Source: Sulfuricaulis sp. (GTDB lineage: Bacteria > Pseudomonadota > Gammaproteobacteria > Acidiferrobacterales > Sulfurifustaceae). Taken from it: a stretch of DNA of 55,374 nucleotides. A model generated the notes under the pieces. The model saw only the letters and a program-made list of their open reading frames with translations. It made no database searches and was not told where the DNA came from. Numbering within the stretch: the stretch's first letter is position 1; the number at the start of each line of letters is the position of its first letter. A program made the position numbers and the translations under genes. Shown here piece by piece: positions 1-55,374 of this stretch. The DNA is taken from NCBI GenBank assembly GCA_030650525.1, contig JAUSDQ010000208.1, forward strand, positions 1-55,374, written 5' to 3'.

Positions 1-677
1 GACTTATTAAAACATGATTTATTTTGCGATTCCGTGTTGAAATACGCATTTCTCTTGACAACTGACATTATGCATGTAGCATAGTAAGTGGGGTATATCT
101 GAAAGACGCAATTTTCCAAGCATCTATCCACTGGTCTCCCCTCTCAATCAGGTGGCATTGCCCGCCTATTTTTGACATACGTATACATACTCTCTGTATA
201 TTATGTTAACTGTATAAAAGCACACTGGGTTCTTTTATACAGTACCAACCATTGACCCACTGCATTTACGAACACGATTGTAACGTCAAGTAAGCCCACC
301 CCTGAAAATTGTTTAAGGTTCTTTGTCTCCATAGACTTAGAGGCTTTCAAATGCAAAGCAGACCACGCACCGCTAAGACGGACTATTTACCGTTTATCTT
401 TTTCAAAATCCGCGAAACCCGATGCCGCGCTCTGCGACAGCTGTAGCGAGCGGAAACTCTCAGGGTTGTCGTCATGTCGAAACCATCTACAGACATGAGA
501 ACAGATGCGTCAAGACACCCCCAAGAGCGGTCATTAACTGTCTCCTGAGAACTGTGAATCTCTCAATAAATTCTTGTCACAATTGCTTACAGGCCACAGC
601 AACCAAATTTCCAGAAGATCAGCAGTCAGCTTTGCTACCCGCTCCAGAAAATTGATAATATCACGTTTGGTGATATA
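1..677. other. AT-rich stretch without a recognised gene
   Basis: This stretch is clearly more AT-rich than the rest of the window and holds no gene I can support. Promoter-like hexamers are visible: TTGACA at 55-60 followed after 16 nt by TAGCAT, and TTGACA at 172-177 upstream of the AT-rich words TGTATA and TATATT. A perfect inverted repeat lies at 209-243. A 77-codon open frame at 422-655 has no recognisable motif, an unusual composition and no convincing ribosome-binding site, so it is not called. The region lies downstream of the leftward acyl-CoA dehydrogenase, so it may contain that gene's terminator or the edge of the neighbouring locus. Confidence 0.5.
209..243. repeat. perfect 12-bp inverted repeat
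   Basis: ACTGTATAAAAG (209-220) is followed after 11 nt by its exact reverse complement (232-243). There is no T-tract after either arm, so a simple intrinsic terminator is unlikely. A protein-binding site or a cruciform is possible. Related GTATA/TATAC words at 181-200 make the whole area repetitive. Confidence 0.55.
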
Positions 678-1826
678 TCACATGGCGCGCGAGATCACTT
701 CTTTCATGATCTCGCTAGTGCCTCCATAAATACGCTGAATGCGCGCGTCGGTATACATGCGGCCAATCAGGTACTCATTCATATAACCGTAGCCGCCAAA
801 CAGCTGCAAACAGGTGTCAATCACACGCCCTTGGGTCTCCGAGCCCCAGAGCTTGGCCATGGAAGCGGTGGCCGTGTCCAGTCTACCCGCAACAAGGTCT
901 TCCACGCAGCGGTCCATAAAGGAGCGTCCAACCTGAATTTCGGTCGCCACCTCCGCCAACTTGAACTTGGTGTTCTGAAAGTCTGCAACAGACTGGCCAA
1001 ATGCCTTGCGTTCGCGCACGTATTGCAAAGTGGCCTCATAAGCCCCTTCCATCGCAGCAACCGCTGTGACGCCGATGACCAACCGCTCATATGGGAGGTC
1101 TGCCATCAACTGATAAAAACCCTTGTCCTGCACTTCGCCAAGCAGTCGGTCAGCGGGAACCCTCACGTTGTCAAAGAAAAGTTCCGCCGTATCTTGTGCC
1201 TTCAGACCGATCTTGTCGAGCAAACGTCCAACACGAAAACCTGAACAATTTTCTGTGTCAACGATCAGTATCGAGGTCCCAGCCGTCGCCTGGGTTGCAT
1301 CAGTCTTGCAGACCACCAACACCACTCCTGCGAGATATCCGTTCGAAATGAATGTCTTTGAACCGTTGAGTACGTAGTGATCGTGGTCACGAACTGCACG
1401 CATGCGAATCCCCTTGAGGTCCGAACCGGTTTCCGGTTCAGTCATCGCAATGGCTCCAACCAGTTCGCCACTTGCCAGACGAGGCAGGTAGTGCTGCTTT
1501 TGCGCATCGGTTCCGTGATTGAGAAAATAGTGCGCGACGATTGAATGCACCGATGCGTTCATTCCCGTCAGACTGCGGCGAGCCATTTCCTCATAGAACA
1601 CAGCTTCATGTCGGAAGTCACCTCCACCACCGCCCCATTGGTCGGGGATGTCTGTGCATAGCAATCCTGCCGCGCCCGCCTTGCGCCAAATATCATGTCC
1701 AACGTGGCCGCGCTTTCGTGAGGCCTCATCATCCGGCAGCATTTCTTCATCGATGAAGCGAATCACCGTGTCTCGATAAAGCTCCAAGTCAGGATCCATC
1801 CAAGAGCGACGAAATTGAATAGCCAT
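678..1826 (-). CDS. acyl-CoA dehydrogenase
   Basis: A 382-residue FAD-dependent acyl-CoA dehydrogenase that would introduce the alpha,beta double bond in an acyl-CoA in the cytoplasm. The family signature AMTEPETGSDLKG lies near residues 127-139, and the C-terminal FAD-binding motif YGGTSEI is close to the end. The MCAD-type glutamate of YEGT is replaced by Gly; the likely catalytic base is Glu247 in YERLV, the position used by isovaleryl- and long-chain enzymes. I start at the ATG at 1826 because the extension to 1901 is AT-rich and unlike the family. It is transcribed away from the acyl-CoA synthetase at 2183, and the 356-bp gap between them contains two palindromic operator candidates. The exact substrate cannot be read from the sequence. 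Confidence 0.93.
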   Translation of the reverse strand: MAIQFRRSWMDPDLELYRDTVIRFIDEEMLPDDEASRKRGHVGHDIWRKAGAAGLLCTDIPDQWGGGGGDFRHEAVFYEEMARRSLTGMNASVHSIVAHYFLNHGTDAQKQHYLPRLASGELVGAIAMTEPETGSDLKGIRMRAVRDHDHYVLNGSKTFISNGYLAGVVLVVCKTDATQATAGTSILIVDTENCSGFRVGRLLDKIGLKAQDTAELFFDNVRVPADRLLGEVQDKGFYQLMADLPYERLVIGVTAVAAMEGAYEATLQYVRERKAFGQSVADFQNTKFKLAEVATEIQVGRSFMDRCVEDLVAGRLDTATASMAKLWGSETQGRVIDTCLQLFGGYGYMNEYLIGRMYTDARIQRIYGGTSEIMKEVISRAM

Positions 1827-2074
1827 TACTTCAGTTCCAGGTTGAGAAACATATTTCAAAAAAAATTGGATTAACGTTCTAATCCCTATGGTCATCAGCA
1901 TTCATGCAAGAAGTCCGAAAGACAAATTTACCGTTCAAGGACTACTTCATCTGATGAACAAAGCACTACGAAGTCCCATTCTTTTGGGAGCCGATTGATC
2001 TTTCCAAACTTAATGACACCGACACTCCCTTGAAGAGTACTTGTTTAGTTTGACAATTTTTGATAGCTCTAACC

Positions 2075-2092
2075 ATCGTCAAAAAAGACGAT
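2075..2092. promoter_or_regulatory. candidate LuxR-type operator, copy 1
   Basis: ATCGTC-AAAAAA-GACGAT, perfect 6-bp arms around a 6-nt spacer, 91 bp from its left edge to the region's right end and upstream of the synthetase gene at 2183. It belongs to a five-member set (also 2108, 5124, 7926 and 24378) found only in gaps upstream of cluster 1 transcription units. The centre is 33 bp, about three helical turns, from the centre of copy 2. Binding by the LuxR-type protein at 5167-7878 is inferred. Confidence 0.7.
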
Positions 2093-2107
2093 ATAGGTAA
2101 TCGTAGA

Positions 2108-2125
2108 ATCGTCTGGAACGACGAT
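2108..2125. promoter_or_regulatory. candidate LuxR-type operator, copy 2
   Basis: ATCGTC-TGGAAC-GACGAT, again with perfect 6-bp arms and a 6-nt spacer. The spacer differs from copy 1, so the arms rather than the whole string are conserved. It ends 57 bp before the ATG at 2183. The tandem arrangement with copy 1 suggests cooperative binding on one DNA face. Confidence 0.7.
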
Positions 2126-2182
2126 TGAAAAATATGGGTTGGAGATTCACGATAGCCCTCTTCAACAAACCAAATAGAGACC

Positions 2183-3721
2183 ATGTTTCCTGGAATACAC
2201 GCACTCACCACCCCGAACAAGCCTGCACTGATCATGGCCACCAGCGGCCTGGAGGTTACTTACGCTCAACTTGAGGAACGCTCACTTCGCATTGCAAACT
2301 GGCTTAGAAGTAAGGGTTTCCAACGTGGCGACGTCGTCGCGCTGCTGTCTGACAACGACCCGCGCGTCTTTGATGTGTATTGGGCCGCGCAGCGCGCCGG
2401 TTTGTATATTACTTCAGTCAATTTTCATCTCCGATCAGATGAGGTCCGCTACATCCTTGAAAACTCTGGAGCCAAATGCCTATTCCTGGGCAACATTGGC
2501 GCTGACCTAAACGCAGTTTGGAACGACCTCCCTTCGCTGCAGTATCGGGTTTCCTTTTCTTCCGGCGTGCAAGGTTTTGAGTCCATGGAACAAATCCTGG
2601 AATCATCCTCCACCGCGCGCCCTGCCTACGAGCCCCGTGGGGCCGACATGCTCTACTCGTCTGGTACCACCGGGAGGCCCAAGGGGGTTAGGCCCCCATT
2701 ACCAGAACGCCAGGTGTCCGAACCGGGCGACACAATGGTGTCGATGTTCAGTGGTCACTTCGGTTGCAACAAGGACACCGTCTATCTCTCACCAGCTCCG
2801 CTCTACCATGCCGCCCCGCTGCGCACCTGCGCCTCGGTTCAGGCACTGGGAGGCACGGCGGTTGTGATGGACAAGTTTGACCCCGAAACCGCATTGGGGG
2901 CCATCGAAAAATACAAAATCACGGTTAGCCAGTGGGTGCCTACCATGTTCGTGCGCATGCTCAAGCTCGATCCCAGCGTCCGGGCACGGTATGACGTTAG
3001 CAGCATGAAAGTGGCCATTCATGCCGCAGCCCCATGCCCGATGGACGTGAAGCACCAGATGATCGAATGGTGGGGCCCGGTTCTATACGAATATTACTCG
3101 TGCACCGAAGTGAATGGCATGACCATCATCCGCCCGCAGGATTGGCTACAGAAGCCGGGCTCAGTGGGCAAGGCAGCCTTGGGAACGATTCACATTTGCG
3201 ATGACGCTGGCCAGGAACTGCGAACAGGGGAGGATGGACTCGTTTATTTCGAACGCGATATCATGCCCTTTGCTTACCATGGCGACCCGGAGAAAACCCG
3301 CTCCACCCAACATCCGGAACACCCCACATGGACCACCGTCGGTGACATTGGCCATGTGGATTCGGATGAATTTCTGTTCCTCACAGACCGCAAGGCTTTC
3401 ATGATCATCTCGGGTGGCGTCAACATATACCCACAAGAGATAGAAAACGCCCTTGCCTTACATCCCGCCATACTGGACATCGCTGTGATCGGAGTCCCTG
3501 ATGCCGAGATGGGCGAACAGGTCAAGGCGGTCGTCACGCTTGCCAGCGGCTACAAACCCACTGCCGAACTGGCACAGGAAATCATTGACTTCACCAAATC
3601 AAAAGTTGCCTCTTATAAAGCGCCCAAGACGGTCGATTTTGTAAAAACATTACCCCGCACACCCACTGGTAAGCTCCTGAAAGGCGAAGTCCGCAAGACT
3701 TACTGGCCCGCCAAGACATAA
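2183..3721 (+). CDS. AMP-dependent acyl-CoA synthetase
   Basis: A 512-residue member of the ANL adenylate-forming superfamily. It would activate a carboxylic acid to its CoA thioester with ATP. The AMP-binding P-loop reads YSSGTTGRPKG near residue 155-165, the hinge region reads DRKAFMIISGGVNIYP near residue 400, and the C-terminal catalytic lysine lies in PRTPTGK near residue 495. The start ATG follows a purine-rich AGAGA. The gene stands alone, with tandem palindromic operators upstream and a strong hairpin terminator 61 bp after the stop, so it is probably its own transcription unit under the cluster 1 regulator. Chain length or ring preference cannot be deduced. Confidence 0.93.
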   Translation: MFPGIHALTTPNKPALIMATSGLEVTYAQLEERSLRIANWLRSKGFQRGDVVALLSDNDPRVFDVYWAAQRAGLYITSVNFHLRSDEVRYILENSGAKCLFLGNIGADLNAVWNDLPSLQYRVSFSSGVQGFESMEQILESSSTARPAYEPRGADMLYSSGTTGRPKGVRPPLPERQVSEPGDTMVSMFSGHFGCNKDTVYLSPAPLYHAAPLRTCASVQALGGTAVVMDKFDPETALGAIEKYKITVSQWVPTMFVRMLKLDPSVRARYDVSSMKVAIHAAAPCPMDVKHQMIEWWGPVLYEYYSCTEVNGMTIIRPQDWLQKPGSVGKAALGTIHICDDAGQELRTGEDGLVYFERDIMPFAYHGDPEKTRSTQHPEHPTWTTVGDIGHVDSDEFLFLTDRKAFMIISGGVNIYPQEIENALALHPAILDIAVIGVPDAEMGEQVKAVVTLASGYKPTAELAQEIIDFTKSKVASYKAPKTVDFVKTLPRTPTGKLLKGEVRKTYWPAKT

Positions 3722-3781
3722 ACAAAAAATGGCCTGGCGTCGAGAAAGATCTTGACGCTAGGCTTCTGGCATTAACCATTC

Positions 3782-3810
3782 AACAGCCGGCATATGCCGG
3801 CTGTTTTTTT
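3782..3810 (+). terminator. intrinsic terminator after the acyl-CoA synthetase
   Basis: A perfect 12-bp self-complementary stem (3782-3793 with 3794-3805, core GCCGGCATATGCCGGC) is followed directly by a run of seven T ending at 3810. It fits rightward termination of the gene ending at 3721. An upstream imperfect hairpin (3732-3741 with 3754-3763) lacks a T-run. The palindrome also lies just past the stop of the leftward gene at 3813, but on that strand the T-tract is missing. Confidence 0.85.
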
Positions 3811-3812
3811 CG

Positions 3813-5033
3813 TTACTTGGCGTTGCCGAACACGTTGCCAATCGGCTCATACCTCGAACCATTGAATTGAATCAACTGAAGCTTCTCAATCGGATAGGCA
3901 TCGTTGGGTGCGGTTTGTACGTTGATACCGGGATAAAGCATGGGCAGCGTGAGATTCAGATTCAGCGCCTGTTTCATGACGTTTTCCCGTGTCAGGTTGT
4001 CGCCCGCCTGCTTTAGCGTTTGCACCAGTGTTTGTGCGGCAGAGTATCCAATCAGGTTCAGCGAATCAGAAGTATCGCCAGCCGAGTAATACTGCTTCAT
4101 GAACGCAGCATATTCTGCGTACTCCTTGGTGGCCTGGGTTGCCGGATCGGTCGGATCGCGGAAGTAGCTGGCACTGATAACCCCCTTGGACACATCCAGT
4201 CCCGCGGGCTTGAGCACGGAGCCAACCGACACCGAAACACTCACCAGATAACGGGTCGGGTTCCAGCCGATCTCGTTGGCCTTCTTGATCGCCATAGCTG
4301 CAAACTTGGGCGTCGCCAGAATCAATAGGGTGTCAGCACCAGAACCCTTCATGGAAACGATCTGGCTGTCAATGGTTGGGTCGCTGGTTTCGTAGGTTTG
4401 CTGGGCGACTACTGCCGTTTTGGCCTTGTCACCTAGCCCATCCATCACGCCTTTCTGGAAGTCTTTTCCGAAATCATCGTTTTGCATCAAGATGGCCACC
4501 TTTGCTGCGGGCTTGGTTGCAATGATGTGTTTGCCGAAAGCACGCGCCTCGGCAGTGTAGGTGGGCTGCCATCCGATTGTCCAAGGAAAATCCTTTACAT
4601 TCCCCCACTGGGTTGCACCCGAACCGACAAACAACTGCGGCACCTTCTTTGCATTGAGGTACTTCTGGATCGCCACGTTGTGGGCGGTGCCAATCGGCAG
4701 GAAGATTGCAAAAACCTCATCCTGCTCCACCAGTTTGCGTGCCTGTTCCACGGTTTTGGAGGGGTTGTAGGCGTCATCCACCGAAATGAAGTTGATCTTG
4801 CGACCATTGACGCCCCCTTCGGCGTTCACCTTTGCAAGGTACGCAGCAGCGGTTTTACCAATGGTCCCGTAAGCCGAAACGGGACCGGAGTAAGGAGCAA
4901 TGTTGCCGATCTTGATTTCGGTATCTGAAGCGCCCGTGTCGTAGCGCTTTTGAGCTTGTGCGCCGACGTTGACCAGCGACATTGCAGCCGCAATAGCAAC
5001 GACGATCATTCTGCGATTAAATCTGACGGTCAT
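3813..5033 (-). CDS. Liv-type ABC transporter substrate-binding protein
   Basis: A 406-residue periplasmic binding protein of the branched-chain amino acid/amide type (LivK-like, type I fold). The N-terminus has basic residues, a hydrophobic stretch and a probable signal peptidase I site after AQA near residue 27, so Sec export is expected. The mature start, with DTEIKIGNIAPYSGP, is typical of the family. A good Shine-Dalgarno AGGAG precedes the ATG. It is a lone gene, separated from the permease and ATPase genes livGFHM at 10057-13447, which lack a binding protein of their own; it probably serves them. A palindromic operator lies 90 bp upstream. In this context the ligand is probably a carboxylic acid and not an amino acid (inference). 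Confidence 0.92.
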   Translation of the reverse strand: MTVRFNRRMIVVAIAAAMSLVNVGAQAQKRYDTGASDTEIKIGNIAPYSGPVSAYGTIGKTAAAYLAKVNAEGGVNGRKINFISVDDAYNPSKTVEQARKLVEQDEVFAIFLPIGTAHNVAIQKYLNAKKVPQLFVGSGATQWGNVKDFPWTIGWQPTYTAEARAFGKHIIATKPAAKVAILMQNDDFGKDFQKGVMDGLGDKAKTAVVAQQTYETSDPTIDSQIVSMKGSGADTLLILATPKFAAMAIKKANEIGWNPTRYLVSVSVSVGSVLKPAGLDVSKGVISASYFRDPTDPATQATKEYAEYAAFMKQYYSAGDTSDSLNLIGYSAAQTLVQTLKQAGDNLTRENVMKQALNLNLTLPMLYPGINVQTAPNDAYPIEKLQLIQFNGSRYEPIGNVFGNAK

Positions 5034-5123
5034 AAAGTCTCCTGATTAATTGTGAACGCCACATTGACGCCCGTGGTTGGGGATGCTCCATTAGAATAGT
5101 AGGCCGCAGGTAAGAGACCAACC

Positions 5124-5141
5124 ATCGTCCAAACCGACGAA
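5124..5141. promoter_or_regulatory. candidate LuxR-type operator, copy 3
   Basis: ATCGTC-CAAACC-GACGAA, located between the stop of the LuxR gene (5167) and the start of the leftward binding-protein gene (5033). The 18 bases are identical to the copy at 24378-24395, including the spacer. It is placed to control the binding-protein gene. Confidence 0.72.
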
Positions 5142-5166
5142 TTTAAAAAACTCGTGATTCGTATCA

Positions 5167-7878
5167 CTATCGGATCACGCCGAGCCTGCGCGCCACAGAG
5201 ACGGCCTGTGTACGGCTGCGGCAATCGAGCTTGGTGTTGATGTTGCGCAGGTGAGTTCGCACTGTACTGTCTGACACAAAAAGCTTTTCGGCCATCGCCA
5301 TGTTGGAATAGCCTTCGGCCAGCAACTGGAGTACCCGGATTTCCTTGCGCGTGAGCGGCTCAGCCAGTGCTTCCGCCGGACCCGTAGATTGCATCTCGTC
5401 TTCGGTGGCGGCGATGCCCAAAAGATCACTGAGCTGTTGCAGGTAGTCACTGAAAATAGGGTCTTGTCCAACGGACGCGCAAGCCCCCTGCACGCGGCGC
5501 ACCAGGCCTCCTACTAGAGGACCCTCGTCAATCAGCAGGCGCACAAACCCTTCACGGCAGGCCTCTTGCAAAACCGTAATCCCAAAATTCACTGCACGAC
5601 CAATATCGCCTCCTTGCAGGTAAGCTAAGGCAAGAAAGAGGCGCAATTTGAGAGAGCGTTGTAATCGTGCAAGTGTCTGCGAATGTCGGATTTCAGTTTC
5701 AAGGAGAGGAATAGTCAGTGCCGCCTTCCCGTTATGCAGGTCCAACCTGACCTGTCCAATGAATAGATCATCCACCTCTTGCGCGGGGCGATACTGCTGC
5801 TTCATGGAGTCCCATACCGAGCGATCAGAAGCCCGTGCCAATTCTTCCTGTGCAGCAGCCATATGCCCCTGAAGAATCAGCAGATGTGAGCGCTCCAACT
5901 TAGCGCTTGCGATGACCCGCGGCAGCTGACGTTGATGCCCCAGATATTCCAGTTCAGTCAGTGTCTGGAGCGCAGTATCCACATCACCACGTAAAAACGC
6001 AATTCGTGAACGCAGACGGTGGCTGGAAATCATGTGATCTGGCAGACCAACGTCTCGTGCCAAGGGCAAATAGACATTCAGCAGACGCTCAGCTGCGTCT
6101 ACATCATTGGCCTCATAGACAACCCCGGCATATGGCACACCCGCCCAGGCATTGCCATGGGAATAGTTGTAGGTTGCTGCTCCAGAAAATGAGGTAATAG
6201 CCATCCGAAACCGCGCCGTCGCCTGTCGCAGACGCCCTTCGCGCAAGTCCAACAGGCCGCCTACCGTTTCGGTGTACATACGATTAAACGCGCTTTCCCC
6301 TTGTGACTTTCTAGCATCCTCCAGAAAGCGATGTGCTTCCAGGCGTTCTCCTGCCACAGAAACAATGTGAGCCATGGCATTGAGAAGCACGCTATCCACG
6401 AAGGAGTTGCCCGATGGCAATCTGCGGACACCATCTCGACCAGCCTCGTGAGCTTCGTCATAACGATCCATCATGGCAAGCAATACCGGAAGTAGCGCCC
6501 GTACATGGGCCTGCACATCAGGTTTAGAGCTTTCTATGCATCCCGATTGCTGCAATCGTTCCATTGCCGTCCAGGGTCCTTGACTAAAACAACGCGCCCA
6601 TACGCCGATCACTTGAAGCAATGGATGTTTACTCAACAAATCCGAAGATATGGCCGAGAACCACCGGTTCAGCAAACGCATGCGACCTTGTTCCAAAAGT
6701 ACATTAGCATTTAACTCCAGCAACTGGAGGGCATAAGGGTAATCACCACCTTCGATAGCATGATCAATGGCAGGTACTGGTCGTCCCTGTGATTCGTACC
6801 AGCCAGATGCAGCCAAGTGCAGCCGAGTCAGATCATCGGGACGTTCTTTGCTCAATTGATTCCGCAAAAAATCGGCAAACAGACTATGGTAGCGATACAG
6901 ATCGGGAGAATCCTCCAAAGGAATAAGAAACACATTGTCGCGCTCCAATGCGCGCAACATCTCCACGCAATCCACATTTGGCAGCAACGCCCTGCACGCG
7001 GGCGCACTTAGATGCCTGAGGACGCTGGTACGCAGCAGGAAATCACGCACATTTGGCTCCTGCTGGCTCAGCACCTCTTCGGTTAGATAGTCTGCAACAT
7101 CTCGCTCTGACAACGACATACGTGAAACGATATCGCTTTTTGCACCTTGTCGCTGCAATGCCAGTGATAACAACCAAAGCGCTGCAACCCAGCCTTCTGT
7201 TTTTCCATGCGCCCAGTCCAGCAATTCCAAGGACATCTCCGCGCCGCGCAGTTTAAAAAACTCTGCAGCTTCTGCCGGATTGAAGCGAAGCACCTCGGCG
7301 TCAAGCTCCAACAATTGCCCACGAGCGCGCAACCGGCCTAATCTAAGGTCTGGGAGACTACGCGAGCCAATGATCAGCTGACAATTTCGGGGCAGATTAT
7401 TAATAAGCTCACGCACTACATCCATGACACCGCCCTCACGGATCACCTCGAAATCATCTAGAAAAAGAGCAAAGGGAGATTCTTCTGCCGCCAACTGCTC
7501 TAAAATTTCCTGATCGCTACCAGCAACTCGCTCTAGACCTAGCTGGCTCACAGCAGCATTCAAGCTGGTCAAAAAACGTGGATAATCATTGTCCGCGAGG
7601 TCTAGGGTTAACCAAGCGGTTGATACGCCTCGTGCGTCCATTAACTCCCTAAGTTGCACCATAGCCGTGGTTTTTCCGAAACCTGCAGGAGCACGGACGA
7701 GTATCAACTTCACCGCTCCGGCGTGCGTAAGGCGTTCTGCCACTCCAGTGCGTCGAACTTCGGCGACTCGTTGAACCAGCGGGGCCAGCTTCGCTGACGA
7801 AATACCCAGCGCGGGTGCCGGAGAGATATGGGGATGAATGTGAGCTCCTGTGAATCTAGTGGACTGAACACGCAACAC
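5167..7878 (-). CDS. MalT/LAL-type LuxR family transcriptional regulator
   Basis: A 903-residue regulator. An N-terminal STAND-type ATPase has a Walker A APAGFGKTT at residues 63-71 and a Walker B ending in DD at 141-142. A long helical, TPR-like sensor region follows, then a C-terminal LuxR helix-turn-helix in about the last 65 residues (LTRKEIRVLQLLAEGYSN, then the recognition part STVRTHLRNI). This is the layout of MalT, in which ATP and an inducer trigger oligomerisation and activation. The start is a GTG at 7878 with no obvious Shine-Dalgarno, so a later start is possible. It faces away from the SDR-led operon at 8029, and a palindrome lies between them. It is the best candidate to bind the five WTCGTC-N6-GACGAW sites of cluster 1. 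The inducer is unknown, perhaps a CoA ester or acid of the pathway. Confidence 0.92.
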   Translation of the reverse strand: MLRVQSTRFTGAHIHPHISPAPALGISSAKLAPLVQRVAEVRRTGVAERLTHAGAVKLILVRAPAGFGKTTAMVQLRELMDARGVSTAWLTLDLADNDYPRFLTSLNAAVSQLGLERVAGSDQEILEQLAAEESPFALFLDDFEVIREGGVMDVVRELINNLPRNCQLIIGSRSLPDLRLGRLRARGQLLELDAEVLRFNPAEAAEFFKLRGAEMSLELLDWAHGKTEGWVAALWLLSLALQRQGAKSDIVSRMSLSERDVADYLTEEVLSQQEPNVRDFLLRTSVLRHLSAPACRALLPNVDCVEMLRALERDNVFLIPLEDSPDLYRYHSLFADFLRNQLSKERPDDLTRLHLAASGWYESQGRPVPAIDHAIEGGDYPYALQLLELNANVLLEQGRMRLLNRWFSAISSDLLSKHPLLQVIGVWARCFSQGPWTAMERLQQSGCIESSKPDVQAHVRALLPVLLAMMDRYDEAHEAGRDGVRRLPSGNSFVDSVLLNAMAHIVSVAGERLEAHRFLEDARKSQGESAFNRMYTETVGGLLDLREGRLRQATARFRMAITSFSGAATYNYSHGNAWAGVPYAGVVYEANDVDAAERLLNVYLPLARDVGLPDHMISSHRLRSRIAFLRGDVDTALQTLTELEYLGHQRQLPRVIASAKLERSHLLILQGHMAAAQEELARASDRSVWDSMKQQYRPAQEVDDLFIGQVRLDLHNGKAALTIPLLETEIRHSQTLARLQRSLKLRLFLALAYLQGGDIGRAVNFGITVLQEACREGFVRLLIDEGPLVGGLVRRVQGACASVGQDPIFSDYLQQLSDLLGIAATEDEMQSTGPAEALAEPLTRKEIRVLQLLAEGYSNMAMAEKLFVSDSTVRTHLRNINTKLDCRSRTQAVSVARRLGVIR

Positions 7879-7925
7879 GTGTCAATCACTTTAGTTCATT
7901 CTATCAACGGCCTTCCAGTTACTAA

Positions 7926-7943
7926 TTCGTCCGTTTCGACGAT
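7926..7943. promoter_or_regulatory. candidate LuxR-type operator, copy 4
   Basis: TTCGTC-CGTTTC-GACGAT, in the 150-bp gap between the regulator gene (start 7878, leftward) and the SDR-led operon (start 8029, rightward). One outer arm base differs from the ATCGTC form. Its position would allow both autoregulation and control of the operon. Confidence 0.7.
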
Positions 7944-8028
7944 AGTGAGCTGAACGAGAATCCCATAGACTCAATCCGGTCGGGATAGCCTTGTCTCATC
8001 GTACCAATTTCTTAGGGAAACTGTCAAT

Positions 8029-8811
8029 ATGAAACTCAATTCAACTGTGGCCGCAGTGATTACCGGTGGCGCATCTGGACTGGGAGCTGCATCGGCCAGA
8101 AAACTGGCTGCACACGGTGTAAAAGTAGCGCTTTTCGACCTCAATGCGGAGCTGGGCGAAGCTCTGGCGAAGGAACTGGGCGGCGTGTTCTGCCAAGTGG
8201 ATGTCACTTCGGAAGTACAGGTCGAGCAGGCGTTTGCCCGAGCCCGCGCTACCATTGGTCAGGAACGCATCCTAGTGAACTGTGCGGGCACCGGCAATGC
8301 GGTGAAAACGGCCAGCCGGGATAAGACTACAGGCGAGATCCGGCACTTTCCACTCTCCAACTTTGAACGCATCATCCAAATCAACCTCATAGGCACTTTC
8401 CGCTGCATCGCCAAATCTGCTGCCGGCATGCTGACACTGGAGCCCACCGAAACCGGTGAACGTGGCGTGATTGTGAGCACAGCTTCCGTCGCTGCACAAG
8501 ACGGACAGATAGGCCAGGCTGCGTACACCGCCTCTAAAGCCGGTATCGTTGGCATGACCCTTCCGATTGCACGCGACCTGATGGGCGAAGGCATTCGCGT
8601 CAACACCATCCTTCCGGGCATCTTCAATACGCCTTTGCTCAATGCTGCCCCGGACAATGTGAAGGCAGCACTTGCAGCCTCCGTGCCGTTCCCCAAACGA
8701 CTGGGTGAACCGGATGAATTCGGACAACTCGTCGAATCCATGGTGCTGAACGGCTACCTGAACGGCGAAAGCATACGTCTGGACGGCGCAATCCGCATGT
8801 CCCCCCGATAA
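8029..8811 (+). CDS. SDR family 3-hydroxyacyl-CoA dehydrogenase-like
   Basis: A 260-residue short-chain dehydrogenase. The NAD-binding motif TGGASGLG is at residues 12-19, NCAG at 84-87, and the catalytic Tyr166 and Lys170 stand in YTASK. The closest family type I recognise is the HSD10-like (type II) 3-hydroxyacyl-CoA dehydrogenases, which oxidise 3-hydroxyacyl-CoA to 3-ketoacyl-CoA with NAD+. Being the first gene of an operon whose second gene is a thiolase supports that role. A hydroxysteroid or other secondary alcohol substrate cannot be excluded. Confidence 0.9.
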   Translation: MKLNSTVAAVITGGASGLGAASARKLAAHGVKVALFDLNAELGEALAKELGGVFCQVDVTSEVQVEQAFARARATIGQERILVNCAGTGNAVKTASRDKTTGEIRHFPLSNFERIIQINLIGTFRCIAKSAAGMLTLEPTETGERGVIVSTASVAAQDGQIGQAAYTASKAGIVGMTLPIARDLMGEGIRVNTILPGIFNTPLLNAAPDNVKAALAASVPFPKRLGEPDEFGQLVESMVLNGYLNGESIRLDGAIRMSPR

Positions 8812-8835
8812 TCAAATACAAACTGGAGAAAATTT

Positions 8836-10014
8836 ATGGCAGAAGCATATATCGTGGCTGCACAACGCACCGCTGGGGGCCGCAGAAAAGGGCGCCTTTC
8901 AGGCTGGCACCCGGTCGATCTGGCAGCACGCGTACTGGACGCACTGGTAGACCAAACAGGTATTGACCCCCAAGCCATTGAGGACGTGATCATGGGTTGT
9001 GTGGGTCAAGTGGGCGAGCAGTCCACCAACGTGGCCCGCAATGCCGTGTTGGCATCGAAGTTACCAGAATCTGTTCCTGCTACCTCACTGGACCGTCAGT
9101 GTGGTTCCTCACAACAGGCGTTGCACTTTGCTGCGCAAGCCGTGATGTCGGGCACTATGGACTGCGTGATCGCCTCGGGTGTTGAAAGCATGACTCGCGT
9201 CCCGATGTTCACCGCCAGCGAATTGCCGCTCAAGGCCGGTCTTGGTGAATACACCAGTCCTGGTATGAAAGAGCGCTACCCCAAAGTGCTCTTCAGCCAG
9301 TTCACCGGCGCTGAAATGATCGCCCGTAAATATGGTCTGACCAAAAATGATCTGGACCTCTATGCACTGGAAAGCCACAAGCGTGCCATAGCGGCCACAC
9401 GTGAGGGTCGATTCAAAAAGGAGATCTTGCAGTTGCAGGCGCGCAGCGCCGATGGCAGCAGTGATGGCGAGATGCATACTGACGACGAAGGCATTCGCTT
9501 CGACGCAACACTGGAGTCCATTTCCAGTGTCAAGTTGCTACAGGAAGGCGGCGTCATTACCGCAGCCAATGCCAGCCAGATTTGCGACGGCGCCTCCGGC
9601 GTTCTGGTAGTGAGCGCGCAAGCGCTGAAGACGTTCAACCTCAAGCCGCTGGCCCGCATTCACCATATGTCGGTGTTGGGGCATGACCCGATCATCATGT
9701 TGGAGGCTCCCATTCCTGCCACCGTAGTCGCGCTGAAAAAAGCCGGCCTCAAAATCGACGATATCGATGCCTACGAGGTTAACGAGGCCTTTGCCCCGGT
9801 GCCACTGGCTTGGCTGAAGGCTATCGGTGCAAACCCCGCGCGCCTGAACGTCAATGGCGGTGCTATTGCGTTGGGCCATCCGCTGGGAGCATCCGGTACC
9901 AAATTGATGACCACCCTCATCAATGTTCTACAGCATCGCGGCGGGCGCTATGGCCTACAAACGATGTGTGAAGGCGGCGGCATGGCCAATGTCACAATCA
10001 TTGAGCGCCTCTGA
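8836..10014 (+). CDS. acetyl-CoA acyltransferase (thiolase)
   Basis: A 392-residue thiolase that would cleave 3-ketoacyl-CoA with CoA to acetyl-CoA (or propionyl-CoA) and a shortened acyl-CoA. The nucleophilic cysteine is Cys89 in [30 protein letters not shown] and the C-terminal CEGGGM carry the other active-site residues. The Shine-Dalgarno TGGAGA precedes the ATG, 24 bp after the SDR gene. A clear paralogue with the same cysteine position is encoded at 46644-47819. Confidence 0.94.
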   Translation: MAEAYIVAAQRTAGGRRKGRLSGWHPVDLAARVLDALVDQTGIDPQAIEDVIMGCVGQVGEQSTNVARNAVLASKLPESVPATSLDRQCGSSQQALHFAAQAVMSGTMDCVIASGVESMTRVPMFTASELPLKAGLGEYTSPGMKERYPKVLFSQFTGAEMIARKYGLTKNDLDLYALESHKRAIAATREGRFKKEILQLQARSADGSSDGEMHTDDEGIRFDATLESISSVKLLQEGGVITAANASQICDGASGVLVVSAQALKTFNLKPLARIHHMSVLGHDPIIMLEAPIPATVVALKKAGLKIDDIDAYEVNEAFAPVPLAWLKAIGANPARLNVNGGAIALGHPLGASGTKLMTTLINVLQHRGGRYGLQTMCEGGGMANVTIIERL

Positions 10015-10056
10015 CGCAATGTCGCGCAAAAGCCATTCGGCAATTGGAGGAATTAC

Positions 10057-10854
10057 ATGAATCACCCGACGGCAGCCGCCCCATTACTGCAAGTTGACGG
10101 TATTTCGGTGCGCTTCGGAGGCATCGTGGCGTTGGACGAGGTGAGCTTCGATGTACACCGTGGAGAAGTGCGTGGCCTCATTGGTCCAAACGGCGCAGGC
10201 AAGAGCACGCTTTTCAACTGCCTGTCAAGGCTGTACCAGTGCGATAGCGGTGCGATTCGCTTTGATGGACAAGTCCTGTCTGATCTACCCCGTCTCCGGA
10301 TTGCCGGAATCGGCGTGGGACGGACCTTTCAGAACCTTGCTCTGTTTCGGTCCATGACGGTTCGCGACAATGTACTGGTTGGCACCCACGCCCACCACCA
10401 TAGCGGATTCCTGCAGGACGCATTTCGCTTTCCTGGGGCTGCGCGCGCAGAGCGCGCTGCCCGGGCCCGCGCCGATGAAGCCATCGAGCTGCTAGGGCTT
10501 CAGTCGATGGCTGACCGTATCGTGGCTGACTTGCCCTTTGGCACCCAGAAACGTGTGGAACTAGCACGTGCACTGGCCTGCCAACCCACGCTTTTACTAC
10601 TGGATGAGCCTGCATGCGGACTCAATCATGAAGAGCTAAAGGGGCTTGGGGAACTGATTCTTGACATCCGTGATCGACTAAAACTCACGGTCTTACTGGT
10701 GGAGCATCACATGGGCCTAGTCATGGGGGTGTGCGACCGCATCGTTGCCCTGAATTTCGGCAAGAAGATCGCAGACGGAACACCAGCAGAAGTACGCAAT
10801 CATCCAGAGGTGATTCGAGCCTATCTGGGTGACGAAGAAGGAGCCGCCGCATGA
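10057..10854 (+). CDS. Liv-type ABC transporter ATP-binding protein (LivG-like)
   Basis: A 265-residue ABC ATPase. Walker A is GPNGAGKST near residue 43-51, the signature region reads LPFGTQKRVELARAL, and Walker B LLLLDEPACGLN follows. The insertion after Walker A and the C-terminal VIRAYLGDE are typical of LivG. A strong GGAGG lies upstream of the ATG. It overlaps the next ATPase gene by four bases (ATGA), so the two are translationally coupled. It would power import with LivF, LivH and LivM, using the lone binding protein at 3813. Confidence 0.94.
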   Translation: MNHPTAAAPLLQVDGISVRFGGIVALDEVSFDVHRGEVRGLIGPNGAGKSTLFNCLSRLYQCDSGAIRFDGQVLSDLPRLRIAGIGVGRTFQNLALFRSMTVRDNVLVGTHAHHHSGFLQDAFRFPGAARAERAARARADEAIELLGLQSMADRIVADLPFGTQKRVELARALACQPTLLLLDEPACGLNHEELKGLGELILDIRDRLKLTVLLVEHHMGLVMGVCDRIVALNFGKKIADGTPAEVRNHPEVIRAYLGDEEGAAA

Positions 10855-11567
10855 CCCGCATTTTAGAAGTTCGGGGCCTGAAGGCCCACTATGGATCGAC
10901 TGAAGTACTGCACGGCATTGACCTTGATGTGGAAGCAGGCAAGGTTACTGCACTGCTAGGTGCCAACGGTGCAGGAAAAACCACCACATTGCGAGCCATC
11001 TGCCACTTTCAGGTCAAAACCAGCGGTAGCGTTTCCTTCAAGGGAGAGCGCATCGACACGCTGTCCACTGAGCAGATAGCAATGCTGGGCGTTGGACACG
11101 TTCCGGATGGCCGTGGCACCTTCCTTGGGTTGACAACCGAGGAAAATCTGCGCTTGGGCAGTCATCGCCGTGGCAATAGCCAAGAGGTTGCGCAGGATCT
11201 TGAACGCATGTATGGCTATTTTCCTCGCCTCAAAGAGCGTCGTGGCCAACAGGCTGGCACCCTCTCGGGCGGCGAACAGCAGATGCTGGCGATCGCACGA
11301 GCGCTGATGGCACGCCCCACCCTGCTGCTGCTGGATGAACCCTCATTTGGTCTCGCGCCTCTGGTGGTGAAAGACATCTTTACCATCATGCGGCGTATCC
11401 GCGACGAGCAAAAAGTCTCAATCCTTCTGGTAGAGCAAAACGCCAGGATCGCCCTTGAACTGGCCGACAGTGCCTATCTGCTTGAAACTGGCCGCATCGT
11501 GAAGCACGGCTCCAGTACCGAAATGCGCAACGATGACGCCGTGCGCCGGGCCTACCTAGGAGAGTGA
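10851..11567 (+). CDS. Liv-type ABC transporter ATP-binding protein (LivF-like)
   Basis: A 238-residue ABC ATPase, the second subunit of the importer. Walker A reads GANGAGKTT, the signature LSGGEQQMLAIARAL is perfect, and Walker B is LLLLDEPSFGLAP. The short length and the end RRAYLGE are typical of LivF. The start overlaps the livG-like stop by four bases. Confidence 0.94.
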   Translation: MTRILEVRGLKAHYGSTEVLHGIDLDVEAGKVTALLGANGAGKTTTLRAICHFQVKTSGSVSFKGERIDTLSTEQIAMLGVGHVPDGRGTFLGLTTEENLRLGSHRRGNSQEVAQDLERMYGYFPRLKERRGQQAGTLSGGEQQMLAIARALMARPTLLLLDEPSFGLAPLVVKDIFTIMRRIRDEQKVSILLVEQNARIALELADSAYLLETGRIVKHGSSTEMRNDDAVRRAYLGE

Positions 11568-11569
11568 GT

Positions 11570-12442
11570 ATGGAGACCTTTATTCAACAATTTGCAGCAG
11601 GTTTGTCCACCGGTGGAATTTATGCAAGCCTGGCCCTAGCACTGGTGATGATCTATCAGGCCACACACCAGGTGAATTTTGCTCAAGGCGAGATGGCCAT
11701 GTTTTCCACCTTCATTGCTTGGGCACTCATCCAGTCAGGGCTTTCCTACTGGGTTGCTTTCTTTGCCACCATTGCAATTTCCTTTGTTATAGCCGGAGTG
11801 ATCGAGTTCACGGTAATACGCCCCCTGCACAAAGCTCCAGAGCTTAGCGTCGTGGTGGTCTTCATCGGCTTGCTGATGATCTTCCATAGTGCAGCGGGAT
11901 GGATCTTCGGAAGCTCCATCAAAGAATTTCCCAGCCCTTTCTCCAAAGACGCATGGTATGGGGGCTCGCTGATGTCGCCTCACCAAGTAGGAACCATCTT
12001 TGTTGCTCTCTGTATAGTAGCAGCGCTGTTCACGTTCTTTCGTTTTACGACACTGGGGCTAACCATGCGCGCCGCTGCACAGAATCCTGGCTCATCGCGG
12101 CTTCTCGGTGTCAACGTCGGCCGCATGCTCATGCTCGGTTGGGGACTTGCCGGAGCCATTGGTGCAGTCGCAGGAATGATGGTAGCGCCCGTCGTTTTTC
12201 TTGACCCTGGAATGATGTCGGGTGTTCTGATTTATGCATTTGCCGGTGCTCTGATCGGCGGCATTGACAACCCGGTTGGGGCCATCGTTGGTGGCTTTTT
12301 AGTTGGCGTTCTTGAAAACCTGATTGGCACCTATCTGGTAGGTACTGAACTAAAACTTTCCGTAGCCCTCGTATTGATCGTGGTGGTTCTCATTGTGCGT
12401 CCAGCAGGTCTGTTGGGGCGCCGCATTGTGCAGCGCGTGTAA
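11570..12442 (+). CDS. Liv-type ABC transporter permease (LivH-like)
   Basis: A 290-residue integral membrane permease with about eight hydrophobic segments. The N-terminus (FAAGLSTGGIYASLALAL and VNFAQGEMAM) is the typical LivH opening. I choose the ATG at 11570 because AGGAG at 11558-11562 is well spaced for it. A GTG at 11564 in the same frame is too close to that site. It would form the transport channel with the LivM-like protein. Confidence 0.93.
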   Translation: METFIQQFAAGLSTGGIYASLALALVMIYQATHQVNFAQGEMAMFSTFIAWALIQSGLSYWVAFFATIAISFVIAGVIEFTVIRPLHKAPELSVVVVFIGLLMIFHSAAGWIFGSSIKEFPSPFSKDAWYGGSLMSPHQVGTIFVALCIVAALFTFFRFTTLGLTMRAAAQNPGSSRLLGVNVGRMLMLGWGLAGAIGAVAGMMVAPVVFLDPGMMSGVLIYAFAGALIGGIDNPVGAIVGGFLVGVLENLIGTYLVGTELKLSVALVLIVVVLIVRPAGLLGRRIVQRV

Positions 12443-12451
12443 GGAAATCTG

Positions 12452-13447
12452 ATGCAAACCAAATCCACTTCACTCCCTCGCACGGACCGCGCAGAAGCTC
12501 TTTGGGCGTTGGCCTTATTGGCGGGCGCTGCTTTGCTGACTTTTGTTGTAAAGGGCTATTTTCTTTTCCAAGCTTCGATGATTCTGTCCTATGCTATCGC
12601 GCTGATTGGGCTCAATCTACTCACAGGCTACAACGGACAAATCTCTCTGGGGCATGGTGCGTTCTTCGCTATCGGTGCCTATACGACTGGCATCCTGATG
12701 GACCGCGTCGGCGCGCCCTATTGGGTGGGTGTGCCTGCGGCAGGACTCGTTTGCCTGATTGTTGGTTACGCCTTTGGCAGACCGGCCCTAAAGCTTCAAG
12801 GTTTGTACCTTGCTCTAGCCACTTTTGCGCTGGGGGTGGTAACGCCACAGTTGCTCAAGTACAAGCATCTGGAGAGCTGGACTGGTGGTGTAGGTGGTAT
12901 CGTGCTGACCAAGCCTAATGCGCCATTTGGGCTACCGCTAAGTGACGATCAGTGGTTCTACCTATTTTCGGTGGTAGTGACTGTTTTTATGTTCGTGATT
13001 GCCCGAAACCTGATTGGCAGCGGTTCGGGTCGTGCGATGCGCGCAATTCGCGACCATGAAATCGCCGCAGAATCGATGGGTATCGATAACAGTCATTACA
13101 AATCAATGACCTTCGGCATATCCGCCGCATACACCGGCGTTGGCGGTGCACTCTCCGCCATCTCTGTGCAGTTTGTGTCACCTGACTCTTTTACTATGTT
13201 CCTTTCAATATCCTTGCTGGTTGGGATGGTGGTCGGAGGTGTGGGCACTTTATGGGGAAGCCTCTTTGGAGCAGCCTTCATCATGTTCGTTCCGAGTATT
13301 GCGGAAAGCATTTCCAAGGATGCAGCTTGGGGCGTCTATGGGGTAGTGCTCATCGTGTTCATGTTTATCATGCCCGGAGGAGTCATGGGTTTGATTGCAA
13401 AAGTGCGTGGTATTTCAGGCCAATCTGGCCAGAAAGGACACGTGTGA
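12452..13447 (+). CDS. Liv-type ABC transporter permease (LivM-like)
   Basis: A 331-residue multi-span membrane protein. LLTGYNGQISLGHGAFFAIGAY near residue 55-75 is the LivM family signature, and GRAMRAIRDHEIAAESMGI is the cytoplasmic EAA-like coupling loop for the ATPases. It lies 9 bp after the livH-like gene and runs up to 2 bp before the next ATG, so it sits inside a continuous operon. Confidence 0.93.
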   Translation: MQTKSTSLPRTDRAEALWALALLAGAALLTFVVKGYFLFQASMILSYAIALIGLNLLTGYNGQISLGHGAFFAIGAYTTGILMDRVGAPYWVGVPAAGLVCLIVGYAFGRPALKLQGLYLALATFALGVVTPQLLKYKHLESWTGGVGGIVLTKPNAPFGLPLSDDQWFYLFSVVVTVFMFVIARNLIGSGSGRAMRAIRDHEIAAESMGIDNSHYKSMTFGISAAYTGVGGALSAISVQFVSPDSFTMFLSISLLVGMVVGGVGTLWGSLFGAAFIMFVPSIAESISKDAAWGVYGVVLIVFMFIMPGGVMGLIAKVRGISGQSGQKGHV

Positions 13448-13449
13448 CC

Positions 13450-14463
13450 ATGATCGCAGAATTCGATCCCGAGAGACTGGCTGCATATCTGCGCAATGAA
13501 TTGCCCTCATTAAAGGGAGCCATGCGCCTACAGCGCATTGGGGGAGGTCAATCCAACCCGACATTCTTCGTAACGTTCGAACAGGGACCAGAACTGGTTT
13601 TGCGCAAGCAACCTACCGGAGACTTGCTCAAGTCAGCACATGCGGTGGACCGGGAGTATCGAATCATGTGTGCGCTGCAAACTACTGACGTGCCGGTTCC
13701 AAACGCCCTGTTTTTCTGCGATGACCGGGATGTCATCGGAACACCATTTTATGTCATGGAGCGCCTACAGGGGCGTGTTCTGAGCAATTACGCTCTTCCT
13801 GAAATTGCCCCTGCCGAGCGCCGCTCTTATTTGCTGGCACTGGCTGAAACGCTCGCGAAGCTGCATGCGGTTAACTGGAAAAATGTGGGACTTTCGGACT
13901 ACGGTAGACCCGGCAACTTCTTCGCCCGTCAGATCACGCGCTGGACCGGCCAGTGGGAAGCTAGCAAGATGGCGGAAAACGACGACATCAATCAACTCAT
14001 TGAATGGTTACCTGCACATATTCCTGCGGGCGACGAAACAACGATCGCTCATGGCGACTACCGCATGGGCAATGTGATGTTCCACCCGACGCAGCCGCGC
14101 ATCATCGCCGTGCTCGACTGGGAACTCTCGACGCTGGGCCACCCGCTGGCAGACGCTGCTTACAGCAGCTTGCCCTGGCTCACCGAGCCCGATGTGTTTG
14201 AAGGCATACGTGGCATGGACCTCGAAAAGCTGTGCCTTCCTTCGCAGCAGGAATACCTGGAGGCATACCGCGCCTGCAGCGGGCGATCCGCCAGCGCGGA
14301 GCCCTTCCATCATGCGTTCTCGCTGTTTCGCTTTGCAGTCATTCTCGAAGGAATTACAGCCAGGGCACGTGCTGGTAATGCAGCCGGTGAAAACGCCCAG
14401 GCGGTGGGGCAGCTCAGCTCCCGGTTTGCGCGTTACGCGGCTGAAATCATCGCGTCTCACTAA
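13450..14463 (+). CDS. phosphotransferase family protein (LvaA / ACAD10-11 kinase-like)
   Basis: A 337-residue protein of the aminoglycoside/choline kinase fold. The Brenner motif HGDYRMGN has His201, Asp203 and Asn208, and the metal-binding aspartate is in LDWEL near 223. In family terms it matches the kinase domain of ACAD10/ACAD11 and LvaA of the levulinate pathway, which phosphorylate the hydroxyl of a 4-hydroxyacyl-CoA so that a partner dehydrogenase-like protein can eliminate it. The ACAD11-like partner is encoded at 20888-22135. I start at the ATG at 13450, 2 bp after the livM-like stop; a longer upstream frame only overlaps that gene. Antibiotic resistance is very unlikely in this context. 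Confidence 0.9.
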   Translation: MIAEFDPERLAAYLRNELPSLKGAMRLQRIGGGQSNPTFFVTFEQGPELVLRKQPTGDLLKSAHAVDREYRIMCALQTTDVPVPNALFFCDDRDVIGTPFYVMERLQGRVLSNYALPEIAPAERRSYLLALAETLAKLHAVNWKNVGLSDYGRPGNFFARQITRWTGQWEASKMAENDDINQLIEWLPAHIPAGDETTIAHGDYRMGNVMFHPTQPRIIAVLDWELSTLGHPLADAAYSSLPWLTEPDVFEGIRGMDLEKLCLPSQQEYLEAYRACSGRSASAEPFHHAFSLFRFAVILEGITARARAGNAAGENAQAVGQLSSRFARYAAEIIASH

Positions 14464-14478
14464 CAGAACGGAACGAAC

Positions 14479-15558
14479 ATGAGTGGCCCTCTATCAAAAC
14501 TGAAGGTGTTGGAGTTTGCTGGCATCGGGCCCGGACCGTTCTGCGCCATGGTGCTTGGTGACCTCGGAGCTGACGTCATCCGCATTGCCAGACCCGGCTC
14601 CCAGCCGGATGCGCGCGACATTACCACGCGCAACCGCAGAACCGTAGCCATTGACCTGCGCAGCCCAGAGGCAGCAGAGCATGTGCTGCCTCTGGTCGCG
14701 AATGCGGACATTTTGATCGAGGGTTTCCGACCGGGCGTGATGGAAAAGCTCGGCCTAGGCCCCGAGCCTTGCTTGAAAGCCAATCCCCGACTTGTATATG
14801 GACGCATGACCGGATGGGGGCAGAGCGGACCGCTGGCCAATGCCGCCGGTCACGACATCAACTACATCGCCATCACCGGTGCGCTGCATGCCATCGGCCG
14901 TGCCGATGAGGCTCCGCCACCGCCTCTGAATTTCGTTGGCGACTTTGGAGGTGGAGGCATGCTTTTGGCTGTCGGTTTGCTGGCCGCGCTCCACGAGAGC
15001 CGAACCTCTGGGCAGGGACAAGTGGTTGATGCGGCCATGACGGATGGTACAGCCATGCTCTCAGCGTTCATGTACGGCATGAAGGCCATGGGCCAATGGA
15101 CCAACCAGCGCGGTGAAAACCTACTGGACGGCGGCGCACACTTCTATGACACGTATGCGTGCGCTGACGGAAAGTTCGTCGCCGTGGGAGCGATTGAACC
15201 GCAGTTCTACGCTGAGTTGCGCAAGCGCTGCGGTATCGATGACCCGCTGTTCGACGGACAAATGGACCGTGCGCGCTGGCCCCTTCTGAAACTGCGTCTG
15301 TCGGACATTTTCCGCACCCGAACGCGGGATGAGTGGTGTGAAATGCTGGAGGGCACCGACGCCTGTTTTGCACCGGTACTGGACTGGGACGAGGCCCCCC
15401 TGCATCCCCACAACGTGCACCGAGGCACCTATCTCACCAAGGATGGTGTGTTACAGCCTGCGCCGGCTCCCCGGTTCTCGCGTACACAAAACGCCCAACC
15501 GACCCCTGCACAGCCCGCGTCGCTGCAGGAAGCCCTACAGGCTTGGCAGTCTTCGTAA
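14479..15558 (+). CDS. alpha-methylacyl-CoA racemase (CaiB/BaiF family)
   Basis: A 359-residue class III CoA-transferase-fold protein. Three residues point to a racemase: His125 in GHDINY, Asp155 in VGDFGGGG and Glu240 in GAIEPQFY. These match the catalytic His126/Asp156/Glu241 of the mycobacterial AMACR homologue MCR with a one-residue offset. The enzyme would interconvert R- and S-2-methylacyl-CoA, needed because acyl-CoA dehydrogenases act on one isomer. It closes the rightward operon, 15 bp after the phosphotransferase gene. The presence of this enzyme suggests methyl-branched substrates (inference). A true CoA-transferase role is the alternative. Confidence 0.9.
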
Positions 15559-15590
15559 CGTCAGCACGCCCCAATATATGGGGTGATGAT

Positions 15591-16532
15591 TTACGCGGAG
15601 CATGACCCCTCACGGGCAGCCTCGTACTCCCCGCGAAGTGTCTCCACGAGCTCGCCTGCGCTACAAACTGCCCGAACACCCGATACCGAGTGCCCTGCGC
15701 TCCAGATATCTTTCCAACGGGACACTTCCTGGCCACCGGCGCCGTACAGTTTTGCGGCACCATCCTGTTTCAATCCAACCGGTAATTCCTGTGGGTTCAA
15801 CCCCGCCACCACCACCGACGGGCGGAGCATATTTGCTGGCAGACCGGTAAACGCGTCGCTGAGCAGCACATCGTCCAGTTCGGAATCCACTAGCATCTGC
15901 TTGTACCCCGGCTCGGCCATACTCTCTTGGGTCGCGATGAAACGCGTTCCCATATAGGCCAGATCGCAGCCCAAGGCCCGCGCCGCCCACACTGCCTGGC
16001 CGTCTGACATGCCACCGGACAATACCAGAGGTCCATCAAAAAATGACCGCACTGCGCGAACAAAGGCAAACCCGTTGACCCAACCGGTTTGACCACCGGC
16101 CCCGGCGCCCAGCAGCACGAGCCCGTCCGCACCTGCATCCAAGGCCTTGTGTGCATGTCGCAGAGACGCCACGTCTGCAAAAACCTTGCATCCCACGGCG
16201 TGCAGCGGCGCAATCACTGACGACGGCGAGCCCACGCTGGTTATAACCATTTCCACACCGTGGCGCAACAACACCTCCATTTGTTGCTCCATGGAGCCGT
16301 GTCGAATGATCAAATTGGGACAAAACGGAGCATCTGCTGGCGTAAGTGCGCTGGCTATCCTGGTCATCCACTCGTCGAGTTCCTGCGGGCTGCGGCAGTT
16401 AGCGGTCGGGAATGCCCCAATCACTCCGGCCCGGCAAGCGGCAATCACAAGGTCGGGACCCGACACCCGGAACATGGGGGCGCTGATAACCGGCAGGCGC
16501 AGTCGGCCAGGATACAAAGAGGGGCGCGCCAT
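15591..16532 (-). CDS. nitronate monooxygenase-family FMN oxidoreductase
   Basis: A 313-residue TIM-barrel flavoprotein of the nitronate monooxygenase/2-nitropropane dioxygenase family. Typical pieces are the N-terminal ISAPMFRVSGPDL, the GADGLVLLGAGAGG phosphate-binding turn and the C-terminal AYMGTRFIAT. The ATG at 16532 lies 1 bp after the stop of the upstream ligase gene, which fixes this start; the frame runs further upstream only inside that gene. Family members in acyl-CoA operons often oxidise or reduce CoA esters and not nitronates, and I infer that here. It is the last gene of the leftward operon and converges on the racemase gene. Confidence 0.87.
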   Translation of the reverse strand: MARPSLYPGRLRLPVISAPMFRVSGPDLVIAACRAGVIGAFPTANCRSPQELDEWMTRIASALTPADAPFCPNLIIRHGSMEQQMEVLLRHGVEMVITSVGSPSSVIAPLHAVGCKVFADVASLRHAHKALDAGADGLVLLGAGAGGQTGWVNGFAFVRAVRSFFDGPLVLSGGMSDGQAVWAARALGCDLAYMGTRFIATQESMAEPGYKQMLVDSELDDVLLSDAFTGLPANMLRPSVVVAGLNPQELPVGLKQDGAAKLYGAGGQEVSRWKDIWSAGHSVSGVRAVCSAGELVETLRGEYEAAREGSCSA

Positions 16533-16533
16533 C

Positions 16534-18099
16534 TCAGGCCACCTCTCGGCCCATGCCTGTCCAATGCGGGGCCCTGAGCGCCTTTTTATCAACCTTTCCC
16601 AATGCCGTAAGAGGCAGTGCATCGACCACGGCAATGCGCTTGGGCGCATGCTGGGCCCCCTTCATCTGCTTGACGCGTTGGATCAGGCCCTCTGTGTCAA
16701 CGCTCGCTCCAGGCTTCGCAACGACCACCGCCATCACGGCTTCGCCCCACTTCGCGTCCGGAACTCCGATCACGGCGGCCATGGCCACCGACGGGTCGGA
16801 GCTAAGAACATCCTCCACCTCTCGCGGATAGATGTTGAAGCCGCCACTGACGATCATATCTTTCTTGCGGTCCACAATGAACAGATGGCCGGTGTGGTCC
16901 GCCCGCGCAATATCACCAGTGTGCAGCCAGTCGTCCACCAGGGCTGCTCGGGTCAATGCCTCCTGCTGCCAGTAGCCCTCCATCGCATGCGGCGCACGGA
17001 TGCAGATTTCACCGGGTTCCCCCGTGGGCACCGGCTGCCCCTCGTCATCGAGCAGACAGACCTCGGTGGCAGACACCGGTATGCCGCAAGAGGCAAACAG
17101 TTCGGGCCTTGCCAAGTCGTGGTCGCTCTTGCTCAAAAGGCTGATGGGGTAGCACTCCGTCTGTCCATAGAGCTGCGAGAACACGGGCCCTATGCGCTCG
17201 ATGCCTTCCCGCAACCGCGTGGGCGACATGGGCGATGCGCCATAGAGTAGCAATTCGAGGCTGGACAGGTTCTTGTGCCCCAATTGAGGATCGTCCAGCA
17301 ATGCGTAAATCATGGTCGGCACCAACAGACTCATGTTTATCCGCTCACGCTCCACGGTTTCAAGGAATTGCGAAGGCTCAAAGCGCTGCATCAAATGGAT
17401 GGTGCCGCCGCGCAAAAGTACAGGCGCGATCTTCGTCCCGGCGACGTGACTGATGGGGGCGGCCGCCAGGTAACGCGGGGTTGCCGGCAGCTCGAAATCG
17501 CTGAGGATGGCCCGCCACATGGCGGCATGTGCGCGTTGCCTGCGCACTGCCGCCTTGGCTTTTCCTGTGGTGCCGCCGGTGTAGTTCAGCGTGGCTACAT
17601 CGTCAGGGTGCGAGAGGTCGCGCGCGGGCGGTGTGCCGTACGCCATGGCCAGAGCCAGAAGATCTTGGCCAAATTCCGCTGGCCCTAGAGTCCATATCGC
17701 CTTAAGATTCTCAGCCTGTTGCGTTAATTCGGCCCCTCTCTCTCGAAACGTCAGCGCATCCACCACCAGTGCGTCGGCACAGGCATCGCTCAACTGCTCC
17801 ACTTGGTCGTGCAGCGCGCCCATGGGATGCAGCCAGGTGACAGAGCCACCCAGGGCCTGCACGGCAGCTTCGACGCACCACACTTCGGCGCGGTTGCCGC
17901 TGAGCAGCGCCACTCGGGGCCGGCCCGCGCCAAGGCGGCAAAGCACCGCTTGAAGGCTGCCTATCCACTGCAATGTGTCCGCATAGGAAAGGCTACCGCC
18001 GTCCCAGGCAAAAGCGGTGCGCTGCGGATATCTGCGAAGCGCGCGCAACACCAGCGACGAAGCGGTGGGTCCCTCCAAGCTTGATATCAGAACAGCCAT
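16534..18099 (-). CDS. AMP-dependent acyl-CoA synthetase
   Basis: A 521-residue ANL-superfamily ligase forming acyl-CoA from a free acid, ATP and CoA. The P-loop reads NYTGGTTGKAKA near residue 170-180, the hinge DRKKDMIVSGGFNIYPREVED near 410, and the C-terminal lysine sits in LTALGKVDKK near 505. GGGAGATG precedes the ATG. It is the second synthetase of cluster 1 and is only distantly similar to the one at 2183, so the two may activate different intermediates. Confidence 0.92.
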   Translation of the reverse strand: MAVLISSLEGPTASSLVLRALRRYPQRTAFAWDGGSLSYADTLQWIGSLQAVLCRLGAGRPRVALLSGNRAEVWCVEAAVQALGGSVTWLHPMGALHDQVEQLSDACADALVVDALTFRERGAELTQQAENLKAIWTLGPAEFGQDLLALAMAYGTPPARDLSHPDDVATLNYTGGTTGKAKAAVRRQRAHAAMWRAILSDFELPATPRYLAAAPISHVAGTKIAPVLLRGGTIHLMQRFEPSQFLETVERERINMSLLVPTMIYALLDDPQLGHKNLSSLELLLYGASPMSPTRLREGIERIGPVFSQLYGQTECYPISLLSKSDHDLARPELFASCGIPVSATEVCLLDDEGQPVPTGEPGEICIRAPHAMEGYWQQEALTRAALVDDWLHTGDIARADHTGHLFIVDRKKDMIVSGGFNIYPREVEDVLSSDPSVAMAAVIGVPDAKWGEAVMAVVVAKPGASVDTEGLIQRVKQMKGAQHAPKRIAVVDALPLTALGKVDKKALRAPHWTGMGREVA

Positions 18100-18115
18100 G
18101 TTTCATCTCCCTTTT

Positions 18116-19102
18116 TCAAATTGCAACCGACCAGTCGAGGACCACCCGGCCCATGGTTTCCCGTCGCGCCGCAGCCTCCATCGCCGTGGCCCACGCACGC
18201 GCGGGATACACCCCAGAAAGCTCCGGTTTTAATAAGCCCCGGGAAAATAGATCGACCACCTCCGACAGGTTTTTCCATGCGGCTTGCGGCTCACGTTCGC
18301 GGAACTGGCGCACATCCACGCCAATCAGGGAGGCCCCTTTGAGCAGAGGCAAATTCGCCCGCAAGGCCGGGATGGCCCCTTGCGCGAAACCCACCACGAG
18401 GTGGCGTCCACCCCAGCACAGTGTGCGAAAAGCCGTGTCTGTCAGATCCCCACCTACGGGGTCCACGACCACATCGACCCCACGCTTCGCAAAAGCTTCC
18501 AGTTCGGCCCGCCACCCAGCCTCGGAGGTATCTACGGAAAAATCCGCTCCAAGACGCAATGCTGCGCTGCATTTGACGCGCCCACTCACCCCGGCGATCA
18601 CGCGCGCGCCCATCGCCTTGGCGACCTGGACCGCTGCCATGCCCACCCCGCCCAGCGCGCCAAGAACCAGTACAGTCTCACCAGCTTGCAGGTCACCCCG
18701 TCGCTTGAGGGCGTACATCGCGGTGGCGTAGGTAATCGGCAAGGTACAAGCCGCCTTAACGTCGTCGGATGGCGCAAGAGGCGCCACTGCTGCCCAGGGC
18801 GCACACACCTGCTCGGCCCATGCGCCACCGAAGACCGTACCTGTCACCCACTGTCCCACTTGCAGCCTTTGTGCAGCATTGGAACCGCATGCCGTGATCA
18901 CGCCACAGAACTCGGTACCCGGCACAAAGGGCAAGGCGGGCTGGATTTGATAGCGCCCCTTGACTAACAGTTGGTCCACATAAGAGACAGCGGTGGAAGC
19001 CACCTTGACCAGAACATCGTCATCGCCGGGATGCGGGTCGGCCACGGCATCCATTCGCCACTGATGAAGACCTTCGAAACCATGAACGCGAAGGGCTCGC
19101 AT
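18116..19102 (-). CDS. MDR family NADPH:quinone oxidoreductase-like
   Basis: A 328-residue zinc-independent medium-chain dehydrogenase/reductase. The N-terminal GroES-like part ends with FVPGTEFCGVI, and the nucleotide-binding site is VLGALGGVGMAAVQVAKAMGA near residue 145-165. The cysteine and histidine ligands of zinc alcohol dehydrogenases are missing. Family members reduce enones or 2-enoyl-CoA with NADPH. Within a beta-oxidation operon a reductase for an enoyl or unsaturated-ring intermediate is plausible. The ATG is 3 bp after the preceding gene's stop. Confidence 0.87.
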   Translation of the reverse strand: MRALRVHGFEGLHQWRMDAVADPHPGDDDVLVKVASTAVSYVDQLLVKGRYQIQPALPFVPGTEFCGVITACGSNAAQRLQVGQWVTGTVFGGAWAEQVCAPWAAVAPLAPSDDVKAACTLPITYATAMYALKRRGDLQAGETVLVLGALGGVGMAAVQVAKAMGARVIAGVSGRVKCSAALRLGADFSVDTSEAGWRAELEAFAKRGVDVVVDPVGGDLTDTAFRTLCWGGRHLVVGFAQGAIPALRANLPLLKGASLIGVDVRQFREREPQAAWKNLSEVVDLFSRGLLKPELSGVYPARAWATAMEAAARRETMGRVVLDWSVAI

Positions 19103-19105
19103 GTC

Positions 19106-20877
<1,772 letters not shown>

Positions 20878-20887
20878 GGCAGTCTCC

Positions 20888-22135
20888 TCAAGCCACATTG
20901 TAGTAGGGTGCAGTCGCCCCCAGATTTGCCTTGGCTCGAGACAGCTCAGAACGAGCGATGGCGCGCAGATGCACTTCATCCGGACCGTCAAAGAAGCGCA
21001 TGGCACGTCCCCAGGTCCAGAGGTAGGACAGCGGAGTGTCCGGCGTTATGCCCATCGCACCAAACACTTGAATGGCCCGGTCCACCACACGGGTCTGCAG
21101 CTGGGCGGCCACCAACTTGATGGCGGATACGTCCAAGTGCGCCGACTTGTTGCCATAGGCGTCCATCTTCCAGGCGGCCTGCAGCACAAACAGACGAGCC
21201 TGGTCAATCTCCACCCGCGAGTACGCAATCCAGTCTTGCACGTTGGCATAGTCACTCAGATTTTTGCCGAAGGCGCGCCGGGTCAGTGCACGGTCGCACA
21301 TCAGCTCCACCGCCAATTCGCACTGGCCGATAGTGCGCATGCAGTGGTGTACGCGCCCGGGTCCCAGGCGTGCTTGTGCCAGTGCGAAACCGGCGTTTTC
21401 CTCACCCAGAAGATTGCTCACGGGGACGCGGACATTGCTAAAAGTCACCTCACAATGACCTTCTGGCGCATGATGATTCATGATGGGCACGTTGCGCACA
21501 ATTCGGAATCCAGGCGTATCCATAGGAACCAGCACCATAGAGTGCCGCTGATGGCGCGGGGCATCAGTGGCGTCATTGGTGACACCCATTACGATCGTAA
21601 CTTTGCAATTCGGATGCAGTGCCCCAGTAGTGAACCATTTGCGACCATTGATCACGTACTGGTCGCCCTCACGCCTGATGGTGGTCTCAATGTTGGTTGC
21701 ATCCGACGATGCAACGTCCGGTTCGGTCATCGAAAAGCACGAACGAATCTCGCCTTCGAGTAAAGGTTTGAGCCAGCGCTCGCGCTGCTCGGGTGTGGCA
21801 AACAGGTGCAACAACTCCATGTTGCCGGTGTCCGGGGCGTTGCAGTTAAAAATCTCAGCGGCCCAAGGGATGCGCCCCATGATTTCTGCAAGAGGGGCGT
21901 ACTGCATATTGGAAAGCTGCGTACCGGGTTCATCCTCACGCAATCCTGGCAAAAAGATGTTCCAAAAACCAGCTTCACGCGCCAGCTTTTTCAAAGGCTC
22001 CACCATTGCAGTGGGGAAAACCCCTGTGGCGGCAATGCGCTCAAATTCTGCGTTGCGTGGCAGCACCTGTTCGTCCATGAAACGACGCATCGTTTTCTGC
22101 ATCTGCTGCACATCTTCAGGAAGTTCAAAATTCAT
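20888..22135 (-). CDS. acyl-CoA dehydrogenase, ACAD10/11-like
   Basis: A 415-residue acyl-CoA dehydrogenase of the long ACAD11-like subgroup, recognised by NCNAPDTGNMELL, MTEPDVASSDATNI and LGPGRVHHCMRTIGQ. Proteins of this type partner with the phosphotransferase seen at 13450 in other species and eliminate phosphate from a phosphorylated 4-hydroxyacyl-CoA to give the enoyl-CoA. In this cluster the partners lie in two different operons. TAGGAAA precedes the ATG. A close paralogue is encoded next to a phosphotransferase gene at 44615. A plain dehydrogenase activity remains possible. Confidence 0.91.
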   Translation of the reverse strand: MNFELPEDVQQMQKTMRRFMDEQVLPRNAEFERIAATGVFPTAMVEPLKKLAREAGFWNIFLPGLREDEPGTQLSNMQYAPLAEIMGRIPWAAEIFNCNAPDTGNMELLHLFATPEQRERWLKPLLEGEIRSCFSMTEPDVASSDATNIETTIRREGDQYVINGRKWFTTGALHPNCKVTIVMGVTNDATDAPRHQRHSMVLVPMDTPGFRIVRNVPIMNHHAPEGHCEVTFSNVRVPVSNLLGEENAGFALAQARLGPGRVHHCMRTIGQCELAVELMCDRALTRRAFGKNLSDYANVQDWIAYSRVEIDQARLFVLQAAWKMDAYGNKSAHLDVSAIKLVAAQLQTRVVDRAIQVFGAMGITPDTPLSYLWTWGRAMRFFDGPDEVHLRAIARSELSRAKANLGATAPYYNVA

Positions 22136-22161
22136 GCATTTTTCCTATAAAGTAATCGTGT

Positions 22162-24309
22162 TCAATAAAAGCGCAAACCCGATGCGGCAAGTTCACGCAT
22201 GCGTTGTGTTGGCGCATAAGCGGCACCCAGGTGTTGCAGGCGATCGCATCGGGCCACCACGTCGGGCAATCCGAGCCAATCAGCGAATTTCAGTGGCCCA
22301 CCGGCATAAGCCGGGAAACCCAGACCCAGAAGCATCGCCATATCAACCTCAGTAGGTGTTTCAACTACCCCCTCCTCCAAGGCGTGCGCTGCTTCCACAA
22401 TCATGGGCATCATCATCCGGTCGATAATCTCATCGTCAGAGAATTCATGCGACCCATTTGGTTGAATCTGCGCGAGCAAAGCATGGGTGTCACCAGTGGA
22501 CATGCGACGCAACTTACCCTCTGGGCTGACTTCGTAACGATAGAAACCCAGCCCATTTTTCTGGCCAAGACGCCCTCGTCGGACCATTAACCGAAGCGCG
22601 TCATCCTTGAATACAGGCATGCGATGCGGATATCCCGCCGATATGACATCGTTCACATGGCTACCGGTGTCCATGCCAATGACATCTTCAAGGTAAGCCG
22701 GACCCATGGGCCAGCCAAATGACTCCATGACCTGGTCTACCTTCACAAAGTCTGCGCCTTCAGCCAGTAGTTGAAGGAACGCACGCACGTATGCGGTAAA
22801 TACCCTGTTTACGAGAAAGCCGGGGCAATCCTTCACCACAATCGGTGTTTTCCCCATGGTCACTGCATAGGTAACTGCCGTCGCAACCGTACGATCCGAG
22901 GTCTTGCTGCCCTTGACGACTTCCACCAGTGGCATCATCGGAACCGGATTAAAAAAGTGCATCCCAACCAAATTCTCCGGCCGCAGAAGTGCCGCCCCAA
23001 TGTCATCTATGCGCAGACTCGACGTGTTGGATGCAATGACAGTGCCCTCGCCCAGCGTGGATTCCAGCTCTGTAAGCACCTTTTGTTTGATGTCCAGGTT
23101 CTCCACGATCGCTTCAATCACAAAGTCAAGCTCTGAGAAATCGTGACTGTCCATTTGAGGCGTAATGGCGGCCCGCACTGATGAGGCTTTGGTCTCGCTC
23201 AGCCGGCCCGACTTCATCAAGCGCTTGAGCTGCTTATCAGCTTCGGCCATGCCTTGGTCAAGCGCCTCCTGCCGTATGTCTTTCATCCGAACTGGGACGC
23301 CCTTCAGCGCGCTGGCATACGCGATGCCCCCGCCCATGATCCCCGCGCCCAGCACTGCGGCCCTAGTTACGGGCTGAGCCCCCTTGGCGAAACGTTTGGC
23401 GATTCGCTTGAGTGCCTGTTCACTGAGGAAAGTCTGGACCATGGAAACAGCGGCTTGGGTCCGCGCAATTTCGCCAAAGACCTTGGCCTCAAGCCACAGA
23501 GCCCCCGCTCGATCCAGTTGTGAACCAGCCTGCATCATGTCGATTGCCGCAAGGGCTGCCGGTTGGTGGGGCGACGTATTGCGCGTTGTCGCGATCCGTG
23601 CTGCCTCAAAAGCCGCAGTCGACTCACTCTCGCCCATTGCAAGCGGCTTGCGTTTGCGCTCTTGCCGGGACTGCCAGTCCACACTGCCAGCCATAGCGCG
23701 GTCAAGCCAGTCAAGCGCAGTCTCACGAAGTAGCTCAGGAGGCACAATGGCATCCACTACTGCAGAAGCCAGTGCAAGATCGGCTTTCACGGGTCTTCCG
23801 CTAGCAACCCATTCGCAGGCCATAGCCGGTCCCACCACCCGCACAAGACGCACGGTTCCGCCGAAGCCAGGGAATAGCCCCAGCTTGACCTCGGGCACCC
23901 CCACCTGTGCTAGCGTGGACATCACCCGAATACTATTGGTCAGTGCAAATTCCAGTCCGCCCCCCAATGCAAATCCATTGATGGCCACCACAGTGGGGAC
24001 TGATAAATCCTCAAACAATACAAATACGTCGTTACTATGTCGTACGTCCTCAGCAATGTCCTCCGACGCCTTATTGAACTTTTCTCCAAACTCAGTGATA
24101 TCAGCGCCTACAATGAATACGCCTTTCGCACTGGTTACCAGTACACCGCGTAGATCTAACTGATCCCTCAGAAACCGGGTTGCTTCACCCAACTCGGCAA
24201 CAGTTCGCGCATCAAACTTATTGATAGCTTCGCCCTGACGATCAAAACACAATTCGTATATACCCGATTCACCGAGCGCAGAAACCTGCAAACTTTTTCC
24301 TATGTACAC
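22162..24309 (-). CDS. FadB/FadJ-like multifunctional enoyl-CoA hydratase / 3-hydroxyacyl-CoA dehydrogenase
   Basis: A 715-residue fusion enzyme carrying out hydration of 2-enoyl-CoA and NAD+-dependent oxidation of the 3-hydroxyacyl-CoA. The N-terminal crotonase domain (about 1-190) has Glu120 and Glu140, matching the catalytic Glu119/Glu139 of E. coli FadB. The Rossmann domain starts with GAGIMGGG at 322-329, and HFFNPVPMMPLVEVV carries the catalytic histidine region. The C-terminal 3HCDH domains follow. It starts with GTG at 24309 behind a very good AGGAGGTGAG. It is the first gene of the leftward operon, and its promoter region contains an operator copy at 24378. Confidence 0.94.
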   Translation of the reverse strand: MYIGKSLQVSALGESGIYELCFDRQGEAINKFDARTVAELGEATRFLRDQLDLRGVLVTSAKGVFIVGADITEFGEKFNKASEDIAEDVRHSNDVFVLFEDLSVPTVVAINGFALGGGLEFALTNSIRVMSTLAQVGVPEVKLGLFPGFGGTVRLVRVVGPAMACEWVASGRPVKADLALASAVVDAIVPPELLRETALDWLDRAMAGSVDWQSRQERKRKPLAMGESESTAAFEAARIATTRNTSPHQPAALAAIDMMQAGSQLDRAGALWLEAKVFGEIARTQAAVSMVQTFLSEQALKRIAKRFAKGAQPVTRAAVLGAGIMGGGIAYASALKGVPVRMKDIRQEALDQGMAEADKQLKRLMKSGRLSETKASSVRAAITPQMDSHDFSELDFVIEAIVENLDIKQKVLTELESTLGEGTVIASNTSSLRIDDIGAALLRPENLVGMHFFNPVPMMPLVEVVKGSKTSDRTVATAVTYAVTMGKTPIVVKDCPGFLVNRVFTAYVRAFLQLLAEGADFVKVDQVMESFGWPMGPAYLEDVIGMDTGSHVNDVISAGYPHRMPVFKDDALRLMVRRGRLGQKNGLGFYRYEVSPEGKLRRMSTGDTHALLAQIQPNGSHEFSDDEIIDRMMMPMIVEAAHALEEGVVETPTEVDMAMLLGLGFPAYAGGPLKFADWLGLPDVVARCDRLQHLGAAYAPTQRMRELAASGLRFY

Positions 24310-24377
24310 ATCTCACCTCCTCGCTGGCGAGGGCCTGCGACTCTAATCGAGTCTAGAGAAATATCAGTTTAGATGCC

Positions 24378-24395
24378 ATCGTCCAAACCGACGAA
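24378..24395. promoter_or_regulatory. candidate LuxR-type operator, copy 5
   Basis: ATCGTC-CAAACC-GACGAA, 68 bp upstream of the GTG of the FadB-like gene and identical over 18 bases to the copy at 5124-5141. It is about 17 kb away from the regulator gene, which makes a common regulon more likely than a local duplication. Confidence 0.72.
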
Positions 24396-24594
24396 AAGGA
24401 AAAGACTGGAGTATTTGGATAGGTATATGGCTCACTTACGGAAGGTCTGCACAACCCCGCCAAATTTAGCGGTGGTTGATCCAAAAGGTTTTGGAATCTG
24501 ATTTTTCACAGATTTGCTGATTTATTGATGTAACCGAGCATGTTTTGAGTGTTTTTACCCCGCTTTGGGGTGATTGTGCCCTTTGCAGACGCAC

Positions 24595-24735
24595 TCATCC
24601 CTGTGTCCTCAGTTGCTGACCCAAGAGCAAACGCCTAGCCATCCATAAATTGGACAGGGCAAACAAAGTAGTGATCTGCGCTGTGTTCTTTGCCAAACCT
24701 TTGTAGCGTGTCTTGCGATACCCAAACTGGCACTT
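24595..24735 (-). pseudogene. IS5-family transposase C-terminal fragment
   Basis: The leftward frame reads CQFGYRKTRYKGLAKNTAQ, then TTLFALSNLWMARRLLL, and ends at a TGA at 24595-24597. This is the conserved end of an IS5-family DDE transposase. The upstream catalytic part is missing and the codons before CQFGYRK no longer match the family. About 150 bp of noncoding element end follow towards 24440. Confidence 0.75.
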
Positions 24736-24740
24736 AGAAC

Positions 24741-24880
24741 TTATTCGTAAATAATGTTTACGTCCAGTTTGATTTTTCTGAACGCCATGATTGATGCAGC
24801 CAAGTGGTTTAGTGCCAAGAAGCTGCAGTCAAGTTTCTCGTACCGCACAGGAGCTTTCGGAATCGGTTGAACCAACCGTG
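24741..24880 (-). pseudogene. IS5-family (IS427 group) transposase C-terminal fragment, frameshifted
   Basis: The leftward frame first reads WFNRFRKLL and then, after a one-base shift near 24848, RYEKLDCSFLALNHLAAS and AFRKIKLDVNIIYE before TAA at 24741-24743. Both parts are the conserved C-terminus of IS427-type transposases; one base is missing in the leucine-valine junction. The fragment is inactive. Confidence 0.72.
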
Positions 24881-25059
24881 TAGGTCACCACCCCCTTGCG
24901 TCGCTGCTCAATCAGTGCATCCAGCAGCTTGGACATCTTTTCGTAATAGGCCGGGTCTACCGGGGACTCGTTGATGATCAGCTTACGCATGTTGTTTTCA
25001 ATCGTCTCTGCCACCGCGTCATCGCTTTTCATGATGCCTTTGAGCTTGGCTTTATCTTC
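24880..25059 (-). pseudogene. HsdR (type I restriction subunit) C-terminal fragment
   Basis: About 60 residues matching the C-terminal region of type I restriction endonuclease R subunits: TIENNMRKLIINESPVDP and YYEKMSKLLDALIEQRRKG. It is fused in frame to the preceding IS3 OrfB fragment at about residue 46 of the open frame and runs into the IS427 piece in another frame. No helicase or nuclease domain is present, so it has no restriction function. Confidence 0.75.
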
Positions 25060-25283
25060 GTTCTCGGCGTTTTGCTTGCACTCATAACGGTAACAGGACT
25101 CGCTGACCATAAATGCGGTAGAGGCCAGCCGTATGGGGATGCTGCGCTGTTTAACCGCCTGGAGGGCCATCTCACGCCTGCGAGACGGCCTCACCACTTT
25201 TTTGCAAGCGCCTCCGACACGATCTCGGTCTTGATCTTTTCTTCGATGTACAGCTTCCTGAGCCGTTGGTTTTTGATTCGCGA
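25060..25283 (-). pseudogene. IS3-family OrfA end and OrfB start
   Basis: OrfA's last residues NQRLRKLYIEEKIKTEIV and SEALAKKW end at a TGA at 25191-25193. The run AAAAAAG at 25203-25197 is a typical IS3 minus-one frameshift site leading into OrfB, which reads VRPSRRREMALQAV, IRLASTAFMVSESCYRY and KQNAEN before breaking off near 25060. The catalytic DDE domain is missing, so the element is dead. The sequence style is that of the IS407 group. Confidence 0.78.
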
Positions 25284-25286
25284 TTT

Positions 25287-26912
25287 CTATAGCCGCTCGC
25301 GTACATCGGCCCGGAGAAGGTCTTTCCTCACCTTGCCTGATGCGGTACTAGGGAACTGGTCCACAAATAAGATGTGTTCGGGATACTTCTGCTTCGCGAC
25401 GCCGACAGCGTCGAGAAGTTCATAGATGTCTGCAGCGCTCACAGTGCGACCAGGCCGGACAATAACATAGGCACAGACGGTTTCGCCAAGGCGTGCATGC
25501 GGCATCGCGATTACGGCTGCGCCAAGTACCGCCGGGTGCTGGTGCAGCAAGTCCTCGACTTCCTTGGCACTTATTTTCTCACCGCCTCGGTTGATCAGAT
25601 CCTTGATGCGGCCGGTGAACACCACGGCGTTCTCGGCCGTGAGATAGCCAATATCGCCAGTGTGGAAGTAGCCTTCGCTGTCGAAGGCCTCTGCGCTTTG
25701 ACCCGCATCGGCATACCCCAGGCACAGCGATGGACCACGGGCGCAGAGCTCACCCTCCTGTCCAATCGGCAATAGACGCCCGTCAAGGTCTACCGCGCGC
25801 ACATCATAATCGATCACTTCTCCATCGGTCTCGGCTGCTAGTTGTTCCTGTCCGGGTGCGCAGAATCCCAGCGTGATCATGGGTGCCTCGCTCGATCCGT
25901 AGACGCGGAACGCACGGCAGTTCGGCAGCACGCGCGCAACGCGGTAGATGATCTCGGGCGCTACTGCGGCGCCACCACAGGGGAAGAGCCGCAGAGATGG
26001 CAGCGTTCGCCCCTGCGCCTCTACCACGTCCATCAGCTCCTGGAGGAAGGGCGTGGCGCCGATCGTGAACGACACCTGCTCGCGCTCAATGATGTCGGCC
26101 GCCTTCGTGGCATCCCACCTTTCCATCAATACGCATCGCGTACCAACGTAGAACGGCATCTCGATGCCGTGGCTGAACCCGGTAACGTGCGTCACTGGGG
26201 ACGGCATCAGTGTCGTGTCTCCGGGTCGGATGCCCCAGTGCTTGGCACACATCAGTGTGGCCCGGATCAGCGAGTTATGTGAGTGCAGAACGGCTTTCGG
26301 CCGCCCGGTGGTGCCCGAGGTATAGAGCACCAGTTTGACCGCGTCGGGCGACACCGGCGGCAACACAGGGAGCGGCGGCGCATTGGCGACCAAGCCACGT
26401 AGATCGCCGGGTCCATCGGTAGCGCCGCGCACGGTCCACACATGCTCGAGCTTCGGCAGGGTTGGCCGCAGGCGTGCCAGCATGGCCGCGAAGTCGAAGC
26501 CCCGAAAGTTCTCGGCGATGAAGATACCTTTGGCGCGGCTGTCCGACAGGATCAACTCCACCTCGCGGTCGCGGTAGATCGTGACGATCGGGCACACCAC
26601 CAGGCCGAGCAGGCAGGCTGCGACATCGATGAACACGCTCTCGTGCCAGTTGGGTGTCTGGAAGGCCACCACGTCGCCCGCGCGAAAGCCGTGCTGCCAT
26701 AGGGCGGAGGCGAGGCGCGTGGCCTTGGTCCACACTTCGCCAGCCGTGACCTCGCGGCCGGCGCATACCTGCGTGACACGTTCAGGCGATGCTTGCGCGA
26801 GCTCACGAGCGGCATCGGCCACGGTGCGATTGAGCCACTTACCCTCACGCACCCACTGGTCGGCCCGTGCCTGGTCCCATTGAACCTCCCAACCACTGAT
26901 ATCTTGTCGCAA
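25287..26912 (-). CDS. AMP-dependent CoA ligase, cyclohexanecarboxylate-CoA ligase-like
   Basis: A 541-residue ANL ligase. The P-loop is LYTSGTTGRPKAV near residue 200, the hinge GRIKDLINRGGEKISAKEVEDLL near 435, and the catalytic lysine sits in PSTASGKVRKD near 525. The N-terminal layout resembles the AliA/cyclohexanecarboxylate ligase subgroup. The start is TTG at 26912, behind AGGAG with a 6-nt spacer; no ATG is suitably placed. It ends the leftward nine-gene operon, and its stop codon directly touches the IS3 fragment, so downstream genes may have been lost. Confidence 0.9.
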   Translation of the reverse strand: MRQDISGWEVQWDQARADQWVREGKWLNRTVADAARELAQASPERVTQVCAGREVTAGEVWTKATRLASALWQHGFRAGDVVAFQTPNWHESVFIDVAACLLGLVVCPIVTIYRDREVELILSDSRAKGIFIAENFRGFDFAAMLARLRPTLPKLEHVWTVRGATDGPGDLRGLVANAPPLPVLPPVSPDAVKLVLYTSGTTGRPKAVLHSHNSLIRATLMCAKHWGIRPGDTTLMPSPVTHVTGFSHGIEMPFYVGTRCVLMERWDATKAADIIEREQVSFTIGATPFLQELMDVVEAQGRTLPSLRLFPCGGAAVAPEIIYRVARVLPNCRAFRVYGSSEAPMITLGFCAPGQEQLAAETDGEVIDYDVRAVDLDGRLLPIGQEGELCARGPSLCLGYADAGQSAEAFDSEGYFHTGDIGYLTAENAVVFTGRIKDLINRGGEKISAKEVEDLLHQHPAVLGAAVIAMPHARLGETVCAYVIVRPGRTVSAADIYELLDAVGVAKQKYPEHILFVDQFPSTASGKVRKDLLRADVRERL

Positions 26913-26936
26913 ATCTGTCTCCTGAAGTTCCGCGGG

Positions 26937-27641
26937 CTATACCGCGAGGTAGCGTGATTTGAGTTCGGGCCGCGCGTCGAAAGTTTGCCAGTCGCCTTCG
27001 AACACCAGCGTGCCGCTGTCGAGCAGATAGACATACTCGGTGCATCGCCGGGCATAGGCGATGCTTTGCTCGGCCACAAGGACCGTGAGCCCAAGCTTTT
27101 CACGGGCCTGACGCACCTGCAGTGCGAGGTCCTGTGCCACCTTGGGCGCAAGCCCCTCGGCGGGCTCGTCGAGCAGCAAAACGGTCGGCGACGCCATCAA
27201 TCCGCGCGCCACGGCTACGAGCTGTTGCTGCCCGCCCGAGAGTTGGTAACCGAGGCGCTCTAACAAGTCCTTGAGCAGCGGGAACAGCTGGCAAACGTGG
27301 TCGACGCTCATGGTCGGACGCTGGCTCCCGGCCGCATGCCAGGCAAGCTCAAGGTTCTGCCGCACCGTCAGGGTCGTGAAGATGCGGCGGTCTTCCGGCA
27401 CCAGCGCAAGGCCAAGTCGCGCTCGCGCTTCCGTCGACAGGCCGTCCAGCGACCGGCCGTTGAGGTGGATATCGCCCGTGGTTTGCGGACCGGCATCGAG
27501 CAGCGACTTCAATAGCGTTGACTTACCCGCGCCATTGCGACCAAGCAAGGCTACGCCACCTTGCGCCGGCACGCTCAGGTCGATGCCGAATAGCGCTTTG
27601 CTGTCACCGTAGCGCGCATGGAGGTCCCGTACTTCAAGCAT
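26937..27641 (-). CDS. Liv-type ABC transporter ATP-binding protein (LivF-like)
   Basis: An ABC ATPase of about 234 residues with Walker A GRNGAGKST, signature LSGGQQQLVAVARGL and Walker B LLLLDEPAEGLAP. Three in-frame ATGs occur at 27653, 27647 and 27641; I choose 27641 because GGAG lies 6 nt upstream of it, which leaves an 8-bp overlap with the livG-like gene. It works with the LivG-, LivM- and LivH-like proteins encoded just upstream. Confidence 0.92.
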   Translation of the reverse strand: MLEVRDLHARYGDSKALFGIDLSVPAQGGVALLGRNGAGKSTLLKSLLDAGPQTTGDIHLNGRSLDGLSTEARARLGLALVPEDRRIFTTLTVRQNLELAWHAAGSQRPTMSVDHVCQLFPLLKDLLERLGYQLSGGQQQLVAVARGLMASPTVLLLDEPAEGLAPKVAQDLALQVRQAREKLGLTVLVAEQSIAYARRCTEYVYLLDSGTLVFEGDWQTFDARPELKSRYLAV

Positions 27642-28407
27642 CGTCATCTCCATGGCCCAGGTAGACCTCCTTGACGCTTTCGTTTTGTCGTATCTGTTCG
27701 GGCGTCCCTGATGCGATCAGCTGACCGTAGTGCAGCACAGAGATACGGTCAGCCAGACCGAAAACTACGTCCATATCGTGTTCGGTCATCAGCATTGACA
27801 GGCTGCGCTTGCGCTTTACGCTCTGAAGCAACTTCACGGTGGCATGCCGTTCGGCGGCCGACATGCCTGCTGTAGGTTCGTCGAGGAACAGCACGGTGGG
27901 CTCTAGCGCCAGCACCATGGCCATTTCGAGCCGCTTGCGGTCACCATAAGCCAGTGTGCCCGAGATGCTGGCGCGGTGCGCGTCGAGCCCGGTGTCGGCG
28001 AGCAATCCGTCGATTTCGACCGGAAAGCTAGTGGCGTCTTGTCGGGACACTCTCGCGAGCGGGTTCTTCTGCCGGACCCGGGCTTCAAGCGCTACCAACA
28101 GATTGTCCTGCACGCTCAATTTTGTAAAGACTTTGGCAACCTGGAAGGTGCGCCCGAACCCACGGTGCACACGTTGGTATGCCGGCATGCGCGTGATATC
28201 CTCACCGTTGAAGCGCACGAACCCGCGATCGGCATACAGCTCGCCGGTAAGCACCTTGAACAGCGTCGTCTTGCCAGCACCGTTCGGACCGATCACCACA
28301 TGCGATTCGCCTGCGGCGATGGTCAGGTTCACATCGCGCAGCACACGGATCTTGCCGTAAGACTTGTCGAGCTGGCTCGCGTCAAGTAACGTTTTGACTT
28401 CGCTCAT
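27634..28407 (-). CDS. Liv-type ABC transporter ATP-binding protein (LivG-like)
   Basis: A 257-residue ABC ATPase. Walker A is GPNGAGKTT, Walker B VLFLDEPTAGMS, and the C-terminal VKEVYLGHGDDDA is typical of LivG. The canonical LSGG signature is degenerate (GTLAYGDRKRLEMAM), as is common in this family. It overlaps the preceding livM-like stop by four bases. Confidence 0.92.
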   Translation of the reverse strand: MSEVKTLLDASQLDKSYGKIRVLRDVNLTIAAGESHVVIGPNGAGKTTLFKVLTGELYADRGFVRFNGEDITRMPAYQRVHRGFGRTFQVAKVFTKLSVQDNLLVALEARVRQKNPLARVSRQDATSFPVEIDGLLADTGLDAHRASISGTLAYGDRKRLEMAMVLALEPTVLFLDEPTAGMSAAERHATVKLLQSVKRKRSLSMLMTEHDMDVVFGLADRISVLHYGQLIASGTPEQIRQNESVKEVYLGHGDDDA

Positions 28408-29423
28408 ACCGAACGCTCCCGGCCCGGCTCAAGCGTTGGGGTTGCGGTCGGTGGGTCGACCCGTCGGGTCCACCGTGCCAACAGACCGAGAATACCGCCC
28501 GGTAGCGAGACCACAACCACTAGCAGAAGCAGTCCGGTCACCATGTCCGACATGCCGACGAGCGTGCGCGTAAGATAGAACACCGCCGACAGCACCAGCG
28601 CCCCAAGCACCGGCCCCCAGAAGTACGCGCTGCCGCCTAGCAAGGTGTAGAGAATAGGATTGGTGGAATTGGACCAGTGGCCGAGTTCAGGCGTGACGAT
28701 TTGCGCCCAAGGTGCGACCAGCGCACCGGCCGCGGCCGTCGTCGCACCAGCCAGGACGAAGATCACAAGACGGTGCAGCCGCACTGGAATGCCAAGGAAC
28801 TCGGCACGATCAGGGTCTTGCTTGACGGCCTGAAGCGCCCGTCCGAAGGGTGTGTCGAGCACCCAACGGATCAGCGCGATCAGCAGGCCGCAAATCAGCA
28901 CGATGAAATAGTAGAAATTGTCGCCGGCCGCGAGGTCGAGCTGCCAGTTGCCGACCGCGATCTGGGGGCGCTGCAGGCCGTTCAGGCCGTCGTTGCGTCC
29001 AAGTATGGCGGTGTTGGAGACCAACAGATGCAGCAGTTCGGCAAAGGCCAGCGTGAGGATAGCGAAGTACACGCCCTCGCTGCGGCGCAGCGCCACCGCG
29101 CCGACCAGTCCGGCCAGCACGGCCCCGACCGCTGCCGAGAGCACCAGCGTGAGCAGGAACGGCACGCCCAGTTGCTGCGTGAACACGGCCGACGCGTAGG
29201 CACCCGCTGCGAAGAACATGGCCTGGCCGAAGCTCAGCACCCCGGACAGGCCGAACAGCAGGTTGAATGACAGGCCGAATACCGCATTGATCCAGATCAT
29301 GCCGGCGATGAAGACCAGCCCGCGGTTGAGCACGCTGGGCACAAATAGCGCAGCAAGCATTAGGAACAGAAGGATGATCCAGTCGCGGCGCGAGTCGGCC
29401 CCGATGAAGCTTGTGGTGCCCAT
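28404..29423 (-). CDS. Liv-type ABC transporter permease (LivM-like)
   Basis: A 339-residue polytopic permease. NLLFGLSGVLSFGQAMFFA near residue 55 is the family signature, and GRALQAVKQDPDRAEFLGI is the cytoplasmic coupling loop. The ATG is one base after the stop of the livH-like gene and the stop overlaps the livG-like start, so translation is tightly coupled. Confidence 0.92.
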   Translation of the reverse strand: MGTTSFIGADSRRDWIILLFLMLAALFVPSVLNRGLVFIAGMIWINAVFGLSFNLLFGLSGVLSFGQAMFFAAGAYASAVFTQQLGVPFLLTLVLSAAVGAVLAGLVGAVALRRSEGVYFAILTLAFAELLHLLVSNTAILGRNDGLNGLQRPQIAVGNWQLDLAAGDNFYYFIVLICGLLIALIRWVLDTPFGRALQAVKQDPDRAEFLGIPVRLHRLVIFVLAGATTAAAGALVAPWAQIVTPELGHWSNSTNPILYTLLGGSAYFWGPVLGALVLSAVFYLTRTLVGMSDMVTGLLLLVVVVSLPGGILGLLARWTRRVDPPTATPTLEPGRERSV

Positions 29424-29424
29424 G

Positions 29425-30312
29425 TCAGTGCCGTTCCTTGCCCATGAGGCCTTGGGGACGCAGCAACAAGATCAGCGTCATCGCAATGAAGAATGGAAGG
29501 CCCGGCAGGCTCGGCAGGAACCACTGGCCGACCGCATCGATCAACCCGAGCAGGATGGAGCCCAGGAACGCACCGCTGATGCTGCCCATACCACCGATGA
29601 TGATCACGCCAAAGGCCTGGATCACGAAGGCGCTTGCCAGTGTGGGCGACAGCGTCTGGTTCGACACCAACAGACCGCCAGCCAGTCCCGCAAGCGCGAA
29701 GCCGATCGCCACCGTGGCGGTATAGACCAGCCGCACGTTGATGCCGAGCAACCGAGCCATCCACGGATCAACTGCAATAGCTTTCACAAGACGGCCGGGG
29801 CCAGTGCGGTTCAGAAAGAACTCGAGCAGGAGGTACACGACCACGCCTGCGCCAACGATAAACATTGAAAGCTTGGGCACCACTGCGGCACCTAACAGCC
29901 AGGCACCGTCGAGCACCGCCGGTGGCATCACGCTGTGGTAGTTGAGGCCCCAGACCAGCTTTGTCGATCCCTCGCATACTAGCAGCAGTGCATAAGTGGC
30001 GATCAACACGTATGCATCTTCTACACCGGCCAGTCGTCGCAAGACCAACCGGTCGACCACCAACCCGAGCAGCGCAACCAACACACCCGCAGCCAGCGAC
30101 CCGAACAAATAGAGCGCCATTGAGGAACTCCCACCCAAGGCATTCGTCAATGAATAGGCCGCGTAGGCACCGATCATAAAGAAACCACCGTGAGAAAAAT
30201 TAAGAATGTGCAGCGTACCAAACACCAGAGTAAGACCTGCGGCGACCAGAAAGGTCGCCATGGCCCACGTCAGGCTGTTGACCAGCAGCGTTGTAATGTC
30301 GGCAACTTGCAT
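29425..30312 (-). CDS. Liv-type ABC transporter permease (LivH-like)
   Basis: A 295-residue membrane permease. FGTLHILNFSHGGFFMIGAY near residue 30-50 and the late FVIQAFGVIIIGGMGSISG are typical of LivH. It lies 18 bp after the binding-protein gene in the leftward operon. In contrast to cluster 1, here all five importer parts are contiguous. Confidence 0.92.
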   Translation of the reverse strand: MQVADITTLLVNSLTWAMATFLVAAGLTLVFGTLHILNFSHGGFFMIGAYAAYSLTNALGGSSSMALYLFGSLAAGVLVALLGLVVDRLVLRRLAGVEDAYVLIATYALLLVCEGSTKLVWGLNYHSVMPPAVLDGAWLLGAAVVPKLSMFIVGAGVVVYLLLEFFLNRTGPGRLVKAIAVDPWMARLLGINVRLVYTATVAIGFALAGLAGGLLVSNQTLSPTLASAFVIQAFGVIIIGGMGSISGAFLGSILLGLIDAVGQWFLPSLPGLPFFIAMTLILLLRPQGLMGKERH

Positions 30313-30330
30313 TTGTGCAGCTCGTTCCCG

Positions 30331-31587
30331 TCAGGCGGTACGAAGCGTGAGCTTCTTGCCCGGGCTTGGCGGAAATATGACAGACTTCCCGTCGATCTTG
30401 GTGTACTGACTAACTTTGTAGCCTTTGTCCGTGTTATCTGGTTCAATATAGACCAGCTCCACGTCCTTGATCGCTTGGTTGTCCTCAGCTCGCATGGTGC
30501 GCGGACCAGTCACTGTGTCCCAGGTCAACCCCTTAAGATTCGCGACGACCGACTTGGTCTCGGTTGACTTACCCTTTTCAATTGCTTTCATAAGTGCGTA
30601 GATGCTTGCATGCGCCTCAGCTGCCCAGCCCAGCGGCTCGGCATCCTTTGTCTTCGCAAAGTAGTCGGCAACGAACCGGTCGCTCAGAGGGTTACCCTTG
30701 TTGGCCTCGGCGTAATAGTGCATGCCGGTCCAGTGTGGCGGCAGCTGTTGTTTCATGCCCCGCGCCACGAGAAACTCGTTGGCGGCATCGCACACCACCT
30801 TGTAGCGCTGCATCAGGCCGAAGCCGCGGGCCTGCTGGAACATGGTGATGGCGTCGCCGCCATAAGTGCAATTGAAAACGCCATCGGCCTGCTGGCGCAA
30901 CGCCTGTGCGATCGGATTTCGGTAGTCGGTCACGCCATAGGTCATCATGATCGGATCGAGAATCTCCGGCTTCTTCTTCGCAATCGACGGATAGAATTCC
31001 AGGAGCGCGTCGACAAAGATGCTCCAGGTGGTCCGGCCGTATTCATGATCGGGCACCAGACCGGTCCAGCGTGTGATGTTCGGGTACTTCTGCGCCATCA
31101 GCTGGGCCTGCGCCCGTGTGCGCGCATCCGGTGAGTCGCCGGTGCGGAACAGATTGGGCGAGTAGTTCTCATGGTTCATCTTCTCGGTGCCGGCACCGCA
31201 GGTCATGAATACACCGCTTTCCTGCTGCATCACCGGGATCAGGGCCAGCACCACCGCGCTCGAGATTCCACCGGTGTGCAGGTTGATACCGGCGCCGAGC
31301 AGCTCGCGCGCGGCGGCCAATGCCGCAGCCGGATTGGCTTTGTCGTCACGGATTTCGAGCATTACTTGGCGGCCCAGGATGCCGCCAGCCTTGTTGATCT
31401 GCGCGACCGCGATCTCGGCGCCGTTTTTGACATAGGAGCCAATGAATTCCTGCGGGCCGCTCAGTGGCGTGATCAGGCCGATTTTCAGTGGTCCACCCTG
31501 CGCGCGCACCAGCCCCGGAAGCCCAGTGGCCGCTGCGGCGGCGGCCGCGGAATACTTGAGGACGCTTCTGCGATCGATACGGTTCAT
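30331..31587 (-). CDS. Liv-type ABC transporter substrate-binding protein, Tat-type signal
   Basis: A 418-residue periplasmic binding protein. The N-terminus has a twin-arginine motif, DRRSVLK, followed by an alanine-rich hydrophobic stretch and a probable cleavage after VRA near residue 29, so export by Tat is likely. The mature protein opens with PLKIGLITPLSGPQEF, typical of the type I binding fold. AAGGAGAT precedes the ATG. The ligand is probably the acid degraded by the operon's enzymes. The lone binding protein of cluster 1 has a Sec-type signal instead. Confidence 0.92.
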   Translation of the reverse strand: MNRIDRRSVLKYSAAAAAAATGLPGLVRAQGGPLKIGLITPLSGPQEFIGSYVKNGAEIAVAQINKAGGILGRQVMLEIRDDKANPAAALAAARELLGAGINLHTGGISSAVVLALIPVMQQESGVFMTCGAGTEKMNHENYSPNLFRTGDSPDARTRAQAQLMAQKYPNITRWTGLVPDHEYGRTTWSIFVDALLEFYPSIAKKKPEILDPIMMTYGVTDYRNPIAQALRQQADGVFNCTYGGDAITMFQQARGFGLMQRYKVVCDAANEFLVARGMKQQLPPHWTGMHYYAEANKGNPLSDRFVADYFAKTKDAEPLGWAAEAHASIYALMKAIEKGKSTETKSVVANLKGLTWDTVTGPRTMRAEDNQAIKDVELVYIEPDNTDKGYKVSQYTKIDGKSVIFPPSPGKKLTLRTA

Positions 31588-31635
31588 GTCTATCTCCTTG
31601 GGTTGGTCTTGAATGATGCGCGGTGAAGGGATCGG

Positions 31636-32430
31636 CTACTTGCCGGTAAATACAGGTTTGCGACGTTCGCGGAAAGCCTTGACGGCTTCGGCATGGTCGG
31701 CCGTGAGGTTCGATAGGCACTCATAGGCCACGCCGGCGTCAAAGTAGCTGTGGAACAGCTGGCGCAACGGCAGGTTGATCGTGACCTTGCTCCAGCGGAT
31801 GGCTTTGGTGGCGCCGGACACCAGACGCTGCGCCATCGCGTCGACTGCTGTATCGAGTTTTGCGAGCGGCACGACATCAGTCACGAGGCCTATGCGCTCG
31901 GCCTCGACCGCCAGCATGAGCTCACCCGTCAGCAGATATTTCTTAGCCTTGGCATAGCCGACCAATTGCGGCCAGATGAGTGCGCCGCCATCCCCAGCCA
32001 CCAAGCCAACGCTCACATGCGGATCCCCGATCTTGGCCTCATCCGACGCGATGATGATGTCACAGAGCAAGGCCAGACTCGCCCCGAGGCCGGTGGCGTG
32101 GCCGTTTAGCTTGCAGATCAGCGGCTTCTCAAGGTCCAGCTGCGAGTAGACGATATCCTTGGCTTCGCGTGCCGTCTTCTCAAATTCGTCGGGCTGGTCG
32201 ACAGACAGCTGCATCCAGTCGATGTCACCACCCGCGCAGAACGCAGTCCCGTTGCCGGTAAGCACCACCACATCCGAGTCCGAGTCGCGCTGCGCATCGG
32301 AGAACACCCGCGACAGCTCATGGTGCAAGCGCGCATTGACTGCATTGCGCTGTTCCGGGCGGTTTAATGCGATGGTCAAAATGCGACCAGATCGGTGAAA
32401 TTCGATGCATTCGTAAGAGGAAAAATCCAT
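31636..32430 (-). CDS. enoyl-CoA hydratase
   Basis: A 264-residue crotonase-family protein. Oxyanion-hole motifs are GTAFCAGGDIDWM near residue 65 and NGHATGLGASLALLCD near 110. The following segment, IGDPHVSVGLVAGDGG, has an aspartate where hydratases have the second catalytic glutamate, so hydratase versus isomerase is not settled. It sits between the dehydrogenase pair and the transporter genes of the operon. Confidence 0.88.
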   Translation of the reverse strand: MDFSSYECIEFHRSGRILTIALNRPEQRNAVNARLHHELSRVFSDAQRDSDSDVVVLTGNGTAFCAGGDIDWMQLSVDQPDEFEKTAREAKDIVYSQLDLEKPLICKLNGHATGLGASLALLCDIIIASDEAKIGDPHVSVGLVAGDGGALIWPQLVGYAKAKKYLLTGELMLAVEAERIGLVTDVVPLAKLDTAVDAMAQRLVSGATKAIRWSKVTINLPLRQLFHSYFDAGVAYECLSNLTADHAEAVKAFRERRKPVFTGK

Positions 32431-32454
32431 GTGAGTCCTAGGGCAAGTGCGGTT

Positions 32455-33546
32455 TCAATGGAGGTTTGACGATGTCGAGGTGGCGAAGGACCTGAAATGC
32501 TGCTCAGCGGAGCCGTAAAGCTGTTCATTCACGCGAACGCGGCGCAGATAGTGGCTCACCATGTATTCGTCAGTGATGCCTATTCCCCCATGCAACTGTA
32601 TGGCTTCCTGCAGCACCTTGCGCGCGGCCTGGCAAATGAAAGTCTTCGCCGCATGCACATCGCGTTCAGCTGTTACCGCATCTGCCTGCACTGACTCGAT
32701 TGCTTGATCGAGTACCGCTCGGCTCTCACTAAGCTGCAGGTACATGTCTACCGCCCGATGCTGCAGCGCCTGGTATGTACCCAAGGGTTTGCCAAACTGT
32801 CTGCGCGTCTTCAGGTAGTCAAGCGTAAGGTCGAACGCTGCGGACATAGCGCCAAGCGAATCTGCTGCTGTCGCCAGTACTGCCAACCATAGCGCTGGCT
32901 GTGCGTTTGCGGTCATGTCCGCATTACCCAGGAGGATTGCTGCGCAGCCTTTCAAGGTCACGGTGGCGCCGCTGCGGCCGTCCAACAGCGGAAAGCTCTT
33001 ACGATTGACCCCGCCGCCGTTCGCATCAACCAGATAGAGCGCCTCCGCTTTGTCGCCGTCACGGGCCAGCACCAACAAATGATCGGCCATATCTCCATCA
33101 ACCACCACCGCTTGTCGGCCATGCAGCGCACCGCTTTCAACGTGCATCGCCTCCGACACAGGGCCGAGCACACAAGCGACCGGTAAATGGCCGCTCAGCA
33201 ACCTGGGCAGTAACTCGGCGCGTTGCGCGGGACTGCCATTGTGCGCAACCAGGAACGGCGCCAAAAAGCCGCATGACGTCAGCGGCTCATTGATAAGCGC
33301 CCTGCCTGCAACTTCAGCGAGCAGGCAGATCGACGTCAAACGAACCCCCAGTCCACCATCTTCCTCCGGTGTCGACACCCCAAGCCACCCCATTTCGGCC
33401 ATATCCATCCAAACGTCATTGCTAAAGCGGCGCTGTGACGGCGTCAATAGATGGCGGTCTTCAAAGCGATATCGATCCCGCGTATAGCGCGTAGCCGCGT
33501 CGTCGAGTGCGGCATCCGTTTCGTCAAGCCACAACTTGTTTTTCAT
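32455..33546 (-). CDS. acyl-CoA dehydrogenase, small partner subunit
   Basis: A 363-residue acyl-CoA dehydrogenase-family protein. The family's C-terminal features are present (RRQFGKPLGTYQALQH, IQLHGGIGITDEYMVS), but the usual FAD-contacting GGTNEI-like end is replaced by LYGSAEQHFRS, and the TEPxxGSD loop is missing. Such degenerate subunits are known from heteromeric pairs, e.g. PimCD-like and steroid dehydrogenases. Its ATG overlaps the stop of the larger subunit by four bases, which supports assembly as a pair. Confidence 0.88.
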   Translation of the reverse strand: MKNKLWLDETDAALDDAATRYTRDRYRFEDRHLLTPSQRRFSNDVWMDMAEMGWLGVSTPEEDGGLGVRLTSICLLAEVAGRALINEPLTSCGFLAPFLVAHNGSPAQRAELLPRLLSGHLPVACVLGPVSEAMHVESGALHGRQAVVVDGDMADHLLVLARDGDKAEALYLVDANGGGVNRKSFPLLDGRSGATVTLKGCAAILLGNADMTANAQPALWLAVLATAADSLGAMSAAFDLTLDYLKTRRQFGKPLGTYQALQHRAVDMYLQLSESRAVLDQAIESVQADAVTAERDVHAAKTFICQAARKVLQEAIQLHGGIGITDEYMVSHYLRRVRVNEQLYGSAEQHFRSFATSTSSNLH

Positions 33547-34781
33547 AAACCCAGCTCCGCCTTGCTGATGATGTTGCGTTGGATCTCGTTCGATCCACCG
33601 TAAATGGTGGAGGCCCGCCCGTGCAGGTACTCGCGCACGGCGCCGCTCGTGCTGGCGGGTCCCACGTGCGACGCCGCGTGCTGTCCATGAACCTGAACCG
33701 GGTCATACACGATGGCGCTGCTGCCCAACCAGTCGAGCGTGGCCTCAGCTATCTCCTGCTGCAGCTCTGAACCCCGGATCTTCATGATTGAAGCCTCAAC
33801 GCCGGGGGGCTGACTCGGATTCATGGCACGGGCATAAGCCAGGCAGAAGGCCCGAAGCGCATGCAGCTTCAACTCCATCTGCACGATGCGGCGATCGAAG
33901 GCAGCTCTGTCCTGCACGCCATCACTCGGCGTGCTGTTGACAAGCGTTTTGAGGTGGTTGAGCTGGCGCATCGATCGACCGGTTTCCGACGAAAGGATTC
34001 GCTCGTTGCTCAGAAGGAACTTGGCATAACTCCAGCCACTACCCTCTTCGCCAACCATGTTTTCGACAGGCACCTTCACCTCATCAAGGAACACCTCGTT
34101 GACATGGTGGCACCCGTCCATGGTTCTGATGGGGCGAACCGTGATACCTGGTGTATGCATGTCGATCAACAGAAAGGAGATGCCCTGTTGTGGCCGCGAC
34201 TCATCGCTCGTTCTGACCAGACAGAACATCCAATCAGCCCATTGGGCGTAACTGGTCCATACTTTTTGACCGGTGACGACGTAGTGGTCACCACAGCGGA
34301 TGGCGCGCGTCTTCAGTCCAGCCAGATCCGAACCGGCATTTGGCTCTGAGTAGCCTTGAGCCCACCACTCTTGTGAAGCAAGTATCGGAGGGAGAAAGCG
34401 TGACTTTTGGGCCGAAGACCCGAAGGTGTAGATCACAGGTCCAACGTAGTTCACGCCAAAGGGAATCAACCACGGCGCACCACCCAGCATGCTTTCTTCC
34501 TCAAAGATAAAACGCTGCAGCGGTGTCCATTCGGCGCCGCCATAGGCCTTCGGCCAATGTCCCGCAACCCATCCGCGACCGGCGAGCGATTTCAAGAATT
34601 CAAGGTTGTCGTCCTTACTGAGGAACAAATTGCCACGCACCTTTTCGCGTACATGTGGCGGCAACTCTTGCTCACAATAGGCTCTCACCTGCTGCCTGAA
34701 CTCGTTTTCATTCGCGCGCGCGCTACGCGACCCATTGGTTGCCGGGACTGACGGAGCCTTCAACGGGTTTTGCTGGATCAT
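33543..34781 (-). CDS. acyl-CoA dehydrogenase, large partner subunit
   Basis: A 412-residue acyl-CoA dehydrogenase. YSEPNAGSDLAGL near residue 150 replaces the usual TEP loop, and the C-terminal YGGSNEIQRNIISK is the complete FAD/adenine-contact motif missing in its partner. It is the first gene of the leftward nine-gene operon. The start is either ATG at 34781 or GTG at 34793; neither has a clear Shine-Dalgarno. The operon head faces the TetR gene at 34949. The pair may act on pimeloyl- or cyclic acyl-CoA (weak inference from subgroup and neighbours). Confidence 0.91.
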   Translation of the reverse strand: MIQQNPLKAPSVPATNGSRSARANENEFRQQVRAYCEQELPPHVREKVRGNLFLSKDDNLEFLKSLAGRGWVAGHWPKAYGGAEWTPLQRFIFEEESMLGGAPWLIPFGVNYVGPVIYTFGSSAQKSRFLPPILASQEWWAQGYSEPNAGSDLAGLKTRAIRCGDHYVVTGQKVWTSYAQWADWMFCLVRTSDESRPQQGISFLLIDMHTPGITVRPIRTMDGCHHVNEVFLDEVKVPVENMVGEEGSGWSYAKFLLSNERILSSETGRSMRQLNHLKTLVNSTPSDGVQDRAAFDRRIVQMELKLHALRAFCLAYARAMNPSQPPGVEASIMKIRGSELQQEIAEATLDWLGSSAIVYDPVQVHGQHAASHVGPASTSGAVREYLHGRASTIYGGSNEIQRNIISKAELGL

Positions 34782-34811
34782 GGTTAGTTTCACGATGCTT
34801 TAAACATAAAA

Positions 34812-34828
34812 TGAATGGTGAGTCATTG
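34812..34828. promoter_or_regulatory. FadR-like TetR operator candidate
   Basis: TGAATG-GTGAG-TCATTG in the 167-bp gap between the divergent TetR gene and dehydrogenase operon. The arms and 5-nt spacer match the TGAATGA...TCATTCA form known for TetR-type fatty acid regulators such as Bacillus FadR. It would allow repression of both divergent units until an acyl-CoA binds the regulator. Confidence 0.55.
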
Positions 34829-34834
34829 TTCATT

Positions 34835-34851
34835 CTAAATGCAACATTTAG
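34835..34851. promoter_or_regulatory. perfect 7-bp-arm palindrome in the TetR intergenic region
   Basis: CTAAATG-CAA-CATTTAG, seven bases downstream of the FadR-like site. Perfect arms around 3 nt. It could be a second binding site for the TetR protein or a different regulator. Confidence 0.45.
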
Positions 34852-34948
34852 ATTTGCACCATAGGGAAAACACTAGGTGGAGTCTACTCAGCGTTTTCCG
34901 TTAGACTAAAAACAAGGGGTGACGGTCAGCTGATGTAGGCTACACGCC

Positions 34949-35614
34949 ATGAAAGAAATGGATCCATTTATGCAGGTGACAATGAAAAAAACACGCCGTG
35001 AGCTGGTCGGTGCACGGCTGACGCGTAATGAACGCGCCGCAAGAACGCGCGAGCAGATACTTGTTTCAACGGCACACGTGGTTGGCGAATTCGGGTACCG
35101 GGATTCATCCATCCAGCGCATCACGTCCGACGCGGGGATAGCGCAAGGTACTTTCTATCTTTATTTCGAATCGCGGCAGGCATTGTTTGACGAACTACTT
35201 CCCCACTTCGGCGTACAGATGCTCGAACGAGTTCGCGAGCGGGCTCATGGCGCAAAAGGCTTCTTCGACGTGGAGGAGATCGGCGTCCGTGCCGTCTTCG
35301 AGTACCTATATGAGAATCCTTGGTTCTGGAGGGTCCTAAATGAGGCCGAGATCGAGGCCCCGGCGGCTTGGGCGCAGCACCACAATGAAGTTACCAGCCG
35401 CTATATGAAGTTTCTGAAGCGAGCTCGCGCAGATGGTGAAATTTCGACTTATGGTGAAAGCGAACTTGGGACGCTGGCATATCTTCTCATTGCGGCGCGG
35501 GATTACCTTTACGTTTATCACCTCAACAGACCAAAACGCAGTGAAGGCATCCCAGAGTCGGTCATCAAAACATATATGCATTTTCTCAAACATGGACTTG
35601 GCCCGTCTGCATAG
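34949..35614 (+). CDS. TetR family transcriptional regulator
   Basis: A 221-residue TetR regulator. The N-terminal DNA-binding domain holds ARTREQILVSTAHVV and the helix-turn-helix IQRITSDAGIAQGTFYLYF, followed by FESRQALFDEL; the rest is the helical ligand domain. It is divergent from the cluster 2 operon with palindromic sites in between, so it is most likely its local repressor, released by an acyl-CoA intermediate. ATGs at 34949, 34958, 34970 and 34982 are possible; the last has AGGTGA upstream. Confidence 0.9.
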   Translation: MKEMDPFMQVTMKKTRRELVGARLTRNERAARTREQILVSTAHVVGEFGYRDSSIQRITSDAGIAQGTFYLYFESRQALFDELLPHFGVQMLERVRERAHGAKGFFDVEEIGVRAVFEYLYENPWFWRVLNEAEIEAPAAWAQHHNEVTSRYMKFLKRARADGEISTYGESELGTLAYLLIAARDYLYVYHLNRPKRSEGIPESVIKTYMHFLKHGLGPSA

Positions 35615-36109
35615 TTGATCGCCGCATATCCCTGCCGGTGATGCACCGCACCGAATCGGTAATAATGTGCTTCCGCAATGGGCGCGTAACCAGTCGTCTC
35701 GGAACGACCGCTCTAAAGGTGCCTACTGAAGTTTACGCAAGCAGTCTTTGGCATTTTCCCGCTTCCGCACACCCATTGCAGACACACATTGGTATGACGG
35801 CAGCAGACTGACTCCAGTCATTTAAGGTTTCTGATCGACGGGCAGTTCCCGACCCATTGCAGACCGTGACGAAATTAAAGAACGGACATTCGCGGTCAGG
35901 GTCTGAAAGTCCAAAGCTGTCATTGGCGATACCAAAGTCGCGTTCTCATCTGGCGGGCTGATCTGCAGCGGGCGCGTTCGGTAGCATTTACAGTTCAATT
36001 GAACAAAACTAAAAGAACGAAGCTATGTCCTAATTCGATGAGTCTGGGTTGGACAGAATTCCACAACTGCGCATTCCGCATCGCGGGAACGGGAAGACAG
36101 CAGGGTCGA
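35615..36109. other. intergenic region between clusters 2 and 3
   Basis: About 495 bp between the TetR stop and the stop of the leftward LysR gene, with no gene I can support. A 13-nt string ACCCATTGCAGAC occurs twice, at 35771-35783 and 35852-35864. A perfect 12-bp palindrome GTTCAATTGAAC lies at 35993-36004. A 64-codon open frame at 35999-36193 runs antisense into the LysR gene and is not credible. The composition changes here from cluster 2 to the GC-richer cluster 3, so this may be a junction of acquired DNA. Confidence 0.5.
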
Positions 36110-37093
36110 CTATCGGCGCCTAGCTTGTTTCCTGGCGACCTTTTTCGCCGTCGCAAGCCTGGACGACCTATCAGAGTGGCCCATGGCCGTTAGTAGCGAC
36201 TCTTCGAGGTTCAATGCGGCGAACTCCAGCTGGATCGCATCGACCAGCTTAACGCTCGCCGCCGAAACCTTACGATCGCTGGGCCACGCCACAACCCATC
36301 CCGTATCGAAGCCGGCGATGGGCGCTATGGAGAGGAAGCCGGCTTCGTACTCCCGCAGCACGGCGGAGAATGGGACGACGGCAAAGGCGATACCTCGGCA
36401 GACCAGGTCAATGCTCAGGTGAAGGGGCTGAACGTCCATCACGACATTGAGTGTCAGACCAATCCGATTCGCCGCCTTTTCGAGTCCGCTCGTGACGCGG
36501 TTCGACCGAGAAATCAGCAAGGGATGCTGCGAAACAAAGGCCAGATCGACCGGCGTGTCCATGCGTAGGCCGGCACGGGCCGGGCCGGCAATCACAAGCG
36601 GCTCATTGATTAGCGTACGCGTGGACAGAGCCTTGCCGTTGGCGTCATCGCGAATGACAACCGCGACGTCGCATAATCCCCTGGCCAGGGAATCGGCCAT
36701 GGTGTGAGACAGGCCCTCAATCACACCGAGGTGGACCTTCGGGTAGCGACGCAGGTATCCTTCGACCAGGCCGCCGCCCAGCAGCACGCGGATCGACGGC
36801 GTCATTCCCAGCACCAGGTGGCCGGTCGGCGTTTCCGACTCAGCCAGCACGTCTTCCCTGAGCAGCGCGACGTCCCGGAACAGTTGGCTGGCGCGGTCGC
36901 GCAGGATCTCGCCTGCGTGCGTCAGCACGACGCCGCGTGAGGTCCGATCGAGCAGCTTGGCACCGATTTCCTCCTCCAGTAGCTGCACCTGCCGCGTCAG
37001 CGCGGATTGCGAGATGTAGCGGGCGCGCGCCGCGGCGGCGAAGCCCCCGTGTTCCGCGATCGAGATGAAGTAGCCAAGCTGTCGCAGGTCCAT
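36110..37093 (-). CDS. LysR family transcriptional regulator
   Basis: A 327-residue LysR-type regulator. The N-terminal winged helix-turn-helix (about 1-60) reads LGYFISIAEHGGFAAAAR, then ISQSALTRQVQLLEEEIGA; the C-terminal effector domain starts near residue 90 with HLVLGMTPSIRVLLGGGL. It is divergent from the CoA ligase at 37262, the classical LysR layout, and the gap holds AT-rich palindromes. It is the likely activator of cluster 3, responding to the imported acid or its CoA ester. The C-terminus is lysine/arginine-rich. Confidence 0.92.
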   Translation of the reverse strand: MDLRQLGYFISIAEHGGFAAAARARYISQSALTRQVQLLEEEIGAKLLDRTSRGVVLTHAGEILRDRASQLFRDVALLREDVLAESETPTGHLVLGMTPSIRVLLGGGLVEGYLRRYPKVHLGVIEGLSHTMADSLARGLCDVAVVIRDDANGKALSTRTLINEPLVIAGPARAGLRMDTPVDLAFVSQHPLLISRSNRVTSGLEKAANRIGLTLNVVMDVQPLHLSIDLVCRGIAFAVVPFSAVLREYEAGFLSIAPIAGFDTGWVVAWPSDRKVSAASVKLVDAIQLEFAALNLEESLLTAMGHSDRSSRLATAKKVARKQARRR

Positions 37094-37116
37094 GATGGCA
37101 GTATAAGCGGAGATAG

Positions 37117-37158
37117 CGAATTATTCGATAGCTGCCAGCCGTAAATTGAATTTCCCAG
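37117..37158. promoter_or_regulatory. LysR-type operator/promoter element, copy A
   Basis: AT-rich island in GC-rich DNA, between the divergent LysR and ligase genes. It contains CGAAT-T-ATTCG (37117-37127) and AAATT-G-AATTT (37143-37153). The part from 37121 on is repeated at 40770-40806 with about 31 of 38 aligned columns identical, and both copies begin 141 bp before a start codon. Confidence 0.6.
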
Positions 37159-37261
37159 CAAGTGCCATTCTCGTTACAGTGAATCACGGACTCAACGGGC
37201 GCCCTGCCTCCAGATTCCCGGATGGTCTCGCATCGAAGACCACCTACCGGAGACAAACACA

Positions 37262-38881
37262 ATGTTCACCCAGCCACCAGTGGTGCAGCCGCTGCCGCCA
37301 CTGGCCGACCGCCATTTTGGAACGGTCTTCAAGACAGCGCTCGCCCATTACCCGGACAAGATCGCCATCCGCGACCCGGAACGCTGCCTCAGCTACGCCG
37401 GTCTTTACGAAAACGCACTGCAGCTGGCCGGCGGCCTGACGCGCCTCGGCGTGGAGCGACAGCAGGCGGTGCTGATGATGCTCGATAACCACGTGGACTT
37501 CGTCGTCTTCTGGTGCGCCCTGAGCCTGACTGCGCGCATCGAAGTGCCGGTGAACACCGCATACAAGGGGGCGTCGCTGGCACATCAGGCGAACAACTCC
37601 CGTGCCCGCACGATGGTGATCGAGGCTGCATATATAGAACGCCTCTCCGATGTGGCGGGTGAACTCGAGTTCCTGGAGACGGTGATCGTCCGGGGCGGCG
37701 GCGCGATCGCACGGGCCGCCGTGCCGAAACAATTCCGCGTGCTGACGTGGGAAGACCTGGCCGTCGGCGCACCGGACGCGCCGGCGGACCTTCACCCTTC
37801 CGACGTGATGGCGATCCTCTACACCTCCGGCACCACCGGCCCATCCAAGGGCTCGGTGAACAGCCATGCGCACGGCTACACCTACGCGCATCCCTCGAAT
37901 TTCGGCGCGGCGGGGCCCAACGACGTGACGCTGGTGCCTCTCCCGCTGTTCCACATGGGTGGGCAATGGGCGGCAGTCTACAACGCCTTCATCGGCGGAG
38001 CGACTGCCGTAGTCCTGCCCCGCTTCAGTGCATCCAGCTTCTGGGAACAGGCGCGCGAATACGGCGCCACCTACTGCTTCCTCCTCGGGGCGATGACGCA
38101 CTTTCTGCTGAGGCAGCCTGTACGCCTGGGTGACCGCGATCATCCGCTGAAGAACATGCTGCTGGTGCCGATCCCGGCCGAGATCGAGGAGTTCAAGGCC
38201 CGCTTCGGAGTGGAGAACCTCGCCGCCGCCTTCGGCGCCACCGAGTCGGGTGTGATCGCCCATGCACCGTTGGGAACCGGCGTCGCCGGCCGCGTTGGCT
38301 GGCTGCGCAAAGGCGTCGAAGCCATCATCGTGGACGAATTCGGAATGGAAGTTGCGCCCGGCGAAACTGGCGAGATGTGGGCCCGGGCCCGCGAGCCCTG
38401 GACCATGACCAACGGCTATTTCGGCATGCCGGAAGCCACCGCCGCAGCCTGGCAGAACTTGTGGTTCCACACCGGCGACGCCGTGCGCCTGGCGGACGAC
38501 GGCCAGTACGTGTTCGTCGACCGGGTCAAGGACGCGATCCGCCGGCGCGGCGAGAACGTCTCCAGCTTCGAGGTAGAACGCGAGATCAATACCCACCCCG
38601 CAGTCGTCGAGTGCGCGATCGTGGCCGTGCCCAGTGAATACGTGGAGGACGAGATCAAGGCCTGCGTGGTCTGCAAGGAAGGAATCGAACTGACGCCCGA
38701 GGCGCTGCTCACTTTCCTGATGCCACGGCTGCCCCACTTTGCCGTGCCGCGCTATGTCGAATTCCTGCGCAGCCTGCCCAAGACCCCGACCGAAAAGGTG
38801 CGCAAGACAGAACTGCGCAAGGCCGGCGTCACCGCCATTACCTGGGACCGCGAAGCCGCCGGCTTCACGGTCGTCCATTAA
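37262..38881 (+). CDS. AMP-dependent CoA ligase, CaiC-like
   Basis: A 539-residue ANL ligase resembling crotonobetaine/carnitine-CoA ligase subgroup members. The P-loop is YTSGTTGPSKGS near residue 188-199, DRVKDAIRRRGENVSSFEVE lies near 420-440, and the catalytic lysine is in PKTPTEKVRK near 515. CCGGAGACAA precedes the ATG, a leader shared with the genes at 39723 and 40911. It is the first rightward gene of cluster 3 and is followed by a dioxygenase and a DctP gene. It probably activates the imported acid so that the dioxygenases can act on the CoA ester. Confidence 0.91.
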   Translation: MFTQPPVVQPLPPLADRHFGTVFKTALAHYPDKIAIRDPERCLSYAGLYENALQLAGGLTRLGVERQQAVLMMLDNHVDFVVFWCALSLTARIEVPVNTAYKGASLAHQANNSRARTMVIEAAYIERLSDVAGELEFLETVIVRGGGAIARAAVPKQFRVLTWEDLAVGAPDAPADLHPSDVMAILYTSGTTGPSKGSVNSHAHGYTYAHPSNFGAAGPNDVTLVPLPLFHMGGQWAAVYNAFIGGATAVVLPRFSASSFWEQAREYGATYCFLLGAMTHFLLRQPVRLGDRDHPLKNMLLVPIPAEIEEFKARFGVENLAAAFGATESGVIAHAPLGTGVAGRVGWLRKGVEAIIVDEFGMEVAPGETGEMWARAREPWTMTNGYFGMPEATAAAWQNLWFHTGDAVRLADDGQYVFVDRVKDAIRRRGENVSSFEVEREINTHPAVVECAIVAVPSEYVEDEIKACVVCKEGIELTPEALLTFLMPRLPHFAVPRYVEFLRSLPKTPTEKVRKTELRKAGVTAITWDREAAGFTVVH

Positions 38882-38904
38882 CCCACATCTGAGAAAGAGC
38901 CGCC

Positions 38905-39699
38905 ATGGAGACAATGGAAATGAACAATCTGCATGCCACCTTCACGAAGGACGGCGTGGTCCGCGTCAAGCAGGCGCTGGATGCGGACTGGCTGAAGGAG
39001 GCCGAGGCGGCCTTCAACTGGAGCCTGGCGAACCAGAGCGCCACCTCGGCCCACTACAACAAAGAAACCGAGTCGGGCAGGTTCTATGTCGATACCGCCA
39101 ACCCCGAATCTCTGCCGGTGTACCGCAAGCTGCTGGAGAACTCCCTGCTGGCCGACCTTGTCGCCAGCGCCTGGGGTTCGGATAAGGTCTGGTACGCCTT
39201 CGAGCAGATCTTCTACAAGGAAGGCGGCTCGGTTCGCAGCCAGCGCACAGGCTGGCACCAGGATTCCTCCTACCTCTCCTTCGACGGCGAGGACCTGGCC
39301 GTCATGTGGATCACCTTCGACGCCCTGCCTAAGGAGGCGGCGCTGGAACTGGTGCGCTGCTCCCATCGCGGCCCGCTGTACGAGCAGCGCGGCGTCAAGA
39401 ACGACACCGGCCGGCCGACTGTGCCGCACATCGAGGCTGCGCGCGACCAGTACGACATCGTGTCCTGGCCGATCGAGCCCGGTGACGTGCTGATCTTCCA
39501 TCCGGCCATGCTGCATGGCGGTGGCGGCACCGAGGCTGGCAAGCGCCGCCGCACCCTGTCGCTGCGCTTCTTCGGCGAGGATGTGAAGTTCATCCGCCGG
39601 CCGCAGACGCACGACACGCCGCCGCAGTTCCTGCGGCTGAACGAGCAACTGAACGACGGCGACCCGTTCCGACATCCCGATTTTCTGCAACTGCGCTGA
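38905..39699 (+). CDS. phytanoyl-CoA dioxygenase family protein (PhyH 1)
   Basis: A 264-residue Fe(II)/2-oxoglutarate dioxygenase. The facial triad is His118 and Asp120 in GWHQD and probably His204 in MLHGGGG; an Arg near 216 would hold 2-oxoglutarate. It should hydroxylate an unactivated carbon, consuming O2 and 2-oxoglutarate. It belongs to a different branch from the other three PhyH proteins of the cluster, which share a FDGMPEP-like motif it lacks. It lies between the CaiC-like ligase and the first DctP gene. An ATG at 38920 is an alternative start. Confidence 0.91.
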   Translation: METMEMNNLHATFTKDGVVRVKQALDADWLKEAEAAFNWSLANQSATSAHYNKETESGRFYVDTANPESLPVYRKLLENSLLADLVASAWGSDKVWYAFEQIFYKEGGSVRSQRTGWHQDSSYLSFDGEDLAVMWITFDALPKEAALELVRCSHRGPLYEQRGVKNDTGRPTVPHIEAARDQYDIVSWPIEPGDVLIFHPAMLHGGGGTEAGKRRRTLSLRFFGEDVKFIRRPQTHDTPPQFLRLNEQLNDGDPFRHPDFLQLR

Positions 39700-39722
39700 C
39701 CCACACAACCCGGAGACAAACC

Positions 39723-40745
39723 ATGACCATCGACCGCCGCACCTTCCTCGCCCGCGCTTCTGCCGCGGCCACCGCGACCATCGCCGCGCCCTTCGTCGGC
39801 AGCGCCCATGCCCAGGCGCCGCAGTTCTCGTTTAAGTACGCGCACAATGCGCCGGTCACCCACCCGCTGCACATCCACGCAGCCAAGGCCTGCGAGCAGA
39901 TCAAGGAGCAGACCAAGGGTCGCGTGGTCATCGAGGTGTTTCCCAACAATCAGCTCGGTGGCGACACCGACATGTTGTCGCAGCTGCGCTCGGGCGCGAT
40001 CCATTTCCAGACGCTGTCGCCGCTGATCCTGTCCACACTGGTGCCGGCCGCCTCAATCAGCGGCATCGGCTTCGCGTTCTCAAACTACGACCAGGTCTGG
40101 GCCGCGATGGATGGCGAACTAGGCGCCTATGTGCGCTCGGCGATCGGCACCACCGGCCTGGTGGCGATGGAGAAGATCTACGACAACGGCTTCCGCCAGA
40201 TCACCACCAGCAACCGGCCGATCAAGACGGCGGAAGACCTCAAGGGCCTGAAGATCCGGGTGCCGGTCAGCCCGCTCTGGACCTCGCTGTTTAAGGCGCT
40301 GGGCGCATCGCCCACAGGCATCAACTGGGCCGACGCCTACGTCGCCATGCAGTCCAAGGTCGTGGATGGCCAGGAGAATGCGTTGGGGATCGTCAGCATC
40401 GCCAAACTCTACGAAGTGCAGAAGTTCTGCTCCGAAACCAACCATGTCTGGGACGGCATCTGGTTCCTGGCCAACGGAAAGGCCTGGAATTCCATGCCGG
40501 CCGACTTGCAGCAGATCTGCGCGAAGAACTTCAACGAGCAGGCGCTGGCCCAGCGCGTCACCAACCGCAAGCTTAACGAATCGCTGGAGAGCGAGCTGAC
40601 CGCCAAGGGCATGGTCTTCAACCGGCCCGACCTCCCGAGCTTCAAGAAGGCGTTGCAACGCGCCGGCTTCTACCAGGAGTGGAAGACCAAGTACGGCGGC
40701 GAGGCCTGGGCGCTGCTGGAAAAACGGGTCGGCGCGCTGGCCTGA
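39723..40745 (+). CDS. TRAP transporter substrate-binding protein DctP 1
   Basis: A 340-residue periplasmic TRAP binding protein. The N-terminal DRRTFLARAS is a twin-arginine motif followed by a hydrophobic alanine-rich stretch and cleavage near AHA-Q at residue 32, suggesting Tat export. The carboxylate-binding arginine is in LKGLKIRVPVSP near residue 175, and VVDGQENAL is the typical DctP signature. GGAG precedes the ATG. No permease gene is adjacent; the fused DctQM gene is at 48273. It follows the PhyH 1 gene by 23 bp. Confidence 0.92.
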   Translation: MTIDRRTFLARASAAATATIAAPFVGSAHAQAPQFSFKYAHNAPVTHPLHIHAAKACEQIKEQTKGRVVIEVFPNNQLGGDTDMLSQLRSGAIHFQTLSPLILSTLVPAASISGIGFAFSNYDQVWAAMDGELGAYVRSAIGTTGLVAMEKIYDNGFRQITTSNRPIKTAEDLKGLKIRVPVSPLWTSLFKALGASPTGINWADAYVAMQSKVVDGQENALGIVSIAKLYEVQKFCSETNHVWDGIWFLANGKAWNSMPADLQQICAKNFNEQALAQRVTNRKLNESLESELTAKGMVFNRPDLPSFKKALQRAGFYQEWKTKYGGEAWALLEKRVGALA

Positions 40746-40769
40746 GGCCGGCGTCCGTGGCCCATCTCA

Positions 40770-40806
40770 TTTTTCGATGGCTTCTAGCCTCAAATTGAAT
40801 TTCCAG
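40770..40806. promoter_or_regulatory. LysR-type operator/promoter element, copy B
   Basis: A close copy of the element at 37121-37158, including the exact palindrome AAATTGAATTT at 40792-40802, in the 165-bp gap between DctP 1 and PhyH 2. It begins 141 bp upstream of the ATG at 40911, the same distance as copy A to the ATG at 37262. It suggests a second promoter controlled by the same regulator. Confidence 0.6.
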
Positions 40807-40910
40807 ATTTGCGCACCAGGGCCGACACTGCATCCCAGAGGACCGGCGGCAATGTACCGCGTGGTCCCGACGGCTCACCCAGAAACCTTCCATCCGGAGA
40901 CAACAAACCC

Positions 40911-41678
40911 ATGCTGACCCAGCAACAGATCACCCAGTACGAGCGCCAGGGCCTGCTCGTGCTCCCCTCCTTCTTCAGCGCCGACGAGATCGGCTCGCTG
41001 ATGGCCGACATGCCTCGCATCGTGGCGATGGACCGGCCCGAGGTGGCCAAGTCCGCCGAATGCGAGACCCGCACCGCGCTGGCCCTGCACCGCTACAGCG
41101 ACGCGTTCCAGCGCTTCATGCACAACCCGAAGCTGATCGCGCTGGCCAGGCAACTGCTGGGCGGCGACATCTACTGCCACCAGTACAAGATCGTCTGCAA
41201 GGATCCGATGGGCACGCTGGACTTTCCGTGGCACCAGGACTTCGCCAACTGGCACGACCTGGACGGCATGCCCGAGCCGCTGGCGCTGAACATCTCGATC
41301 TACCTCGACCCGGTGACCGAGTTCAACGGCCCCGTCGCCTTCATCCCCGGTTCGCACCACCGCGGCCGCATCCCTTCGCTGGTGGAGACGCCCGCCGGCC
41401 TGGAGAACATGACGACGCTGGCGCGCCTGAACCGCGGCGCGATCGAGGACATGGTCAACGAATACGGCCTGGTGGCGCCCAAGGGCCCGGCCGGCACCAT
41501 CGCGATCTTCCACGGCCTCACGGCCCATGCGTCCACGCCCAACATCAGCCCGTGGACGCGCCACATCCTGTACTTCACGGCCAACCGCGTCAGCAACGCG
41601 ATCCGCAAGCCCACCCGGCCCGACTACGTGGCCCACCGCGATTTCGCGCCGCTCGAGCCCGAGACGGCCCTGGCCTGA
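40911..41678 (+). CDS. phytanoyl-CoA dioxygenase family protein (PhyH 2)
   Basis: A 255-residue Fe(II)/2-oxoglutarate dioxygenase. His108 and Asp110 lie in FPWHQD, the third ligand is probably His206 in TAHAST, and Arg217 in WTRHI would bind 2-oxoglutarate. It shares DLDGMPEP-type and FIPGSH motifs with PhyH 3 and PhyH 4, so the three are paralogues. I start at the ATG at 40911 behind CCGGAGACAA; the frame continues upstream into the promoter element and is not coding there. It is followed by DctP 2 after 18 bp. Confidence 0.92.
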   Translation: MLTQQQITQYERQGLLVLPSFFSADEIGSLMADMPRIVAMDRPEVAKSAECETRTALALHRYSDAFQRFMHNPKLIALARQLLGGDIYCHQYKIVCKDPMGTLDFPWHQDFANWHDLDGMPEPLALNISIYLDPVTEFNGPVAFIPGSHHRGRIPSLVETPAGLENMTTLARLNRGAIEDMVNEYGLVAPKGPAGTIAIFHGLTAHASTPNISPWTRHILYFTANRVSNAIRKPTRPDYVAHRDFAPLEPETALA

Positions 41679-41696
41679 ACCTTCCTGGAGACCGAC

Positions 41697-42734
41697 ATGA
41701 ACGACAACACTTCCGGCGCAACCGGCCGGCGCGGCTTTCTGACGACCGCGGGGGCACTCGGCGCCGCCGCGGCCCTGCCGCTCATCACCCTGCCGCGCTA
41801 TGCGAAGGCCGCGGAGTTCAACCTCAAGTACGGCAGCGAACTGCCGCTCTCCCACCCGCAGGTGGCCCGCATCAAGGAAGCGACGGAGGCGATCCGCAAG
41901 GAGACCGGCGGGCGCGTCGACATCGAGGTGTTCGCCGCCGGCGCGCTGGGCAGCATCACCGACATGATCTCGCAGACCCGCTCGGGCGCGATCCAGATGC
42001 TGAGCGTCGCAATGGCCAACATGACCACCTTCGACCCCAAAGCATCGCTGACCATCCCCTATGCCTTCAAGGACTACAACGCGGTCTGGGCGGCGATGGA
42101 CGGCGAACTCGGCGCCTACTCGCGCCGCGTCATCAGCCGCTTCGGCTTCCACGTGTTCGACCACATGTGGGACCACGGCTTCCGCCAGATGACCACCCGC
42201 ACCAAGCCGATCAATTCGCCCGACGACCTCAAGGGCTTCAAGATCCGGGTGGCGGTGGTGCCGATGTATGTCTCGCTGTTCAAGGCGCTGGGCGCCGCAC
42301 CGACGGCGATCAACTTCAGCGAGCTGTACTCCGCGCTGCAGACCCGCGTGGTGGACGGCCAGGAGAACTCGTTGGCCCTGATCGACAGCGCCCGCTTCTA
42401 CGAAGTGCAGACCCACGTCTCGATGACCAACCACATCTGGGAAGGCTACGTCACCGCCTTCAACGATGCCGCCTGGAAGAAGCTGCCCGGCAACCTCCAG
42501 GACACCATCAAGAAGCACTTCCGCGACGCCACGCTGGCCCAGCGGCAGGACATGGTGGCCCTCTCCGGCACGCTGCAGGCCCAGCTGCAGGCCAAGGGCA
42601 TGAAGTTCAACCCGGCCGACTCGGCCCCGTTCCGCGTCGCGCTCAGCAGCGCCGGCTTCTACAAGGAATGGAAAGAGAAGTTCGGCCCCGAAGTCTGGGC
42701 CGTGCTCGAGAAGTATTCCGGTAACCTCGCCTGA
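41697..42734 (+). CDS. TRAP transporter substrate-binding protein DctP 2
   Basis: A 345-residue TRAP binding protein. The N-terminus carries GRRGFLTTAG, a twin-arginine motif, before a hydrophobic stretch and a likely cleavage after YAKA near residue 38. LKGFKIRVAVVP holds the substrate-binding arginine and VVDGQENSL the family signature. It resembles DctP 3 (53087) more than DctP 1, e.g. in the shared AEFN start of the mature protein and the GFYKEWKEKFG end. Confidence 0.92.
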   Translation: MNDNTSGATGRRGFLTTAGALGAAAALPLITLPRYAKAAEFNLKYGSELPLSHPQVARIKEATEAIRKETGGRVDIEVFAAGALGSITDMISQTRSGAIQMLSVAMANMTTFDPKASLTIPYAFKDYNAVWAAMDGELGAYSRRVISRFGFHVFDHMWDHGFRQMTTRTKPINSPDDLKGFKIRVAVVPMYVSLFKALGAAPTAINFSELYSALQTRVVDGQENSLALIDSARFYEVQTHVSMTNHIWEGYVTAFNDAAWKKLPGNLQDTIKKHFRDATLAQRQDMVALSGTLQAQLQAKGMKFNPADSAPFRVALSSAGFYKEWKEKFGPEVWAVLEKYSGNLA

Positions 42735-42748
42735 AGAACAAGGACAAC

Positions 42749-43543
42749 ATGCTGACCAAAGAACAAATTGCCACCTACGAGCGCGACGGCTATCTGGTGC
42801 TGCCCGAACTGTTCCGCCCCGAGGAGATCGCCGTGGTGCGGCGCGCCGCCTCCGAGATCTACGAAATGAACCGGCCAGAGGTCTGGCGCGGCACCGGCGG
42901 CGAGTTCCGCCTGGCCTTCGGCGTGCAGCACTACCACCCGGTGTTCGACCTGTTCTTACGCCACCCGCGCCTGATCGAGCCGACCCGCGATCTGCTGGGC
43001 GGCGACGTCTACTGCCACCAGTACAAGCTGATCAACAAGCAGCCTTTCGGCAAGCTTGACTTCCCCTGGCACCAGGACTTCGCCAACTGGAACGTGTTCG
43101 ACGGCATGCCGGAGCCGCGGGCGCTGAACATCTCGGTATTCCTGGATGAAGTGACCGAGTTCAACGGCCCGGTGATCTTCATCCCCGGCGCCCACAAGGA
43201 AGGCCTGATCAAGGCCGACGTGCTGCCGATGGACGGGGTTGACCAGGACGGCGCCCACACCATCAGCGGCAAGGAACTGGAGCGGCTGGCCAGGGCCAAC
43301 GGCATGGTCGCACCCAAGGGCAAGCCGGGCACCGCGGTGCTGTTCCATCCCTACATGCCGCATGCGTCCTCGCCCAACCAGTCGCCCTGGTCGCGCAGCA
43401 CCATCTACCTCACCAGCAACCGGGTGGACAACTACCTGCGCAAGCCGACGCGTCCCGAGTACGTGGCCCACACCGATTTCACGCCACTGAAAGCGGTATC
43501 CGAGAACGCGCTGCTGGAATACGAAGCGACCGCGGCGGCCTGA
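42749..43543 (+). CDS. phytanoyl-CoA dioxygenase family protein (PhyH 3)
   Basis: A 264-residue Fe(II)/2-oxoglutarate dioxygenase. His108 and Asp110 stand in FPWHQD, His205 in MPHASS is the likely third iron ligand, and Arg216 in WSRST the likely 2-oxoglutarate ligand. It opens with MLTKEQIATYERDGYLVLP, very like PhyH 2, which supports recent duplication. Its stop shares one base with the ATG of the phosphotransferase gene, so the dioxygenase and kinase are translationally coupled. Confidence 0.92.
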   Translation: MLTKEQIATYERDGYLVLPELFRPEEIAVVRRAASEIYEMNRPEVWRGTGGEFRLAFGVQHYHPVFDLFLRHPRLIEPTRDLLGGDVYCHQYKLINKQPFGKLDFPWHQDFANWNVFDGMPEPRALNISVFLDEVTEFNGPVIFIPGAHKEGLIKADVLPMDGVDQDGAHTISGKELERLARANGMVAPKGKPGTAVLFHPYMPHASSPNQSPWSRSTIYLTSNRVDNYLRKPTRPEYVAHTDFTPLKAVSENALLEYEATAAA

Positions 43544-44589
43544 TGTCAAACATTCCCCCGCCGAATCAAGCCCTGGACGCGCAGCGCCTCGGCCTGTACC
43601 TCCAGATCCAGGGCATCTTCGACACGCCGGAGATCCGCCTGGAGAAGATCGGCGGCGGCCAGTCGAATCCAACCTATTTCGTCACCGGCGGCAAGCGCAC
43701 GGTGGTCCTGCGCAAGCAACCGGACGGCGATGTCCTGCCCTCGGCCCATCGCATGGACCGCGAGCACCGGGTGTTGACGGCCTTGCGCGACGCGACGGAT
43801 GTTCCGGTGCCGCGCACCCTGCTGTACTGCGCCGACGCCAGCGTCTTCGGCACGCCCTTCTACCTGATGGAGAAGCTGGAAGGCCGGATCTTCCCGGACT
43901 ACCGGCTGGACGGCGTGTCGCCTGCCGAGCGCACCGCCATGTACCGCTCGATGGCGGAAACCTTCGCGGCGCTGCACAGGGTGGACTGGCGCGCCGCCGG
44001 CCTGGCCGACTACGGCCGCCACAGCGGTTTCTTCGCCCGCCAGATAGCGCGCTGGACCGAGCAGTGGCGCCTGTCCAAGACCGGGGAGAGCGCAGACATC
44101 GATGCGCTGATCGCCCGCCTGCCGGCGATGGTTCCGCAGGACGATGAAACCGTGCTGTGTCACGGCGACTTCCGGATGGGCAACCTGATGTTCCACCCCA
44201 CCGAGCCGCGCGTCGTCGGCGTGCTGGACTGGGAACTGTCCACCCTGGGCCATCCCATGTCGGACCTGGCTTTCAACTGCATCGCCTGGCACACCGCACC
44301 GTCGGAATACGGCGGCCTCGCCGACCTCGACCTCGCAGCGCTCGGCATCCCGACCGAGGCCGAGTACCTGGCGCATTACTGCAAGGCCGCCGGCCGCGCC
44401 GACGCGACCACGCCCTTCCACCTGGCCTTCGCGATGTTCCGCTTCGCGGTGATCTTCGAAGGCATCGCGGCGCGGGCCCTGGCGGGCAGCGCAGCCTCGG
44501 ACAACGCAGCGTCCGTCGGCCAGCTCAGCGCCGCCTTCGCCCGCCGCGCCGTCGAATGCCTGGATTCGCGCGACCTCGCGCCGGCCTGA
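43543..44589 (+). CDS. phosphotransferase family protein (LvaA / ACAD10-11 kinase-like)
   Basis: A 348-residue kinase-fold protein and clear paralogue of the one at 13450. The motif HGDFRMGN has His207, Asp209 and Asn214, and VLDWELSTLGHP carries the metal-binding Asp near 229. Known relatives phosphorylate the hydroxyl of 4-hydroxyacyl-CoA. Here it is directly followed by its likely partner, the ACAD11-like dehydrogenase at 44615, the order expected for a phosphorylation-elimination module. A hydroxyl made by the dioxygenases would be the natural substrate (inference). Confidence 0.91.
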   Translation: MSNIPPPNQALDAQRLGLYLQIQGIFDTPEIRLEKIGGGQSNPTYFVTGGKRTVVLRKQPDGDVLPSAHRMDREHRVLTALRDATDVPVPRTLLYCADASVFGTPFYLMEKLEGRIFPDYRLDGVSPAERTAMYRSMAETFAALHRVDWRAAGLADYGRHSGFFARQIARWTEQWRLSKTGESADIDALIARLPAMVPQDDETVLCHGDFRMGNLMFHPTEPRVVGVLDWELSTLGHPMSDLAFNCIAWHTAPSEYGGLADLDLAALGIPTEAEYLAHYCKAAGRADATTPFHLAFAMFRFAVIFEGIAARALAGSAASDNAASVGQLSAAFARRAVECLDSRDLAPA

Positions 44590-44614
44590 CCGCCACTTCA
44601 CCTTCAAGGACCAT

Positions 44615-45850
44615 ATGGACTTCGCAATCTCAGACAAGACAAAACGCCTCCAGCAGGAGCTGGAGTTCTTCATCCGCGAGTTCGTCGCTCCCGCCGACGC
44701 CGAATGGAACCGGCTGGCGCACGCCGGCACCTTTCCCACCGAAATCGTCGAGAACCTCAAGGCCAAGGCCAAGGCACGCGGCCTGTGGAACCTGTTCCAT
44801 CCCGGCCTGAAGGAAACCGACCCCGGCACGCGGCTGACCAACCTCGAGTACGCGCCGCTGGCGGAAATGATGGGGCGCTATCCTTGGTCCCCCGAGGTCT
44901 TCAACTGCAATGCGCCCGACACCGGCAACATGGAGCTACTGGACCTGTTCGCCACGCCGGCCCAGCGCCACGACTGGCTGGAACCGCTGCTTCGCGGCGA
45001 GATCCGCTCCTGCTTCGCGATGACCGAGCCGGAGGTCGCCTCCTCGGACGCGACCAACATCGTCACCAAGATCGAGCGCGACGGCGACCATTACGTCATC
45101 AGCGGCCGCAAGTGGTTCACCAGCGGGGCCCTGAATCCGCTCTGCAAGTTCGCCATTGTGATGGGCGTCACCAACACCACCGCCGATGCGCCGGCCCACC
45201 AGCGCCACACCATGGTGATCGTGCCGATGGGTACACCCGGCTTCAACATCGTGCGCAACGTCCCCATCATGAATCACCTGGCGGTGGACGGCCATTGCGA
45301 AGTGCTGTTCGACAATGTGCGGGTGCCGGTGTCCAACCTGCTCGGCACCGAGGGCGACGGTTTCGCCCTCGCGCAGGCACGACTTGGCCCGGGCCGGGTG
45401 CACCACTGCATGCGCACCATCGGCCAGTGCGAGTTCGCCATGGAACTGATGTGCGACCGCGCCCTAGCCCGCCGCGCCTTCGGCCGCCAGCTGTCCGAAT
45501 ACGCCAACATCCAGGACTGGATCGCCCAGGCCCGGGTGGACATCGACCAGTGCCGGCTGCTGGTGCTGCGCGCCGCCTGGCTGATGGACACGCAGAGCAA
45601 CAAGGCCGCGCGCATCGACGTGTCGGCCATCAAGCTGGTCGCAGCGCAGCTCCACTGCAAGGTCCTGGACAAAGCGATCCAGGTGTTCGGCGCGAAGGGC
45701 CTGACCGACGAAACGCCGCTGGCCTTCTTCGCGACCTGGGGCCGCGCCATGCGCTTCCTGGACGGCCCCGATGAAGTGCACCTGCGCACCGTCGCCCGCG
45801 ACGAGCTGGGCAAGGCCAAGGCGCGCCAGCGCCAGCACGCGGAAGCCTGA
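44615..45850 (+). CDS. acyl-CoA dehydrogenase, ACAD10/11-like
   Basis: A 411-residue ACAD11-like protein, closely similar to the one at 20888: NCNAPDTGNMELL, MTEPEVASSDATNI and LGPGRVHHCMRTIGQ are shared. It would either dehydrogenate an acyl-CoA or, with the preceding kinase, eliminate phosphate to form an enoyl-CoA. AAGGA precedes the ATG; the next gene starts 2 bp after its stop. Confidence 0.92.
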   Translation: MDFAISDKTKRLQQELEFFIREFVAPADAEWNRLAHAGTFPTEIVENLKAKAKARGLWNLFHPGLKETDPGTRLTNLEYAPLAEMMGRYPWSPEVFNCNAPDTGNMELLDLFATPAQRHDWLEPLLRGEIRSCFAMTEPEVASSDATNIVTKIERDGDHYVISGRKWFTSGALNPLCKFAIVMGVTNTTADAPAHQRHTMVIVPMGTPGFNIVRNVPIMNHLAVDGHCEVLFDNVRVPVSNLLGTEGDGFALAQARLGPGRVHHCMRTIGQCEFAMELMCDRALARRAFGRQLSEYANIQDWIAQARVDIDQCRLLVLRAAWLMDTQSNKAARIDVSAIKLVAAQLHCKVLDKAIQVFGAKGLTDETPLAFFATWGRAMRFLDGPDEVHLRTVARDELGKAKARQRQHAEA

Positions 45851-45852
45851 GC

Positions 45853-46635
45853 ATGGCCAGCACCGAATTCAGCCTCGAGAGTGGCATCGCCACCATCTGC
45901 TTCAACCGCCCGCAGGTGCTGAATGCGCTGGACGTTGCGTCGGCGCAGGAATTCCTCGCGGCCTGTGAGCAGATCGCCCGGCATTCGGGTCCGGACGGTG
46001 TGCGCGTGGTCGTGATCCGGGGTTCGGGCCGCGGCTTCATGGCCGGCGGCGACCTCTCGGTGATGCAGGACGACCCGCAGGGCGGCGCCAGCGCCCTGAT
46101 CGAACCGATGCACCGCGGCCTCAGCTTGCTTGCGGAGCAACCGGCGCCAGTGCTGGCCTCGCTGCAAGGTGCGGTGGCGGGAGCCGGCTTGAGCCTGGCC
46201 CTGGGCGCCGACCTGGCCATCGCGGCCGAGGACGCCGTCTTCAATCTCGCCTATTCGAAGGTCGGCGCCAGCTGCGACCTCGGCGGCTCCTGGGCCCTTC
46301 CCCGCGTCGTGGGGCTGCGGCGTGCAATGGAGATATCGTTGCTGAGCGATCCCGTCAATGCGCTGCAGGCGCTCGATTGGGGCCTGGTCAACCGGGTGGT
46401 CCCCGCCGCCGAACTCGACGTGCAGACGCGGGCGCTCGCGCTGCGCCTGGCGAATGGCCCGACAGCCGCCTACGGCCGCATGCGGCAGCTGATGCGAACC
46501 TCGCTGGACCACGGCTACGCCGAACAGCTCGACGCCGAGCGCGACGCCTTCCTGGCCGGCACCACCACAAATGACTTCCGCGAAGGCGTCGCCGCCTTCC
46601 TCGGACGCCGCAAACCCGCCTTCCGGGGCAACTGA
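45853..46635 (+). CDS. enoyl-CoA hydratase/isomerase family protein
   Basis: A 260-residue crotonase-family protein. [13 protein letters not shown] and [13 protein letters not shown] form the oxyanion hole. As in its paralogue at 20080, the region of the catalytic glutamates reads [10 protein letters not shown], with Asp and no obvious Glu pair. The ACAD11-like and crotonase genes are neighbours in the same order in both clusters, so the two proteins probably act in sequence. Confidence 0.89.
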
Positions 46636-46643
46636 GAACACAC

Positions 46644-47819
46644 ATGAACGAGCCAGTCATCATCGACGCCATCCGCACGTCCTACGGCCGCCGCAAGGGT
46701 GCGCTGCGGAACACCCGCCCCGACGACCTGCTAGCCACCACGCTCGACCAGCTGGTGCAGCGCAGCGGCGTGGCCGCAAAAAGCGTGGACGACGTCATCG
46801 CGGGTTGCGTCAGCCAGGCCGGAGAGCAGGCCGCAAACATCGGCCGCATCTCGGCGCTGCTAAGCGGCCTGCCGTTGTCCGTGCCGGGCGTGGCGCTGAA
46901 TCGCATGTGCGGCTCCAGCCAGCAGGCCATGCACTTCGCGGCGCAGGCCGTCGCGGCCGGCGACGCCAACTACGTGATCGCCTGCGGCGCGGAGAGCATG
47001 ACGCGGGTGCCGATGTTCCTGGACGTCACGCTCGGCCAGCACGCATTCCGCGGCTTCCAGGACCTCAACCCGAAGCTGATGGAGAAGCACCAGCTGGTGC
47101 ACCAGGTGGAAAGCGCGGAACTGATCGCAAAGAAATGGGGCATTTCGCGCGAAGCCTGCGACGCCTATGCGCGCGAGAGCCATACGCGGGCCGCCCGCGC
47201 GGCCGCAGCCGGCCAGCACAAGGAGATCGTCGGCACGGCCGCGATCGATTCCGACGGCATCGCCTTCACGCTGCAGCGCGACGAAGGCATCCGCGAGAAC
47301 CTGGATGTCGCAAAGATGGCCTCGTTGGCGCCGGTGTTTCGCGCGCCCGGCGAAGGCGTGGTGACGGCTGCCAATTCGAGCCAGCTGTCGGACGGCGCAT
47401 CGGCGCTGCTGGTTGCGGATGCCGCCGTCGCCCGCTCGGACGGCCTCAAGGCCCGCGCGCGCTTTCGCGCCCGGGTGGTCTGCGGCTCCGACCCGGTGCT
47501 GCAGCTCACCGGCGTGATCCCTGCGACGCGCAAGGCGCTGGAGAAATCGGGACTGCAGCTCGCCGACATCCACTGGATCGAGATCAACGAGGCATTCGCC
47601 AGCGTGGTGCTGGCCTGGTCGCGCGAATTTGGCGCCGATATGGAGCGGGTCAATCCCTGGGGCGGCGCAATCGCCCACGGCCATCCTCTCGGTGCTTCTG
47701 GTACCGGCCTGATGGCCAAGATGCTCACAGGATTGGAGGCCACTGGCGGCACAATCGGCCTGCAGCTGATGTGCATCGGCCACGGCATGGCCACGGCCAC
47801 TATCGTGGAGCGCGTGTGA
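46644..47819 (+). CDS. acetyl-CoA acyltransferase (thiolase)
   Basis: A 391-residue thiolase. Cys89 in NRMCGSSQQ is the nucleophile; [21 protein letters not shown] and CIGHGM complete the active site. It is the paralogue of the cluster 1 thiolase. It would release acetyl- or propionyl-CoA from the beta-keto intermediate. It ends 11 bp before the convergent SnoaL-like gene. No dedicated 3-hydroxyacyl-CoA dehydrogenase accompanies it in cluster 3. Confidence 0.93.
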
Positions 47820-47830
47820 AGGCGCCTTGC

Positions 47831-48220
47831 TTACCTTGCCTGCTTGGGCAGCGCCGTCGCCGCCCAGGCCGCCAGTACCCACGCGCCGTTCTCGCGCACC
47901 CACGTGCTGGTGAATGCAGCCTGCGTGCGGAAGGGTCTGTCGTCGACCTCCGCCGTCACCTGAACGCTGCCCTGCATCACGGCGCAGTCGGTCCAGGCAT
48001 GGAATTGCGCCACTTCTCTTTCCATCCGGATGTACTTGACCCGGCCGCTGCGCAGCGCCTCCATGTACTGCGCTTTGCTCTCGACCGCGCCAGTGGAGTG
48101 GCAATAGCTCAGCGCGTCAGCCAACACGCTGTCCAGCGCGGCGAAATCACCTTCGATCATCGCCTTGTACCTGGCGTCGTCGCGGGCCACTACGAGCTGT
48201 TCGACAGACTGGATAGTCAT
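47831..48220 (-). CDS. SnoaL-like / nuclear transport factor 2 family protein
   Basis: A 129-residue protein of the NTF2-like fold (DUF4440 style): it opens with an acidic helix region (ARDDARYKAMIEGDFAAL), followed by LADALSYCHSTG and a strand-rich C-terminus ending near WVRENGAWVLAAW. Such proteins are lyases, isomerases or ligand binders; the exact role is not known. It is the only leftward gene among those following 37262 and sits back to back with the DctQM gene. Confidence 0.82.
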   Translation of the reverse strand: MTIQSVEQLVVARDDARYKAMIEGDFAALDSVLADALSYCHSTGAVESKAQYMEALRSGRVKYIRMEREVAQFHAWTDCAVMQGSVQVTAEVDDRPFRTQAAFTSTWVRENGAWVLAAWAATALPKQAR

Positions 48221-48272
48221 CTGGGGTCCTTCGGCTCGGTTGAATTGAATTCTATTTCAATGAGGATACAAC

Positions 48273-50144
48273 ATGAACGTTGAACACGCTCTGCCCCCAC
48301 AATCCGCGGACGCGGCCACCCGCAACTCCGTCACTGAGATCGTAACTGATAGCGTGGTGAAGGTGATCGAGGTGGTGTGTGCTGCCGTGCTGGTGGTGGA
48401 GATCTGCCTGCTGTTTGCCGGCGTGATCTGCCGCTACGTCCTGCACTACCCGCTGGTCTGGTCGGACGAACTGGCGTCCATCCTATTCATCTGGCTGACC
48501 ATGCTCGGGGCTGTGCTGGCGCTGCACAAGGGCGCGCACCTGCGGCTGACGGCCTTCGTCACCCGCATGCCACGATGGTCGCCGCTGCTGGCCACCATGA
48601 CGTCGCTGCTCGTCGTGGTCTTCCTGGCGGCGCTGATGCATCCGGTCTGGGAGCACGTGCAGTCCGAGTCCATCCTCACCACTCCGGCGATGGGCATCCA
48701 GAACACCTGGCGTGTCTCCTCGCTGGCGGTAGGCCTGGGCCTGATGCTGCTGCTGGCCGCGCTGGACCTCGCCAGCCGGATCACATCCCGTGACTTCCTG
48801 ATCTCTGTCGTGGTCGTTGCTACTGTCACCGGCGTCCTGTGGATGGCCGGCCCGTCGCTGCGCGCCGTCGGCAACTACAACCTCATCCTGTTCTTCCTCG
48901 TCCTGGTCGGCCTGTGCGTGGCCGGCGGCATGCCGATCGCCTTCGCCTTCGGCATCTGCACCGTCGCCTATCTGGCCTTCGTCACCGACGCGCCAATGAC
49001 CATCGTGATCAGCCGGATCGACGAGGGCATGTCGCACATCATCCTGCTGGCGGTTCCGCTGTTCGTGGTCCTGGGCCTGCTGCTACAGATCACCGGAATC
49101 GCCAAGGCCATGATCGAGTTTCTCGCTTCCATGCTGGGCCACGTTAAGGGCGGCCTGTCGTACGTGCTGCTGGCCGGCATTTATGTCGTATCCGGCATCT
49201 CGGGCTCCAAAGCTGCCGACATCGCCGCCATCGCGCCGGCACTCTTCCCGGAGATGCAGAAGCGCGGCTACAACAGCGGCGAGATGGGCGCCCTGCTCTC
49301 GGCGTCAGCAGCCATGTCCGAAACCATCCCGCCCAGCCTAGTGCTGATCACCATCGGCTCGGTCGTCGGCGTCTCGATCTCCGCGCTGTTCACCGGCGGC
49401 GTGATCCCGGCCCTGGTGCTGGCGATCGCGCTGTCCGTAGTGGTCTATTTCAAGTCCAAGGGCACAGCGCCCGCCGTGTCCGAGAAGATGAGCAAGAAGG
49501 CGATCTTCAAGCTTTTCCTGATCGCGCTGCCCGCCCTGTCGCTGCCGCTGGTGATCCGCGGCGCGGTGGTCGAGGGCGTGGCCACTGCCACCGAGGTCGC
49601 CACCGTCGGCATCGTCTACTCGATCATCATCGGCATCTTCATCTACCGCAGTTTCGATCCGCGGCGCATCTACCCGATGCTGGTGGACACGGCGACACTG
49701 TCGGGCGCCATCCTGCTGATCATGGGCATGGCCACCGCCATGGGCTGGGGCCTGAGCCAGTCGGGCTTCTCGCGCCAGCTGGTCGCGGCCATGGCCGGCA
49801 TGCCCGGCGGCGCCTACGGCTTCCTGGCCGTGAGCATCGTCGCCTTCATCGTGCTGGGCTCGCTGCTGGAAGGCATCCCGGCTATCGTGCTATTCGGGCC
49901 CCTGCTGTTCCCGGCCGCGCGGGCCCTGGGCATCCACGACGTCCACTACTCGATGGTCGTCGTCCTGGCAATGGGCATCGGCCTGTTCGCGCCGCCGTTC
50001 GGCGTCGGCTTCTTCGGGGCCTGCGCGATCGGGAAGATCGACCCCGACGAGGCAACCAGCTACATCTGGCCCTACATGGCGGCACTGCTGGCCGGCTTGG
50101 TGCTGGTCGCCGCCTTCCCCTGGCTGTCGATCGGCTTCCTGTAA
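48273..50144 (+). CDS. fused TRAP transporter permease DctQM
   Basis: A 623-residue membrane protein joining the small (DctQ, about residues 1-170, four hydrophobic segments with WSDELASILFIWLTMLG) and large (DctM, from about 190 to the end) permease subunits in one chain. The M part has IPFGICT-like ADGMPIAFAFGIC and GISGSKAADIAAIAPALFPEM, the typical DctM core. It would import the acid captured by the three DctP proteins using a sodium gradient. GAGGAT precedes the ATG, and GAATTGAATTC lies 20 bp upstream of it. Confidence 0.92.
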   Translation: MNVEHALPPQSADAATRNSVTEIVTDSVVKVIEVVCAAVLVVEICLLFAGVICRYVLHYPLVWSDELASILFIWLTMLGAVLALHKGAHLRLTAFVTRMPRWSPLLATMTSLLVVVFLAALMHPVWEHVQSESILTTPAMGIQNTWRVSSLAVGLGLMLLLAALDLASRITSRDFLISVVVVATVTGVLWMAGPSLRAVGNYNLILFFLVLVGLCVAGGMPIAFAFGICTVAYLAFVTDAPMTIVISRIDEGMSHIILLAVPLFVVLGLLLQITGIAKAMIEFLASMLGHVKGGLSYVLLAGIYVVSGISGSKAADIAAIAPALFPEMQKRGYNSGEMGALLSASAAMSETIPPSLVLITIGSVVGVSISALFTGGVIPALVLAIALSVVVYFKSKGTAPAVSEKMSKKAIFKLFLIALPALSLPLVIRGAVVEGVATATEVATVGIVYSIIIGIFIYRSFDPRRIYPMLVDTATLSGAILLIMGMATAMGWGLSQSGFSRQLVAAMAGMPGGAYGFLAVSIVAFIVLGSLLEGIPAIVLFGPLLFPAARALGIHDVHYSMVVVLAMGIGLFAPPFGVGFFGACAIGKIDPDEATSYIWPYMAALLAGLVLVAAFPWLSIGFL

Positions 50145-50171
50145 CCCACCGCCTCCCACACTAGGACCATC

Positions 50172-51719
50172 ATGGCCATCACCCAGCTTTTCTCCCGCGG
50201 CGCCTCGCTTTACCCGGATCGGATGTGCCTGCAGGACGCGAACGGAAGCCGCACTTACGCCCAGGTGCGCGAGCACGTGACCCGTTTCGCCGGCCGCCTG
50301 AACGCCAGCGACCAGCCCACCGGCGAGAAGTGCGCGGTTTACTCGCCCAATGCCTCCATCGCCATGGAATGCCTGATCGGCATCCAGTGGGCCGGCGCGG
50401 TCTACGTGCCGCTCAATCCCAAGAACCACGCGCAGGAGAACATCACCATTCTGGACAACTGCGACGTCGGCACGCTGTTCTTCCACAGCAGCCTGGCCGA
50501 CCAGGTGGAGCTGCTGCGCGCCGGCTGCCCCAAGTTGACGCGCTTCATCTCCATCGACCAGCCGGTACCGGACGCCGAGTTCCTGGACTCCTGGATCGGC
50601 AACGCCGCCCCGCGCCCCACGCCTTTCCCGTACGAGCCCAACGACGTGGTCGCCATCTATTCGACCGGCGGCACGACGGGGTCGCCCAAGGGCGTGATGC
50701 TGACCAGCGTCAACTGGGACATCACCGCGGCGAACTTCCACGCCCACACCCCGGTGAAGAAGCCCCCGGTGTTCCTGGCCGTGTCGCCGATCACCCATGC
50801 ATCCGGCACCTTCGCCTTCATGGTGATGGCGCTGGGCGGCAAGACCGTGATCCTGCCCGGCTTCGACGCCGAGGCCATCCTCACGGCCATCGAGCGCGAG
50901 AAGGTCACCCATGTGTACCTGCCGCCGACCGCCATCTACATGCTGCTGGAACATCCGGGCGTGCGCGGGCGCGACTACTCGTCGCTGGAATACTTCATCT
51001 ACACGTCGGCGCCGATGTCGGTGACCAAGCTGCACGAGTGCCTGGAGATCTTCGGCCCGGTGATGATCCAGTTCTGGGGCCAGACCGAGGCGCCGAGCTT
51101 TTGCACCTGCCTCTCGCGCGAGGACCACCTGAATCTCACACCCAAGCGCGAGCAGCGGCTCCTGAGCTGCGGCCAGCCCATGCTGCTGACGCCGGTGGCG
51201 GCGATGGACGACGACGGCAAGCTGTTGCCGGCCGGCGAGAAGGGCGAGCTGGTGGTCAACGGCCCGCTGGTGATGGCCGGCTACTACAAGAATCCCGCGG
51301 CGACGGCCGGTGTCTCCGGCCAAGGCTGGCACCACACCGGCGACATCGGCTACGTCGACGAGGACGGCTACGTCTTCATCGTCGACCGCAAGAAGGAAAT
51401 GATCATCACCGGCGGCTACAACGTCTACCCGCGCGAGGTGGAACGTGTGCTGCTGGCCCACCCCGCGATCCAGGAGTGCGCGGTGGTCGGAACCCCGCAC
51501 GAGAAGTGGGGCGAAGCGGTGACCGGCGTGATCGAGCTCAAGGCCGGCAGCGCGCTGGGCGCCGAAGAACTGATGGCGTTCTGCAAGGCACAACTGGGCA
51601 GCATCAAGGCGCCCAAGTCCATCGAGTTCTGGGCCGAGCTGCCCCGCACAGCCGTTGGCAAGGTCGACAAGAAACTGATCCGGCAGAGCTTTTGGCAAGG
51701 CATGGAACGTGCCATCTGA
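50172..51719 (+). CDS. AMP-dependent acyl-CoA synthetase
   Basis: A 515-residue ANL ligase. The P-loop reads YSTGGTTGSPKGVM near residue 160-172, the hinge DRKKEMIITGGYNVYPREVE near 405-425, and the catalytic lysine is in PRTAVGKVDKK near 495. TAGGA precedes the ATG, 27 bp after the permease. It is the second CoA ligase of cluster 3, from a different subgroup than the CaiC-like one, and more similar in motifs to the cluster 1 ligase at 16534. Confidence 0.92.
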   Translation: MAITQLFSRGASLYPDRMCLQDANGSRTYAQVREHVTRFAGRLNASDQPTGEKCAVYSPNASIAMECLIGIQWAGAVYVPLNPKNHAQENITILDNCDVGTLFFHSSLADQVELLRAGCPKLTRFISIDQPVPDAEFLDSWIGNAAPRPTPFPYEPNDVVAIYSTGGTTGSPKGVMLTSVNWDITAANFHAHTPVKKPPVFLAVSPITHASGTFAFMVMALGGKTVILPGFDAEAILTAIEREKVTHVYLPPTAIYMLLEHPGVRGRDYSSLEYFIYTSAPMSVTKLHECLEIFGPVMIQFWGQTEAPSFCTCLSREDHLNLTPKREQRLLSCGQPMLLTPVAAMDDDGKLLPAGEKGELVVNGPLVMAGYYKNPAATAGVSGQGWHHTGDIGYVDEDGYVFIVDRKKEMIITGGYNVYPREVERVLLAHPAIQECAVVGTPHEKWGEAVTGVIELKAGSALGAEELMAFCKAQLGSIKAPKSIEFWAELPRTAVGKVDKKLIRQSFWQGMERAI

Positions 51720-51760
51720 ACCCGCGCTCCCCAATTTTTAACCTGTAACGAAAGTCAAAT

Positions 51761-53011
51761 ATGGATGTCTATGTCATCGGAACCGCCTGCACGGCGTTCG
51801 GAAAATTTCCCAACAAGAGCTTCAAGCAACTGACCCGCGAGGTCTACACCGAGCTGCTGGAGGACGCCGGCATGGACGATGGCGACCGGATCCAGACCTC
51901 TTGGTTCGCCAACGTCAAGATGGAAATGTTCAAGCAGCCCAACATCCGCGGCCAGGTCTGTTTCTCGGAGCTCGTCGCCGAAGGGCTATTCCCCGAGTAC
52001 GCGCCGATGATCAACGTCGAGGGCGCCTGCGCTACCGGCTCGCTCGCCTTCCACGGCGCCTGCAAGGACATCTTGTCCGGCGAGGCCGAGCTGTCGCTGG
52101 CGATCGGCGTGGAAAAGACCTTCATTCCCGATGACCCGGAGCGCCAGTACCAGCTGTTCACCGGTGGCCTGGACCAGATGAACCCCGAGGTCTGGCAGGA
52201 GTACTACCGCAAGGCCGGCGAGAAGATGAACCGGCCGTGGACGCTGAACGTGGCCGGCGGCACGCTCAACATGGACACCTACGCGATCCAGGCCGCCTAC
52301 CACATGAGGAAGTACGGCAGCACGCAGAAGCAGTTCGCCATCGCCGCTTCCAAGACGCACCACAACGGCAGCCTGAACCCGCTGGCGCAATACCAGTTCG
52401 AGGTCAGCGTGGAGAAGGCCATGACGGACCGCGAGATCAGCTTCCCGCTCACCCGCTCGATGTGCGCACCCATCGGCGACGGCGCGGCCGCGGCCCTCGT
52501 GTGTTCGAAGAAGCTTTTCGACACCCTGCCCGCCGCGGTGCGCGAGCGCGCCGTCAAGGTGCGCGCCAGGGGCCTGGCCAACGGCAAGTACCGCGACATC
52601 GACGAGCCGGGCGTGAGCCACATCGCCGCCAAGCGCGCCTATGCGGCGGGCGGCCTGACGCCCGCGGACATCGACCTGGCCGAAGTGCACGACGCCACGA
52701 CCTTCGGCGAGATCTACCAGCCCGAAATGCTCGGTTTCTGCGACTTCGGCGGCGGCGGCAAGCTGCACGAATCGGGCGCCACCGCCATCGGCGGACGGAT
52801 TCCGATCAACACCTCGGGCGGCCTGATTTCCAAGGGCCACCCGGTCGGCGCCACCGGCCTGTCGATGATCCATGAGATCACCAAGCAGCTGCGCGGCGAG
52901 GCGGGCGCGCGTCAGGTCAAGAATGCCGACATCGGACTCGCCGAAAACGGCGGCGGCACGATGGGCTTCGACGACGCGATCTGCGCCATCACAATCCTTC
53001 AGCGCGCCTGA
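51761..53011 (+). CDS. thiolase family protein, SCP-x/SCP2-type
   Basis: A 416-residue thiolase-fold protein of the lipid-transfer (SCP-x) group. The nucleophilic Cys90 is in VEGACATGS, EVHDATTFGEI takes the place of the usual NEAF motif, and NTSGGLISKGHPVGATG is typical. Members of the group cleave branched or side-chain beta-ketoacyl-CoA in sterol and bile acid breakdown. Its presence beside a classical thiolase suggests two different cleavage steps. No strong Shine-Dalgarno is visible. Confidence 0.91.
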   Translation: MDVYVIGTACTAFGKFPNKSFKQLTREVYTELLEDAGMDDGDRIQTSWFANVKMEMFKQPNIRGQVCFSELVAEGLFPEYAPMINVEGACATGSLAFHGACKDILSGEAELSLAIGVEKTFIPDDPERQYQLFTGGLDQMNPEVWQEYYRKAGEKMNRPWTLNVAGGTLNMDTYAIQAAYHMRKYGSTQKQFAIAASKTHHNGSLNPLAQYQFEVSVEKAMTDREISFPLTRSMCAPIGDGAAAALVCSKKLFDTLPAAVRERAVKVRARGLANGKYRDIDEPGVSHIAAKRAYAAGGLTPADIDLAEVHDATTFGEIYQPEMLGFCDFGGGGKLHESGATAIGGRIPINTSGGLISKGHPVGATGLSMIHEITKQLRGEAGARQVKNADIGLAENGGGTMGFDDAICAITILQRA

Positions 53012-53086
53012 CCGCACCGCCACCGGAAAAATGCGCACACGGTTTCATTTCCCCAGCCCTTCCCCCACCCATAGGAGACTTTCATC

Positions 53087-54109
53087 ATGAACAAGACAAT
53101 TTCCCGCAGGACACTGATCACCGGCTCCCTGCAAGCCGGCGCGGCGATGGCCGCGTTCGGCATTCCCCGCTTCGGCAACGCGGCGGAATTCAACTACAAA
53201 TTCGGCAGCTCGATGGCCGCCAACCATCCCTCGACGCTACGCAACGAGGAAGCCTTCAAGAAGATCCGTGAGGAGTCGGGCGGCCGGGTCGACATCCAAT
53301 CCTTCCCCGGCGGCGCGCTGGGCAGCGACATCGACATGGTCTCGCAGGTGCGCTCGGGCGCGATGCACTTCATGTACCTGCCGCAGGGCCACCTCTCCAG
53401 CATGGACCCGCGCGGCGCGCTGCACAGTGTCCCATTCGCCTTCAAGGATTACAACGACGTGTGGACCGCAATGGACGGCGACCTGGGCGCCTACCTGCGC
53501 ACCATCTACACCAAGGTCGGCCTGCATGCCTTCGAGAAGGCCAGCGACCACGGCTTCATGCACATGACGACGCGCTCCAAGCCCATCGTCACGCCCGACG
53601 ACTTCAAGGGCCTGAAGGTGCGTGCCTCGGTCGTCCCGCTGTACGTGTCGCTGTTCCGCGCCCTGGGCGCCTCGCCCGCGGCCATCCCGTTCCCGGAGCT
53701 GTATGTGGCGCTGCAGACCCGCATCGTCGACGCCCAGACCAATCCGCTGCAGTTGCTGGAGATCGCCAAGCTGTACGAGGTGCAGAGCTTCTGTTCGCTG
53801 ACCGGCCATACCTGGGAAGGCTATTTCAACTGCGCCAACGGCAAGGTGTGGGCGGCCCTGCCGGCCAACCTGCAGGCAATCGTCTCGAAGAACATCAACG
53901 CCGCGACGCTCAACACCCGCGACGACCTGGCGAAGTTCAACACCACGGTGGAGGCCAACCTGACCGCCAAGGGCATGAAGTTCAACCGCCCCGATCGCGA
54001 GCCCTTCCGCCTCGCGTTGCAGAAGGCAGGCTTCTACAAGGAGTGGAAGGAAAAGTTCGGTGCCGAGGCCTGGGGCGTGGTCGAGAAATACTCCGGCGGC
54101 CTGGCCTGA
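53087..54109 (+). CDS. TRAP transporter substrate-binding protein DctP 3
   Basis: A 340-residue TRAP binding protein. The N-terminal SRRTLITGSL is a twin-arginine motif, with cleavage likely after GNA near residue 28. The binding arginine lies in FKGLKVRASVVP; the usual VDGQEN is altered to VDAQTN, which may reflect a different ligand. TAGGAG precedes the ATG. Related most closely to DctP 2. It is followed by PhyH 4 after 17 bp, so the DctP-PhyH order is reversed relative to the first two pairs. Confidence 0.92.
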   Translation: MNKTISRRTLITGSLQAGAAMAAFGIPRFGNAAEFNYKFGSSMAANHPSTLRNEEAFKKIREESGGRVDIQSFPGGALGSDIDMVSQVRSGAMHFMYLPQGHLSSMDPRGALHSVPFAFKDYNDVWTAMDGDLGAYLRTIYTKVGLHAFEKASDHGFMHMTTRSKPIVTPDDFKGLKVRASVVPLYVSLFRALGASPAAIPFPELYVALQTRIVDAQTNPLQLLEIAKLYEVQSFCSLTGHTWEGYFNCANGKVWAALPANLQAIVSKNINAATLNTRDDLAKFNTTVEANLTAKGMKFNRPDREPFRLALQKAGFYKEWKEKFGAEAWGVVEKYSGGLA

Positions 54110-54126
54110 GCGCAAGGGGCATTGCG

Positions 54127-54936
54127 ATGCAACTGAACGCCGAGCAACTAAAGTCGTTCCAGGACGACGGCTACATCTTCTTTCCGGACTGCTTCGACCC
54201 GCAGGAGATGGCCCTACTGCAGGCCGAGGCGACGCGCGTGCTGGCCGAGCCGCGCGAGGAAATCCGCCGCGAGAAGTCGGGCGTGCCCCGCACGGCTTTC
54301 GCTGCGCACCGCTACAGCGAGATCTTCAACATCTTGGCGCATGACCCGCGCCTGGTCGAACCGCTGGAGCAGATCTTCGGCGAGCCGGTGTACATGCACC
54401 AGTTCAAGATCAACGCCATGACCGCCTTCACTGGCGAGACCTGGCAGTGGCACCAGGACTTCCCTTCCTGGAACCGCTTTGACGGCATGCCTGAGCCGAG
54501 GGCCATGAACATCGCGCTGTTCCTCGACGAAGTGAAACCCATCAATGGCGCGCTGATGCTGATCCCGAAGAGCCATCGCCACGGGGCACTGCCGGACGCC
54601 TATGACGACATGACGACGTCGCACCCAGGCTGGTACCTCACACCCCAGGTCGTGTCAGAAATGGCGGAACAGGGCGGGATCATCGCGCCGACCGGCATGC
54701 CCGGCTGCATGCTTATGTTTCACGCCAACCTGGCACACGGATCTCCCCCTAATATGACGCCCTATCCGCGACGCATCGTCTACCTTACGCTGTCGGCGGT
54801 GTCAAACCACCTGCGCGGCAAGCAGCTGCGGCCGGAATTCATCGCTCACACCGACTTCACGCCGATGAAGGCCGGCCGGTCCGGCTCCCTGGTTGCCACC
54901 GCGGCAGCTGCACAACGGGCGCCGAAGCCTTCCTGA
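54127..54936 (+). CDS. phytanoyl-CoA dioxygenase family protein (PhyH 4)
   Basis: A 269-residue Fe(II)/2-oxoglutarate dioxygenase. His109 and Asp111 are in WQWHQD, the third ligand is probably His204 in LAHGSP, and an Arg of YPRRI near 215 would bind 2-oxoglutarate. RFDGMPEPRAMN places it with PhyH 2 and 3. I start at the ATG at 54127 with AAGGGG upstream; the frame is open much further upstream only because it overlaps DctP 3. It is the last gene of cluster 3. Confidence 0.91.
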   Translation: MQLNAEQLKSFQDDGYIFFPDCFDPQEMALLQAEATRVLAEPREEIRREKSGVPRTAFAAHRYSEIFNILAHDPRLVEPLEQIFGEPVYMHQFKINAMTAFTGETWQWHQDFPSWNRFDGMPEPRAMNIALFLDEVKPINGALMLIPKSHRHGALPDAYDDMTTSHPGWYLTPQVVSEMAEQGGIIAPTGMPGCMLMFHANLAHGSPPNMTPYPRRIVYLTLSAVSNHLRGKQLRPEFIAHTDFTPMKAGRSGSLVATAAAAQRAPKPS

Positions 54937-55374
54937 TGGACAACGACGCCATGCACACAGCATCAGGAACAAATTTTTTCCAGGACCGCGGCTTTGAGCT
55001 AAGACTGTCAAGCCGCTCACGGTGCCAATGGCCGGGCCGCCATGGTCCGCCGCAAAAAAGAGGCGCAAGCTTCCCCGCTACACAAACGACGGCTATGAGG
55101 TGAAACTGAACCTTGTCAACCAATGTCCGGTATCTGCAAGGCATCTCGTCGAACGACTGCAATGGGAAGCACCGATGAATGACCCTTGATGGACGAGTCC
55201 GGCAGGTCCAGCAGCCAACGCCACTGTCCGCTTCCGCGCCCATTCCAGATAGTCGAGTATCGAAATTACTTGTTGAAGACCGGTCATTCAAGGATGCTGG
55301 CATTGGTTCAGAATACGGTCACGATTTCTAAGGCCCAACCTCTCCCATGGGCCAGCAATTGGCAATCAGCGGAC
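54937..55374. other. region without a recognised gene
   Basis: About 440 bp after PhyH 4, less GC-rich and without an open frame of convincing composition on either strand. Short frames (for example on the minus strand at 54857-55303) show no motif I recognise. It may be an intergenic region, a worn-out gene remnant or the start of a neighbouring locus. Confidence 0.5.

Follow-up and report, generated by a model that had tools for sequence, protein, structure and literature searches.

A gene cluster of Sulfuricaulis sp. combines four PhyH-family dioxygenases and a TRAP transporter with three solute-binding proteins with acyl-CoA ligases, thiolases, and a kinase-dehydrogenase set of the ACAD10/11 (LvaA/LvaC) type, and is tentatively read here, with a little less than even confidence, as a modular system that hydroxylates members of a family of small carboxylic acids first and activates them for catabolism afterwards. 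All of the parts belong to known kinds, and the combination suggests an undescribed route for catabolizing an acid family. The cluster occupies positions 36110 to 54936 of contig JAUSDQ010000208.1 (assembly GCA_030650525.1; 3.76 Mb, 94% complete), in a window, by which we mean the whole stretch analyzed, of 55,374 nt, the remainder of which consists largely of catabolic operons. All four PhyH genes detected in the assembly and three of its seven DctP genes are in the cluster, and the layout is not due to chance, because the same core is found again in three Variovorax genomes and a Lautropia MAG.

The cluster begins with a divergent LysR-family regulator (36110-37093, − strand; Pfam LysR_substrate and HTH_1), and the genes that follow are on the + strand with one exception. 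These are ACS1, an AMP-forming acyl-CoA ligase (37262-38881; Pfam AMP-binding), the divergent dioxygenase PhyH1 (38905-39699; Pfam PhyH, E 6e-21), the solute-binding protein DctP1 (39723-40745; Pfam DctP and alignment), PhyH2 (40911-41678), DctP2 (41697-42734), PhyH3 (42749-43543), an APH-fold kinase (43543-44589), an acyl-CoA dehydrogenase (ACAD; 44615-45850), an enoyl-CoA hydratase/isomerase (ECH; 45853-46635; Pfam ECH_1), and the thiolase Thio1 (46644-47819; Pfam Thiolase_N/C, and above the NCBIfam acetyl-CoA C-acyltransferase cut-off). The exception is a DUF4440/SnoaL-like gene (47831-48220, − strand; Pfam DUF4440), beyond which lie a TRAP permease with DctQ and DctM fused in a single ORF (48273-50144), a second AMP-forming ligase, ACS2 (50172-51719; Pfam AMP-binding), an SCP2/BbsB-type thiolase, Thio2 (51761-53011; Pfam Thiolase_C_1), whose closest solved chain is the benzoylsuccinyl-CoA thiolase subunit 7pxp, DctP3 (53087-54109), and PhyH4 (54127-54936). 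An earlier note on this DNA had correctly placed the four PhyH genes, the fused DctQM, and the three DctP genes, whose products carry twin-arginine leaders, and all of the PhyH, DctP, DctQ, and DctM ORFs score above the Pfam cut-offs. Rfam and tRNA scans gave no match; a sigma-70 scan returned 0 sites versus 2.1 in shuffles, and terminator-like sites number 23 versus 11.5.

Five loci were compared: that of the window, three from Variovorax (including KK3 and dw_308), and one from the Lautropia MAG. The core that recurs in the four relatives comprises LysR, PhyH3, DUF4440, ACS2, Thio2, DctP3, PhyH4, and DctQM, with ACS2, DctP3, and PhyH4 as core genes in all five loci; the LysR relative (71-76% identical) is beside the cluster in each of the four related loci, and the three Variovorax clusters contain a 79-84% identical DctQM. 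PhyH-DctP adjacency is conserved in these genomes, DctP3-PhyH4 in all five orthologous loci and PhyH2-DctP2 in four, while the ACS1-PhyH1-DctP1 block is present in three (the Variovorax carriers being KK3 and dw_308). Because PhyH2-DctP2 and ACS1-PhyH1-DctP1 are gained, lost, and relocated as whole blocks, the system is indeed modular, as the earlier note had it.

In the model of that note, every DctP-PhyH pair serves a single member of an acid family and all pairs feed one downstream pathway, which accords with the conserved adjacency and modular movement, with DctP2 and DctP3 being old, separately conserved sister groups, and with the group-specific fixed residues of PhyH2, PhyH3, and PhyH4 described below. 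Strict pairing is not supported by the comparison, however, since PhyH3 lacks a dedicated DctP in all five loci and Lautropia, the smallest version (PhyH3, PhyH4, one DctP, one ligase, and one thiolase), has two PhyH proteins for its one DctP. The PhyH1-DctP1 block also need not feed the same system, because in dw_308 it comes with a separate DctQM and has a LysR-like gene nearby. Nor does duplication of a single block lie behind the pairs, because PhyH1 is only 21-24% identical to PhyH2, PhyH3, and PhyH4, yet DctP1 shares 47% identity with the other DctP proteins. We consider the pair model unlikely. The lack of a DctP for PhyH3 in all five loci and the Lautropia complement of PhyH3 and PhyH4 with a single DctP, ligase, and thiolase could also reflect sequential tailoring, in which at least two PhyH enzymes each add a hydroxyl at a different site of a single complex acid ahead of its cleavage and the DctP paralogues bind variants of that acid, but movement of PhyH2-DctP2 and ACS1-PhyH1-DctP1 as units is more natural for separate substrates, and we give this alternative a modest chance, well below even.

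PhyH-DctP adjacency is not a general habit of this PhyH family, as a DctP gene lies within 2 kb in only 17 of 79 loci, some of the other 62 lacking one owing to short contigs. Nine of the 17 are Bradyrhizobium loci with DctP proteins of a distant kind in the tree (Pfam-confirmed in the four proteins tested), and in the one such locus examined (L088) a DRL-type oxidoreductase sits between PhyH and DctP. A plasmid-borne cluster was likewise rejected, a tblastn search of 72,556 plasmid records with PhyH3 (E ≤ 1e-30) giving 34 records, all below 60% identity. The literature naming the Variovorax strains yielded no substrate clue.

PhyH2, PhyH3, and PhyH4 are 37-52% identical to each other (51.6% for PhyH2 and PhyH3) and are, as previously proposed, paralogues with intact HxD and distal His residues, neither of which varies among 29 aligned sequences that include the three window copies; these residues are readable in PhyH1 too, for which the note had not claimed them. 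PhyH1 has MysH as its closest solved relative (E 4.5e-14) and is further than PhyH3 from the chains of both the GriE/EctD branch and phytanoyl-CoA dioxygenases. The AlphaFold model of PhyH3 (pLDDT 92.8) matches GriE with a Foldseek TMq of up to 0.91 and the trans-proline hydroxylase H11 with up to 0.90, whereas human PHYHD1 reaches 0.70 at most, and the sequence matches free-acid hydroxylases at E 5e-55 to 3e-35 (5e-55 to 9e-54 by phmmer for the GriE/H11 branch) and the phytanoyl-CoA dioxygenase (PHYH) chain 2a1x distantly, at E 1.9e-6. By predicted fold and closest sequence relatives, PhyH3 thus falls in the GriE/H11 free amino-acid hydroxylase branch, and PhyH2, PhyH3, and PhyH4 resemble free-acid hydroxylases (GriE, trans-proline hydroxylase, EctD) rather than acyl-CoA PhyH enzymes.

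CoA esters, which the earlier note had entertained as substrates, are less likely for these three proteins, since the solved structures closest to them are of enzymes that hydroxylate ectoine or free amino acids. The presence of two acyl-CoA ligases in the cluster and the naming of the PhyH family after the phytanoyl-CoA reaction recall phytanate-type alpha-oxidation, in which the PhyH enzymes would act on CoA esters after ACS1 or ACS2 and clear methyl-branch blocks, but the PhyH3 sequence and model comparisons both point away from it and no 2-hydroxyacyl-CoA lyase was found among the cluster's Pfam domains, making it improbable. PhyH1 is, judged by sequence, less constrained than PhyH3 on this question, being further from all compared relatives. 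Twenty positions are fixed inside each of the PhyH2, PhyH3, and PhyH4 orthologue groups and differ across all three, which fits separate substrates, although old paralogues would carry such residues regardless.

An EctD identity for PhyH2, PhyH3, and PhyH4, with ectoine uptake, was rejected. The EctD signature F-X-WHSDFETWH-X-EDG-M/L-P, as given in excerpts of PMC2871039, corresponds to FPWHQDFANWNVFDGMP in PhyH3, PhyH2 and PhyH4 deviate as well, the NCBIfam EctD scores are 146-166 versus a cut-off of 336.5, and no ectoine genes were found among the cluster's Pfam domains. Among the product contacts of EctD that excerpts of PMC6890836 name (Gln127, Thr149, Trp150, Arg280, and Leu284), Gln127 and Trp150 align with PhyH3 Q91 and W114, which show no variation across the 29 aligned sequences, Thr149 is not conserved, and Arg280 and Leu284 are beyond the aligned segment.

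Downstream of PhyH3 is the catabolic set, which is, by its sequence relationships, of the ACAD10/11 (LvaA/LvaC) type, a point that the earlier note missed. The kinase matches 3dxp (E 1e-92) and the mouse ACAD11 kinase (E 1e-66), and the ACAD matches ACAD11 at E 4e-112, with the first ACAD beyond that group at 1.9e-34. Aminoglycoside resistance was rejected as a role for the APH-fold gene, whose relatives are ACAD11-type kinases and which scores far under the cut-offs of resistance APH models. The diagnostic residues given in excerpts of PMC12440821 are an HCMR motif, an upstream Arg (R626), and a catalytic Asp (D753) for ACAD10/11-LvaC, and an APH fold with catalytic D220 and N225 for the LvaA-type kinase. 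The cluster ACAD retains R626, R631, HCMR, and the catalytic Asp, and a second ACAD in the window (20888-22135, − strand; 69% identical) retains all residues checked, whereas the three other window ACADs lack the HCMR motif, R626, and the catalytic Asp. The kinase motif is HGDFRMGN in the cluster copy and HGDYRMGN in a second copy (13252-14463, + strand, ORF start uncertain; 53% identical), its Asp and Asn aligning with residues 219 and 224 of chain 8v3v, the paper numbering minus one. Both kinases therefore have the LvaA-type residues and are predicted to act on 4-hydroxyacyl-CoA, and both ACADs have the LvaC-type residues and are predicted to eliminate phosphate from 4-phosphoacyl-CoA. The second set also includes an enoyl-CoA hydratase (20080-21006, − strand; 53% identical to the cluster ECH), and an adjoining FadB-like ECH/3-hydroxyacyl-CoA dehydrogenase (22162-24309, − strand; Pfam 3HCDH and ECH) could provide a step that the PhyH cluster itself does not encode.

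The DctP, DctQ, and DctM domains, all above Pfam cut-offs, make up a complete TRAP transporter (DctPQM) domain set. DctP1, DctP2, and DctP3 are 47-54% identical, and each has an RR followed by a hydrophobic stretch, the RR being invariant in 13 of 13 aligned DctP proteins (the window's three included); Pfam TAT_signal is not reported for them, and Tat export is predicted from the motif. The closest solved chain to DctP2 is 4oan (E 1.3e-97; TMq 0.86 in Foldseek, on a model with pLDDT 85.2), and DctP2 R184 shares an alignment column with an Arg of DctP1, DctP3, 4oan, and 4pc9, which we take, by motif, for the putative carboxylate-binding Arg described (as SiaP R147) in excerpts of PMC3610893. 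DctP2 and DctP3 are sister groups in a quick tree supported by SH-aLRT values alone, and as both are old and separately conserved there, a very recent tandem duplication was rejected.

In the route that we favor, DctP1, DctP2, and DctP3 would bind carboxylates in the periplasm and pass them to DctQM as a common permease. PhyH2, PhyH3, and PhyH4, with the fold and branch given above, would act on the free acids in the cytoplasm and add a hydroxyl, most probably at C4 (gamma), the position used by trans-4-proline hydroxylase. PhyH1 is a separate type that has its own ligase and DctP. ACS1 and ACS2, acyl-CoA ligases by family, would form the CoA esters of these putative substrates, the kinase would phosphorylate the presumed PhyH-derived 4-hydroxyl, the ACAD would then eliminate phosphate to give 2-enoyl-CoA, and ECH, FadB (encoded outside the cluster), and the thiolases would complete beta-oxidation. 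The DctP and PhyH paralogues would broaden intake, the core having two PhyH proteins per DctP. A point against this route is that an unusual substrate is required, because 4-hydroxylation with net loss of the oxygen brings no gain for a plain fatty acid.

This route draws on the constancy of the core in five of five loci with movable PhyH-DctP blocks, the strong kinase and ACAD matches to ACAD11-type chains with all checked residues in both window copies, the likeness of the PhyH3 model to GriE and H11, the shared DctP Arg, and the 20 group-specific PhyH positions. A kinase, ACAD, and ECH set of the same type is also found at most a few kb from the PhyH core in two of the four relatives, both Variovorax, with the diagnostic residues kept in its kinases and ACADs. 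Also against the route, these core-adjacent sets are closer to the window's second set than to the cluster set, the exception being the dw_308 kinase (in KK3, the kinase, downstream of the PhyH cluster, is 73% identical to that of the second set, and the ACAD and ECH, in the cluster, are 80% and 68% identical), no such set adjoins the Lautropia core, and ACAD10/11-type genes are common in the three Variovorax genomes, with 3, 4, and 6 matches. The substrates of GriE, H11, and EctD are amino acids or ectoine, but no aminotransferase or deaminase was found among the cluster's Pfam domains. In addition, no PhyH was found in five loci of other genomes (one just 4.8 kb) with a 57-65% identical Thio2 homologue; three of these have Liv-type ABC genes, and one ends in a weak DctP1-like fragment.

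The bare Lautropia core and the largely catabolic surroundings raise the alternative of a composite neighborhood, in which the ACAD10/11-type set works on other substrates than the TRAP-PhyH-ACS2-Thio2 core, the two adjoining only because they lie in a dense catabolic island. In all four related loci DUF4440 lies on the + strand, flanked by PhyH3 and the next cluster gene; in the window it is inverted, and the ACAD10/11-type set there looks inserted because it splits this PhyH3-DUF4440 adjacency. Such a set is, however, near the core in three of the five loci, with differing arrangements, and we give a composite the same modest chance as sequential tailoring.

The ACAD10/11-type kinase-dehydrogenase couple handles 4-hydroxy acids, for which levulinate is, to our knowledge, the only described bacterial source. 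It is the bacterial source named in excerpts of the ACAD10/11 literature, including PMC12440821. If the cluster makes its own 4-hydroxy acid through dioxygenases, with its own receptors, the common bacterial ACAD10/11-type genes would have a second purpose, and because PhyH and DctP travel together, the ligands of each may be guessed from the other. More broadly, though we are doubtful of so general a reading, this may be an undescribed aerobic strategy that opens otherwise inert acids to beta-oxidation: 2-oxoglutarate dioxygenases from the GriE/proline-hydroxylase branch, arriving in blocks together with TRAP receptors, would set a 4-hydroxyl on the free acid, and the kinase-ACAD couple would turn it into 2-enoyl-CoA, admitting acids that ordinary acyl-CoA dehydrogenases cannot start.

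PhyH3 shares its fold, about 38-41% identity, Fe ligands, and the free-acid branch with the leucine 5-hydroxylase GriE and the trans-3/4-proline hydroxylase H11, but the cluster PhyH genes sit among catabolic genes, in company with CoA ligases and TRAP receptors and with no adjoining amino-acid genes, and H11 Asn101 is replaced by Ile in PhyH3 and by Val in PhyH2. EctD with ectoine TRAP uptake (UehABC) is alike in its PhyH branch and in TRAP uptake of a small carboxylate; EctD, however, is a biosynthetic enzyme, and its signature and NCBIfam cut-off set it apart from the cluster PhyH proteins. TarPQM and SiaPQM, TRAP transporters for aromatic or other carboxylates, and the Rhodopseudomonas palustris receptor 4oan share the DctP fold, the DctQM permease, and, going by motif, the putative carboxylate-binding Arg, whereas the cluster has three receptors per one fused permease. 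The kinase and ACAD are of the same subfamily as those of the Pseudomonas putida levulinate (lva) pathway and mammalian ACAD10/ACAD11, with the checked diagnostic residues shared; the lva likeness is drawn on lvaA and lvaC alone, and in the cluster ECH and a thiolase follow the kinase and ACAD. Unlike in lva, this set stands among dioxygenases and a TRAP transporter, and the 4-hydroxy acid may therefore be made by the cell rather than derived from a keto acid.

The PhyH cluster (36110-54936) contains every ORF named in the earlier note, each exceeding its Pfam cut-off, and is organized as two plus-strand gene runs. The first consists of the CoA ligase ACS1, the dioxygenase PhyH1, the TRAP receptor DctP1, PhyH2, DctP2, PhyH3, a kinase, an acyl-CoA dehydrogenase-like gene (ACAD), ECH, and the thiolase Thio1, and the second of a fused TRAP permease (DctQM), a second CoA ligase (ACS2), Thio2, DctP3, and PhyH4; a DUF4440 gene on the minus strand (47831-48220) lies between them, and a divergent LysR gene is located upstream of the cluster. 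No 3-hydroxyacyl-CoA dehydrogenase was found within the cluster, and a FadB-like gene is present outside it in the same window (22162-24309). PhyH2, PhyH3, and PhyH4 are paralogues, as proposed earlier, with 37 to 52% pairwise identity and intact HxD...H iron ligands; the ligands are likewise readable in PhyH1, which shares just 21 to 24% identity with the other three. DctP1-3 have 47 to 54% mutual identity, and each starts with a twin-arginine motif that is kept in 13 of 13 aligned DctP proteins (window copies included) and from which export by the Tat system is predicted.

When an alignment of PhyH2-4 (with one further relative) was scanned against an 84,980-species genome collection, 4 of the best 79 loci contained the same cluster: Variovorax sp. 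KK3, a Variovorax MAG, Variovorax sp. dw_308, and a Lautropia MAG. All five loci, including the window, have LysR, PhyH3, DUF4440, ACS2, Thio2, DctP3, PhyH4, and a DctQM, although the Lautropia DctQM is just 46% identical and is placed last. PhyH2-DctP2 is present in four loci and missing from Lautropia, and ACS1-PhyH1-DctP1 is present in three, with a constant internal order and three different placements: it precedes the core in the window and follows it in KK3, and in dw_308 it is divergent, close to a LysR-like gene and with a second DctQM. This second dw_308 DctQM is 54% identical to that of the window, and ACS1-PhyH1-DctP1 there is an independent version of the module. At E ≤ 1e-20, the Lautropia genome has no PhyH1 match and the best in the Variovorax MAG is only 31% identical. 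DUF4440 is inverted in the window; in all four related loci it is on the cluster strand, immediately after PhyH3.

The earlier note described a modular layout in which each DctP-PhyH pair handles one acid and all feed one pathway. The modular layout is right, but strict pairing is not borne out: PhyH3 never has its own DctP, Lautropia has two PhyH genes and one DctP, and the relationships among the DctP and PhyH proteins disagree, with DctP1 an ordinary paralogue and PhyH1 not. The cluster is also rare, as among 399 genomes drawn from KK3's family, 67 have PhyH3 matches at E ≤ 1e-30, and a close orthologue is found in KK3 alone (89% identity), the remaining matching genomes having 32 to 44%. 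A further 95 genomes were searched as relatives of the assembly, of which four have matches at E ≤ 1e-10 (38 to 43%).

PhyH-DctP adjacency, whose conservation in other genomes the same note proposed as a check, is kept in the cluster loci, but most PhyH relatives lack a TRAP neighbour, so adjacency is a trait of some lineages and not of the PhyH family. A DctP gene lies within 2 kb of PhyH in 17 of the best 79 loci (the four cluster loci included), where the density of DctP genes across 36 of the genomes predicts ∼1.8% per locus; the loci are mutually related, with Bradyrhizobium contributing 19 of the 79 and 9 of the 17 with adjacent DctP, and the excess carries no probability figure. The DctP genes adjacent in 9 of 19 Bradyrhizobium loci are of a distant kind, and in one (L088) a DRL-type oxidoreductase follows PhyH. 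In two of three Pseudomonas loci (L024 and L045) PhyH and DctP are separated by 474 and 659 bases, and in each of the three the contig with the PhyH4-like gene carries, within ∼20 kb, DctQM, a thiolase resembling Thio2, and a CoA ligase, with the thiolase and ligase confirmed by Pfam in one; an SDR gene is also part of the related TRAP system in the three. PhyH and DctP are 28 bases apart in an Acetobacteraceae MAG.

The window is an entire contig of a 3.76-Mb assembly of 354 contigs (94% complete, 5.8% estimated contamination), in which no PhyH was found besides these four. The assembly has seven DctP genes, including DctP1-3, and four DctM matches, one of them weak, so the cluster has DctQM as its sole permease, but the genome has others. 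Eight congeneric genomes that were searched are smaller (1.9 to 2.9 Mb) and gave no PhyH3 match, and a MalT-like LuxR regulator (5167-7878) has five matches in the assembly and none in 40 other relatives searched (both at E ≤ 1e-60). The contig may be a recent acquisition or a binning error, but the gene content of the window is unaffected by this doubt. The window is a dense catabolic island, with two Liv-type ABC transporter operons (3813-14463 and 25287-34793) containing CoA ligases and ACADs, one of which (33543-34793) is pimeloyl-CoA-dehydrogenase-like, below that model's cut-off; a CaiB-like protein, judged by eye, is coded at 14479-15558.

The kinase, ACAD, and ECH of the cluster form a catabolic set of the ACAD10/11 type. 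Matches of the kinase include 3dxp (E 1e-92), a solved bacterial 'putative acyl-CoA dehydrogenase' kinase, and the mouse ACAD11 kinase domain (E 1e-66). For the ACAD, the match to ACAD11 has E 4e-112, and no chain outside the ACAD11 group scores better than 1.9e-34. According to PMC12440821, ACAD10/11 and LvaC are distinguished by R626, an HCMR motif, and a catalytic Asp753 in the ACAD; R626, HCMR, and the catalytic Asp are all found in the cluster ACAD and missing from three other window ACADs used as controls, and the cluster kinase has its catalytic Asp and associated Asn. The same diagnostic residues are kept in a second set in the window (kinase, 13252-14463, plus strand; ECH, 20080-21006, and ACAD, 20888-22135, both minus strand) and in the ACADs and kinases of KK3 and dw_308. 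In KK3 the ACAD, ECH, and kinase follow DctP1 and are nearest to the window's second set (80, 68, and 73%, respectively), and dw_308 has a kinase-ACAD-ECH set after PhyH4. In the Variovorax MAG, a 3.1-kb contig separate from the cluster carries an ACAD with 84% identity to the second ACAD, flanked by FadB and a gene that by eye resembles nitronate monooxygenase; the window order is FadB, ACAD, ECH, and then a gene of this kind. In Lautropia and in two of the three Pseudomonas that were tested, ACAD relatives have just 51 to 55% identity; in the remaining Pseudomonas no match reaches E ≤ 1e-100.

The PhyH3 model (mean pLDDT 92.8) is closest to the leucine 5-hydroxylase GriE (TMq up to 0.91) and the trans-3/4-proline hydroxylase H11 (up to 0.90), followed by EctD (0.79 to 0.84) and human PHYHD1 (at most 0.70). 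The substrates of GriE, H11, and EctD, the nearest solved relatives, are free amino acids or ectoine, and CoA esters, named in the earlier note beside acids as PhyH substrates, are thus the less likely class for PhyH2-4. PhyH1 is of a different type, nearest to MysH (E 4.5e-14). PhyH2-4 do not have the EctD signature given in PMC2871039 and score less than half of the NCBIfam cut-off, and are not EctD; among the EctD product contacts given in PMC6890836, which include Gln, Trp, and Thr, the Gln and Trp are kept and the Thr is changed, with three of five contacts alignable. At 20 positions, each of the PhyH2, PhyH3, and PhyH4 groups has one fixed residue, and the three residues all differ (14 orthologues: 4, 5, and 5). 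One of these, position 95, is Val in PhyH2, Ile in PhyH3, and Asn in PhyH4, and aligns to H11 Asn101, the residue changed in entry 7dt0. Such positions fit three kept, different specificities, but are weak evidence, since old paralogues compared by way of few close orthologues would show them anyway.

From these gene families and residues we infer a most likely order of steps, with substrates and a C4 position, in which small carboxylates would be bound by the TRAP receptors and imported by the permease, the free acid would be hydroxylated by the dioxygenases, and the ligases would form CoA esters. The kinase and ACAD would then remove a 4-hydroxyl by phosphorylation followed by elimination, and ECH, FadB, and the thiolases would complete degradation. 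The C4 position is a guess with two weak legs, namely that H11 hydroxylates proline at C4 (or C3) and that ACAD10/11-type sets handle 4-hydroxy acids. Of the two strongest objections, one is that Lautropia has the PhyH core without an ACAD10/11-type set beside it. The other is that the set in the window's cluster looks like an insertion, as PhyH3 is parted there from the inverted DUF4440, its neighbour in the four relatives. Thio2 is not tied to PhyH, since the stretches fetched around 57 to 65% Thio2 homologues in five other genomes contain no PhyH.

This layout of phytanoyl-CoA dioxygenase genes with a TRAP transporter was not described in the literature searched, which leaves out most subscription journals. 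Within that literature, phytanoyl-CoA dioxygenases and TRAP transporters appear together in accounts of marine genomes and communities, one of which (PMC7367891) gives 4 to 7 phyH copies for a SAR86 clade.
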